A program made the translations under genes and the position numbers. Under the pieces are notes generated by a model. The model searched no databases. It was not told the origin of the DNA and was given only the letters and a program-made list of their open reading frames with translations. A DNA stretch of 64,000 bases from Diplocarpon mali (taxonomy: Eukaryota > Ascomycota > Leotiomycetes > Helotiales > Drepanopezizaceae): contig JAENRP010000207.1 of NCBI GenBank assembly GCA_024741835.1, positions 1-64,000 on the forward strand. Reading direction: 5' to 3'. This document shows, piece after piece, positions 1 through 64,000 of the stretch; position 1 is the stretch's first letter; each line of letters starts with the position of its first letter.

Positions 1-2
1 TA

Positions 3-2228
3 GACTAAAGTAAAGAGTATATATTTATTAAGTATATTAAATAGATAATAAAATAATAGATAGTATATGCGCTAGATCTAAGGCGAGTAATTATATCCTT
101 AATAGTTGAGTTCGACGAATCTCGAAATAGGAAAGAGCTATCCTTAAAGCTTTATATACTTAGAGATTCGCAAGGTATACCACTTGATAGTAATACTATT
201 AAGCCGAACTAATAACCCCTTTCTCTTAGCTTAAGCATATTAAGCATACTTGCTAATCGACAACCTATTAGTCGCCTAAAGGCCGAATAGACTATTCCTA
301 TTATTTGCAAACTGCTTAAAGTATAAAATAACTTTAATATTATTATCCTTTTAATTAAAGTACCTATAGTAAAGGATATTCCCGAAATAGGTATAAGTAA
401 TAATAAGCCTTTACTATTAGAAAGCGGTTCCTTAAATAATAAGCTTATAGAACCTATAGCCGAACCTACGCCTTTAAAGAGGAATAGAGACTTAGAACTA
501 AAAGATACCTTAGATAAACGCAAGTCTAAGTGTATTTAAGCTATAATAGCGCATAGGATCTACGAGCTCGAACTCTAATAGAGCTTTAATAAAGATAATG
601 CGTTCTTAGCCGCTAGGGAGATAATGAAAATCTCTCTTTTAAAGATATATAATAAAGCTGTTAATAACTTAGAGAATAGAGTAGTATAGAATGAGGCAAT
701 CTAAGAGGAGATAAGCTCTCTTATTACAAATAGTATATAGATAGAGGAACTAATGCTAAAGGATATGAACCTAGTATTAATAAAGTGGGTCTTTATAATT
801 AAGATATATATAAATAGGACCTTAGAATATTATAAGGTAAGGCTTATAGCTAGGGGCTTCTCCTAATAGTATAGAGAAGACTACTTTAATACATTTGCGC
901 TAATAGTTCGCATAGATACCCTTTGCATATTTATAGTAATAGTAGCTGCTAAGGACCTTAAATGCAAATAGTATAATATTAAAAATGCATTTACTAAAGC
1001 GATTATAAAAGAACGGATTTTTCTCTCTTAACCTAACGGTATTCTTATACGCGCTGGCCACTCCCTTTATATACTCTATAGTATCTATAGGCTTAAATAA
1101 TCAGCCTATAATTAGAACCTCTTATATAGCTCTGCTTTAATAGAAATAGGATTCGTTTAAAGCCTAGCTAACCCTTGTCTATTTACTTATACTAAGCGTA
1201 GAATCAAGTTGCTACTATATATCGATAATATTACTATAGCTGCGAAAATAACTACTCAATTAGATTGGTTCTTTATAATAATTTAGAAACGTTTTAATAC
1301 TAAGGATCTAAGGGGAATTTATAAGATCCTTAGCATTTGCATTATAAGGAACCGCTCCACTTAAGAACTCTAATTAGATTAAGAGTAGTATATTAAAAAG
1401 ATCTTAGACTAAATAGGACTCTCTACTTATACTCCTAACTTTAAGCCAAAGCGTACTCCAATCGAAGGAAAGTATAATAAGTTAGAGCCTATTAATGAAA
1501 ATAAGTAGAAAGGAGATTTAAAGAAGTACTAATAGGATATTAGAGCGATTATATATATTATAGTATATATAAGACCAGATATTACCTTTATCACTAGGCA
1601 ACTTAGTTAGAACTTAAAGGATCTAACGATTTAATATAAGAATGCAGTCAAGCGACTTAAAAGGTACCTTCGATCGATAATCATATAAAAGGTAAGATAT
1701 AGACTAACGAAATATATAAGCGCAAAGCTTAAGGTATATACTAATTCCAATTAGGCAAATATAAAAGGTTGGAAAAGTATATTTAGAAGTATAGCAGTAC
1801 TATATAGTAGACCTATATTATAAAGAAGTAAAAAGCAGAAATCAATAGCTACTATAAGCACTAAGGCCGAATATATATCAATATTATCAAATTGCAAGCA
1901 AGGATTATAGATCGCCTAAGTTTTAAAAGATATAAGTTTTATTAAGTATATTAAATAAGATAGGAATTATATTAATCTTTAAATAGATAATATAAGAGCG
2001 ATTGCACTTGCTAAGAATCTATACTTATATAAGCGATTAAAATATATTAATATTGCCTATTACTTTATCCGCAACCTTATTATAAAGAATAAGTTATCGA
2101 TTACCTATATCCTAATCGATTGAATAGTAGCAGATAGATTTATAAAGCTACTAGAGATAGTTGTAAAGTTTAAAGCGTTTAAAGATATACTAAAGTTATA
2201 GAAGATAATAGGGGCTTAGTAGGCTTAA
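3..2228 (+). pseudogene. Copia-1a pol fragment: integrase C-terminus, reverse transcriptase, RNase H
   Basis: One reading frame runs from base 3 to the TAA at 2,226-2,228 without a frameshift, broken only by TAG and TAA codons at former Gln and Trp positions. Visible copia landmarks in order are a K-W-V-F motif at 783, an N-A-F-T-K-A motif near 985, the polymerase core Y-I-D-N at 1,218-1,229 (normally Y-V-D-D), and near 1,985-2,080 the RNase H end with D-N-x-x-A-I-A-L-A-K and K-Y-I-N-I. The second catalytic Asp of the core reads Asn here and in all sister copies. In life the enzyme would copy element RNA into cDNA inside virus-like particles. Confidence 0.9.
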
Positions 2229-2232
2229 GGAC

Positions 2233-2385
2233 GACTCCTAGGCCCGCCTTACGAGTTAAGTTATATAGTCTTATAAAGGAAAGTTTTTAAATCGACTCCT
2301 AGGCCTAAATTGCAAGTCAAGTTATATAGTCTTATAAAGGAATATCTTTTAAGAAATTTGACTCTTAGTCCTGCCTTATAAGTAA
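2233..2385 (+). repeat. Three palindromic GC-rich units after pol (Copia-1a)
   Basis: Units lie at about 2,233-2,258, 2,294-2,319 and 2,360-2,385, each of the type GACTCCTAGGCC ... GAGT. They are spaced 61-66 bp and separated by a repeated spacer (TATAGTCTTATAAAGGAA). They follow the pol stop and are not in the pol frame, so here they lie in the 3' untranslated region. The same trio occurs in all four Copia-1 copies. Confidence 0.85.
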
Positions 2386-2521
2386 AATTAGTGATTTTAA
2401 TAGAGGTTGCTATTAATTGATTGTTTTTAATTTAAAGAGATACTTAAGAGTTGGATTAGTGCAAAAGGATAGTTATTATTTTCCTAACTGCAGGTCAATC
2501 GAAGTAAGGTCTAAGTAGGGG

Positions 2522-2716
2522 TATTAAGATAGGTAATATAGCTATTACTTTAATATATTATTATATAACCTTACTGCTTAGTTAATAGGATATTAATATA
2601 TATATAACTATAGGGAAGAAAGGGGTAACCTTCCTTCCTTAACTCTTACTAATATATCGACTATCGACCTCTAGAAGTTTCTTATACCTACTGCGCCGAC
2701 TTACTTAAGCTCAATA
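2522..2716 (+). repeat. Copia-1a 3' LTR (195 bp)
   Basis: It runs from TATTAAGATAGG (ancestral TGTTGAGATGGG) to CTCAATA (ancestral CTCAACA). The length is exactly 195 bp in all seven Copia-1 LTRs here. Both TG...CA termini have decayed to TA. Confidence 0.93.
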
Positions 2717-3948
2717 ATAATAGACTATATCTTTTCTATACTCTAGACCTAGCTTATTATCTTTAATAAGCTTTGCCTAAGTCTGCTAAGACTAAGTAAG
2801 AGCCTAGTAGTAAACTGACTATAGAAACTTTATAATTGCAAAGGAGCCTTAAACCTCCGGGATTTTATAAGTTCGTACTTCTTAGTAGATCTCCCTAAAG
2901 CTAGCAAGCTAGGTCTTCGGGTCCACTTTGCTACTCCTTATTTCAAAGAGCTTAGTATTATAGTCTTTCCGAATTGATTCTATTATACTAACCTTAGAGG
3001 GGGCTAATTCCTTGCGCAGATGCTCCACGATCTATTAAATTAATAGTTTCCCTACTTCCTTATAGTTATATTATACTACTCAAAGCAGCGTAGGGTATAC
3101 TATCTTAGTAATCCAATAGTATAACTAAGTATAAGAGCTCCTATTCCTTTTCCACATTTCTATTATAAGATTATATTATATTACCGCCATTTTATACTCC
3201 AGCTCTACATCTTTAGCTATTATCTTCGCAGGTAGTAGTAGAGCTGGCGTTTGTTAATCGGTAGCTTCCTACTATTAGTATAACTTATAGTAGCTTTACA
3301 ATACTTTCTAGTCCTATCCTTCTATAATTTTTTCAAGCTGCAGCGGTTCTATCTCTAGATCTAGTAGGTATAAAGCTTTATTCTTATAGAGCGGAGCTTA
3401 GTTTCCCGTCTCTATAGCATATAGTTTAAGGTTATTAACCTGTCTTAGCTTCTCTATATACTTCTAAAGGCGCAGAAATTCAGCTTAAAACTCTAGCTTA
3501 GTATACTAAATGCGCTATGACTTCTTATCCTAGAGTATAACTCCATTAGAGCTAAGCTCCTAAGCTTCTTTTTACTAGTATTCGCTTATATTGACTAGGA
3601 TAGTAGGAAGTATAGTATTAGTTGGCTAGGAGCGTTAGAACGTTAAGTCAGGTCGTATAACGCGTATAAGCGAAGAAGAATAGATGAAAAATAGTAGTAA
3701 AACCTCTTTAAGAAGCCTTTAAATACAGTGGATTTTTAATCGTTTGCTCCTAAGAGTTGCGAGTAGTACTGATAACTATCGTACTATATTTAAAGGTGGA
3801 TTCTCAGTAGTAGCAGAAGCTTGTAAAATCCTACTTTAACTATATACCTAAGCTCCTTTTATAAAAGTGCTCCGTGGCCACTTTAGGGGTATATTACATA
3901 AGCCAGTCCTCAGAGGCCTCAGTGCCTGAGGCTCCTTATGGCGCAACA
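2717..3948 (-). mobile_element. Element D, 5' end of a minus-strand LTR element (probably copia type)
   Basis: On the minus strand this stretch starts at 3,948 with TGTTGCGCC, a typical LTR start. It carries a GC-rich inverted repeat (GCCTCAGGCACTGAGGC) and a TATA-like CTTTTATAAAAGG about 90 bases in, then a leader, then a gag-like frame. The right boundary is set because Copia-C2 sequence resumes at 3,949. The left part is replaced by inserted Copia-1a and continues outside the window. The LTR 3' end could not be fixed because no second copy is present. It has no clear sequence match to the other families here. Confidence 0.6.
2719..3560 (-). pseudogene. Copia-like gag remnant of element D
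   Basis: Read right to left, one frame gives a long run interrupted mostly by RIP-type stops, with motifs such as Y-N-Y-K-E-V-G-K-L, L-R-K-E-L-A-P-S-K-V and R-T-Y-K-I-P-E-V, then F-L-x-S-V-x. This order resembles the helical capsid (gag) region of Ty1/copia elements, where a W-V-x-K-T-V-like segment precedes an L-A-P-S-type segment and a Y-D-I-P-E segment. No start codon, zinc knuckle or pol is visible before Copia-1a interrupts. The assignment rests on motif resemblance only. Confidence 0.45.
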
Positions 3949-4136
3949 AGAGTATTAATTAACTTAAGAATATATACCTTTCTATTAATTTTAAGTACGT
4001 TAACTTTATAAGTGCTAATGCTAAGAGGTTGAACAGATCTATTAACTGTACTTAAGGAGGGTAGATTGTCTTAAGCAGTATAGGAAGTGAACTTAGAGAG
4101 ATTATTAAAGATATGCTTACTAGCACCTATATTATA
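3949..4136 (-). mobile_element. Copia-C2, left fragment (gag-protease junction region)
   Basis: This 188-bp piece matches 28,293-28,481 of Copia-C1 almost base for base (for example TTAATTAACTTAAGAATATA). It is minus-strand coding sequence of the old host element, upstream of the integrase part. Element D adjoins it on the left and Gypsy-A on the right. Its continuation across Gypsy-A is at 30,563. TTATA at 4,132-4,136 is the left target duplication of Gypsy-A. Confidence 0.88.
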
Positions 4137-4386
4137 TATTACGACCGCATCACGTGCACAGTTATATCACATATCGGTTAGGTGTATAAAGTCAGGTGCA
4201 CGCTAAGGTAGCAAGGTGGCTAGATCACGTGCACGCTAGTAAAGCACTTGTACTTATTCTAAAGGAGCTTTATTAAAGACTCTCTCTTCTTTATCTTTTC
4301 TTCTTAATTATATAGCATACCTCTTGAAGTAATATAGTTAGCGTTCGATTCTCGCCCTACTATATACTTTAAAGCTAATTGTAATA
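4137..4386 (+). repeat. Gypsy-A 5' LTR (250 bp)
   Basis: It starts TATTACGACCGCATCACG and ends AATTGTAATA. Against the 3' LTR, the left (outer) half is the better preserved one here, with many CpA sites kept. The right (inner) half is mutated: CTACTATATACTTTAAAGC here against CCACTGTACGCTCCAGAGC in the partner. An internal GTTCGATTCTCGCC resembles a tRNA T-arm or Pol III B box. Confidence 0.93.
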
Positions 4387-5370
4387 TAAGAAAAGATCAA
4401 CTCAACCTCTATTAAAAAGCTTAATATCTACTCCCTTTAAAATCGTTACTTCGAATTGCTTTAAGCAACTCGATCTCTTAATCTTAATACTTCTATTATA
4501 AATTGCCTTAAGCAACTTATACGTAGCGCCTAGATCTTACTAATCTAGTTTTTAAAGAAAGCTAAATAACAACCTTTAAATATAAGATTAGCTCGTTTTT
4601 TCAACCCCTTACGTACTCTATTTTACAAATGGGAATTCACCTTTAAATTTAATTCAAAAAAAAAAAATTTCACTATACCCTTGCTTCGCTAGCGTAGGCT
4701 GCTGCCTAAAGCAATATAATAACTTTTCTCTTCTCAACTCTCTCCCTCCCTTATAAATACTTTATAATATATTAACCTATACTTATCGATAACTCTCCTT
4801 TTACTCTTCGAAGCTCCCTACTCCTTCCTTCCCTCGATTATAACTCGACTCTTCGAAAAACCCTCCTTACGAATAAGTCATCGACCTTCTCTATACTCCC
4901 CATCGACCTATACTTATCGACAACTCTTCTTATACTCTTCGAAGCTCCTTACCTTTTCGAAGCTCCTTACTCCTTCCTTCGAAACACTTGGGTACGAAAC
5001 TAAAGGATTTATACCTATATATATACATAGAGACTTAGTTAGCCTTAATAGGTTATACTATACTATTAGAGACTAGGTCAACTTTAGTAGAATAATAAGT
5101 TTTAGATCCTTAGACCTTACTTCCTTAGATTTGTACTATACCTTTAGACAACCTTATTGCAACTCCTAATTAGTAAAGAGATATGATCCTAAAGTAAAAC
5201 CTTCTTCCTTAAAATCTATAAACTTATAATACCTTAATATATACTCTATTAAAAGGCTTTAAGAACGTATATAGCTCTGCTTATATTAATCTTCTCCCTT
5301 TTAAATAGGTTACTATTTAGTATTAGGTCCCTTTAAACTAAACTAAATAATATAAAGAGAGTTAGTACTT
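4387..5370 (+). other. Gypsy-A 5' leader, no gene
   Basis: About 1 kb lies between the 5' LTR and the gag ATG with no coding sequence I can support. It contains an A12 run near 4,662 and a partly duplicated segment: CCTATACTTATCGA, a stretch with CTCTTCGAAGCTCC, then ACTCCTTCCTTC occur at about 4,769-4,835 and again at 4,910-4,980. I could not identify a convincing primer-binding site directly after the LTR (it begins TAAGAAAAGATC). Confidence 0.7.
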
Positions 5371-6780
5371 ATGACCTTTAATCTTATACTACTTAAGAGA
5401 AGTGAAAGGTTAACTGCACCTCTACTACTAGGCCTTACTACTACTAGTTCTATAGGCCTTATTGCTAACCCTAGTCCTAAAGATATTCCCTCTCCTAAGC
5501 CTACTTAAGAAGAAACCTCCCCTAGTACCGATTTCACTCTCGGTCCTAGCCTGCGAGTAGATTCTCGAAATACCCTATTACCGTCGATTGAAGTTAAGGA
5601 AGAAGATATACTCTCCTTAAAGACGTCTACCCTTATTATATCGGCCCCTCTCTTTTCAGCTGCTTAGCAAGCCGAAATTGCAAACCTTATTAGTGCTGCT
5701 ATAGCTGCTGCTCTTTAAAATAATACTACTGCCCCTTCTTCCTTAAATGCTAGCCCTTAGAATACTCAGTCCCTTACCGCCGACTTATTACCTCCCTTAG
5801 ACTACTACCTTTTAATCATCCGACCTTTAGTCCTAGCTATTAACCCTTATTAAATTAAGTACCTTTAAACCCATTTTAGTAACTATTAAGGCAAAATCAC
5901 TTATAATACTTAAAAGATAGCTATAAAGGTATTTATTTAAAAGTACTTAAGTAACTTTACTTTAAAAGAGGATTAGATTACTACTTACTTTAAGTATATA
6001 ATAGGTAAAGCTTAAAACCTAATCTTATAATATATAAATCCTATCTTTACTAATAAGTTTATATATGCTGCCGATATCCTTAAGGTCTTAAATTAAAGGT
6101 TCTTTAATTATAATTATATTTAATCTGCTAAGCTTAAATATAATAGGCTAATTATAAGTTTATTATTATATAATAAGTTTTAATCTAAGTTTATTACCTT
6201 TACTATAGCTAATAAGATCGATCAGTCTTGCTAGTTCGATAACGTTTATAAAAAGGTCTCCTTAGCCTTAAAGAACGACCTTTAAGTAAAGAAGTATAAA
6301 ATGAATAATAATTATACTACTTTAAATAAGTTCTTAGCTATTGCGGACCGCAAGGCCTATAATATTAAGTAAGAAAAGGCCTATAACGCTTAATAAGTCG
6401 CCTTTGCTATCGCGTTCTCTCTCTTAAAGGACCGCGTCCTTAGCATACTAAAAAGGGAATTATAAAGACCTATAGCTATAGCTACCTTTTTAGCTTTTTG
6501 CACTTATTCCCTCTTGCTAGCGGCCTATTAAAAAGGGTCTGCCAGCCTAAAGCTGTCGTCTAATCTCTACTATAACTGTAAGGCCCTTAATTACTATACG
6601 ATAGACTGCCTTAAGCTAAAGAAGCAAAGCGAGTTTATAATAGCTAAAGTTGAGATAGAAAACGACCTACTATTAGGAAACTGCTAAATTATAGTAAAGA
6701 CTCCTACTATAGTATAAGTTATAATTTATAAAAAGACTTAGATTTTAATTCCCGCTTATTAATAAGCGGCTACTAGTTCT
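5371..6780 (+). pseudogene. Gypsy-A gag (capsid/nucleocapsid), RIP-inactivated
   Basis: An ATG at 5,371 opens a frame that continues past 6,700 with only RIP-type stops. The protein would build the virus-like particle. Near the C-terminus, at about 6,562-6,606, sits a nucleocapsid knuckle of spacing x2, x4, x4 that now reads Y-x2-C-x4-Y-x4-C: the first Cys (TGC to TAC) and the His (CAC to TAC) were both lost to RIP. A palindromic unit in frame near residues 56-63 adds T-L-G-P-S-L-R-V-D-S. The frame is -1-related to pol, which opens around 6,783. Confidence 0.85.
5535..5559 (+). repeat. Palindromic unit in Gypsy-A gag
   Basis: CACTCTCGGTCC and CCTGCGAGTAG arms read in the gag frame as T-L-G-P-S-L-R-V-D. 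A single in-frame copy near the capsid N-terminus. Confidence 0.8.
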
Positions 6781-6782
6781 TA

Positions 6783-8314
6783 ATTCTTATAAAACTAGCT
6801 TAAAATAGATCATTTATTAAAATAGTTGCCTATATTAATAATAGAGCTAATATTTTTAGTATTATTAAGACGTCTTTAGTATACCAGCTCTTTTAAAGAC
6901 TTAAGGTGAAGTTTATTAAACTGCCTAAACCGATTACCCCTACTAGCTATAATAGCCTTAAGGGAGAAACTATTTGATTTGCTATCTTACTTACCCTTAT
7001 AATCGATAGGCGATAAATAAACTCCCCTTTTCTAATTATAAGCTTAAGAGTAATTGACATTTTAATTAGTAGAAAGTTCCTAAAGTACTATAACTTTAAA
7101 TAATCCTATAGAAAAGGAAAAAATAGTATATCCTAGCCTAAGGATATGCCTATTATCCCTTACTTTAATTAACGCATATTAATCGATCTCTCGCAGCTAA
7201 TAAAACCCCTAATAGCCTAATAAGATATCGATTGTTAAGCAGCTATAATAGATACTAAGGATAAAGACCTAAGAATGGCCTAAGCCTAGCTCTTAATACT
7301 AGCAAGCAATAATACCTCGAATCCTACTTTTAGTCCCGGCCTATAAGTAAAATCTGCGAACTCGAATCCTACTCTTAGTCCTAGCCTATAAGTAGCCTCT
7401 TATAGACTTAAGGATAGCAGTTTCTTTAAAGATTTAAAAAGAGATTTAAACTATATAAAGAAGGCCTTATTAGGAGTACTAGACCCCCTGCTCCCTCTTT
7501 TAGTAAAGAGAACTGCTCCTTTAAAGATAGCTTACTAAATCAGCTTAATCTTAGCCTTAGCAATCGGCGCCCTTTACTACGGCTTTATAATTAAGGTAAG
7601 GCGAGCTATATAAGCTTAGGAACTAGCGCTTGAAGAGTTTATATTCGTAAGCTCGGTTTATAATCTAAACTAAGAAATCAATTACCGAGAATCGGCTAGG
7701 CAAGCTGAAATTAGCTCCCTTAGCCTTAGTTCGGCGCTATAAGCTAAGTATAAGAGCAACGACGAGCTAATAGACTAAAAGCTCTTGCCTTAGTATATTA
7801 AGTTCAAGAACGTCTTCAGTCGCCAGGCCTTTAATTAGCTACTAAACCCTAGGCTAGGGGTAGATTATAAAATCGAGCTAATAGGCAAGAACAACTTGAT
7901 AATTAAGCCCTTCTGCCGCCTTACTAACGAATAGCTCTTAAAGGTCAAGAGCTATATTCTTAAGAACCTATATAAAGGATTTATTAAAGCTTTAAGTTCC
8001 CCTTAGGTAGCCCTAATCCTCTTTATTAGAAAAGCTAATAGCTCCCTATATCTATATATCGATTATCAGAAACTAAACGCTTTAATAAAGAAAGACCCTT
8101 ACCTAATCCCTCTTATTAATAAGATAATAGCATATATATTGAAAGCTTATATTTTTATAAAAATCGATATATAATAAGCCTTCTACTATATTTATATATT
8201 AGCTAACGCTAAGGACCTAATTACCTTTTGCATATGTTATAAGACTTATAAATATAAGGTTTTGCTATTTAGGCTAATAAATAGGCCTACTACCTTTTAG
8301 TAGTTTATTAATAA
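6783..8314 (+). pseudogene. Gypsy-A pol, first part: protease and N-terminal reverse transcriptase
   Basis: This frame (one base back from gag) carries a protease-like stretch near 6,800-6,900, a linker with two palindromic units, then reverse transcriptase. Recognisable segments are F-I-x-A-L-S-S-P near 7,980, Y-I-D-Y-Q-K-L-N-A near 8,053-8,079, I-F-I-K-I-D-I near 8,150 and Q-F-I-N-N-I-L at the end. It is cut by Copia-B in the middle of the palm domain and resumes in register at 15,935. Stops are almost all TAA or TAG at expected Gln, Arg or Trp positions. It has no intact function. Confidence 0.88.
7325..7394 (+). repeat. Two palindromic units in the Gypsy-A protease-RT linker
   Basis: Units at 7,325-7,350 and 7,370-7,394 are both in the pol frame. 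They read N-P-T-F-S-P-G-L-x-V-K-S and N-P-T-L-S-P-S-L-x-V-A-S, where x is a RIP stop at a former Gln. Confidence 0.82.
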
Positions 8315-8319
8315 TATTC

Positions 8320-8517
8320 TGTCGTGCAGAATGGGCGGAGTCTCCACTTATTCTGGAGACCCTTTATATGACTCCTGCTAAGTCATAGACTCTCCCTTTT
8401 CTTTCCGAAGTCTCTTTACCAGATATATATTAGATAATAATACAATTAATCATCTTTATATATATTAGCGAGCCTCTTAAGCGACCTAATAAAGGCCCTC
8501 CAGCCGACTGTACTATA
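8320..8517 (+). repeat. Copia-B 5' LTR (198 bp)
   Basis: The outer start TGTCGTGCAGAATGGGCGG is intact, while the inner end CTGTACTATA is mutated from CTGCACCACA, the form kept in the 3' LTR. Confidence 0.95.
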
Positions 8518-8530
8518 GTTATAAGCCCTA
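8518..8530 (+). other. Copia-B primer-binding site (initiator tRNA-Met anticodon arm)
   Basis: GTTATAAGCCCTA abuts the LTR. Undoing one TpG-to-TpA change gives GTTATGAGCCC, the complement of the conserved GGGCUCAUAAC anticodon loop and stem of initiator tRNA-Met. Priming by a half-tRNA cut in the anticodon arm, as in Drosophila copia, is inferred. Confidence 0.75.
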
Positions 8531-8639
8531 TGAGCATTTTAATATGCTTTCTCTTTATATGCAACTGGCTAAAGGGCCTTTTAAGCTTTTAACCGACTTT
8601 TCGAGTATTTATAATGACTTAAAGGACCTTTATTTTCAA

Positions 8640-11600
8640 TTAACAAATCTCTAATTTCCGATCGAACCTTATTTGCAAACTTTATTTATATATCTAACCT
8701 TTTTTATTAGACTCTATTTAATATATCTGACTCTTTAAGCATCTCTAAGCCTTGCTTTAATACCTCTGCCTCTTAGGTAAAGTGGTTTAGTAAATATATA
8801 TTTTTTACTAAGCTTTATAATATTACTATTTTTGCTAATCTAAGACTCTTATTCAAGTCAATTATAGAGACCGAGCCTTAAGCTCCCTTTATATAAGAGC
8901 TTAAGGAATTGGAAACGGCTAACTTCTGCGTAGTATACGCGAGGTTATATAAAGAGTATATAGCGATTCTATCCAAATAGATTTACACCTGCTTTCCCTT
9001 AGGAGATCTATTAAAGGCTCCTTTTTTATAGGCTTCTTATAAGGATATTAAAGATGAGTATAAAATCCTAATAAAGGAGTACTATATATGCAAGGAAACT
9101 TGGAAGACCTAATGCAAATACTATAAGCTACTACTTAAATAGGTCTTTAAGACTGTCGATAGAACGCTCTTAGCTTCTGCGATAGCCTAAGTATAAATCC
9201 AAGCTGAGAAGCTCTCCTCTTTAATACTTAATAGAGATACTCCTATAAGTAGAACTACTACTAATAACTTATATTCTAATTTGGTGAATTAGCAACTCTT
9301 ACTCTAAGGCCTAGTATCCATTTTAAAATGTGATATTGCGCCTTTTAATAAGGCTATTTAGTCTTAGACAAGGCTCTAATACCGCGATATACTACGCTAA
9401 GGTAAGACTAAGAGAATTAATACTTAGCAGTAGATCTAGGAGTAGCAAGAGGCGTACCGCCTAGTAGAGTAATATAGTCTTCTTAAGATTAAAGGGAGAC
9501 TAGGAGTTACTGACTTTTTAGACTTAGTTATAGTAAAGATTAATCTAAGTTAGGCGACTCGCTTAAAGGAGGAAATTATTACTAATAAGCAGATAGGAAC
9601 CCTTATATAAGTACGATTTAATATAGCTAAGCCGCGCCTTAGCAGGTATTGAATCTAATAGAGCGATCGATAATAAAAGGCTAGCAGTTTTTACTACTTA
9701 AGAGTCTTTTTTAAATGCCGAAACCCCTTTGCAGGCTCTAGCGAGCAGCTCTCGAAATCGCTCTATAAGCTCTAGAAGGGAGATTAGGCCTAAGTGCCCT
9801 TATAAAGGCTTTAAAAATCACTATTAGAAGCCTTAGGACTATTGGAAACTGTTATATACTATAGATAAGCGTAAGGAAAATATAAAGGTTCTTCCCTTAT
9901 AAGAGGAGGTCCTACGAATACAAAAGGCGTTAAACGCAAGAGACTAGTTCAAGGGTCTTTAAGCATAGCTTAAGGAGAATGATATTACAGTAATAGTAAT
10001 TGATAAATTTAAAGGAAAGGCTTTAGCCTTTAAAGAGGATAGTTCAGGCGATAAAAGGGAGAACTTATTAGTCTTTATAGTAATAGATCCCTTTGCCTTT
10101 AACGCTTTTGAAGAATCGTTTAATATCTACTACCTTTTTAAGCTAGAACGCTACCTGCTCTCTTTAAATATGCTCTTTAATAATTGCGCAGCTACTTATA
10201 TTATTAATTCAAAGGATTTACTTATCGCAAGCACCTTTAAGCCTTTTAGCGACTTATAGCAATATATTAAAGCAAGTACTTTGAAACTCTTAATTATTAA
10301 GAGAGGTGATAGATATATAGTAAACTCTTTTCTATAGCATAATAGCTCTCCTATAGGGATAATGCTTTATAATATTGCTATTATAAAGGAGTTTACTACT
10401 AATATTATCTTAAAGAGGCTCTTTGCAGATAAGGGTTTTTAGTACTCTAGAGTAGACCTCATTTTACGCTTTAGGAGCATTAGAGATTCTATAAAGCAAG
10501 CTTAGTTAGAGCGTTGCTATAATCTCATTTTCTTTAAATATAAGCCTATCAACTATTTAGATCTCTTAAATATGCTTTAATATAACTTCTCTACCTTAAT
10601 AGCGTTTCCTATAGCTGAGACAACGCTTTATAATAGGTTTTAATCTAGCTATATACCTACTAGAGTATAGGATAATAATGCGTATACTTAATACCTTTGC
10701 GCTGGTTACCTAGGCGCAAAGGCTCTTTAAGCGCTAGTTAAGTGCGCTAAAGGAGTAAAGATCAAGGGAATATAGAGGCTAGAGTGCCTTATATGCGCAG
10801 TAGCGTCTGCTAGGCAAGTTATTTCTTATGCTACCTTTGAAAACCGATCTCTAAGGCCCTTCTTTAGGATCTCCTAGGATCTCTTTAACTTTTTAAATAA
10901 CTTATATAATAGTTGCTTATAGGTTCTTTTAATTAAGGATAAGTATAGCGGTATACTTTAAACATTCCTACTAAGATTAAAGGGCGGAGATATAGTTATA
11001 AAGGTCCTCTAGGCCTTTAAAGCATAAGTAAAACGCTAATATAGGCTTTCCATTTGCAAAATTAAGTAAGATAATAATACTTTAGTAATCTCCTTAAGGA
11101 AAGACTCTCTTATAAAGTACTAGAAATAGGTAAAAGAGGAAGGAATCGATTTAAAGCTTACTCCTACCTATATATATTAACCTAATAGAGGCGCGGAGCA
11201 AGTAGGAAGGAAGTTGATTAAACGCTTTATTAAAATGAGAATCTACGCCAGGCTTTTAATAAGCCTTTAGCTAGAGGTTATAGAGGCTGCTATATACCTT
11301 TATAATATCTCTTTACTTACTAGGAAGAAGATGATCTTATTAAATAAGGCTCTCTATAGTTGGTTTAAGTAGTATTTTCGATTCTATAAGCTACTGCTTA
11401 TTAAGCAGATGACAGCAAGCTTAAAGCCCGACTGGAATTGCGTTTATATATATAGCACTTATATATACCCTTTAATTAAGGAGAGAGAGGTAGGGAGGGA
11501 CCGCCGAACCTTTAAAATTGAACTATAAGGGTACCTAGGTTACTTAATTAGATATATTACCTCTAATATTTATAGAATCTGGGTTCCTATGCTTTAGTAA

Positions 11601-14240
11601 GTAATAACGACTTATAATATCGAATTTAATAAGTCTCTCTTCTATAGTCTAGAAGTTAAGCGCGCAAATCCTATATCGTACTAGGAACTTAAGACAACCC
11701 TCCAATTGATTGAAGAGGGAGAGGGAGCTTAAAACGCTGAGTTTAAAGGCATTTTTAAGGAATTAGAGCTTATCGCAAGGCCGAACGCAATCGCTGCAAA
11801 AGAAGCCGCTATATAAGAAGAGCCTGCATTATAGACTAACGCTACTCTATAGCCTTTAACTAATAATATAGAAGGCCTTAATTTAAATCTAAATTCTTTA
11901 AGAGACCTGCTTAAAAACTCAAAGGTAGAAGCAAGCGAACTAGAAGCTACTTCGCTAGTCTTTAAGAAGGCAAATAGCGATTAAAGCTTAAGGGTAATGA
12001 TTTCCTATAGAGGCCCTATTAAAGAAGGAACTATAGACGACTCTAAAGGAGTCTTTAAAGATAAGTTCTATAAGGCGATCGGTAGATCTCTAGCTACTAT
12101 TCTATATAAGAATAGAGATAGCTTAAGGGCTTTAAAACAGAGTCTTCAATTATAAAGGCAGGCCTTAGTGAACTTTGATAAAAGGCTAAAGGCACTACTG
12201 CTAAGATCTAGGAGGAGCTCTAATAGTCTTATAAGAAGCGACTTAATAAGAGGAGTAGGCCTTAATAATATAATACCTCAAGTTATAATACTAGCTTAAA
12301 GACTATAGGCTTAAGAGATAGAGCTACCTAGACTCTTAAAGGAACCTTTAATAATAATAAAAATAGAAGAAGAGACCTATAAAGAAAAGCGTAAGGAGGA
12401 ACTCCCTCTTTTTAAATAAAAGAGGATAAGACGCTTAAACGTTAAGCAATAAGAGACTTTAAAAGTATATACTACTACTCTAGAGTATATACTCTTTTAA
12501 AGTAATATTAATTTACCCTACTCTCTATATATATAGGAGTTTGTATCGACCTTTTAAGCGAATGAATAGATAAGGGAGGATAGGAAGGACTATTTAATAG
12601 TTTATATAGTTATTAAAGCTGCAGTTGATAGTTAGGCAAAGGACAGAGCGTAGTCTCCTAACTGCCTATAGTACTAAGGCTCTTTGCCAAAGCCTCCGAA
12701 AGGATAGCTGGACTTAGAGAAGCACCCTTTTAGTAAATGATTTAAGGAAGGAGGGCGCTAGGAGATTAGGAATTTAGAATCTTAAAGTTGCTAAAGAATT
12801 GTATAGAGGGACTACTTAAAGCCCTTGCCAATACTATTAAAATGGGTTTTTACTTATAAGGTCAATAGCTCTAGCAAGCTTTTAAAGTGCCGATCACAGC
12901 TAGTTATACAAAGGGATCTCTAAAACAAAGCTTCAATTTTCTCAACCTATATAGCTACGCTTATAGCAAGGTCTTTTAAGGTACTAATAGCGCTTGCTAT
13001 ATACTTTAATATAGAAGTAAAGCAGTTCGATATCGTTAATGCGTTTGTTAATACTCCTAGAGACCTAAGGAGTGCTCTAGTCATATGCTTCCTATTAAAT
13101 GGCTTTAAGTGCCTTAGTATAGTAGTAGAACTGGACCGCGCGCTCTATAGGTTAAAAGACTCTTTAGCGCTATAGTATAGGAACTTCGTAAGAACGCTTA
13201 AGGGCCTTTAACTTAAGCTACTAGGCGAGGAGCCTTATATTTTCATAACAAAGGATCGCATAGTCTTTATAGCATTTTATATCAACGATATTTAAGTGTT
13301 ATATAAGGCGTTTAACCTAGATTAGGCGACTCGTTTAATTAAAGACCTAAAGAGGGCATATAAGCTTACTATTATAAGAGATATCTCCTAGTTCCTTAAA
13401 GTAAGGATTATTTAAGATAGAAAGGCAAAGAGGATCTCCTTAGTTTATAATACCTATATTAAGAAGATCGCTTAAAAGTTTAGAGCTAATATAAGGAGAG
13501 TGCCTAGTACTCTACTGCTAAAGAAGGAGTTTGTTAAGAACTTAGGGCAAGCTTTCCTAGAAAAAGTAAAGGAGTATTAAGAGAAAATAGGCTCTATTCT
13601 TTATATAGCAATTATAATACGCCTAGACGTTGCGTTTGCAGCCTCTTAACTATCTTTCTTTTTAATTAATCCAAGCTTTAAGCACCTCTTAGCTGCGGAC
13701 TAGACGCTTTAATACCTATATAGTATACGCTTCTTAGGAATTGCCTATAGCTTTAAGGCTAGGGAATACCAATTGGTTGCATCTTTAGATACTTCTTTTA
13801 AAGATGATTAAGAGACCCGCAGATCCTCTTAAGGATACGTCTTCTTCCTATTTAAAGGACCGATTATTTAGAAAGCGAATCGCCAAGCGACTATTACGCT
13901 CTCCTCTACTAAAGTAGAACTCTATAGTATAATTTCTACTGCGAAGGAGATAATAGCTATAAAACGCCTCTTTAAGGAGATTCGCATAGACTCCCTCTTT
14001 AAATGGAATATATATTGCGATAACTAATAGACGATTCGGCTAATTATCATAAAGAATAAGAAGATTAAGATAAGCCTTTGATATATTGAAATCAGTAATA
14101 TATAGATCCGCTAAGAGTACTAAAGAGGAAGCTTTTAGATAATCTACCTCCCTACTAAGGAGATATACGCAGATAGGCTTACTAAGAACCTAGACCGCCA
14201 GAAGTTTAAAAGCTTTATTTATTTATTAAACTTCTAAAGC
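8640..14240 (+). pseudogene. Copia-B gag-pol polyprotein, RIP-inactivated
   Basis: A gag-like region covers about 8.7-9.7 kb with a W-x-E-W-x-E-A-Y-type segment near 9,435 and S/R-rich sequence before a knuckle-like C-P-Y-K...H-Y near 9,795. From there one frame continues to about 14,240: protease Y-I-I-N-S-K (normally D-S-G) near 10,197, and an integrase core with Y-Q-P-N-R-G-A-E-Q near 11,175. Reverse transcriptase follows with K-W-V-F near 12,841, Q-F-D-I-V-N-A-F-V-N near 13,026 and Y-I-N-D-I near 13,282 in place of Y-V-D-D-I, then RNase H with Y-C-D-N near 14,013. Capsid and knuckle frames differ, so one indel probably lies near 9.68 kb. The 5' limit and start codon are uncertain. Confidence 0.85.
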
Positions 14241-15731
14241 TTTTAAACAATCGTTTAGCAACTCGCACTTACTAGCAAGTAGTTACTTATTACTAAGAGA
14301 CTTATACTTATAAGCTCTTACTCTCTTATAATTACATTCATTTGTTTTCTCTTATAAAGCGTATTATAAAAGCTCTCCTTTTCTAAAAATATAGGATAGG
14401 TAATATTCTTAAGCTACTATTATAGAGCGCAACCCTTTCTTAGATCCTCTTAGCTAGCGCCAGGAGCCGCGAAGCTATAGCTATAAGCTCTATATAGATC
14501 TCCTCTTAAGAGAGGCCTAGAGGCACTCCCTCGGCCAGAGGCCCGTTAGCGAATATACTAGCGACAGCAGGGGCGAAGGCAGGGGGTGCGGCAGGGGCGA
14601 CAGGGGCGAGGACGGCAGGGGCGGCGGCGATAGTAGGAGCGGCGATAGTAGGAGTAGGGATAGGGAATACAAAGGGAGATACTATAGTAGCGGCTGTAAT
14701 AGCGGCAGCAGATAGAATAAGAGCGGCAGCAGCGATAGTAAAGGCGAACGGGTCTAAGTTAAAGGGCCTAGGAGCAAATGGGAACGGTATATTAAGAGCA
14801 AGGGAGGCAGCGATACTACTACTTGCAAGAGTAGCAGGCCCTCTTAGCACTAGGGTCCGATTGCTTCTATCTTTTAAAATCAGCTTAAAACTTAATAAGA
14901 CTTAATAAATGTACTATAGAAGCTTTAGAGCGTACCCTTTACTATATTAAGTAGTAGTGCTACCTCCTCCTTAAAGGCGCCGCGGGCGCAGGCCGATATA
15001 ATAGCCTCTTAAGAGGCGAGGAGAGGTCCGCTAGCCTACTAGCAGCTATTACTTAGTATTATATAATAAATGCAATACGCATTGAAGGTGCTATTAAAGT
15101 ACTAATAATCGAGATTACTAGTGCTCTTGCGTGCGATATAACGTACGTATGCGTTATTGCGCTCTATCGTAGGCTTAGGTATATAGCGCGTAGCGAGGGC
15201 AAGGCTCTTAGGTGGCGGCAGCGGCGGCAGGAGCGGTGGCGGCAGCAGGGGCGACGGCAGCGGCGGCTTATTGCCTAGCAGGCGCTAGGACGATTGCGCT
15301 AGGGTTATAGCTCTTAAAGGAGCGCTAGCGACTTAGCGTAAAGTTAATATAATATAAGGTATAAGGACTCTAAGGGTCTTACTTTGCAAGGGCGGCTAGG
15401 GCTATAATAAGCGGGAGTTCCTTCTATATTTAAAAATTATTAATATAAAGATAATATTTTTAAATAATAAAAGAGGGTTGTTTTTAAAAAAAGGGAAGGA
15501 GAACCTCTGCGATAGAAATACTTTATAGGAAGCCTAATAAAGCACTAGCGTAGAATCGCAAAGATTCCTAAGCGCGCTTATTGCCTATAGTAACCCTTCT
15601 TATTCTAGAAGGAACGACCTTTAAAAGGGCAGCATATAAGATAAAGCCTCTTTTCCTTATAACTGCTATTCTTTCTTTTATTTTATCTATATAGTTAAGC
15701 GATTTTAGGAGTATCGCCTAATTAGGAGGTA
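14241..15731 (+). other. Copia-B post-pol region with GC-rich low-complexity tracts
   Basis: This is 1.5 kb between the RNase H end and the 3' LTR. Two tracts (about 14,560-14,660 and 15,190-15,270) are built of GGC, GCA and GGGGC-type triplets and are the most GC-rich sequence of the window. On the minus strand they read as Ala/Pro-rich peptides: an open stretch at 14,506-14,850 beginning with GTG, not ATG, and a separate short one. The plus strand is also open there as Ala/Gly. Low triplet complexity explains the openness in several frames, so I do not call a gene. A polypurine-like AGGAGGTA precedes the 3' LTR. Confidence 0.55.
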
Positions 15732-15929
15732 TATTATATAGAATAGGCAGAGTCTCTACTTATTCTAAAGACCTTCTATATAACTCCTGCTAAGTCATAG
15801 ACTTTCCCTTTTCTTTCCGAAGTCTCCTTATTAGATATATATTAGATAATAATATAATCAATCATCTTTATCTATATTAGCAAGCCTCTTAAGCGACCTA
15901 ATGAAGGCCCTCCAGCCGACTGCACCACA
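15732..15929 (+). repeat. Copia-B 3' LTR (198 bp)
   Basis: The inner start TATTATATAGAATAGG is heavily mutated relative to the 5' copy, while the outer end CTGCACCACA is intact. Target duplication TATTC follows. Confidence 0.95.
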
Positions 15930-15934
15930 TATTC

Positions 15935-17302
15935 TCTTTAATTACCTTAACGATTTCTACTTTACCTACTTAAATAATATTCTAATCTACTTAGAAAACT
16001 CCCTTAACTATAAGATTTATATTAAGAAGATCTTAGGAATTCTTTAATACTATAGCCTTTAAGCAGATATTAAGAAAAGCGAGTTCGAGGTTATTAAGAC
16101 TAAGTTCCTAGAGTTTATTATTAGAGTTTATAAAATTGAAGTAAACCTTAATAAGGTCTTAATCATTTAAAAGTAAAAATATACTAAGAATGTATATAGC
16201 GTATAAAGCTTCTTAAGGTTCTGTAATTTCTACTAAAGGTTTATTCAAGGCTATAGTTATATCTGCCGACCTTTAATAGCTCTTATAAGGAACGTTCCTT
16301 TTAATTTTAATAACGCTTATAAAGAAGCTTAGGAAACTCTACGCTTAAGCCTTTAAACAATCCCGATTTTATACTACTATTACTTTTAAAAGCAGACAAG
16401 GCTTAAGACCGACGCCTCTAACGGTATAGTCGCTAGCGTATTCTCCTAACTTTAGGAAGACGATAACTACCACCTAATTAGGTACTTTTCAAAGACTATA
16501 AATAACGCCGAGCTAAATTATCCTATTTATAATAAAGAGCTCCTAGCGATTTTTAAATCGTTCTACTAATATAAAGCAGAACTACTTAAGGCTTAGAAAA
16601 TAGTATATATATATATAAATCATAAAGCCCTTAAGTACTTTATAACAACTAAAGACTTAATAGCCTAGTAGGCCTATTAAGCAGAGTTCTTTACTAACTT
16701 CAACTTCCTTATTATATACTAAATAGGCATAATGAATACGCTAGCTAATACACTCTTATATTAAGACCAGGAGCTAACCCCTCTTAAGGCCAGGAAACGA
16801 GCTTTATACCACTAGCAGCTCTTACCTAACGATAAGCTCTTTATAGAAGTACTTGCTACTAGAAACGATTCCACTCCTAGGCCCGCCCTATAAGTGACTT
16901 TAGCGCAGATCAATTCTACTCCTAGGCCCGGCCTACAAGTGACGATTATGCTAATCGCGCTAATAGAAGCACCTACCGACCTAATATTAAGGGTCGAGTA
17001 TAATATAGTAAGCTACTATATTATTAATAAAGTCATTTAAGCTAATAAGACCTCCCTTAAGCTATAGAAGTTCTGAGATAAGGCGCAGAGCTATAGCCTC
17101 GACTATGAACTTAGCTAAGGCAAACTCTTCTTCTAAGGTAGACTTATTATACTATCCCAACCTCCTAAACTGCGAACAGCCTTAATTTATTATATATATA
17201 AGTAACCTTGCGTCGTATACGCTGGAATTGGGAAAATAAAGCTTTTAATAAGAAGAAAATACTATTAGAAAAGCCTTAGCAGCGACGTCGGCACTTATAT
17301 TT
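15935..17302 (+). pseudogene. Gypsy-A pol, second part: RT C-terminus, RNase H, integrase N-terminus
   Basis: It continues the reverse transcriptase exactly in frame after Copia-B. Y-L-N-N-I-L-I-Y at about 15,967-15,990 is the decayed Y-L-D-D-I-L-I-Y core. RNase H begins near 16,400 with K-T-D-A-S-N, followed by R-Y-F-S-K-T and I-Y-N-K-E-L-L-A-I near 16,530. A linker holds two in-frame palindromic units. The integrase zinc domain starts near 17,230 and is cut by Copia-1b one codon before the Cys of the N-C-Y-Y motif. Confidence 0.9.
16872..16944 (+). repeat. Two palindromic units in the Gypsy-A RNase H-integrase linker
   Basis: Units at 16,872-16,897 and 16,917-16,944 are in the pol frame. 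They read N-D-S-T-P-R-P-A-L-x-V-T and N-S-T-P-R-P-G-L-Q-V-T. The second is among the best-preserved copies. Confidence 0.87.
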
Positions 17303-17307
17303 AGAAC

Positions 17308-17502
17308 TGTTGAGATGGGTGATACAGCCATCACTCTGATGTATTGTCATATGACCCTACTGCTTAGTTAGTAGGATATTGACACATATATAGCTATAGG
17401 GAAGAAAGGGGTAACCTTCCTTTCCTAACTCTTATTAATATATCGACTATCGACCTTTAGAAGTTTCTTATACCTATTGCACCAACTTACTTAAGCTTAA
17501 TA
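17308..17502 (+). repeat. Copia-1b 5' LTR (195 bp)
   Basis: Start TGTTGAGATGGGTGATACAG is the least mutated form of this LTR in the window. The inner end GCACCAACTTACTTAAGC shows G-to-A and C-to-T changes against the outer end of the 3' LTR (GCGCCGACTCACTTAAGC). Confidence 0.95.
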
Positions 17503-17513
17503 GGTTATAAGCC
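17503..17513 (+). other. Copia-1b primer-binding site
   Basis: GGTTATAAGCC touches the LTR. One RIP change back gives GGTTATGAGCC, complementary to the initiator tRNA-Met anticodon arm. The identical form occurs in copy 1d at 52,465. Confidence 0.75.
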
Positions 17514-17835
17514 TTAGATAGACCGATAATAGATTATTAACTTTCCTTAGAAAGCACTTACGCTGCAACTGTTAGTAGGAAGTTGAATAAGACTTATAGT
17601 AAGAGGCGAGCAATCGGCGAATAGGAGGTATAATTCCCTATTCAGCTAACCTATATTATAAGAGGTATGATTCCTTGCTCTATAACCCTTTGGTACTGCA
17701 AGAGGTATGATTCCTTACTTTACTATATTTCGTAAGAGGTATAATTCCTTGTATTATAGCCTAAAAACCCTTTTCGATAAGAGGACTTCCTCCCTATTTA
17801 ATACTTCTATAACACCTGCTATTTAATTATTTTAA

Positions 17836-20800
17836 CTTTTCGATAGGAGGAGTGCCTTTAACTATTTAATTTATTTGATTTTAAATGCAATTCTATTTGA
17901 AACGGTAATAGCTTCCGATTCTGATTGAAATACTAAGCCTAAAGACCTCTAACTCTCTCGGAAGAACTGGCAATAATAGTTCGACGATTTAGAGCTTTAC
18001 TTTAAGAGCAAAGGCATTGAAATAGCGATTTAAAAGACACTTATTAAATATATAAGAATAGCCTCTTATACTCCTTCTACTAATTCGTCTACTTTTACTT
18101 TAATAGCTAATACAACTACTAAGGATTTACTAGATATATTAAATAAGCTTAGCTTAAGAGCTTTAGTAGATAATAACTAAGAATCTTAAAGGTAGATTTT
18201 AAATGTAAAAAAGGAGAAGGAGTATAGGCTAGCCTTAGCCAAATGCAAGCTTAAGATTAATAGAGGTTTAAGCGACGAAGACTGAGATTTTATTCGAGTT
18301 TATAATAATGCAAAGATAAGATAGGATATATTAAAGGTAAAATACTCTTAAACAACTGCCTTTAATACCTAGCATCTACTATAGCAGATCACTTTATTTT
18401 AATATAGAAAAGACAAAGATAGTAAGAATATAAATATAAATATAGACTCTACTTAGTCTATACTATATAAAGCGAAAAGGAGAGTAAGAGCCGCAGATCC
18501 TAAGATAGCTATAACTTTTAAAGAAACTCAGCTTTTTAATTTCCTACTTAATAGCCTCCTTCCTAAGTTCGCTATTATGAAATAATCTCTTCTTATCTAA
18601 CCTAACCTTAAGATCTATAAGAAGATTGACCTCCTTTAAACTATTGAGTAAGACCTTAAAGGACGCTTTAAATCGGCAAATGTCGCATTATAAGGCAACG
18701 ATAAGCCTAAGAAGAGGAAGGAGCGCGGGATAAGCCCTTAAGCTTATCGGGGATGCTACTTCTATAATAGTGCTTATAATATTACTAATTATAAAGTTAA
18801 AAGGCAACTAATTGATATAATTGCCAGCTTTAATATTAAAAAGCAATTGAAGCAGAAGTTAAAAAGCAAACTGCCCTTATCCTACTAAAGGCCGCAACTA
18901 TTAAAGAAAGGCAAAGGAAAAGGCTATTTAGCTAAAACTTTAATAAATACCTCTAATAATAATAGTAGGTTATTTGAACTTAAATCTACTTTTAATAATT
19001 CAAACGATAATTATAATAAAGATGCTTATATCTTAAAAGCCGATCTTCGTAAGATCCTTAAATCCGATTAGTATAGTAATACTAGTTATATAGCATATAT
19101 AATTAATAAACCCTACCTATTTAAAGGCCCGCTTATTAAAATAAAAAGGCGCTCTATTAAGGTTGGCGGTAGAAGGTTATATATAAACTCAATAAGTATA
19201 ATAGAGATGAATATTGCTAGCATTTCTTTCCTTTTGCAAAATATTCTCCTTATACCTAGCCTAAGTATTAATCTTTTATTTAACCGCAAGATCTATATAG
19301 AGTTGAATTATATAGGAGTTTTTAATAATCAATTTATATAGTTTATAAATAATAACTATAAAGTGATCTTTAAAGTTAAAATCAAAGATGGACTTTATAT
19401 TATCTTAAAAGTAATATTATAAAAATTGACTTCTAAGCCGGACCTATAAGTAGATTCCTTTAAGGAAAGTGCACTCTTTACCCTAATATAATTAAGTGAA
19501 AATAAGGAGAATAGATAGACTCTTAAATTAGGATTGCAAGTAAAATTCGCAAAAATGACTCTTAAGCCAGGACTATAGGTAGATTGCAAGGTATCCTTAA
19601 AGATAACTCCTAAGCTAGGATCATAAGTGAATTTAATAGAAATGACTTTTAGGCTAGGATCGCAAGTAGATTTTGCAAATTCGCTAACAATGACTCTTAG
19701 GCTAGGATCGTAAGTGAAATTCGTAGAAATGACTCTTAGGCTAAGACCGCGAGTGAAATTCGCAAATTCGTTAAAGACAACTCCTAAGCTAAGACTGCGA
19801 GTAGATCTTGCGGTTTTATTAAAAACGACTCTTAAGCCAGGCTTGCAATTAGAAAATGGCAAAACCTCGAATTGCTATCACTAGTCCTTTCTAACTGCTA
19901 ATAATAAAGCATCGACTGATAATAGGCTACTAAAGCTATTAGAAGCCGAAAGCCTATTAAAGTATTAGCTAATATATAGAAGATTCGCACATTTAAGGCT
20001 AAAGAAATTAAAGGGCTTATATAAGGTCTCGACCTTAAAATAGAAGATCTAAGTACTAAAGGATCGCCTAATATGCCGAATTTGCAAGCTAATAAAACTT
20101 TAAAATCAGATGCGAACTAAGCTTAGTTTATAAAAAGATTCAATACTAGCATTAATATCTATTAATACTATTAGACTATTTATAACCTTAATTAAAGGAA
20201 ATAATTAGTTTTCTTAAATAGTAGATAACTCCACTTAATAGATATAGACTATTTGCGCTAAGACCAAATCTAAGCTTATAAAAAAGCTAGAAACTTAAAA
20301 AGTGATAGAGGAATACTAGACCTAGTTAAAGCTAATAGCTATTAAATCTAATAATATATTAAAGATTAGGGCAAAGCTTAATAAATAGGTAAAATAAGGA
20401 GTTTATTACAAACCAATTGTAATATATAAAGGTTCTTATTAGAATAGCATTGCTAAGTAAAGCATCTAGCAAGTAGAGACTGACTATTGCGCTCTATTAT
20501 AAGATACTAACCTACTATTGGAATTCTAGGACCTTGCAGTTAAGGCAGATATATACTTATAAAATAGAATAGGTAGTAGACTAATAGTTAATAGCACCTG
20601 AATATTACTATATAAGGCATATTTTAAATAGAAATTAAGCCTGGACTATATCTGCGTCTTTAGAAGCGTCTACTACTCCTATATTAGCCTAAAGTCCTAA
20701 CTTATAGATATAAAGAGTAAGAAGCTAATAGACCGAGGTAAAGAGTATATATTTATTAAGTATATTAAATAGATAATAAAACAATAAATAGTATATACGC

Positions 20801-22956
20801 TAGATTTAAGGCAAGTAATCATATCCTTAATAATTAAGTTCGACGAATCTTAAAATAAGAGAGAGCTATTCTTAAAGCTCTATATACCTAAAGATTCGCA
20901 AGGTATACCACTTAATAGTAATACTATTAAGCCGAACTAATAACCCCTTTCTCTTAACTTAGGTATATTAAGCGTACCTGCTAATTAACAACCTATTAGT
21001 CGCCTAAAGGCCGAATAGACTATTCCTATCGTTTGTAAACTACTTAAAGTATAGAATAACTTTAATATTATCATCCCTTTAATTAAAGCACCTATAGTAA
21101 AGGATATTCTTAAAATAGGTATAAGTAATAATAAGCCTCTACTATTAGAAAGCGGTTCCTTAGATAATAAGCCTATAGAACCTATAGTCGAACCTACGCC
21201 TTTAAAGAGGAATAAAGACCTAGAACTAGAAGATACCTTAAATAAATGCGAGTCTAAGCGTATCTAGGCTATAATAGCGCATAGGATCTACGAGCTCGAA
21301 CTTTAATAGAGCTTTAATAAAGATAATGCGTTCTTAGCCGCTAGGGGGATAATGAAAATCTCTCTTCTAAAGACGTACGATAAAGCTATTAATAACCTAG
21401 AGAATAGAGTAGTATAAAATAAGGCAATTTAAAAGGAAATAAGCTCTCTTATTGCAAATAGTATATAGATAAAGGAACTAATACTAAAGGATATGAACTT
21501 AGTATTAATAAAGTAGGTCTTTATAATTAAGATATATGTAAATAGGACCTTAGAATATTATAAGGCAAGGCTTATAGCTAAGGGCTTCTCTTAATAGTAT
21601 AAAGAAGACTACTTTAATACATTCGCGCTAATAGTTCGCATAGATACCCTTTGCATATTTATAGCAATAGTAGCTGCTAAGGACCTTAAATGCAGATAGT
21701 ATAATATTAAAAATGCATTTACTAAAGCGATTATAAAGGAATGGATTTTTCTCTCTTAACCTAATAGTATTCTTATACGCGCTGGCTACTCCTTTTATAT
21801 ACTCTATAGTATCTATAGGCTTAAATAATCAGCCTATGATTAGAACCTCTTATATAGCTTTACTTTAATAGAAATGGGATTCGTTTAAAGCCTAGCTAAC
21901 CCTTATCTATTTACTTATATTAAGTGTAGAATCAAGTTGCTACTATATATTGATAATATTGCTATAGCTGCGAAAACAACTACTTAATTAGATTGGTTCT
22001 TTATAACAATTTAAAAACGTTTTAATACTAAGGATCTTAGGGAAATTTATAAGATCCTTAGTATCTGCGTTATAAGGAACCGCTCTACTTAAGAACTCTA
22101 ATTGGATTAAGAGCAGTATATTAAAAAGATCCTAAACCGAATAGGACTCTCTACTTATGCTCCTAACTTTAAGCTAAAGCGTATTCTAATTAAAGGAAAG
22201 TATAATAAGTTAGAGCCTATTAATAAAAATAAGTAGAAAGGAGATTTAAAGAAGTACTAATAGGATATTAGAGCGATTATATATACTATAGTATATATAA
22301 GACTAGATATTGCCTTTATTACTAGGCAACTTAGTCAGAACTTAAAGGATCCGACGATTCGATATAAGAATATAGTTAAGCAACTTAGAAGGTACCTTCG
22401 ATCGATAATTATATAAAAGGTAAGATATAGACTAATAAAATATATAAGCGCAAAGCTTAAGGTATATACTGATTCCGATTGAGCAAATATAAAAGGTTAG
22501 AAAAGTATATCTAAAAGCGTAGTAGTACTATATAGCAGACCTATATTATAAGGAAATAGGAAGTAGAAATTAGTAGCTACCGCAAGCACTAAGGCCGAAT
22601 ATATATCGATATTATTAAATTGCAAATAAGGATTATAGATCGCCTAAGTTTTAAAAGATATAGGTTTTATTAAGTATATTAAATAAGATAGGAACTGTAT
22701 TAATCTTTAAGTAGATAATATAAAGGCAATTGTACTTACTAAGAATCTATACTTATATAAGCGATTGAAATATATTAATATTACCTACTACTTTATCCGC
22801 GACCTTATTGCAAAGAATAAGTTATTAATTACCTATATCCTAACCGATCGAATAGTAGCAAATAGATTTATAAAGCTATTAAAGACAGTTGCAAAGTTCG
22901 AAGCATTTAAAGATATATTAGGATTGCAGAAGATAGTAGGGGCTTAGTAAGCTTAA
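17836..22956 (+). pseudogene. Copia-1b gag-pol polyprotein, RIP-inactivated
   Basis: A single frame of about 1,707 codons ends at TAA 22,954-22,956. I see no convincing start ATG, and 17,836 is only the first codon after the last upstream stop. The zinc knuckle near 18,750 reads C-Y-F-Y-N-S-A-Y-N-I-T-N-Y, so three ligands have become Tyr. Protease lies near 19,050-19,300, with I-P-S-L-S-I-N-L-L-F matching the usual V-P-x-L-x-x-N-L-L-S. A run of nine palindromic units follows, then the pre-integrase segment R-R-F-A-H-L-x-L-K-K-L near 19,980. Reverse transcriptase has Y-I-D-N near 21,945, and RNase H ends with D-L-I-A-K-N-K-L-L-I near 22,801. Confidence 0.9.
19427..19855 (+). repeat. Array of nine palindromic units between protease and integrase (Copia-1b)
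   Basis: Units start near 19,427, 19,518, 19,557, 19,606, 19,645, 19,697, 19,732, 19,779 and 19,824. All are in the gag-pol frame and read as variants of T-L-R-P-G-L-Q-V-x-F. Spacing is 35-50 bp except for one larger gap. Sister copies 1c and 1d hold only four. The minus strand is open over the array only because both strands of a palindrome read alike. Confidence 0.88.
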
Positions 22957-22960
22957 GGAC

Positions 22961-23113
22961 GACTCCTAGGCCCGCCTTGCGAATTAGGTCATATAATCTT
23001 ATAAAGGAAAGTTTTTAAATCGACTCCTAAGCCTAAACTATAAGTCAAGTTATATAATCTTATAAAGGAATATCTTTTAAGAAATTTGACTCCTAGTCCC
23101 GCCCTATAAGCGG
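22961..23113 (+). repeat. Three palindromic units after pol (Copia-1b)
   Basis: Same trio as in 1a, at about 22,961, 23,022 and 23,088. The first two arms read GACTCCTAGGCCCGCC and GACTCCTAAGCC. Non-coding here. Confidence 0.85.
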
Positions 23114-23249
23114 GATTGGTAATTTCAATAGAGGTTGCTATTAATTGATTGTTTTTAATTTAAAGAGATACTTAAGAGTTAGATTAGCGCAAAAGGATAG
23201 TTATTATTTTCCTAATTGCAAGTCAATCGGAGTAAGGTCTAAGTAAGGG

Positions 23250-23444
23250 TATTAAGATAGGTAATATAGCTATCACTCTAATATATTATCATATAACCTT
23301 ACTGCTTAATTAGTAGGATATTAATACATATATAGCTATAAGGAAGAAAGAGGTAACCTTCCTTCCCTAACTCTTACTAATATATCGACTATCGACCTTT
23401 AGAAGTTTCCTATACCTACTGCGCCGACTCACTTAAGCTTAATA
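23250..23444 (+). repeat. Copia-1b 3' LTR (195 bp)
   Basis: The inner start TATTAAGATAGG is mutated, while the outer half is better kept. Followed by target duplication AGAAC and the continuing Gypsy-A integrase codon TGT. Confidence 0.95.
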
Positions 23445-23449
23445 AGAAC

Positions 23450-24739
23450 TGTTATTATTCGAGAATGAAAGCTCATTATAATAAGACCCTAGGTTTCCTA
23501 TAACCCTTGCCAATTCTCGAATAAGCTTACTAATACTTAATAAAAGATTTTATAGAGCTTCCGCTTAATAAACTCAGTTATAATTTTGCCCTTATAATTA
23601 TTAATAAGTTATTAAAGAAGGCAGTTTTAATTCTATATTATAATTCGGTCGATGCAAAAGGCCTTGCAAAGTTGTTTTTAATTCACTAGATACGCTATTT
23701 TAATATGCCCGACTTAATTCTATTAGATAGAGGCGCCTAATTCGTATCTTCCTTTTAAAAAGAACTCTATCGAATACTAGGTATAAAGGTTAAGCTAACT
23801 ATAGCCTATAACCCTAATGTTAATAGCTAAACTAAAATTATAAACTAATACTTAAAACAACGCCTTCGACTGTTCTACTTATACTACTAAGATAATTAGA
23901 GTCGTCTCTTACCTTTAATAGATATTGCCTAATTAACCTTACCTTATAAATTGCTAGGGTAAATTTCCCCTTTCTAAGTGCTAAATGGCTATAAAGCTCG
24001 CTCCTCTTGGAATTTAATTAACCTAGAGCCTCTATAGATAGCAACTAAGAGAGTAAATTGTAAAACGGCGCTTTATATAGCTACTAGAGCTAAAAAAGTA
24101 GTCCAATTCGCTTAATCATCTCTCTAAGTATAATAGGCTAAAATGAAATAGCTTGCAGACCTTTACCGCTAGCCAGTTGATTAGACTATAGGAGATAATA
24201 TATTAATTAGTATTAAAAACTAGAAGCTCGATCGGCCGAGCCGGAAGCTCTTTAATAAGTGGTATAGCTTAGTAAAAGTACTAGAAAAGCTAAGAGAAAG
24301 CTGAAAGCTACAATTGCCTAATTCGCTCTATTCGATCTATCCTATTTTCCACTCCCACTTATTGCATAAATATATTCCCAACCCCTTGCTAGGATAAGTT
24401 CAAGAACCTTCTGCTGCAATTAAAGTACTACTAGAATAAGAAGAGTAGGAGATAGAAGAAATAATTGGATCTCGTATTTAAGCTAAGAAGCTCGAATATT
24501 AGATTAAGTAGAAAGGAGCTAATAAAGACCTTAAATAGTACCTATACTCTAATGCTATAATAGCGCTATATGCTATTCGAGATTTCCATCTAAAAAACGC
24601 TTAAGCTAAAGGGCTATTAAAAGCGCTATTAAGCTAGCTTAAGTTATATAATAATAGGGTTGATAATTATAGGAACCTAAAGGATAATACGCCTATAGAT
24701 ACAATTGCGCAGGCGCAGTTTTTCAAAGGGGGAGGGTAG
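23450..24739 (+). pseudogene. Gypsy-A pol, third part: integrase core and chromodomain
   Basis: It resumes in frame with C-Y-Y-S-R, then I-I-N-K-L-L-K-K-A-V near 23,605, then the second-Asp segment L-L-D-R-G-A-Q-F near 23,720-23,745. The third catalytic residue region reads N-S-Q-T-K-I, with Lys where Glu is expected. Near 24,443-24,620 the frame gives E-I-E-E-I-I-G-S-R, a K-x-K-G-A segment (x is a RIP stop at a Trp codon) and A-I-R-D-F-H. This is a chromodomain like those that direct chromoviruses to methylated-histone heterochromatin. The stop TAG at 24,737-24,739 ends the frame right after the polypurine tract, next to the 3' LTR. Confidence 0.88.
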
Positions 24740-24744
24740 TATTA

Positions 24745-24984
24745 TGTAGCAAGGAGGTTCTCTGATAGTGAACTTGATAGTAAACTAGAAGAGGGCACGA
24801 AGAAGTATAAGGTGCAAACGACGATATTAGGTGTCTTATGTCTTAATTCATAAGAGCTCTCTAACTACGAGCTATTTAACAAAGGCTGCTACTAAGTCAT
24901 ATGGCAAGTTATATGATATATTATATATATGATATATCATATAATAGATCATATAACAAATATATAATAGGTATACTTATAATA
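24745..24984 (-). repeat. Copia-C1 3' LTR (240 bp)
   Basis: The outer (left) half is well preserved (TGTAGCAAGGAGGTTCTCTG). The inner (right) half is eroded to A/T, ending TACTTATAATA where the partner keeps TACTTGCAACA. Confidence 0.95.
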
Positions 24985-25162
24985 CACCCCTCTAAAGAGA
25001 CCTTTAAAGGTACTTGCTAGTAATATATATAATATTATAACTTTTATTATAATCTATAGTTTCGTATAAAAAATCAACCTATAGATATAGGAAATAGAGT
25101 AGAGTTCGCTAGCGCGTTCTACTTTAGAGTAGGAAATCCACCCTTTAAAAAAGTCAAAATCA

Positions 25163-25186
25163 ATTCGCGGGCCCGGCCCAGGAGTA
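25163..25186 (-). repeat. Palindromic unit after Copia-C1 pol
   Basis: TTCGCGGGCCCGGCCCAGGAGT, GC-rich and nearly fully self-complementary at its centre. It lies outside the polyprotein frame. C3 has the matching copy at 62,994. Confidence 0.8.
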
Positions 25187-25275
25187 AAAAAAAATCACCC
25201 CTTAATAGAAGTGCAAAAAAAAAATCACCTTATAATAGAGGTGTAAAAAAAATCACCCCTTAATCGAGGTGCAGA
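25187..25275 (-). repeat. Three tandem copies of a ~29-bp A-rich unit (Copia-C1)
   Basis: AAAAATCACCCCTTAATAGA followed by AGGTGC or AAGTGC is repeated three times with slight changes, directly downstream of the pol stop on the minus strand. The last copy overlaps the stop codon. C3 carries the same array at about 62,915-62,993. Confidence 0.8.
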
Positions 25276-27059
25276 ACCTTTATATTTAATAATTTGATAA
25301 AGGCGGCGTAGTTGGAGCTATTTAAGCTCTTAGTAAGTCTATTAGCGGCGTTATCTTTGGTATTAGTATACTAGAGATCTAAATAGCCTTTCCGAAGCTC
25401 TTGCCAAATATAATAGAACTTGATATTAATATACTTTATTCTTTAGTAATATTCGGGGTTTTCGGTAAGATAAAGGGCTCCTTAGTTATCGCAGATCATC
25501 TCGACTTTAGTAGTATTATCGCTAGCATAGCCCATTTCCTTAAGTACCTGGCGTATCTAAGAGGCCTCTTATACAAATTTGCATATAGTAATATACTCTA
25601 CCTTTATAAATAAGAGAGCGATAATAGTTTATCGCTTAAAGGAGGCGGTAATTATACTATTATTAAGGAAGAAGACGGCCCTAGAATAGGAGGCTCTACT
25701 TCCTCTATTACCTGCTTAGTCAGAATCGCAGTAGCTATGCAATTTCTAAAGCTCTAGGTCAATTGTTTTACTTCCAAAGGTAGTATAATAGAATCGCGTT
25801 CCCTACAAGTATTATAAAACTCATTTTAAAGCTACTATATATTATAGTAAAGGGTTAATAAGGAATTTGCTAAGAATGGAGCAATAGTATAGTATATCCT
25901 AACGCGTATAGTGCGCAAGGTACTATAAGGAACCGCAGATCTCCTAGTATAGCTTTACTTCCTATAAAGTGGCTTGGCCTTTAAATTTGACTATATGAAC
26001 TTTATAGCTATTAGCAAAAGGCGTTAGTACGCTCTTGCAATTAGTTATATAAAAACGTTTAAGAACCTTATTAACGTAGGCGTCTTAACAAAGTAAGATC
26101 ATTCTATTTTATCGATCTCTAACTATATATACTCTTAAGAAGTAATTAGCCGGTTTGCTACCTATAATCTTAAAGAGGTTGCAAAGATCTTTCTTAAACT
26201 TATTATATATATTACCTTTCTTAGCTACTATAAGGAAGTTGTCGATATAGGTAACAATGAGAATCTGAAAGGCGCGGTTAATATATACGTAATTATTAGT
26301 ATTAAAAGGTTGAAAATCAAGCTTTTGCAGCTTAAACTATAGCTTTTCTTACTATAGTCGTGGAGATTGCTTTAAGCTATATAAGGCCTTAAGAAGCTTA
26401 AGATAGTATTCTTAAGGTAAAAGAACGACCTTATCTTAAGTATATTTAAGAGGTAACTTAATATAGATATTAAAGTTAGCTTTTGAATTAAGGAAAGCTA
26501 TCTCGATATTGAACTAATTTAGCTCGAAGTTATATAGCGCTATAAGCGCAATTGCGATCTTCCAAACTGTAGATTTGCATACTTTAGTAAAAGTCTGGTT
26601 GTAATCTCGACCTTATTATTATATATAGCCTTATATAACAAATCTGACCTTCTATTAGGAGATTTCCCTATTTTAGTCTCTTTTGATTTTAAAGATAAGT
26701 CTCGATCTAAGTACTCTATTATCTTTAAAGAGTTCTAAGCGTTTTACCACTACCTATATATTCTTATAAGCGAGGGAATTATACTTAAAGTTGATCGCAG
26801 ATCGCCATTTATTAGCATTAGCGTAAGAGAGGGCTTATTCGACTGTTTTCGGGTCATTTAGGTAAGGAGAGTCGAGTAAGGCTATATAAAAGGCGCCTAA
26901 ATAGGCTTCCTTATCATTAGAGTTATCAGCTTTGAATCCAAGAGCAGTAGAGCGAGTAGCTCTCTTCTTAAAAGGCTAAGGGTGAGTTTTGTTCTTTAAA
27001 CTAAGAGGTCTTCCTCTCTTTCTTAAAGTTGGAAGCTCAGCTTCTCTTAAGTCAGAATT

Positions 27060-27139
27060 GACTTACGGTTCTGGCCTAGGAATGAAATCATCGTTATTAT
27101 AAGAGTTAGAATTGACTCGCGGTCCTGGACCGGGAGTTA
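27060..27139 (-). repeat. Two palindromic units in the Copia-C1 integrase-RT linker
   Basis: Units at 27,060-27,084 and 27,114-27,139. C3 has three at the homologous place (60,989-61,110), so the number differs between sister copies while the frame is kept. The second unit, GACTCGCGGTCC then GGACCGGGAGT, is almost a perfect inverted repeat. Confidence 0.87.
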
Positions 27140-28525
27140 AATCACCCCTTAATTGCGGCTTTATAATTAGGCTATCTTTATTAAATCGAACGTAAGATAA
27201 TCGAATAATCTTTTCACTTATTCGCAATAGTATATAGATCTAATAAATACTTCTACTATTAAATCCGATGAGAGTACCTACCTCTGCTCTTAAAGCGAGT
27301 TTATTACTCTAAATTCGCTTTTCTTTCTCAATTAGCATATAGACGCAATAGCCTAGTACTTAAAGATGCTTGACTAAGGGAGTATAAGGCTTATTAGGCT
27401 TGATATTATCCTAAAAGACCTTATATAAAGTCTTACCACTTAGAATATTAAAGGCAGTAAGATTAGTAATATATATTATTAAAAGAAGGAGGTAAGGCTA
27501 GAGAAAGGAGGGGATATTTTAGTTAATTATAGCTATTTGCAACTTTTCTATTAGTATACGAATTGATCGTTCTAATTTGCTATCTTATTCTAGTATATAT
27601 AAAGTAGATTCCTCTAAAATTATACTAAGGTTTTTTATAAGTATTTGCATTTATATAAGAGAGTACTCTTTGCTTCTATTAGTTCTCTACTGCTTGATTA
27701 TATAATTGTATTAAGTTTATAAGAGGCTGATCATTTTCTTATTTGCCTTAAAGGCGTTAGATTTATTTATATAAGTCTATTCCTACCTAGCTATTATAGC
27801 TGCGCAAGTGAAGATAAAAGCGTATTTATAGCTATTAAGGCCAGTTGGCTTTAGATGAACCACATTAACGTATAGCTTATTAAATGCCTTTATAGGTCGA
27901 GGGCGAGCTAAACGTTTATTAATATATTAGAGAGGTCTGCCTTTCTCGCAGGGAGCGCAAATTCGCATCTTCTTTGATTTTGTTTCCTTGATCTATATAT
28001 TAGTGATAGCAAATTAGGTCTTTCTGACTATTTATAGGCTAGTATAGCCTAATCGACGGTACTAGAGCTTAATATTAAGAGGTCCATTCTTAATAGCAGC
28101 TAGAAGAGCATATCCACTTATATAACTAAAGGAGTTAATAGAAGGCTATTCTTTATTAATATACATATTATTATCGATAGTACAAATTTCCTTCTTATTA
28201 GATAGGAATAGCTTACTATTTTAATAGAAGCCTTTAATTTTATTAAGTTTACTACTTAAGTATAAGCAGATAGGTGATTAAGGTATATAGAGAGTATTAA
28301 TTAACTTAAGAATATATACCTTTCCATTGGATTTGAGTATATTAACTTTGCAAGTGCTAATGCCAAGAGGTTGAATAGATCTATTAACTATACTTAAGGA
28401 GGGTAGATTGTCTTAAGCAGTATAGGAAGTGAACTTAAAGAGATTATTAGAGATATGCTTACTAGTACCTATATTATATAGCTAATAATTCCTCAATTTT
28501 AATAAGAAGCAGGAGGTAGAAGAAC

Positions 28526-28618
28526 TGACTCCCAGTCCTAGCCCGCGAGTGGAAATTGGTCCTAAAGAGGAATCGCCTTTTAGTAAGGAATTGACTCCTA
28601 GGCCCGGCTCGCGAGTAA
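28526..28618 (-). repeat. Two palindromic units in Copia-C1 after the zinc knuckle
   Basis: Units at 28,526-28,551 (GACTCCCAGTCC ... GCGAGT) and 28,593-28,618 (GACTCCTAGGCC ... GCGAGT), between nucleocapsid and protease. Confidence 0.87.
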
Positions 28619-30060
28619 GAATTGGCCCTAGGGTTAGTAATAGTATAGTATGCCTAAAGAGATCATTATCTAACTCTTTATCTTCCTTCTAAGTCTTCCT
28701 TAAAGGCTTCTTACCTTTTGATAATAATAATAATAATGATAAGGACTTATCATCCTTGCCTTTAAGGTAATGGAATATATACTTCTTCCTTAAATCCTTC
28801 TCTTAAGCCTTTCTTTTCGATTTATTAATTGCAAAGCAATCTTCTACCTTATAGTATAGCTCTAGTTGCTTATAATAAGGATAAGGGGAGTTAGGGGAGT
28901 TAGTAGTATTCCTAAAGGTACTCTTCTTTAAGTCTTTAAAACCTCTTTTATTTTCTAACTTCTTATAGTCAAAGGAATGCGGCTTACTAGCCGATTTGTT
29001 ACTATATAAGACGGTTCTGTTCATCTTTGAACTTTATAAGGCTTAAGCTTTATTAGTAATATCTTTAATAAAAGCTTTAAGTATAATCTCTGATTTTCGT
29101 CCAGCTGCTATAGCTAAGCGAAGGTTAAAGTGTTATCGATCTGCCTAAATGGGCCATCTATTGGAATAGCTAGCAATAAATATAATAGGGTATTAGTAAG
29201 AGAAAGGGGCAGAGTCGAGAGCTTCTAATTTAATAATTAAAAGCCTAAAGGCGATAATATAAGCTTTAAGTAAATTGAAGTTATTATATTTAATAGTAAT
29301 ATAGGTCTATATAGCGTTATATTTAAGCACTATTCCAGATCCTTTATACTATTTTTAAAGAGCTTCCTATATATCTAAGGCAGATTTATCGCCTTTTATA
29401 TAAGCTAGTAGGCCTAGTTTGCAATTAAGTATAATAGTAAGCTTTATCTAAGATTCCTTAACTTCTTATTTAATCTAATTGTCCCTTTCTTTAAAAGTAA
29501 TAGAACGGTCTTATAAGTCAACCTTAGGTAGAGTATATATTCTAGCTTTTATATAGAGATATATAATTAAGGCATTTGACTTTGCAAGGTTTAAAACCTT
29601 ATTCCTCTATTAGCTATAATCCTCTGCGCCTTTAAGCTTTTGAGACTTAAGGAGGCTAAGGGCAGCCGAAGATAATGATAATATCTTATTTATATATATA
29701 TATATAGAGTTATCGAAAGGAGGAGAAGGAGAAGGAGGAGGAGATGAACTATTGAATTCAAGTTTAGGGTACTATATATTAGTCCCTTTAAAAATAGGTA
29801 ATTCAAGTAGTAGAGTACTTTTAGCAATTAAGCTAGTAATCTTAGCTATTAGTCCTAATAATTCAGCTATAGTAACAAATCTTGCGTAAGCTTAGATTAT
29901 TGCATAGCGCTCCAAAAGGGGAGTAGCCACTGTTTTATTATTAAAATAACGCTTATTATGCGTTATTAGTTAAGTAAAACTTAAAATATCGATTAGCCTT
30001 TTCATTTGTAAAAGAGACTTTAATCGATGGAATTTGTCGAATGCTATTTATAGGCATATA

Positions 30061-30072
30061 GGGCTCATAACC
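30061..30072 (-). other. Copia-C1 primer-binding site
   Basis: The plus strand shows GGGCTCATAACC, exactly the conserved initiator tRNA-Met anticodon stem-loop sequence. The element strand is its complement, GGTTATGAGCCC, next to the 5' LTR. Confidence 0.8.
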
Positions 30073-30312
30073 TATAGCAAGGAGGTTCTCTAATAGTAAA
30101 CTTAATAGTAAACTAAAAGAGGGTATAAAGAAGTATAAGGTGTAAACGACGATATTAGGTGTCTTATGTCTTAATTTATAAGAGCTCTCTAACTATGAGC
30201 TATTTAATAAGGGCTGCCACTAAGTCATATGGCAAGTCATATGACATATCATATATATAATGTGTTATGTGACAGATCATATGACAAATATGTGACGGGC
30301 ATACTTGCAACA
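30073..30312 (-). repeat. Copia-C1 5' LTR (240 bp)
   Basis: The outer (right) half keeps CATATGACA-type CpA sites and the terminus TACTTGCAACA. The inner (left) half is mutated (TATAGCAAGGAGG, CTTAATAGTAAACT). It mirrors the 24,745 LTR exactly. Confidence 0.95.
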
Positions 30313-30317
30313 TATTA

Positions 30318-30562
30318 CAGCCGTATTATATATATAGTTATATTACGTATCAGTTAAGTGCATAAAATCAGGTGCACGCTAAGGTAGCAAGGTGGCTAGA
30401 TCACGTATATACTAGTGAAGTACCTGTACTTATTCTGGAAGAGCTCTATTAGAGACTCTCTCTTCTTTATCTTTTCTTCTCAATTATATAGCGTACCTCT
30501 TGAGGTAATACAGTCAGCGTTCGATTCTCGCCCCACTGTACGCTCCAGAGCCAGTCGTAACA
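30318..30562 (+). repeat. Gypsy-A 3' LTR, main part
   Basis: It completes the LTR begun at 24,740-24,744. The inner start is eroded (CAGCCGTATTATATAT). The outer end is nearly pristine (CCACTGTACGCTCCAGAGCC, ending GTCGTAACA). Followed by TTATA. Confidence 0.94.
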
Positions 30563-30567
30563 TTATA

Positions 30568-31938
30568 TAGCTAACGATTCCTCAATTTTGATAAGAAGCA
30601 AGAGGTAGAAGAACTGACTCCTAGGCCCGGCTCGCGAGTAGAAATTAAGGAGGAGCCGGAATTGACTCCTAGGCCTGGCTTGCGAGTAAGAATTGGCCCT
30701 AGGGTTAATAGTGGCATAGTATGCCTAAAGAGATCATTATCTGACTCTTCGTCTTCCTTCTAAATCTTCCTAAAAGGCTTCTTACCTTTTAGTAATAATA
30801 ATAGCAAGGACTTATCGTCCTTACCTTTAAGGTAATAGAATACGTACTTCTTCCCTAAATCCTTCTCCTAGGCCTCTCTTTTCGATTTATTAATTGTAAA
30901 GCAATCTTCTGCCTTATAGTATAGCTCTGGTTGCTTATAATAAGGATAGGGGGAGTTAAGGGAGGAGGTGTTAGTATTCCTAAAGGTGCTCTTCTTTAAG
31001 TCTTTAAAACCTCCCTTATTTTCTAACTTCTTATAATTAGAGAAATGCGGCTTACTAGCCGATTTGTTACCGTATAAAACAGTTCTATTCATTTTTAAAC
31101 TCTATAAGGCTTAAGCTTCATTAGTAATATCTTTAATAAAAGCTTCGAGCGTAATCTCTGATTTTCGTTTAACTGCTATAGCTAAGCGAAGGTTAAAGCA
31201 TTATTAATCTACCTAAATGGGCCATCTATTAGAACAGCTAGCAATAAATATAATAGAGTGCTAGTGAAAGGGAGGGGCAGAGTCGAGAGCTTCTAATTTA
31301 GTAATTAAAAGCCTAAAGGCGATGATATAAGCTTTAAGTGAATTAAAGTAGTTATATTTAATAGTAATATAGGTCTATATAGCGTTATATTTAAGCACTA
31401 TTCCAAATCCTTTGTACTATTTTTAAAGAGCTTCCTATATATCTAAGGCAGATTTATCGCCTTCTATATAAGCTAGTAGGCCTAGTTTGCAATTAAGTAT
31501 AATAGCAAGCTTTATCTAAGATTCCTTAGCTTCCTATCTAATCTAATTATCCCTTTCCTTAAGAGTAATAGAACGGTCCTATAAGTCAACCTTAAGTAGA
31601 GCATATATTCTAACTTTTATATAAAGATATATAGTCAAAGCGTTTGACTTTATAAGGTTCAAAACCTTATTCCTTTACTAGCTATAGTCCTCTACGCCTT
31701 TAAGCTTTTAAGACTCAAAGAGGCTAAGGGTAGCTGAAGACAATAACAATATCTTATTTATATATATATATATAGAGTTATTAAAAGGAGGAGAAGGAGA
31801 AGGAGGAGGAGATAAACTATTGAATTCGAGTTTAGGGTATTATATATCAGTCCTTTTAAAAATAGGTGATTCAAGCAGTAGAGTACTTTTAGCAATTAAG
31901 CTAGTAATCTTAGCTATCAGTCCTAATAATTCAGCTAT
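30568..31938 (-). pseudogene. Copia-C2 gag, RIP-inactivated
   Basis: On the minus strand it starts at 31,938 with ATA in place of ATG and reads the same capsid as C1 and C3. The segment at 30,868-31,092 includes N-R-T-V-L-Y, G-F-K-D-L-K-K-S-T and the destroyed knuckle Y-P-Y-Y-K-Q, then A-E-D-C-F. Pairwise differences from C1 and C3 are mostly C-to-T or G-to-A. It is truncated by Gypsy-A before the protease. Confidence 0.85.
30616..30689 (-). repeat. Two palindromic units in Copia-C2
   Basis: Units at 30,616-30,641 and 30,664-30,689, both GACTCCTAGGCC-type. Same site as in C1, but the spacer between them differs in length (about 48 bp against 67 bp start to start). Confidence 0.87.
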
Positions 31939-31965
31939 AGTAACGAATCTTGCGTAAGCTTGGAT

Positions 31966-32264
31966 TATTATCACGGCACAGTTGTACTATAATCGCGATA
32001 AAAGCACGAGAACTATCCGAGCAGAAACAGAGGCGAAATAGACTAATGCAATAGATACGCCGCACCTTTACTATACCTTTCCTTTAGTAGATAGAATATG
32101 ACTTATTAATAGAAATCGACTTCTAGGAGTCGTAGGCTAAGGAGAGCATATTAGGGAGAAGGCTTCCTACTTTATATATACTCCTTAGCTTTGAATTCTA
32201 TACGATTTAGTAGCCTTAATCTTAGTGACTTTATCGACTTATACCTTACTTCTACTATTATATA
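31966..32264 (+). repeat. Gypsy-E 5' LTR (right end estimated)
   Basis: The left end is fixed by the break in Copia-C2. The right end is a guess from a TATA terminus (possible CA decay) before ATTTAAAGC. No second copy is present for comparison. Confidence 0.4.
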
Positions 32265-32449
32265 ATTTAAAGCTTATACCTCCTCCGGCTTTATAAGGCG
32301 ATATAATATACTTAGTAGAGGACTAGTACCCCCTTAGAGACCCTTCTTCCGACCGACTCTTATAATATATAAAAGCAACCTAAAGAATAGCCTCGACGTT
32401 TAGTCCCTTCCTGAACTTAAGAATCGAAAGAAGAGCTAATAGACTTAGC

Positions 32450-34370
32450 TAAAACAACTGTTGATAGTCAATAGCTCTTAGCTGACTTTAAAAGAAATTA
32501 TAAAATCTATAAATTAAGGCATTTCCTAACTATAGCCCTTAGTAGGATGAAAACGTTATATAAGGATCTCTTACTTTAAGAGAATCAACCCTAAGATAAC
32601 GATGCTAGTACCTCTTAAGTTAAGCAACCTCTTAATTAAAGAGGATACCCCTTAAAATCCTATAGAAGACGAATCCCCTATATCGGCCGACTCTACTAGC
32701 AAGCCTTAACTAGCCCCCTCTTTAAAATAAACCTTATATAATATAGAAGATATATCAACCTCTTTTAAATAAGAAGCCTTAATCCGACCTATCTCTTATA
32801 TTAATATAAAGGCTAAAAGAGACGACTTCTTTATATTACTAAGGTTCTGAACTAAGGTAGGCAAAAGATCTACTATATATAAGGATCAACTAGTAGTAGA
32901 GGAACGCTTAATAGAATACTACTACTAATATATTAAATAATAAGATTTAATAGTTTAGAGTTTTTATAATTATAATTAAAGAATAGAAGAAGCGATTATA
33001 CTTATAACTGCATAGCTATAAGAAGAGCTTAAAATGACCTAAGAGACTAGCGTATATTAGAAGAGCTTAGTAAAAGAATAATAATATACAAACTCAGCTA
33101 GCTAGCCAGCTACCCTTACTTTATAAAGCCGACCTCTTTTCGAAAATCCTTATAAAGATCCTCTTACCGCTTAGCTTAGATAGCCTATCGAAAGGGAACC
33201 TTACTTTAATACCTTTAACTTTAGAGGATAGAGTCGAACCTTTAAACTTAGTCGCTAGGTCTACTTAATAAAGATTAAGGATTTAAACCCCTTTTTAAGT
33301 AAAGGGGATATAAAGGTTAAGGACTAGATCTTTAATATATAGTAGAAGATAAAGGTTAATTATATAAAGTTCTTTAATAAATCGGTTGCCTTAGTATATA
33401 CTATTAGTTTAATAATAAGGGACACTTAAAGCCTAATCTAAGATCGGCTTATAAAAGGATCTATTAGATAAATTAAGATGGCTATATAGCTATTCCGAAT
33501 CTTATAAAGGGCCTATAGAGTTAGTAAAGAAATAGAGTAATAGATAGCTAAAGATAATTAGATAAAGCTTAAATAGGGAAATACCCCTTTTATAGCCTTT
33601 TAGGCCGACTTCTATAGACTAGCTTTTAAACTAGGGAAGTCGACTAATAACTAATATAAAGCGCTTTAAGATAAGGTAAAAGTGTCTTTGCTAAAGCAAC
33701 TCTCCGATTAGAAGTTCGACTACCTTAAAGACTTAGCCAAATGGTTTATAGATAAAGAGAATTAATAACTCTGCCTCTTACTATAATGCTCTAATTAAAA
33801 TAAGTATTAGGCTAAAACTTCCAACTGGTCCTCTTCTACCTTTTGATAAATAGGACCTGTATATTATAAATAAGCCCTAAGTCGTCTTTAAAAGGAATTA
33901 AGCATTACCCCTAGACCTTTAGTACTTAAAGATGATAAACGCGCCCTTTATAACTGAACCTTAAAGTCCGATAATACTTACTATAAGTATAGATAAAAAG
34001 GGCACTATAGCTAAGACTGCCTTAAATAATATAAGATTATATTAATAGAGAAAGGCTGCGATAAACTAAAGAATAATACTAAGATAATAGATAATATAGA
34101 GGAATCGGGAAACGAATCGCTTTAGGATTTTAAGTATCACTTCTAGAGCGCAACCGATACTAGGAATCGGTCGACCTATCTAGGCTAATTAAAGGCTAGC
34201 AATTTATAACCTAATGCCGACTCTATTAGAAAGGGCGCTATACTAACCTAATAGCCCTAATAGACTATAAGGCTAACGCCTTAGGAATTATTAATCGTAA
34301 GATACTCCTCTTCTTAACTATATAGCTAAAGTTACTAACTTACTACTTTAAGAGACCGATCCCCTTATAA
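32450..34370 (+). pseudogene. Gypsy-E gag and start of protease
   Basis: A capsid-like frame includes I-K-F-F-N-K-S-V-A-L-V-Y near 33,360, R-Y/L-F-R-I-L near 33,497 and F-D-Y-L-K-D-L-A near 33,715. The knuckle at 33,979-34,020 reads Y-Y-K-Y-x-x-K-G-H-Y-S-x-D-C: the first two Cys are now Tyr, while His and the last Cys survive. Downstream, in the -1 frame, is a protease-like stretch interrupted by the TRIM at 34,376. The start codon was not identified and the left limit is approximate; 32,265-32,450 holds nothing I can name. Confidence 0.75.
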
Positions 34371-34375
34371 GGATT

Positions 34376-34460
34376 TGTTATGCAGAAAATAGGCTAAATA
34401 TGCTAGTACGCGCCCTAAGGTATGGATTCACATTTTAGCCAAGCGGTATTATACACAACA
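34376..34460 (+). repeat. TRIM left LTR (85 bp)
   Basis: The outer start TGTTATGCAG is kept; the inner part is mutated (TTTTAGCCAAGC, ATACACAACA). Confidence 0.95.
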
Positions 34461-34473
34461 GTTATAAGCCCTA
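34461..34473 (+). other. TRIM primer-binding site
   Basis: GTTATAAGCCCTA, identical to the Copia-B site at 8,518. One RIP change from the complement of the initiator tRNA-Met anticodon arm. Confidence 0.75.
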
Positions 34474-34795
34474 TAAGCGCAGCGATAAATCTTTTCGCAT
34501 TCCTCTTGCGCAAGGTTTAGCCGACGTTTCTTTCGCTTCGAAGTTCTACCGGTCGCCGATTTCCCAAATTCTCGGCAATAATTATACTCGGTTTCGACTG
34601 CATCGATAGAAGTTTCGATAGATTTGAGTAAAACGACCTCCGACGTATGGCCGAAGGAGAAATTGCGGTCTTCCGGCCCTTTCGACCACCTATTTTCTAC
34701 TAGCTTAGCGGTCTATGCGCTATATCTATGCTACTACAGACTGGGCTAGTACTTAGGCCGCCGGAGAAACTGTTCTTCCGGCGACCTAGGGGGTG

Positions 34796-34880
34796 TGTTA
34801 TATAGAAAATAGGCTAAATATGCTAGTATGCGCCCTAAGGTGTGGATTCACATTTTGGCCGAGCGGTATTATGCACAACA
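34796..34880 (+). repeat. TRIM right LTR (85 bp)
   Basis: The inner start TGTTATATAG is mutated; the outer part is kept (TTTTGGCCGAGC, ATGCACAACA). Confidence 0.95.
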
Positions 34881-34885
34881 GGATT

Positions 34886-35478
34886 TGATAGATAACCTAG
34901 CGAAGCTATTTAATAGGTTATATAAATAGATATTACAATCGATAAATACGACTTTAAAGGATAGTTCTTCTTAATTGCCGACTTAGGCTTATATAATATA
35001 ATCTTAGGTTGCAAGTGGTTAGCTAAATAAGATATAATTGTCGATTATAAGAGGAAGAAGCTATATTAGCCTAATGTTTATTAATTAGATTAATAGGACG
35101 CCGATTAGAGAGACTAGCAATAGCTTAATAAGACTAATATCCTTAGACCGCCGAAAGCTCTTAAAGACCCTTTGATTAAGTCTAAGAATATACTAATATA
35201 GGACTTTAATACTTACCTTATTAACTATAAATGATAAAGAGAGGAACTTAATATTAATACCCTCTAACCGATAAATATAGATATATTAATAATCTTAGGG
35301 CTAGCCTTTAGAGTTAGCCTCTATTAGACTAATACTAAGATTAGGTCGGTTACGCTTATAGAACTAGATTATCTCTTTAAAAAAAGAAATAAAAGGACCC
35401 CTTATATCCTAACTTAATGTAAAGCTATCGTTTGCTATCTAGACTTAAGGATAGATAGGACCCCGATTTATATGATAA
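34886..35478 (+). pseudogene. Gypsy-E protease C-terminus and pol linker
   Basis: The frame continues through the TRIM because the insertion plus duplication is 510 bp, a multiple of three. N-I-I-L-G-C-K-W-L-A near 34,995-35,024 is the hallmark end of gypsy aspartic proteases (D-I-I-L-G-x-x-W-L). A linker with I-L-G-L-A-F-R-V near 35,293 follows, to Y-M-I-K-E at the Gypsy-F junction; the next codons resume at 48,965. Confidence 0.82.
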
Positions 35479-35483
35479 AAGAG

Positions 35484-35790
35484 TATAACGGCTGCACCTC
35501 CACTTAGTGCAATTACCTGGGAGTACGGCGTTTTAAGGTTTTGCAATCTCGATTCGATATAGGGTTTTCTCAAATCGACCCTAAAGGTATAAAAGGATAT
35601 TCTTGCATAATATTACGTAAACGGATAAAGAGCCTTAAGCTACTTATATATATAAGGAAGAAGGGCTTTCCCTTAAGGAGGGCTCTCTAACTTCTTCGTT
35701 TCCTTTGTATTAGACCTATAGAATACGCCTTTTGCACTACTCCTTACTCCTATACTTGATCTCGCACTTCGGCGGTTCTATATTATTATA
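35484..35790 (+). repeat. Gypsy-F 5' LTR (307 bp)
   Basis: Starts TATAACGGCTGCACCTCCAC (well kept) and ends TTCTATATTATTATA (eroded from TTCTGTGTCGTTACA). Confidence 0.95.
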
Positions 35791-36253
35791 TTAAATGAAG
35801 AAGTTCTTCTTTACTAGGGACGGCTTTTAATAAAATCCTACTCCTTTTGAAATTCGATTCGCAGTTGTTTCAACTTTCGATAGAGTTAGGATCCTAAAGA
35901 TCTCTTAAATAAACTAAGAGCTTAAGTATAGCTTATTAACTAGTATAATTAAGGAACGCTTTTATTAGCCGGATTTTCTCAACTACTCCTTTTATAGAAG
36001 TGCTATAAGTAGAAGTTAAGAGAGCACTACGCTACTAGAACCCTTTTTCTATAGGACCCCTTTTTAATTAAATTACTATTAAAACCAAAATCGGTAAAAT
36101 GAATTCCCTACTAGCTGGAAGTTAGCAAATACGGAATATACCCGGCTTGTTTAAGGAACTAGCTTCTATAAGGAGTACCTTTACCCTAGCCCCTAGGGCC
36201 GGACCTTCCTTTGCTGCTAAGGGTAAGAGACTATAATGCTATAGCTAAGCTAA
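35791..36253 (+). other. Gypsy-F leader, no gene
   Basis: No coding sequence I can support before the possible gag ATG at about 36,254, and no clear tRNA-derived primer site. Confidence 0.6.
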
Positions 36254-37480
36254 CTAAGATGAATAAGACTTTTTAAACCTAAACGTCTTATAAGGAATAG
36301 TCTTAGGTTTAGAGGAATCCTTATAATACTAAGATTAATCTAATTAATAATTGCAAAGTGAGATTAGTAGGATTGCCTAGGCTATCTTTAGTTTAAAGAC
36401 CTTAGTTTATTAAAGCTAAGAGATAGCTTAGCGCATATATTAGACTATTAAGTAAGAATTTACCTACCTTTGCTAAAGCGAGACTTAGCCTCCTTTAGAA
36501 GTTGATATAAATATAAGATAGCTAAAAATTCAGCTGATTGAAAAGATCACCCCCTTTAATAATAGGACCTCTTTAATATATAAGTAGTAGTTAGCTTTAA
36601 TTTAAGACCGATTATAAGTCAATGCTAACCTATATTCGAATAAGCGAGCTTGCTAAGCCCTTATTTAAAGATCTACTATAGGATAAGCCTAAACGTACCT
36701 TGAACCTTAGTACCTTTTGAAGACTAACCCCTTTCGAAACTATTAAGAAATAGTAGAATTGCTAAGCAGTTACTTTTTAATTAGCTAAGAGGTAGACCTA
36801 TTTCGATCTACTTTTTATTACCTCTATATAAAAGAAGCCGGTTATTTTAAAGAAACTTTCCCTTAGTTTCAAGCCCGATTCTAATCTATTGCGATCTAAG
36901 GAGAGGTCTTAAGATCTAAGTAGTTCTTCTTTATATAAAATAAGATTACCCCTTAGCTTAAAGCTGCTTGCGCTTTAGTTAAGGCCTCTTAAGGGAAGGA
37001 CTATACTATTATAATTAACTAATTAAACGCCTTTAATACTAAATGCTAAAGTAACCAACTTCTTAACCCTTTAATTAGAAGTAAGGCGACCTTAGTATTA
37101 TATTAAAAGATATCCGGTTCGCTCTTTAATAAGGCCGCTCGCGGTCTAAGCGCTAGAAATACTACTTGAGTTTCTAGGCCACTAGCCTCGAAGCCTATTA
37201 CCCCTTTTCGCTAAGATACGCCAGCTAAGGCTAGTTCTCCTGCTTTGCCCTTTAAGCAAGCTACCTACTGGACCTATAGTAAAACTAATTACTATAAGAT
37301 TAAGTGCCCTTCTGCAGGTAAGATTAATGCTTTAAAAGATATAAAGGAAGATGATCCGACTTTGGATTTAATTAAAAATAAGGTCGAAATAGAAGAAGAT
37401 TAGGAAAATGAAAAGGCTTAGGAAAAGACTTTTACTTAAGCCTGCGAAAGTGCAACTTATTAAAGCTAGATCTTAACTCT
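36254..37480 (+). pseudogene. Gypsy-F gag, RIP-inactivated
   Basis: This is a capsid-type region with few recognisable blocks and many RIP stops. The strongest marker is a nucleocapsid knuckle at 37,266-37,307 of spacing x2, x4, x4 reading Y-W-T-Y-S-K-T-N-Y-Y-K-I-K-C: three of four zinc ligands became Tyr through TpG or CpA mutation. An acidic stretch follows (E-D near 37,345-37,400). Start and end are approximate. Confidence 0.7.
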
Positions 37481-40400
37481 TTAATAGGAGGGAAGCAATT
37501 CCTAACCTCTTATACTATTAGTATAAATGGACTTAGAGTATTATTATTAGCTTTAGCAAATACTAAAGCCTTTAATTACCTATTCTTAAATCGTTCCCTT
37601 TCTATATATCTTTTAAGAGCAATTGGCTTTAAAATTCTTCCTTTTCCAACCCTTATTCCTATCTATAGATTTTAAAATACCATTTGCGCATAAGCTACGT
37701 ACTATATACGCTTTTACTTAATAATTAATAGAAAGCGTATTTATAACTGCCTTTAGGTTATTCTTAACCTAGGCTAGCGCAATGCTATTATTAGAGTCAA
37801 ATGGATGCGCCGATTCCGACTTAAACTTAATCCGAAGGAAAACCGATTTATATAGTCTTTATATTACCCCCTATCTTCCTAATTTGCAAAGGAAATTATC
37901 ATTTATCTTCCCCCTTTTAAAGGACTTTAGATCCGATCTGATTATTAAGCTAATATTAATTATAGAGAACGAGAAATAGCTATAGATAAAGCTTAATAGA
38001 TTAATAGAAGATAGTCCTATATTAATTTAATAGCTTTAGCCAAGCGCGAGATCCTTATTACTATTATTAAGCTAGTACCCTTGCCTATGATTAAGCTAGA
38101 TCTGGGAATACTACTTAATATAAATCGACTATATTCTGACCTTATTTGCAAATGCCCTAAAGCCGCAGTTCCTATTTGCGAAATTAGTACTAACGCCTTT
38201 TATTATAATATAAAGCATAAGGAGACTGAGTTCTTTTAAACTAATATTTATAAAGTGGATAGGATTTTAAAGGAAAGATATAAGCCTAAGAATCCTAATA
38301 TCGAAAAGCTAATCAACGATCGACTTTTAAAATAGTACTAATCTTTAAGATAAGCCTTTTTAAAAAGGGATGCAGATACCCTCTCTCCCTATTAGTACTA
38401 CAATTATAAGATATAGTTAAAAGGGCCCTTGCCTAATGCCTATTCGCCCCTCTACCGCCAATCTACTAAGGAGCTTAAGGTTATAAAGGAGTACTTACTT
38501 AAGAATTTAAATAAAGGCTTTATTAAGATAAGTACTAGCCCCTTTGCTTTGCTAGTACTATTTATAAAGAAGGCCGACGGTAGCCTTCGATTTTATATAG
38601 ACTACCGGAAGTTAAACGCACTAACTTAAAAGGACGCTTACCCGATTCTAAGGATAGACAAGCTTTTAAAGTAAGTATCTAAAGCTAAGATTTTTATAAA
38701 GTTAGATATTTAAGCCGCTTTCAATCGAATACAAATGGACCTTGAATTAAAGGAATATACTACCTTTCGAATAAGGTACAGATCCTATAAATGCAAGGTT
38801 CTCCCATTTGGCCTCTATAATAGACCTAGTACTTACTAGCAGTATATAAATAACGTTCTTTTAGATTACTTAAATGATTTTTATATAGTGTATTTAGATA
38901 ATATTTTGATTTACTTTAAGAACGTTAAGGAGTACTAGGGCCATATTGAAAGGGTACTGAAACGACTCTTAGAGGCTGGCTTTTAAGTAGATATTAAGAA
39001 GTGCGAGTTTTATATTACTTAAACTTAATATCTTAAATATATTCTAATAATAATTAGGATCGAACCAGACCTTAAAAAGGTTGAACTATTACGCAATTAG
39101 AAGTACTTAAAAACTATTACTAAAGTGAAGTCTTACTTAAGATTTTATAGGTTCTATTAATAATTTATTTGCAACTTTAGGCTAATCGCCAAACCCCTTT
39201 CTATTCTAACCTAACTAATAGTGCCTTAGAATTAGATAGAAGAGTGCCGAATTGCTTTTGAAGAGCTTTGCAAGTAGCTGCTCTCGATTCAGCAGATTTA
39301 CTATTTTAACCCTAACTTACTTATAAAGCTAGAAACTAATGCCTCTAATAGCGTTATCGCTAGAGTACTTTCTTAGCAATACTCTAATAAGCAATAGTAC
39401 CTAATCGGCTTCTATTTATATATACTCTTTAGCTACGAACTTAATTGGGAAATATATAATAAGGAACTCTTTGCTATTATTAAATCCTGCTATAAATGGA
39501 GACCTAAGCTTATATTACTTAAGGAGTGAGTTAATATTTACTCAGATTACCGCTCCTTTAAATACTTTATAACTATTAAGGTTCTGATTGCAAAATAGTA
39601 CTAATAGATAGAATTCCTATTTGACTTCAATTTTCGAATCGTATATATTCTTAGCAAAGATAACCAAAAGGCTAATATTCTTAGCCGCTAAGAGTAGGAT
39701 ATGCCAGTTTATAAATAAGCGAAGCTAGATAGCCGATCCTAGGTTCTGATTTCCTTAGCCTAGTTAGACCCTTAAATTAATACCGAACTAGTTGAAAAAT
39801 TTCTTGCTGAATCTGCCGAAGGCACCTTTGCCCTAATATCAACTGATACTCCCGATTCGACTCTAAATCGACTTAAGGATTCCTTTAATTTAATTAAGAA
39901 GCTTTATTAAAATAATTGCAAATCCTTTTAAGAGATTCGCGCCAACCTCCTTAAGAACTACTTCTTAAAAGATAGATTGCTTTACTTTAAGGAGTATCTT
40001 TGCATATACTATAATACTCCCTTATGTACTTATCTAATTTAAAAAGCTTATAACCAACCTTTAAGCGCATACCTTAGTAGCTTAAAGACCTATTAGCTAC
40101 TTGCTCTTAAGTACTATTAGGTCGGGATAGGTTCGGATTGCAAAAGATTTATTATAAACTATAGACCTTATCAATTCTCACATTCGAAGACAACTAAATA
40201 ATAAGGCCTTTTATAGCCTTTTCCTATTCCTAACTATCCTATATAGCACTTATATATAGATTTTAAGGATTTCCCTCTTAATAAGTACGGTTTTGATTAA
40301 ATCCTGGTTTTTATAGACCGACTTAGTAAGAGTGCTATTACGATCCCTTATTATAAAGATATCGACGCTTAAGGAACTGCCCGATTGTTCGTTTAATAGA

Positions 40401-41419
40401 TATATCGATTCGACTATACTCTAGAGATAATTACCTCCAACTAAGGCCCCTAATTCGTCTCCTCATTTTAAAGAGAGTTCTGCTGTATTATTAGTACTAA
40501 GATTAAACTCTCTATAGCATACTATAAGGAGACTAACGGCCAAACGGAGATTATGAATAAGTATATTGATTTAAGGCTATAGCCTTTTATTAATTACTAT
40601 TAAGATAATTAAAGTAAACTGATTCCATTAATAGATTATATACAATCGACTCTCCTTTACGCTTTAATTAGTATAACCTTATATTAGCTTAAGTATAGAG
40701 TTATACCTTAAATAAGTTAGGACTAGATCTTGCTAAAAACGTCTAGCCTATAAGAGAAATTGAACTAAGCAAAGGCTAGGCTTATAGTAGAAAGGATGCA
40801 TACAGCTTAGGAAGTAGCAAAAGGCAATATAGAACGCGCTTAAAAGAAAATGCGTAAATCTATAAATCAATACTAAAGGGAGATTGATTAGAAACTTAAA
40901 GATATAGTCTACCTTTTAATAAAAAACCTTAAGAATTACCGTCTTAATAGGAAACTGGCCAATTAATAGGATAGCCCTTTTAAGGTTCTTAAGAAGGTAG
41001 GTAATTTATATTAGATCAAGCTGCCTATAGGTTCTATAATATATAATATCTTCACGCTAGAGCTATTATTTAAAGATTTGCAAAACCCTTTATTAAGTTA
41101 GGAATAACCCTAGCCTATTATAGAAAAGATCGCTAGGTAAGAAGAATATAAAGTATTTGAGATATTAAGTATACGCTTATCTTAAGGGAACTTAGAGTAC
41201 TAGGTCAAATGGATTAGTTATAACCTTAATCCTAGTTAGTATTACGCCTTAAATTTTGCAGGATCCTTATATAAGATTTACGACTTTTATTAAGCTAATC
41301 CTATAAAGCTAGGACTACTTTAAAACCTATAAGCTTAGCTAAAGGCTTAGGAAAGTGGTATAGAAGATTATAGTCACTTAGAAGATAATAGGCCAGATGC
41401 GAAATAGGTTAGTAAATAA
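37481..41419 (+). pseudogene. Gypsy-F pol: protease, reverse transcriptase, RNase H, integrase, chromodomain
   Basis: The best open stretches are 37,782-37,979 (protease end) and 38,429-38,629 (reverse transcriptase start, with Y-I-D-Y-R-K-L-N-A). The core Y-L-D-N-I-L-I-Y near 38,890 has lost its second Asp. RNase H starts with E-T-N-A-S-N near 39,329, where T-D-A-S is expected. Integrase shows D-R-L-S-K-S-A near 40,315, Q-F-V-S-S-F near 40,448 and N-G-Q-T-E-I-M-N-K-Y near 40,529, with the catalytic Glu retained. The chromodomain lies at about 41,141-41,330: E-E-Y-K-V-F-E-I-L, then Y-x-V-K-W-I-S-Y-N, with two aromatic-cage-type positions and Trp preserved. Stop TAA at 41,417-41,419. Confidence 0.9.
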
Positions 41420-41423
41420 ATCT

Positions 41424-41428
41424 NNNNN
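41424..41428. other. Assembly gap (5 N) beside an A-run
   Basis: Five N interrupt the sequence just after the pol stop and before A9. True length is unknown, so the frame relation between pol and the following region cannot be trusted. Confidence 0.95.
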
Positions 41429-41429
41429 A

Positions 41430-42440
41430 AAAAAAAAGGAGAAAAATAATAAAAATATAAAAACAATAATACTAGGCCTACTGCCCCTCCCTCCCCTTCC
41501 TTATAACTCCTCTAACCCCTCCTCCTCTACGCTTAAGGAGACGAGCTCTAACTCTATTCTAGAGCTGGAACTCGCCTCTTAAATACGCCTCCGCCTAAAA
41601 TGACCCCAACCTCCTTTTGCTATTGCTAGCGCCGCCCTACTAGCTGCTACGCCTAACGCTACCCTTGCTATTATAAGCCCCCCTCTCCTTATAAGAGACT
41701 CTGCTACTATAGTAGTCCGCTTTACCAACGTAGTAATAGACCTTAAGAGGCTTAGCATAGTTCGGCTGGATTGCTTTAACCTTGCTAGCCGAGACTCGAT
41801 AAGGTCGCCGCACTCCTATAAGAAAGTTAATAATCGATTCGATACTAATTCGGATTTAACTTATAGCAACCGTCGCCTAGATCCCCTTTAGCTAGCTTGC
41901 TATAGCCTTAGCTATAGAGCGGAGCTTTATAAGGCTAGCGCGCTTAAGTTGAGTGCGGCTAGTCAGAGCCTCCGCGCTAGCTACTAGTAGGAGGTTAATA
42001 AGGATTTAAGCGCGCTAGACCGCCTTTTAATAGAGCATCTCGCGGTTCCCTATTGAAACCGCCTAAGCGTTATTATTATTATTATCGCTGCTATTATCCT
42101 CCTCTTATTGCTAGGCAGCCTTCCCCTGCTACTCCTTAAGGGCCGCAGATAGTACTGCGAACTCCTTATTAATATAAGAGGGAAGCTATAAATAAGTATT
42201 AGCGCGACCAGAACTTTAGACTCAATTCGGGGTACTTATAAGGATGCACTCCGCCTTTTACTCCTAGCATTAGTAGCACTTCTTACTATATTCTAATTCA
42301 AACTCGCACTTATATATAATATCGCATATAAAGCGCTGCATGCACTAGTAGTAATAAATGCGATAGGCTACTGCAAGGGCACCTAATAGCAGGGGAATTG
42401 GCACTATGCGTATTAGACGCGATTCGACCTTAGACTAAGG
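41430..42440 (+). pseudogene. Unidentified open region after Gypsy-F pol, with hydrophobic C-terminal segments
   Basis: One frame stays mostly open for about 330 codons, with few stops for this window. It starts Lys/Asn-rich after the gap, then P/S-rich (41,480-41,580), then a stretch including V-V-R-F-T-N-V-V-I-D-L-K-R-L. At 42,069-42,137 it reads V-I-I-I-I-I-A-A-I-I then L-L-L-L-L-G-S-L-P-L-L-L-L, followed by K-G-R-R, a typical membrane-anchor layout. A second hydrophobic stretch lies near 42,253-42,297. Base composition is GC-richer than pol. It could be an envelope-like third gene, captured host sequence, or chance openness in pyrimidine-rich DNA. I do not recognise the protein. Confidence 0.4.
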
Positions 42441-42551
42441 CAAACTTACTTATAGTAGTTAATAGTAGTAATAGTAATTGTTTCTACTACTATGCATTAG
42501 CCCTGCGCTATAGTAGTAGGAGTAGGGGACTTATGCGATTATATATAATTA

Positions 42552-42746
42552 TATTGAGCTTAAGTAAGTCGGCGCAGTAGGTATAGGAAACTTCTAAAGG
42601 TCGATAGTCGATATATTAGTAAGAGTTAGGGAAGGAAGGTTACCCCTTTCTTCCCTATAGCTATATACGTATCAATATCCTACTAACTAAGCAGTAGGGT
42701 CATATGACAATATATTAGAGTAATAGCTATATCACCTATCTTAATA
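42552..42746 (-). repeat. Copia-1c 3' LTR (195 bp)
   Basis: Minus-strand LTR from TATTAAGATAGG (at 42,746) to CTTACTTAAGCTCAATA (at 42,552). Confidence 0.94.
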
Positions 42747-42883
42747 CCCTTACTTAGACCTTACTCCGATTGACTTGCAGTTAGGAAAATAATAATTATC
42801 CTTTTGCGCTAATCCAACTCCTAAGTATCTCTCTAAATTAAAAACAATCAATTAATAGCAACCTCTATTAAAATCACTAATCT

Positions 42884-43035
42884 TACTCGTAGGGTAGGAC
42901 TAAGAGTCAAATTTCCTAAAAGATATTCCTTTATAAGACTATATGACTTGACTTGCAATCCAGGCCTAAGAGTCGATTTAAAAACTTTCTTTTATAAGAC
43001 TATGTAACCTAACTTATAAGGCAGGCCTAGGAGTC
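42884..43035 (-). repeat. Three palindromic units after pol (Copia-1c)
   Basis: Units at about 42,884-42,910, 42,949-42,976 and 43,010-43,035, the same trio as in the sister copies. Confidence 0.85.
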
Positions 43036-43039
43036 GTCC

Positions 43040-46000
43040 TTAAGCCTATTAAGCCCTTACTATCTTCTATAACCTTAGTATATCTTTAAACGCTTTAAAC
43101 TTTGCAACTGTCTCTAGTAGCTTTATAAATCTATCTACTACTATTCGATTAGTTAGGATATAGGTAATTAATAACTTATTCTTCGTAATAAGGTCGCAGA
43201 TAAAGTAGTAAGCAATATTAATATATTTCGATCGCTTATATAAATATAGATTCTTTATAAGTGCAATTGCCTTTATATTATCTACTTAGAGATTAATATA
43301 GTTCTTATCTTATTTAATATACTTAGCGAAACCTATATCTTTTAAAACTTAGGCGATCTATAATCCTTACTTGCAATTTGATAATATTAATATATATTCG
43401 GCCTTAGTACTTGCAGTAGCTATTGATTTCTACTTCCTACTTCCTTATAATATAGGTCTGCTATATAGTACTACTACACTTTCAGATATACTTTTCCGAC
43501 CTTTTATATTTGCCTAATCGGAATTAGTATATACCTTAAGCTTTACGCTTATATATTTCATTAGTCTATATCTTACCTTTTATATGATTGTCAATTAAAG
43601 GTACCTTTTAAGTCGCTTGACTACATTCTTATATTAAATCGTCGGATCCTTTAAGTTCTAACTAAGTTGCTTAATAATAAAGGCGATATCTGGTCTTATA
43701 TATACTATAGTATATATAATCGCTCTAATATCCTATTAGTACTTCTTCAGATCTCCTTTCTACTTATTTTTATTAGTAGGCTCTAACTTATTATACTTTC
43801 CTTCGATTAGAATACGCTTTAGCTTAAAGTTGGGAGTATAAGTAGAGAGTCCTATTCGGTCTAAGATCTTCTTAATATACTGCTCTTAATTCAACTAGAG
43901 TTCTTAAGTAGAGCAGTTCCTTATGATGCAGATGCTAAGGATCTTATAAATTCCCTTTAGATCCTTAGTATTAAAACGTTTCCGAATCGTTATAAAGAAC
44001 CAATCCAATTAAGTAGTTGTTTTCGCAACTATAGCAATATTGTCGATATATAATAGTAATTTGATTCTACGCTTAGTATAAGTAAATAGATAAGGGTCAG
44101 CTAAGCTTTAAATAAATCCTATTTTCACTAAAGTAGAGCTATATAAGAGGTTTTAATCATAAGCTGATTGTTTAAGCCTATAGATACTGCAAAGTATATA
44201 AAGAGAGTGGCCAGCGCGTATAAGAATACTATTAGGTTAGGAGAGAAAAATCCATTCCTTTATAATTGCTTTAGTAAATGCATTTTTAATATTATACTAT
44301 CTATATTTAAGGTCCTTAGCAGCTACTATCGCTATGAATATGCGAAAGGTATCTATGCGAACTATTGGCATAAACGTATTGAAATAGTCTTCTCTATACT
44401 ATTAGGAGAAGCCCTTAGCTATAAGCCTTGCCTTATAACGCTCTAGGGTTCCATCTATATATATCTTAATTGTAAAGACCCACTTTATTAATACTAGGTT
44501 CACGTCCTTTAGCATTGGTTCTTCTATTTATATGCCATTTGCAATAAAAGAGCTTATTTCCTCTTAGATTACCTTATTCTATACTGCTCTATTCTCTAAG
44601 TTATTAATAGCTTTATTATATATCTTTAGAAGAGAGATTTTCATTATCTCCCTAGTAGCTAAGAATATATTATCTTTATTAAAGCTTTATTAAAGTTCGA
44701 GCTTATAGATCCTATGCGCTATTATAGCCTAGATATACTTAGACTCGCGTTCATTTAAGGTATCTTTCGGTTCTAGGTCTCTATTCCTCTTTAAGGATAT
44801 AGGTTCAGCTATAGGTTCTATAGGCTTATTATTTAAGGAACCGCTTTTTAATAGTAGAGGCTTATTATTACTTATACCTATTTTAGGAATATCCTTTATT
44901 ATAAGCGCTTTAACTAAAGGGATGACGATATTAAAGTTGTTCTATACTTTAGGCAGTTCGCAGACAATAGGAATAGTCTATTCGGCCTTTGGACGACTAG
45001 CTGATCGTCAATTAGCAAGTGCGCTTAATATACTTAAGCTAAGAGAAAGGGGTTATTAGTTTAGCTTAATAGTATTACTATCGAGTGGTATACCTTACGA
45101 ATCTTTAGGTATATAAAGCTTTAAAGATAGCTCTTTCCTATTTTAAGATTCGTTAAACTCAATTACTAAGGATATAATTACTTGCCTTAGATCTAGCGCG
45201 TATACTATCTATTGCTTTATTATCTATTTAATATACTTAATAAATATATACTCTTTACCTTAATCTATTAGCTTCTTACTCTTTATACCTATAGGCTAGG
45301 ACTTTGGGCTAATATAAGAGTAGCAAACGCTTTTAAAGACGCAGATATAGTCTAAGCTTAGTTTCTATCTGAAATATACCTTATATAGTAATATTTAGAT
45401 GCTATTAACTATTAGTCTACTACCTATTCTATTTTGTAAGTATGCGTTTGCTTTAATCGCAAGGTCCTAGAATTCTAATAGTAGGTTAGCATCTTATAGT
45501 AGAGCGCGATAGTCAGTCTCTACTTACTAAATGCTTTACTTAGCAATGCCATTCTAATAGGAACCTTTATATATTATAGTTAGTTTATAATAAACTCCTT
45601 ATTTTGCCTATTTATTAAGCTTTACCTTAATCTTTAATATATTATTAGACTTAATAATTATTAGCTTTAATTAAGTCTAGCATTCCTCTATCACTTTCTA
45701 AGTTTCCAACTTTTCTATAAGCTTAGATTTAGTCCTAGTGCAAATGGTCTATATCTATTAAGTGGAGTTATCTACTATTTGAGAAAACCAATTATTTTCT
45801 CTAATTAAGGTTGTAAATAGTCTAGTAGTATTAATAGATATTAGCGCTAGTATCGAATCTTTCTATAGACTAAGCTTAGTTTGCGTCCAATTTCGAAGTT
45901 TTATCAGCTTGCAAATTCGGCACACTAGGCGATCCTTTAGTACTTAGATCTTCCATTTTAAAGTCAAGACCTTATATAAGCCCTTTAATTTCTTTAGCCT

Positions 46001-47938
46001 TAGATGCGCGAATCTTCTATATATTAGCTAATACTTTAATAGGCTTTCGGCTTCTAATAGCTTTAGTAGCCTATCGTTAGTTGATACTTTATTATTAGCA
46101 GCTAAAAAGGACTAGTAATAGCAGTTCGAGGTTTTACTATTTTCTAGTTGCAAGCCTAGCTTAGGAGTCATTTTTAGTAAAACCGCGAGATCTACTTACA
46201 GTCCTAGCCTAGGAGTCATTTCTACTAAATTCACTTATAATCCTAGCTTAAGAGTCCATTTATTCTCCTTATCCTTGCTTAATTGTATTAAGGCAGAGAG
46301 TGCACTTTCTTTAAAGGAATTCACTTATAGGTCTAGCCTAAGAGTCAATTTCTATAATATCACCTTTAAAATAATATAAAGTCTATCTTTAATTTTAACC
46401 TTAAAGATCACTTTATAGTTATTATTTATAAACTATATAAATTAATTATTAAAAACTCCTATACAATTCAATTCTATATAAATCTTATAGCTAAATAAGA
46501 GATTAATACCTAAGCTAAGTATAAGAAGAACATTTTATAAAAGGAAAGAAACGCTAGCAATATTCATCTCTATTATACTTATTAAGTCTATATATAACCT
46601 TCTACTACTAACCTTAATAGAGCACCTTTTTATTTTAATAAGCAGGCCTTTAAATAGGTAGGGTTTATCAATTATATATGCTATATAATTAGTATTATTA
46701 TACTAGTCGGATTTAAGGATCTTATAAAGATCGGCTTTTAAGATATAGGTATCTTTATTATAATTATTATTTGAATTATCAAAAGTGGATTTAGGTTTAA
46801 ATAACCTACTATTATTATTAAAGGTATCTGCTAAAGTTCTGGCTAAATAGCCTTTTCCTTTATCTTTCCTTAGTAGTTGCAGCCTTTAGTAGGATAAAGG
46901 CAGTTTGCTTCTTAACTTCTGCTTCAATTGCTTCTTAATATTAAAGCTAGCAATTATATTAATTAATTGCCTTTTAACTTTATAATTAGTAATATTATAA
47001 GCACTATTATAGAAGTAGTATCCCCGATAAGCTTAAGGGCTTATCCTACGCTCCTTCCTCTTCTTAGGCTTATTATTACCCTATAATATAGCATTTGCTA
47101 ATTCAAAGTGTCCTTTAAGGTCTTACTTAATAGTTCAAAGGAAGTCGATCTTCTTATAAATCTTAAGGTTAGGTTAGATAAGAAGAGATTATTTTATAAT
47201 AGCAAACTTAAAAAGGAGGCTATTAAGTAGGAAACTAAAAAGCTAAGTTTCCTTAAAAGTCATAGCTATCTTAGGATCTATAGCTCTTACTCTCCTTCTT
47301 ACTTTATATAGTATAGATTAAGTAGAATCTATATTTATATCTATATCCTTACTATCTTTATCTTTTCTATATTAAAATAAAGTAATCTACTATAGTAGAT
47401 ACTAAGTATTAAGGGCAGTTATCTAAGAGTATTTTACCTTTAAAGTATCCTATCTTATCTTTATATTATTATAAACTCAAATAAAATCTCAGTCTTTATC
47501 GCTTAAACCTCTATTAATTTTAAGCTTGCATTTAGCTAAGGCTAGCCTATACTCCTTCTCCTTTTCTATATTTAAAATCTGCCTTTAGGATTCTCAGTTA
47601 TTATCTACTAAAGCTCTTAGGCTAAGCTTATTTAGTATATCTGGCAAATTCTTAGTAGTTATATTAGCTATTAAAGTGGAAGTAGACAAATCGGTAGAGG
47701 GAGTATAAGGGGCTATTCTCGCATATTTAATAAGTGTCTTTTAAATCGCTATTTTAATGCCTTTGCTCTTAAAGTAAAGCTTTAAATCGTCGAACTATTA
47801 TTGCTAGTTCTTCTAAGAGAGTTGGAGGTCTTTAGGCTTAGTGTTTCGATTGGAATCAGATGCTATTGCCGTTTTGAATAGAATTGCATTTAAAATCAAA
47901 TAAATTAAATAGTTAAGGGCACTCCTCCTATCGAAAAG
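43040..47938 (-). pseudogene. Copia-1c gag-pol polyprotein, RIP-inactivated
   Basis: It reads leftwards from 47,938 to the stop at 43,040 without a frameshift (1,633 codons). Domains are as in 1b: gag, a mutated knuckle near 47,010, protease near 46,500-46,700, four palindromic units at 46,145-46,345, pre-integrase and integrase 45,0-46,1 kb, reverse transcriptase with Y-I-D-N written GAC-AAT near 44,050, RNase H near 43,200. Because the Asp codon still ends in C, the Asn probably arose by CpG-to-CpA change. As in 1b, no in-frame start ATG was found. Confidence 0.88.
46145..46345 (-). repeat. Array of four palindromic units between protease and integrase (Copia-1c)
   Basis: Four units in about 200 bp, in the gag-pol frame. 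One has lost part of its spacing relative to 1b. Same site as the nine-unit array of 1b. Confidence 0.86.
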
Positions 47939-48271
47939 TTAAAATGATTAAATAGCAGGTGTTATAGAAGTATTAAATAGGGAGGAAGTCCTCTTGTTAA
48001 AAAGGGTTTTTAGGCTGTAACGCAGGGAATTATACCTCTTATAAAATATAGTAAAGCAAGGAATTATACCTCTTGTAATACTAAAGGGTTATAGAGCAAG
48101 GAATCACACCTCTTATAATATAGGTTGGCTAAATAAGGAATTATACCTCCTATTCGCCGATTGCTCGCCTCTTACTATAAGTCTCGTTTAACTTCCTACT
48201 AATAATTGTAGCGCAAGTGCTTTCTAAGGGAAGTTAATAATCTATTATCAGTCTATCTAAGGCTTATAACC

Positions 48272-48466
48272 TATTAAGCTTAAGTGAGTTAGCGCAGTAG
48301 GTATAAGAAACTTCTAAAGGTCGATGGTCGATATATTAATAAGAGTTAAGGAAGGAAGGTTACCCCTTTCTTCCCTATAGCTATATATATATCAACATCC
48401 TACTGACTAAGCAGTAGGGTCATATGATAATATATCAGAGTGATAGCTATATCACCTATCTTAACA
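48272..48466 (-). repeat. Copia-1c 5' LTR (195 bp)
   Basis: The outer end on the minus strand reads TGTTAAGATAGGTGATATAG, with TG retained. Then AATTA. Confidence 0.94.
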
Positions 48467-48471
48467 AATTA

Positions 48472-48652
48472 TTATATTAAAGAAGGAAGATCTTATAAAG
48501 GGAAAAACAAATTTAAGTGCATAACGCGACTTATGCTAAACTAAATATAAAATAGTACCATTTGCATAATAATATGCTAAGTACGCTACTATACGAAAAT
48601 CATCATAACCTACTAACGCTTGTAGGCAAGCGTTCTTAAAGGGGAGGGGTAG
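48472..48652 (+). other. Gypsy-F 3' untranslated tail with hairpin and polypurine tract
   Basis: A hairpin AACGCTTG-TAGG-CAAGCGTT lies at 48,615-48,634, immediately upstream of AAAGGGGAGGGG and the 3' LTR. Nothing else recognisable. Confidence 0.7.
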
Positions 48653-48959
48653 TATAATAGCTATACCTCCACTTAGTGCAATTACCTAGGAGTATAGCAT
48701 TTTAAGGTTTTATAATCTCAATTTAACGTAGGGTTTTCTCAAATCGACTCTAAAGGTGCAAAAGGATATTCTTATATAATATTACGTAAATAGACAAAGA
48801 GCCTTAAGCTGCTTATATATATAAGGAAGAAGGGCTCTCCCTTAAGGAGGGCTCTCTAACTTCTTCATTTCCTTTGTATTAGACCTATAGAATACGCCTT
48901 TTGCACTACTCCTTGCTCCTATACTTGATCTCGCACTTCGGCGGTTCTGTGTCGTTACA
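48653..48959 (+). repeat. Gypsy-F 3' LTR (307 bp)
   Basis: The inner start is eroded (TATAATAGCTATACCTCC); the outer end is intact (TTCTGTGTCGTTACA). Then AAGAG. Confidence 0.95.
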
Positions 48960-48964
48960 AAGAG

Positions 48965-50120
48965 GAAGAATCCGATACGCTTAGTAAGTATAACGCTCTA
49001 AGACTTTAAAAGGCCTACGAGCTATATATTAAGTTACTACCCTTCCTTTATAACCTAGCCATATGCTTTTCTAAAAGCACTGCGAATACGCTACTTCTAT
49101 TGCAGTTAATTAATTATAAGATTAAGTTCAAAGGACTACTACTAATAATAAAAACCGCCTACTTATATAAAATGAGTGAGATTAAACTTAAGAAGATAAG
49201 GGAATACTTTATAGATAATTTAAAGAAGGGATTTATATAACTGTCTAATGCTACCTTCTTATCGCCTATCCTATTTATAAAGAAACCTAAAGGCGGCCTA
49301 CGGTTTTATATTAACTATCGAGAGTTGAATAAACTTATTAAAAAAGACTAGTACCCTCTCCCTTTAATTATAGAAACCCTTGACCGACTTAGGAATGCGA
49401 CGCTTTTTATAAAGCTTAACGTCTATTATATATTCTATTGCATTTTAATAGACCCTAACTCTATAATATAAGTAGCCTTTAGGATAAGGTACGGCTCTTT
49501 TAAACTAGTAGTACTCCCCTTTAGACTATATAATAGCCTGGCTACCTTCTAGTAGTATATTAATACTATCCTAATAGAATACTTAAACGACTTTTACTCT
49601 ATATATATTAATAATATCTTAATCTTTTCGAAAACTAAGGAAGAGTACTAATGCTATATTAGATAAGTCTTAAAAAGACTATACGAAGCTGGCCTATAGG
49701 TTGATATTAAAAAGTGCGAATTCGAAGTCACTAGTACTAGATTCCTAGGGTTTATTATTACTAACTAAGGAGTGCAAGTCGACCTTGCTAAGGTTAAGGT
49801 TATTAAAGAATAGACCCTCCTATCGATAAAGAAATAAGTATAGTTATTCTTAAGATTCTATAACTTCTATTAAAGATTTATTAAAGCTTATAATCGAATT
49901 GCGCGCCCCCTTAATCAGCTGATGATAAAAGAGACTAGCCTAACGTTCGTCTTAACTGAGGAATAATAAGACGCATTCGAACAATTAAAGAAGCGGCTAT
50001 TAAACGCGCCTACCTTACTATACTTTAAAAACCACCGACTAATAAGGATCGAGACCGACTGCTTAGACCTAGCGGCGGCCGGAGTGCTTAGCCAAAAGGA
50101 TATATAGGTTCTATACCGGT
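48965..50120 (+). pseudogene. Gypsy-E pol: reverse transcriptase and start of RNase H
   Basis: The frame resumes across Gypsy-F (E-E-E-S-D-T-L-S). K-M-S-E-I-K-L-K-K-I-R-E near 49,169, F-I-K-K-P-K-G-G-L-R-F near 49,279, Y-I-N-N-I-L-I-F-S near 49,607 (the Y-V-D-D core with both Asp changed), K-K-C-E-F near 49,711 and L-G-F-I-I near 49,746 identify gypsy reverse transcriptase. RNase H starts R-I-E-T-D-C near 50,049 and V-L-S-Q-K-D near 50,088. The match ends at about 50,120, where new sequence begins. Confidence 0.9.
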
Positions 50121-50125
50121 AATCG

Positions 50126-51909
50126 ATATTCACGTGAATATAGTTAAGTACTTATTATTAAAAAGAATCTATTATAATGTCTGTCTATCTCTATATAATT
50201 AAGATAGTACCTTTATACCTATAAATGTCCTCCTTCCTATAGTCCCTCTTAGCTATATATAGATATCCTTCCGAAGTCCTTTAGCTAAATAGCCGTTTGA
50301 AATATATACGAAACCCCTTATATCGCATATGGTATAGTTATATAGGATGACCTTAGGAATAAGGGCAGCTTGCCTCTTATATAAGAATCTGCGTACTAAT
50401 ACTGGTAGTACTTTCTTTTAAAAAGACCTTTTCAACTCGTATAAGGAAGTATATAAAATAGGTATATAAAGGAGGTAGATTAGTAGTAAATAATCAAATA
50501 GTAATAAAGAAAAAAATAGTAAAGATAAATAGCTTAATAGTAAAAGCAAGTATAATAGGTGATAAGGATAGTATATAGGAAGTAGAATAGCAAAGATAAA
50601 GGCAAATAGTAAAGAGGGAAAGGAAAGGTATTTAAGTAATAGAAGTAATCTAAAGTCTTTATTTGAGCCTTATAGTAGTGCGATTATAGTCTAGTTGCGT
50701 TCTAATAGGTTCGAGACTCTTTATTAAAGAGTTATCTAAAGTTATAATCTACTATAGTTATGAATTATAATAATCTATAAAAAGGAAAAGAGGGGCCTTT
50801 GAGAAGGTATATATATTAAGCTTCCCTTCTCTCTTAATCTCTTAACTCTAACTCCTACTTCTTATAAGTAGGTCGATTCCCCCTTTTGCTTTTAAATTGA
50901 TTAACCCTATAGTAGATCTTATTTTATATTATCCTATTAATACTATTATTATTATTAGTAAGTGCTTCGATTATTGGCTGACCCCCTTTAATATATACCT
51001 TACTTACTTAGATAGTGCTTAAATGTAATCCTAAAGACCTGCCTAAGGCGTTTTAGGTGCTTTGCGTATATTATACGCAAGTGATATTAAGAAATGAGGC
51101 TAGTAAGAATAATACTAGCTATATATATGCATTTAATACTTTCACTTTTAAGAAGTGCGACTACTATATTGCGTAATAGGCAAAGTGTATCTTAGTAAGT
51201 GCCCTTTAATATCCTCTTACTTTAATAACCTTTAATAGATATCCGTTTTAGATACCTATTTAAGCTTAGGATAAGTATATTATTCTTTAGAATGCTTAGG
51301 TTAGCGGTAATATTAAAGCGATTTAGGAAGCGGCCTAAATCCTGTTTAAAGAGACTTAGATATAAATCTCTATAGTCTTAAAGACTTAAGATGCCCTTTA
51401 GCTAGCTTAGTTAAACGAAGCTTATACCCTTTATTATAGTATCGACTTTGCAAATACTTAGCAAGCTATAAGTGCCCTTGAATCTATTTAATATCAATAA
51501 CTAACTATTAGTAGGATCTATTGCATGCTATTTAAGGTAGTAATACTGCCCTTAGGCGCTTTGAAACTTAAGGCGCTAAGGTACTCGGCTCCCTTTAATA
51601 TATAAAGGGGCTATTTAGCTCGGCTAAGGGCCGCTCTTAAGCTCCCTTTAATAATATCTGCTATTAAAAGGGCAAGGGCAGATAGGTCCCTTCTAAGGGC
51701 TCTTTAAAGGGCAGGGATCTAGATCTTAGTGATTTGGATAAACTGAATTTAAAGGAGATTGCGGCTGCTCTTACTTAGGTGCGAGCTTAAGAGGAGCGGG
51801 CTAACTTAGTCGCTATTTCGGGTAGTAAGGCTTCTAGGCCTTAGGGGTTTAGGGATCTACACTTTAAAAATCCTAGTGCTTAAGATAGGTGCTTATTAGG
51901 GGTAGAATC
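50126..51909 (+). mobile_element. Element G, unidentified insertion in Gypsy-E, left part
   Basis: New sequence begins beside a perfect 16-bp palindrome ATATTCACGTGAATAT (50,126-50,141). It contains a purine-rich block (50,440-50,640), a promoter-like CTATAAAAAGGAAAAG near 50,775, and from about 50,990 a possible gag-like frame with C-D-Y-Y-I-A and a later A-I-S-A-L-E-S-I segment near 51,467. That segment recalls the helical gag of some gypsy and LINE elements, but the evidence is thin. It must be mobile or host DNA present before Copia-C3 landed (target GAATC at 51,905-51,909). I cannot assign a family. Confidence 0.4.
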
Positions 51910-52150
51910 TGTTGCAGGAATGCCCGTCACATGTTTGTCACATGATCTGTCATATGACACATCATACATATGATGTGTCATATGACTTGCCATATGACTT
52001 AGTGGCAGCCCTTGTTAAATAGCTCGTAGTTAGAGAGCTCTTATAAATAAAGATATAAGACACCTAATATCGTCGTTTGCACCTTATACTTCTTTGTGCC
52101 CTCTTTTAGTTTACTATCAAGTTCACTATTAGAGAACCTTTATTGCTATA
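51910..52150 (+). repeat. Copia-C3 5' LTR (241 bp)
   Basis: The outer half is essentially unmutated and shows a perfect inverted repeat: arm GTCATATGACACATCAT (51,949-51,965), loop ACAT, arm to 51,986. The inner half is moderately mutated, ending ATTGCTATA. Confidence 0.95.
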
Positions 52151-52162
52151 GGTTATGAGCCC
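52151..52162 (+). other. Copia-C3 primer-binding site
   Basis: GGTTATGAGCCC abuts the LTR and is the exact complement of GGGCTCATAACC, the initiator tRNA-Met anticodon arm. Confidence 0.82.
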
Positions 52163-52269
52163 CGTATGCTTATAAATAGCATTTGACAAATTCCATCGAT
52201 TAGAGTCTCCCTTATAAACGAAAAGGCTAATCGACATTTTAAGTTTTACTTAACTAATAATATATAATA
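52163..52269 (+). other. Copia-C3 leader, split by Copia-1d
   Basis: Untranslated leader matching 29,960-30,060 of C1 (minus). It resumes at 58,192 after Copia-1d and runs to the gag ATG at 58,275. Confidence 0.85.
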
Positions 52270-52464
52270 TATTAAGATAGGTGATACAGCTATCACTCTA
52301 ATGTATTATCATATGACCCTACTGCTTAGTCAATAGGATATTAATACATATATAGCTATAGGGAAGAAAGGGGTAACCTTCCTTTCCTAACTCTTACTAA
52401 TATATCGACTATCGACCTTTAGAAGTTTCTTATACCTACTGCGCTAACTCACTTAAGCTTAATA
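52270..52464 (+). repeat. Copia-1d 5' LTR (195 bp)
   Basis: TATTAAGATAGGTGATACAG to CTTAAGCTTAATA. The outer part keeps TATCACTCTAATGTATTATC where the 3' LTR has TATTACTCTAATATATTATT. Confidence 0.94.
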
Positions 52465-52797
52465 GGTTATAAGCCTTAGATAGACTGATAATAGATTATT
52501 AACTTCCCTTAGAAAGCACTTGCGCTATAACTATTAGTAGGAAGTTGAATAAGACTTATAGTAAGAGGCGAGCAATCGGCGAATAAGAGGTATAATTCCT
52601 TATTTAGCCAACCTATATTATAAGAGGTATGATTCTTTACTCTATAACCCTTTGGTACTGCAAGAGGTGTAATTCCTTGCTTTACTATATTTTATAAGAG
52701 GTGTGATTCCTTATATTATAGCCTAAAAACCCTTTTTAATAAAAGGACTTCCTTCCTATTTAATACTTCTATAATACTTGCTATTTAATTATTTTAA

Positions 52798-55700
52798 CTT
52801 TTCGATAGGAGGAATGCCCTCAACTATTTAATTTATTTGATTTTAAACGCAATTCTATTTGAAATAGCAATAGTATCCGATTCCGATCGAAATACCAAGC
52901 CTAAAGACCTCTAACTCTCTTAGAAGAACTGGTAACGATAGTTCGACGATTTAAAGCTTTACTTTAAGAGTAAAGGCATTAAAATAGCAATTTAAAAGAC
53001 ACTTATTAAATATATAAGAATAGCCCCTTATACTCCTTCTACCGATTCGTCTACTTCTACTTTAATAGTTAATATAATTGCTAAGGATTTGCCAAATATA
53101 TATTAAACAAGCTTAGCTTAAAAGCCTTAATAGATAATAACTGAGAATCTTAAAGGCAGATTTTAAATATAGAAAAGGAGAAGGAGTATAAGCTAGCCTT
53201 AGCCAAATGCAAGCTTAAGATTAATAGAGGTTTAAGCAATAAAGACTAAGATTTTATTCGAGTTTATAATAATACAAAGATAAGATAGGATACTTTAAAG
53301 GTAAAATACTCTTAGACAACTGCCTTTAATACCTAGTATCTACTATAATAGATCACTTCATTTTAGTATAGAAAAGATAAAGATAGTAAGGATATAGATA
53401 TAAATATAGACTCTGCCTAGTTTATACTATATAAAGCGAGAAGGAGAGTAAAAGCCGTAGATCCTAGGATAGCTATGACTTTTAAGGAAACTCAGCTTTT
53501 TAATTTCCTACTTAATAGCCTCCCTCTTAAGTTTGCTATTGTAAAATAATCTCTTCTTATCTAACCCAACCTTAAGATCTATAAGAAGATCGACTTCCTT
53601 TAAACTATCAAGTAAGACCTTAAAGGACACTCTGAATCGGCAAATGCTATATTATAAGGTAACGATAAGCCTAAGAAGAGGAAGGAGCGTAAGATAAGCC
53701 CTTAAGCTCATTAGGGATGCTACTTCTATAATAGTGCTTATAATATTATTAATTATAAAGTTAGAAGGCAACTAATTAATATAGTCGCTAGCTTTAATAT
53801 TAAGAAGTAATTAAAGCAGAAGTCAAGAAGCAAACTGCCCTTATCCCACCAAAGGTCGCAACTACTAAGGAAAGGCAAAGGAAAAGGCTATTTAGCCAGA
53901 ACTTTAGCAGATACCTCTAATAATAATAGTAGGTCATTTAAACCTAAATCTACTTCTAATAATTCAAATGATAATTATAATAAAGATGCCTATATCTTAA
54001 AAGCCGATCTTTATAAGATCCTTAAATCTAATTAGTATAGTAATACTAATTATATAGCATATATAATTAATAAACCCTACTTATTTAAAGGCCCGCTTAT
54101 TAAAATAAAAAGGCGCTTTATTAAGGTTAGTAGTAGAAGGTTATATATAGACTTAATAGGTATAGTAAAGATGAATATCGCTAGCGTTTCTTTCCTTTTG
54201 CAAAATATTCTCCTTATACCTAGTTTAAGCATTAATCTCTTATTTAGCCGCAAGATCTATATAAAGTTGAATTATATAAGAGTTTTTAATAATCAATTTA
54301 TATAATTTATAAATAACAATTATAAAATGATCTTTAAAGCTAAAATTAAAGATAGACTTTATATTATCTTAAAGGTAATATTATAGAAATTGACTCCTAG
54401 GCCAGACCTATAAGTGAATTCCTTTAAGGAAAGTGCACTCTCTACCTTAATACAATTAAGCAAGGATAAGGAGAATAAATAGACTTTTAAGCTAGGATCG
54501 CAAATAAAATCTAGGAAATCGACTCTTAAGCCAGGACCGCGAGTAGATCTTGCGGTTTTATTAAAAACGACTCTTGAGCTAGGCTTGCAACTAGAAAACG
54601 GCAAAACCTCGAACTGCTATTATTAGTCCTTTTTAGCCGCTAATAATAAAGTATCAACTGATAATAGGCTATTAAAGCTATCAGAAGCTAAAAGCCTATT
54701 AAGGTATTAGCTAATATATAAAAGATTCGTGCATCTAAGGCCAGAGAAATTAAAGGGCCTATATAAGGTCTTAACCTTAAAATAGAAGATTTAAGTACTA
54801 AAGGATCGCTTAGTATGCCGAATTTGCAAGCTAATAAAACTTCGAAATCGGACGCAAACTAAGCTTAATCTATAGAAAGATTCGATACTAGCGCTAATAT
54901 CTATTAATACTACTAGACTATTCACAACCTTAATTAAAGGAAATAATTAGTTTTCTTAAATAGTAGATAACTCCACTTAGCAAATATAGACCATTTGCAC
55001 TAAGACTAAATCTAAGCTTATAGAAAAGCTAAAAACTTAGAAAGTGATAAAGGAACGCTAGACTTAGTTAAAGCTAATAGCTATTAAGTCTGATAATATA
55101 TTAAAGATTAAGGTAAAGCTTAATAAATAGGCAAAATAAGGAGTTTATTATAAACTAACTATAATATACAAAGGTTCCTATTAAAATGGCATCATTAAGT
55201 AAAGCATTTAGCAAGTAGAGACTAACTATTATACTCTATTACAAGATACTAACCTACTATTAGAATTCTAGGACCTTACAGTTAAGGTAAACGCATACTT
55301 GCGAAATAGAATAAGTAGTAGACTAATAGTCAATAGCACCTAAATATCACTATATAAGGCATATTTCAGATAGAAACTAAGCTTAGACTATATTTACATC
55401 TTTAAAAGCGTATGCTACTCTTATATTAGCCTAAAGTCCTAGCCCGCAGGTATAAAGAGCAAGAAGCTAATAGACTAAGGTAGAAAGTATATATTTATTA
55501 AGTATATTAAATAGATAATAAAGCAATAGATAGTATACGCGCTAGATCTAAGGCAAGTAATTACATCCTTAATAGTTGAGTTTAATAAATCTTAAAATAA
55601 AGAGAAGCTATCCTTAAAGCTCTATATACTTAAAGATTCGCAAGGTATACTACTTAATAGTAATACTATTAAGCCGAACTAATAACCCCTTTCTCTTAGC

Positions 55701-57698
55701 TTAGGCATATTAAGCGCACCTACTAATCGACAACCAGCTAGTCATCCAAAGGCCGAATAGACTATTCCTATTATCTGCAAACTGCCTAAAGCATAGAATA
55801 ACTTCAATATTATCATCCTTTTAATTAAAGCACTTATAGTAAAGGATATTCCTAAAATAGGTATAAGTAATAATAAGCCTCTACTACTAGAAAGCGGTTC
55901 CTTAAATAATAAGCCTATAGAACCTATAGCCGAACCTATATCCTTAAAGAGGAATAGAGACTTAAAACTAGAAGATACCTTAGACAAACGCGAGTCTAAG
56001 CGTATCTAGGCTATAATAGCATATAGGATTTATAAGCTCGAACTTCAATAGAGCTTTAATAAAGATAATACATTCCTAGCCACTAAGGGGATAATGAAAA
56101 TCTCTCTTCTAAAGATATATAATAAAGCTATTAACAACCTAGAGAATAGAGCAGTATAGAGTAAGGCAATCTAAAAGGAGATAAGCTCTCTTACTATAAA
56201 TAGTATATAAATAGAGGAACTAATACTAAAGGACATGAACCTAGTATTAACAAAGTGGGTCTTTACAATTAAGACATATATAAATAGAACCCTAGAGCAT
56301 TATAAGGCAAGGCTTATAGCTAAGGGCTTCTTCTAATAGTATGGAGAAGACTATTTTAATACATTTGCGCCGATAGTTCGCATAGACACCCTTTGCATAT
56401 TTATAATAATAGTAGCCGCTAAGGACCTTAAATATAAATAGTATAATATTAAAAATGCATTTACTAAAGCGACTATAAAGGAATGGATTTTTCTCTCCTA
56501 ACCTAATAATATTCTTATATGCGCTGGCCACTCTCTTTATATACTCTGCAGTATCTATAGACTTAAATAATCAGCCTATAATTAGAACCTCTTATATAGC
56601 TCTACTCTAGTGAAAATAGGATTCGTTTAAAGCCTAGCTAACCCTTATCTATTTACCTATACTAAGCGTAGAATCAAGTTACTACTATATATCAACAATA
56701 TTACTATAGCTGCGAAAACAACTACTCAATTAAATTAGTTCTTTATAACAATTCGGAAACGTTTTAATACCAAGGATCTAAGGGGAATTTATAAGATCCT
56801 TAGCATCTGCGTTATAAGGAACCGCTCTACTTAAGAACTCTAATTAGATCAAGAGTAGTATATTAAGAAGATCCTAAATCGAATAGGACTTTCCACTTAT
56901 ACTCTTAACTTTAAGCTAAAGCATACTCCAATTAAAGGAAAGTATAACAAGTTAGAGCCTACTAATAAAAATAAGCAAAGAGGAGATCTGAAGAAGTACT
57001 AATAGGATATTAGAGCAATTATATATACTATAGTATATATAAGACTAGATATCGCCTTTATTATTAAGCAACTTAGTTAAAACTTAAAGGATCTGACAAT
57101 TTAATATAAGAATGCAGTTAAGCAACTTAGAAGGTACCTTTAATTAATAATTATATAAAAGGTAAGATATAGACTAATGAAATATATAAGCGCAAAGCTT
57201 AAGGTATATACCAATTCCGACTAGGCAAATATAAAAGGTTGGAAAAGTATATCTAAAAGCGTAGTAGTACTATATAGTAGACCTATATTATAAGGAAGTA
57301 GGAAGTAGAAATCAATAGCTATTACAAGCACTAAGGCCAAATATATATTAATATTATTAAATTGTAAGCAAGGATTATAAATCGCCTAAGTTCTAAAAGA
57401 TATAGGTTTCGCTAAGTATATTAGATAAGATAGGAACTATATTAATCTTTAAGCAGATAATACAAGGGCAATTGCACTTGCAAAGAATCCACACTTGTAT
57501 AAGCGATCAAAATATATTAATATTGCCTATCACTTTATTCGCAACCTTATTACAAAGAATAAGTTATCAATTACTTATATCCTAACTAATCGAATAGTAG
57601 CAAATGGATTTATAAAGCTACTAAAGATAGTTGCAAAGTTCAAAGCGTTTAAAGATATGCTAGGGTTATAGAAGATAGTAGGGACTTAGCAGGCTTAA
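52798..57698 (+). pseudogene. Copia-1d gag-pol, RIP-inactivated with one 2-bp insertion
   Basis: Same domain order as 1b. The frame shifts once, near 53,097, where AAATATATATTAAACAAGC replaces a sequence two bases shorter in 1b; before this point codons are in the frame of 52,798, after it in the frame of 57,681. The knuckle near 53,718 is mutated. Four palindromic units lie at 54,389-54,597. The reverse transcriptase core reads Y-I-N-N near 56,687. Stop TAA at 57,696-57,698. Confidence 0.88.
54389..54597 (+). repeat. Array of four palindromic units between protease and integrase (Copia-1d)
   Basis: Units at about 54,389, 54,480, 54,519 and 54,567, matching the first, second or fifth, eighth and last units of the 1b array. 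The intervening five are absent. Confidence 0.86.
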
Positions 57699-57701
57699 GG
57701 A

Positions 57702-57855
57702 CAACTCCTAGGCCCACCCTATAAGTTAGGTTATATAGTCTTATAAAGGAAAGTTTTTAAATCAACTCTTAGGCCTAGACTATAAGTCAAATTATATAAT
57801 CTTATAAAGGAATATCTTTTAAGAAATTTGACTCCTAGTCCTACCTTATAAGTAG
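57702..57855 (+). repeat. Three palindromic units after pol (Copia-1d)
   Basis: Units at about 57,702, 57,763 and 57,828. Same trio as in 1a, 1b and 1c. Confidence 0.85.
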
Positions 57856-57991
57856 GATTGGTGATTTTAATAGAAGTTGCTATTAATTGATTGTTTTTAA
57901 TTTAAAGAGATACTTAAGAGTTAGATTAGCGTAAAAGGATAATTATTATTTTCCCAATTGCAGGTCAATTAGAGTAAGGTCTAAGTAAGGG

Positions 57992-58186
57992 TATTAAGAT
58001 AGGTGATACAGCTATTACTCTAATATATTATTATATAACCCTACTACTTAATCAATAGGATATTAATATATATATAGCTATAGGGAAGAAAGGGGTAACC
58101 TTCCTTCCCTAACTCTTACTAATATATCGACCATCGACCTCTAGAAGTTTCCTATACCTACTGCGCCGACTCACTTAAGCTCAATA
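57992..58186 (+). repeat. Copia-1d 3' LTR (195 bp)
   Basis: Ends GCGCCGACTCACTTAAGC then TCAATA. The outer end is better kept than in the 5' LTR. Followed by TAATA and Copia-C3 leader. Confidence 0.94.
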
Positions 58187-59527
58187 TAATAAGCGTTATC
58201 TTAATAATAAAACAGTAGCTACTCCCCTTCTGGAGCGCTATGTAATAATCTAAGCTTATGCAAGATTCGTCACTATGGCTGAATTATCAGGACTGATAGC
58301 TGAGATTATTAGCTTAATTGCTAAAAGTACTCTACTGCCTGAATCACCTATTTTTAAAGGGACTAATATATAGTACCTTAAACTCGAATTTAATAGTTTA
58401 TCTCCTCCTTCTCTTCCTTTTCCTCCTTTCGATAACTCTATATATAAATATACAAATAAGATATTGTTGTTATCTTCGGCTACCCTTAGCCTCCCTAAGT
58501 CTTAAAAGCTTAAAGGCGCAGAGGACTATAGCTAATAGAGGAATAAGGTTTTGAACCTTGCAAAGTCAAACGCCTTGATTATGCATCTTTATATAAAAGC
58601 TAGAATATATGCTCTACCTAAGGTTGACTTATAGGACCGTTCTATTACAAATAAGGAAAGGGATAATTGGGTTAGATAGGAAGTTAAGGAATCTTAGATA
58701 AAGCTTGCTATTATATTTAATTGTAAACTAGGCCTACTAGTTTATATAGAAGGCGATAAATCTACCTTAGATATATAGGAAGCTCTTTAAAAATAGTACG
58801 AAGGATCTGGAATAGTGCTTGAATATAATGCTATATAGACCTACGTCACTATTAAATATAATAACTTCAATTCACTCAAAGCTTACGTTATCGCTTTTAG
58901 GCTTTCGATTATTAAATTAGAAGCTCTCGACTCTGCCTCTCCCTCTTACTAGCACCCTATTATATTTATTGCTAGCTGTTCCAATAGATGGCCTATTTAG
59001 GCAGATTGATAACGCTTTAACCTTCGCTTAGCTATAGTAGCTGGACGAAAATCAGAGATTACGCTTAAAGCTCTTATTAAAGATATTACTAACGAAGCTC
59101 GAGCCTTATAGAGTTTAAAGATAAATGGAACTGTCTTATATAGTAATAAATCGGCTAGCAAGCTGCATTCCTCTGACTATAAGAAGTCAGATAATAAGGG
59201 AGGTTTTAAAGACTTAAAGAAGAGCACCTCTAGGAATACTACCAACTCCCTTAACTTCCTTAACTCCCTCTGTCCTTATTGCAAGCAACTAGAGCCATAC
59301 TATAAGGTAGAAGATTGCTTTGCAATTAATAAATCGAAAAGAGAGGCCTAGGAGAAGGACTTAGGGAAGAAGTACGTATTCCGTTACCTTAAAGGTAAGG
59401 ACGATAAGTCCTTGCTATTATTACTAAAAGGTAAGAAGCCTTTTAAGAAGATTCAAAAGGAAGACGAAGAGTTAGATAATGACCTCTTTAGGCATACTAT
59501 GCTATTACTAACCCTAGGGCTAATTCT

Positions 59528-59608
59528 CACTCGCGAGCCAGGCCTAGAAGTCAATTCCAACTCCTCCCTAAGGCCAATTTCCACTTGCAGGCCAGGCCTA
59601 AGAGTCAG
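59528..59608 (+). repeat. Two palindromic units in Copia-C3 after the zinc knuckle
   Basis: Units at 59,528-59,554 and 59,581-59,608, in frame. They read T-R-E-P-G-L-E-V-N-S and T-C-R-P-G-L-R-V-S-S. Their DNA is in the opposite orientation to units such as 16,917, yet the peptide is nearly the same. Confidence 0.88.
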
Positions 59609-60988
59609 TTCTTCTACTTACTTCTTATTAAAATTGAGGAATCGTTAGCTATATAATATAGGTACTAGTAAGTATATCTCTAATAATCTCTTTAAGTTCA
59701 CTTCCTATACTACTTAAGATAATCTACCCTTCTTAAGTATAGTTAATAGATCTATTTAACCTTTTAGCATTAGTACTTGTAAAGTCAACGCACTTAAATC
59801 TAATAGAAAGGTATATATTCTTAAGTTAATTAATACTCTTTATATACCTTAATCTCCTATCTGCTTATACTTAAGTAGCAAATTCAATAAAATCAAAAGC
59901 TTCTATCGAAATAGTAAGCTATTCTTATCTAATAAGAAGGAAATTTACACTATTGATAATAATATGTATATTAACGAGGAATAGCCTTCTACTAACTCCT
60001 CTAGTTATGTAAGTGGATATGCTCTCTTAGCTACTATTGAGAATAGACCTTTTGATATTAAGCTCTAGTACCGTCGATTAGGCCACGCTGGCCTATAAAC
60101 GGTTAGAAAGACCTAATCTGCTATTACCAATATATAGATTAAGGAAATAAAATCAGGGAAGATGCGAATTTGCGCTCCTTGCAAGAAAGGCAGACCTCTC
60201 TGATATATTAATAAACGTTCAGCTTACCCTCGACTTATAAAGGCACTTAACGAGCTATACGTCAACGTAGTTCATCTAAAGCCAACTGGCCTTAATAGCT
60301 ACAAATACGCTTCTATCTTTACTTGCGCAGTTATAATAGTTAAATAGGGATAGACTTATATAAATAAATCTAATGCCTTTAAGGCAAATAAGAAGATGAT
60401 CATCCTCTTATAAACTTAATACAATCGCATAATTAAGTAGTAGAGAACTAATAGAAGTAAGGAGTACTCTCTTATATAGATGCGAATACTTATAGAAAAC
60501 CTTAGTATAGTTTTAGAGGAATCTACTCCATATATATTAGAATAAGACGGCAGATTGGAACGATTAATTCGTATACTAATGGAAAAGTTGCAAATAGCTA
60601 TAATTGACTAAAATATCCCCTCCTTTCTCTAGCCTTACCTTCTTCTTTCGATAATATATATTACTAATCTTACCGCCTCTAATATTCTAAGTGGCAAGAC
60701 TTTATATAAGGTCTTTTGGAATAATATTAAGCCTAATAAGCCTTATACTCCCTCTATTAAGCATCTCTAAGTACTAGGCTATCGCATCTATATGCTAATT
60801 GAAAAAGAAAGGCGAACTTAAAGTAACAAACTCGCTCTAAGAGCAAAGGTAGGTACTCTTATCGGATTTGATAGTAGAAGTATCTATCAGATCTATATAC
60901 TATCGCAAATAGGTGAAAAGATTATTCGATCATCTTACGTTCGATTTGATAAAGATAGCCTAATTATAAAGCCGCAATTAAGAGGTGA

Positions 60989-61110
60989 TTTGACTCTTAG
61001 TCTAGGACTGCGAGTTAATTCTTACTCTTACGATTTCACTCCTAGGCTGGGACCGCGAGTCAATACTAACTCTTATAATGATTTCACTCCTAGGCCGGGA
61101 CCAGGAGTTA
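60989..61110 (+). repeat. Three palindromic units in the Copia-C3 integrase-RT linker
   Basis: Units at about 60,989, 61,037 and 61,085, 48 bp apart, in frame: T-L-S-L-G-L-R-V-N-S, T-P-R-L-G-P-R-V-N-T and T-P-R-P-G-P-G-V-N-S. C1 has two here. The 48-bp period, a multiple of three, keeps the frame. Confidence 0.9.
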
Positions 61111-62914
61111 ATTCTGATTTAAGAGAAGCTAATAAAGCTGAGCTTCCAACTTTAAGAAAGAGAAGAAGACCTCCTAGTTTAAAGAATAAGGCTTACCCTC
61201 AGCCTTCCGAGAAGAGAGCTACTCGCTTAACTCATACTCTTAGATTCAAAGCTGATAACTCTAATAATAAAGAAGCCTATTTAAGCGCCTTCTATATAGC
61301 CTTACTCGACTCTTTATACCCAAATGACTTGAAAACAGTCGAATAAGCCCTCTCTTACGCTAATGCTAATAAATGGCGATCTGCGATCAACTTTAAGTAT
61401 AATTCCCTCGCTTATAAGAATATATAGGTGGTAGTAAAACGCTTAGAACTCTTTAAAGACGATAGAGTACTTAAATTAAGGCTTATCTTTAAAATAAAAA
61501 GAGACTAAAACGGGGAAATCTCCTAATAGAAGGTCAGATTCGTTATACAAGGCTATATGCAATAATAAGGTCGAGATTACAATTAGACATTTGCTAGAGT
61601 ATGCAAATCTGCGGTTTAGAAGATCGCAATTGCGCTTATAGCGCTATACGACTTTGAGCTAGATCAGTTCGACATTAAGACAGCTTTCCTTAATTCAGAA
61701 GCTAACTCTAATATCTATATCAAATTACCTCTTAGATATACTTAAGATAAGGTCGTTCTCTTATCTTAAGACCACTGTCTCAAGCTTCTTAAGGCCTTAT
61801 ATAGCTTAAAGCAATCTCTACAACTATAGTAAGAAAAGCTACAGTCCGAGCTATAAAAGCTCGATTTTCAACCTTTTGATACTAATAATTACGTATATAT
61901 CAACCGCGCCTTTCGGATTTTCATTATTACCTACGTCGACGACTTCCTTATAGTAGTAAAGAAGGGTGATATATATAATAAGTTTAAGAGAGATCTTCGC
62001 AACCTCTTCGAAATCATAAGTGGCAAACCAGCTAACTACTTCTTAAGAGTATATATAGTTAGAGATCGATAAAATAAAACGATCTCACTTTATTAAGACG
62101 CCTATATTAATAAGGTTCTTAAACGTTTTTATATAACTAATTATAAGAGCGTACTAATACCTTTTGCTAATAGCTATGAAGTTTATATAGTCAAATTTGA
62201 AGGCTAAGCCACTCTATAGGAAGTAAAGCTATACTAGGAGATCTATAGTTCTCTATAGTACCTTACGCACTATATGCGTTAGGATATACTATACTATTGC
62301 TTTATTCTTAGCAAATTCCTTACTAACCCTTTGCTATAATATATAGCAGCTTTAAAATGAGTTTTATAGTACTTGCAAGAAACGCGATTCTATTATACTA
62401 CCTTCGGAAGTAAAACAACTGACCTAGAGCTTTAGAAATTGCATAGCTACTGCGATTCTAACTAAGCAAGTGATAGAGGAAGTAGAGCCTCCTATTCTAG
62501 GGCTATCTTCTTCTTTAATAATAGCGTAATTAGCGCCTCCTTTAAGCAATAGACTATTATCGCTCTCTTATCTATAGAAGTAGAGTACGTTACTATATGC
62601 AAATTCGCATAAGAGGCCTCTTAGATACGCTAGGTACTTAAGGAAATAGGCTACGCTAGCGACGATGCTACTAAAGTCGAAATGATCTACGATAACTAAG
62701 GAGCCCTTTATCTTACCGAAAACCTTGAATATTATTAGAGAATGAAGTATATCGATATTAAGTTCTATTATATTTGGCAAGAACTTCAGAAAGGCCATTT
62801 GGACCTCTAGTATACGAATACCAAAGATAACGCCGCCGACGGCCTTACTAAGAGTTTAAATAGCTCTAACTACGCCGCCTTTATCAAATTGTTAAATATG
62901 AAGGTTCTGTACCT

Positions 62915-62993
62915 CGATTAAGGGGTAATTTTTTTTTGCACCTCTATTATAGGGTGATTTTTTTTACACTTCCATTAAGAGGTGATTTTTTTT
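62915..62993 (+). repeat. Tandem ~29-bp unit after Copia-C3 pol
   Basis: Blocks of GGTGATTTTTTTT alternate with CACCTCTATTATAG-type sequence. Counterpart of 25,187-25,275. Confidence 0.78.
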
Positions 62994-63020
62994 ACTCTTA
63001 GGCCAGGCCTGCGAGTAGAT
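62994..63020 (+). repeat. Palindromic unit after Copia-C3 pol
   Basis: ACTCTTAGGCC then AGGCCTGCGAGT, a clear inverted repeat. Non-coding position. Confidence 0.85.
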
Positions 63021-63175
63021 TTTGACTTACTAAGGGGTGGATTTTGCGCTAGCAAACTCTACTCTATTTCCTATATCTGCAGGTTGATTTTTATGCGAAA
63101 CTATAGACTATAACAAAAGTTATAATATTATATATATTGCTAGCGAGTACCTTTAAAGGTCTCCTTAGAGGGGTA
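63021..63175 (+). other. Copia-C3 3' untranslated tail
   Basis: No gene. It ends in a purine-rich CCTTAGAGGGG before the 3' LTR, the likely polypurine tract. Confidence 0.6.
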
Positions 63176-63416
63176 TATTATAAAAATGCCCGTTATATAT
63201 TTGTTATATAATCTATCATATGATATATCATATATATAATATGTCATATAACTTGCCATATGACTTAATAGCAGCCCTTATTAAATAGCTCGTAGTTAGA
63301 GAGCTCTTATAAATAAAGATATAAGACACCCAACATCGTCGTTTGTACCTCATACTTCTTCGTGCCCTCTTCTAGTTTACTATCAAGTTCACTATCAGAG
63401 AACCTTCATTGCTACA
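63176..63416 (+). repeat. Copia-C3 3' LTR (241 bp)
   Basis: The inner half is eroded (TATTATAAAAATGCCCGTTA); the outer half is well kept (ACACCCAACATCGTCG, ending ATTGCTACA). Then GAATC. Confidence 0.95.
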
Positions 63417-63421
63417 GAATC

Positions 63422-64000
63422 GTTAGTAGATCATTATCTTTAATAATATAATAATTGCTGCTTTGCTATAACCTCCTTCTTAAGTACTACTTAAGTAATA
63501 AAAAAATGTAAGTACGCGCAGGTAAGTAAGAAAAGATAAAAAGGAAGGTAGTAATAGCAAGTGTAAGAATATATCTTATAGTAAAATAAAAAATAAATAA
63601 AAAAATTGCCAATAGCTTGCAATTAAAAATATCGGATATCGTTAATCTAGGACCTTTTCAGGTCTGGTTATGCCCTGATAGGCCTTTATACCTATCCCTC
63701 CTTTCTAATAGTTATCGAATTAGTGTCTACCAGTTGCTAAAGGGCCTAATTTGGATTAGCTTTTATTATAGCATTAGTAGGGTTGCTAGCGCTATCGATC
63801 TAATGTATCTCTATAAGCTCCCTATTCTTATACGATTGTCGAATAGCTATTATATCAATTATTAATCGCTTCTCCTTTATAGTACCCAATTTGATAATAT
63901 ACTTATATAAGGAGAGGGAATCTATATATATAATAGTAGAGAGGCGGGGTAGACTTAGCTTAGCTATTACTATATCGATCGTTATAGCTATAGAAACTAG
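63422..64000 (+). mobile_element. Element G, right part, unidentified
   Basis: It continues the sequence broken by Copia-C3 at 51,909. It has an A/G-rich block (63,485-63,605) similar in style to 50,440-50,640. It also has an 83-codon open stretch from 63,617 that starts at TTG, not ATG, and matches no family I know. RIP signature continues to the window end. No LTR, polymerase motif or RNA gene was recognised. Confidence 0.35.

What the first reader, a model, noticed from the sequence alone, without database searches (positions are those of the whole stretch)
5535..63020. Dispersed palindromic mini-element that codes nearly the same peptide in both orientations and sits in frame in several retrotransposon families
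About 47 copies of a ~25-bp unit occur with 5' arm ACTCCTAGGCC, 1-2 central bases and 3' arm GGCCTGCGAGT (arms mutually complementary except 1-3 positions). They lie in Gypsy-A (gag, protease-RT linker, RNase H-integrase linker), Copia-1 (protease-integrase junction, post-pol) and Copia-C (nucleocapsid-protease, integrase-RT linker, post-pol). In coding regions they keep the frame and read as T-P-R-P-G-L-R-V-N-S variants. Because the DNA is a palindrome, the inverted unit reads T-R-R-P-G-L-G-V in the same phase; 59,528 and 16,917 show both orientations. Presence in unrelated families at flexible linkers suggests independent spread, like Rickettsia palindromic elements, which also insert in frame in genes. 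I know of no such element described for fungal retrotransposons. Copia-B, Gypsy-E, Gypsy-F and the TRIM show none.
Basis: partly seen in the sequence, partly recalled or inferred. Interest (0 to 1): 0.87.

Follow-up and report, generated by a model that had tools for sequence, protein, structure and literature searches.

The report
Tiny palindromes inside fungal retrotransposons
A short mirror-image DNA sequence sits thousands of times inside several unrelated jumping genes of one fungus, often in joints between protein domains where it is read as part of the protein, and it looks like an ultra-short selfish element or a shared binding site of a kind I did not find described for nuclear DNA of fungi.

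Summary
A 23-bp near-palindrome, about ACTCNYRGKCC-N-GGMCYRCGAGT (centre 1 bp), flanked by degenerate RAWTY on both sides, occurs 47 times in the window. A RIP-tolerant pattern finds 6,963 in the 49.4-Mb genome, 0 for the reversed pattern: roughly 10,000 units. Units sampled lie in RIP-scarred repeats, at non-homologous places of four LTR elements (two Copia, two Gypsy) plus one unassigned repeat. In arrays taken as coding, 135 of 135 spacings are multiples of 3; in the others 12 of 32. Centre and edges are nearly free while third-codon bases 3 and 21 are nearly fixed, also when those columns are left out of the detection, so DNA, not only the peptide, is conserved. One site uses another frame. 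Against simple mobility: no convincing target duplication, no empty site in five tests of 40 copies each, and within-family change is loss or gain of unit-plus-spacer modules. Best reading: an ultra-short palindromic element that entered retrotransposons several times long ago and then rode with them; a shared dyad-symmetric binding site is the main rival. Closest known: Rickettsia palindromic elements and fungal mitochondrial GC clusters.

The parts
2234..2383 (+).
5536..5558 (+).
7326..7393 (+). 2 units (7326, 7371), Gypsy-A upstream of RT
16873..16940 (+). 2 units (16873, 16918), Gypsy-A between RNase H and integrase
19429..19850 (+). 9 units (19429, 19519, 19558, 19606, 19645, 19693, 19732, 19780, 19828), Copia-1 array between Pol_BBD and gag_pre-integrase in homologous copies, spacing 39/48/90
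22962..23111 (+).
25163..25185 (-). 1 unit, Copia-C post-pol, apparently noncoding
27061..27137 (-). 2 units (27061, 27115), Copia-C integrase-RT linker
28528..28616 (+).
30617..30687 (+). 2 units (30617, 30665), second copy of the same Copia-C stretch
42885..43034 (-).
46146..46345 (-). 4 units (46146, 46194, 46233, 46323), Copia-1 array
54393..54592 (+). 4 units (54393, 54483, 54522, 54570), Copia-1 array
57704..57853 (+).
59529..59605 (-).
60993..61108 (+). 3 units (60993, 61038, 61086), Copia-C integrase-RT linker, in frame in a 174-aa open stretch after an SH3_retrovirus match
62994..63016 (+). 1 unit, Copia-C post-pol, apparently noncoding

Best explanation
The unit is an ultra-short palindromic element (23-bp core, about 35 bp with its degenerate flanks) that was copied into several LTR retrotransposons of a Diplocarpon-like fungus at different times, mainly into linkers where about ten added codons do no harm. 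Shown: dyad symmetry, sharp boundaries, DNA-level conservation, presence at unrelated places, frame kept in arrays. Shown: units are where copies gain or lose unit-plus-spacer modules. Inferred: first entry was by copying of the palindrome (for example a hairpin taken up during reverse transcription or break repair), with no transposase of its own; later spread was passive, by transposition of the carrier, until RIP scarred the copies. The entry step itself is not shown.
For: 6,963 pattern matches against 0 reversed; sharp score gap. Four LTR elements with non-homologous sites: Copia-1, Copia-C, Gypsy-A, Gypsy-Y. Cross-family flank identity falls to background beyond about -5 and +31. Window units found with columns 3, 6, 9, 15, 18 and 21 left out of the score (52 at threshold 8, shuffles 1 and 0): base 3 is T in 48 of 52 and base 21 A in 46 of 52, while 12 and 24 carry 0.23 and 0.14 bit (base 0 is G in 33 of 52 there, 0.48 bit). 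Frame: 8 of the 9 site regions whose frame I could read from a translation use the TPRPGLRV phase; the ninth (Gypsy-Y RNase H-integrase linker) reads LAVLARES, matched by TRLPSLARKSN in the D. coronariae protein P0008, whereas five other homologues show gaps of 2-8 positions and unlike residues there. Spacings: 135 of 135 multiples of 3 in arrays taken as coding, 12 of 32 in the others. 68 of 80 distinct length differences of 20 bp or more lie within 40 bp of a unit, which is 10.7% of aligned bases. L038 and L066 differ by one module with the joint inside a unit.
Against: No empty site: R14 38 of 40 copies keep the length exactly and 2 differ by 1; X2 40 of 40; Y1 40 of 40; Copia-C post-pol site none of 40 shorter by 23-36 bp, one shorter by 15; Gypsy-A gag site none of 40 shorter by more than 1. 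Only 40 candidates of 176-270 per test were scored. No convincing target duplication: at a 30-bp shift z = 2.1, no better than shifts 28 and 33, although one search gave z 2 to 4 at that shift. No autonomous partner known. Hairpins of 8 sampled units are only modestly stable (z -0.6 to -2.9); of 50 site majorities, pair 9/15 is mismatched in 26 and pair 5/19 paired in only 7. The count of entries is inferred from non-homologous sites, not observed.
Confidence: 0.5

Rival explanations
1. A dyad-symmetric cis-acting site: a host or element protein that binds as a dimer (or an RNA hairpin signal) needs these units, so several retrotransposons gained and kept them; reading through them is a side effect.
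For: Arms conserved with a nearly free centre and edges, also at synonymous bases; units in arrays taken as coding and in apparently noncoding stretches, and in both orientations; several units per element; restricted to repeats in what was sampled (19 of 20 further strict hits matched repeats already held, the other, L052, resembles the Gypsy-Y extra ORF by eye).
Against: Unit number varies widely between copies (4 or 9 in the Copia-1 array within the window) and Gypsy-like stretches without units are present in the same window; kept frame and position at linkers suggest insertion history rather than placement for binding; pairs 9/15 and 5/19 are often not symmetric.
Confidence: 0.27
2. A repeated linker peptide (TPRPGLRV) under protein selection, for example a flexible spacer or protease site, spread between elements by template switching during reverse transcription and expanded by tandem duplication.
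For: Most coding sites share one frame and several sit at polyprotein joints; arrays vary by whole modules in multiples of 3.
Against: Units also lie in apparently noncoding stretches; one coding site uses another frame; synonymous bases 3 and 21 are nearly fixed while 12 is free; spacers are not shared between families above a reversed-flank control.
Confidence: 0.15
3. Ordinary minisatellite growth inside linkers, with similarity between families due to RIP-biased composition or chance.
For: Arrays do behave like minisatellites.
Against: Shuffled sequence of the same composition gives almost none; reversed-pattern control 0 against 6,963; a strict pattern has no match in viral contigs or the prokaryote genome contigs.
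Confidence: 0.03

Closest known systems
Rickettsia palindromic elements (RPE; Ogata et al. 2000, 2002, seen only as described in passages of review PMC10969869)
   Same: Palindromic DNA inserted in frame in protein genes, conserved peptide, many unrelated hosts.
   Different: RPEs are about 150 bp and bacterial, first reported in metabolic genes; here 23-35 bp, nuclear-type DNA, in retrotransposons, often in arrays.
Fungal mitochondrial GC clusters and ultra-short elements (yeast GC42, PMC4478555 passages; Podospora elements of Koll et al. 1996, known to me only from citations in PMC4478555 and PMC7218506)
   Same: Very short GC-rich palindromes in AT-rich DNA, mobile by inference, recombination points, merger and shuffling.
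   Different: Organelle DNA, mostly intergenic, yeast clusters flanked by short direct repeats; here inside LTR elements, often coding, no convincing target duplication.
MITEs
   Same: Inverted-repeat structure, high copy number.
   Different: Much shorter, no convincing target duplication, no partner transposase known, found only in other repeats in what was sampled (definition recalled).
Palindromic A/T microsatellites of Fusarium mitochondria (PMC7218506 passages)
   Same: Small palindromes optional between species and associated with length changes.
   Different: AT-rich, mitochondrial, described from intergenic regions.

Membership tests
Rickettsia palindromic element | Palindromic repeat found in frame in unrelated ORFs | tested here: met
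Rickettsia palindromic element | Size near 150 bp and Rickettsia host | tested here: not met
   core 23 bp with flank signal to about 35 bp; strict pattern has no match in genome contigs; sequence homology to RPE families not tested
Rickettsia palindromic element | Orthologous genes without the insert (empty sites) | tested here: inconclusive
   none within families; five of the six homologues aligned lack the unit peptide in the Gypsy-Y linker
Fungal mitochondrial GC cluster | Short GC-rich palindrome dispersed in AT-rich DNA | tested here: met
Fungal mitochondrial GC cluster | Flanking short direct repeats like a target duplication | tested here: inconclusive
   z 2 to 4, no peak above other shifts with evened sites
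Fungal mitochondrial GC cluster | Location in mitochondrial DNA | tested here: not met
   units examined lie inside LTR elements on many contigs of a 49.4-Mb assembly; the mitochondrial contig was not examined
MITE | Terminal inverted repeats plus target site duplication | tested here: inconclusive
   the unit is itself an inverted repeat; duplication not convincing
Minisatellite in a linker | Tandem units differing in number between copies | tested here: met
   arrays only; single-unit sites are not tandem

The most novel reading that the evidence does not exclude
A self-spreading nuclear palindrome of about 35 bp that parasitises retrotransposons: the first eukaryotic nuclear counterpart of protein-coding palindromes, tolerated because its centre sits on a third-codon base so that either orientation encodes nearly the same linker peptide.
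Probability: 0.33. Interest if true: 0.9.

Novelty: new variant of a known kind. Interest (0 to 1): 0.72.

Why it matters
If it is a mobile element, it is among the smallest known and lives on other mobile elements, which makes the origin of ultra-short palindromes testable in a nuclear genome with thousands of copies. If it is a binding site, it marks a shared factor used by unrelated retrotransposons. Either way it gives a frame-neutral route by which linkers of polyproteins gain length.

Tried and rejected
Target duplication: flank identity at shifts 24-39 against shuffles, no convincing peak, after an uneven-site test with z 2 to 4. Extended shared spacers between Gypsy-A and Copia-1 looked suggestive but did not exceed a reversed-flank control. 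RNA hairpin by covariation: inner pairs mismatched too often; folding only modest. Rfam: no match at gathering threshold. Pfam on pieces of the Gypsy-Y extra ORF and other open pieces: no match at the limits used, apart from one sub-threshold DUF1801 match at L026:4636-4869. Protein database search with P0001: none significant of 106 candidates; with 507 residues of the extra ORF: none of 7,999 scored. I first counted X, Y and R14 as separate families; constant offsets (Y1 to X2 4,090-4,092 bp in 8 of 9 pairs and 4,387 in one; R14 to Y1 2,251 and 2,252 in 2 of 2) show one Gypsy element. The gag-like L014/L063 repeat and the R16 units are placed with it by neighbourhood only. Of 92 cases in which a unit met a gap in another copy, those I read fit module loss (its output was cut, so not every row was seen). 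The high conservation at 20 sites could have come from the patterns used to fetch many of them, on window units with those columns left out, upheld it. Literature: searches (no paper; listings and starts of abstracts); passages of PMC7218506, PMC10969869, PMC11527701, PMC4478555; what I saw describes no such unit, and PMC11527701 has 0 occurrences of 'palindrom' in its main text. The attempt to open Koll 1996 failed.
Full report
What is there. The window (G000:C207) belongs to a 49.4-Mb assembly of 676 contigs. It is AT-rich (G+C 0.328) with TpA/ApT 1.51 and (CpA+TpG)/(ApC+GpT) 0.58, the signature of repeat-induced point mutation (the reading of these indices is recalled). It is built of nested repeats, many about 90% alike. 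A protein hit at 69% identity from Diplocarpon coronariae (P0008) and the similar genome size of that LTR-rich species, 51.2 Mb (PMC11527701, passages), suggest a Diplocarpon-like fungus; the species is not proven.

The unit. Seeds were turned into a position matrix; 47 units lie in the window, 247 in 263 kb of window plus 20 loci chosen by hits, with 0-2 in two shuffles at thresholds 8-14. The strict pattern occurs 727 times in the genome and its reversed control never; a RIP-tolerant pattern occurs 6,963 times, control 0. That pattern caught 192 of 289 matrix units in the sample, so about 10,000 is a rough figure, since most of the sample was chosen by hits. The 100 places listed, on contigs 1 to 7, fall by eye mostly into clusters; the clearly isolated one on contig 1 lies in an AT-rich stretch 72% alike to another repeat up to the unit.

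Anatomy. The core is 11 + 1 + 11 bp. Positions -5 to -1 and 25 to 29 follow RAWTY, so the symmetric stretch is about 35 bp. In the common frame bases 0, 3, 6 ... 24 are third-codon bases. With columns 3, 6, 9, 15, 18 and 21 left out of the score, the window still yields 52 units at threshold 8 (47 of them the known ones; shuffles 1 and 0); base 3 is T in 48 and base 21 A in 46 of 52, while 12 and 24 are nearly free. A peptide alone would not keep ACT and CGA. T and A are not RIP targets, so RIP did not erode them; nor is C-to-T at base 3, followed by C, in the preferred CpA context (recalled). Base 0 is free across 20 sites but G in 33 of those 52 window units. Symmetry is imperfect: base 5 varies and pairs 5/19 and 9/15 often do not match.

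Carriers. Gypsy-A carries them upstream of RT and between RNase H and integrase. A fourth, large Gypsy element (Gypsy-Y, not recognised in the window) carries them in the RNase H-integrase linker, in the tail after pol and three times in an extra downstream ORF. L052 resembles that ORF by eye and has a unit at the same place. L038 is an unassigned repeat with four units.

Frame. Among the nine site regions where I could read the frame from a translation, eight read the T-P/R-x-P-G-L/P-R/G-V phase and one reads LAVLARES. For the rest I had only stop counts: Gypsy-A gag and PR-RT and Copia-C NC-PR favour the common phase, R14 and R16 the common phase on either strand, Gypsy-A RNase H-integrase was undecided. 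The exception is informative: P0008 has TRLPSLARKSN there, and five homologues from other sources show gaps of 2-8 positions and unlike residues. So the DNA unit can sit in another frame and still be kept. Spacing gives the same picture: 135 of 135 multiples of 3 in arrays taken as coding, 12 of 32 in Copia-1 post-pol and L038. The noncoding label of the latter rests partly on that spacing, partly on the lack of an open frame.

Mobility tests. Whole-genome searches of about 320-600 bp around units gave 40 scored copies each. Lengths were equal in 38 of 40 (two differ by 1), 40 of 40 and 40 of 40 for three Gypsy-Y stretches. None of 40 lacked 23-36 bp at the Copia-C post-pol site, one lacking 15; none of 40 was shorter by more than 1 at the Gypsy-A gag site. 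Only 40 of 176-270 candidates were scored, so divergent empty copies could be missed. No convincing target duplication was found. So, for these sites, entry seems to predate the spread of the family.

Change after entry. Between copies, 68 of 80 distinct length differences of 20 bp or more are within 40 bp of a unit, against 10.7% of aligned bases; gaps of 39, 45 and 48 bp, a unit plus its spacer, make 32 of 77 raw near-unit gaps. L066 has one unit where L038 has two and 84 bp between, the joint lying in the unit. Units are therefore exchange points, as expected of any repeated stretch and as suggested for yeast mitochondrial GC clusters (PMC4478555, passages).

Judgement. DNA-level symmetry, sharp limits and presence at unlike places of unrelated elements favour an ultra-short palindromic element; lack of empty sites and target duplications leaves the entry mechanism open and keeps a shared binding site as a serious rival. 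It works like Rickettsia palindromic elements and mitochondrial GC clusters but cannot be filed as a member of either by the features tested. None of the eight paper searches listed showed a nuclear fungal counterpart; most subscription papers are outside the library.

Noticed in passing
L029 (whole), L033, L025:6900-9300; downstream of Gypsy-Y pol: An extra long reading frame with a number of stops, over 800 codons by eye, follows pol on the same strand of a large Gypsy element; no Pfam match for the pieces scanned and no homologue among 7,999 scored candidates for a 507-residue piece.
   Followed up: partly
L016:6060-6121 against window 59529: A 24-bp extra stretch next to a unit holds a second small palindrome ACTCCTAAGGAGGAGT.
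   Followed up: no
window 25186-25273 and 62911-62993: Tandem 28-30-bp repeat with a poly-A/T run directly beside the post-pol unit of Copia-C.
   Followed up: no
L065 (contig 1, 292109): Isolated unit where similarity to L038 (72%) ends at the unit's edge, another joint at a unit.
   Followed up: partly
L048, L050: Copies of the Copia-1 array with clearly higher G+C (0.37-0.40) than the window, so RIP load seems to differ between copies.
   Followed up: no
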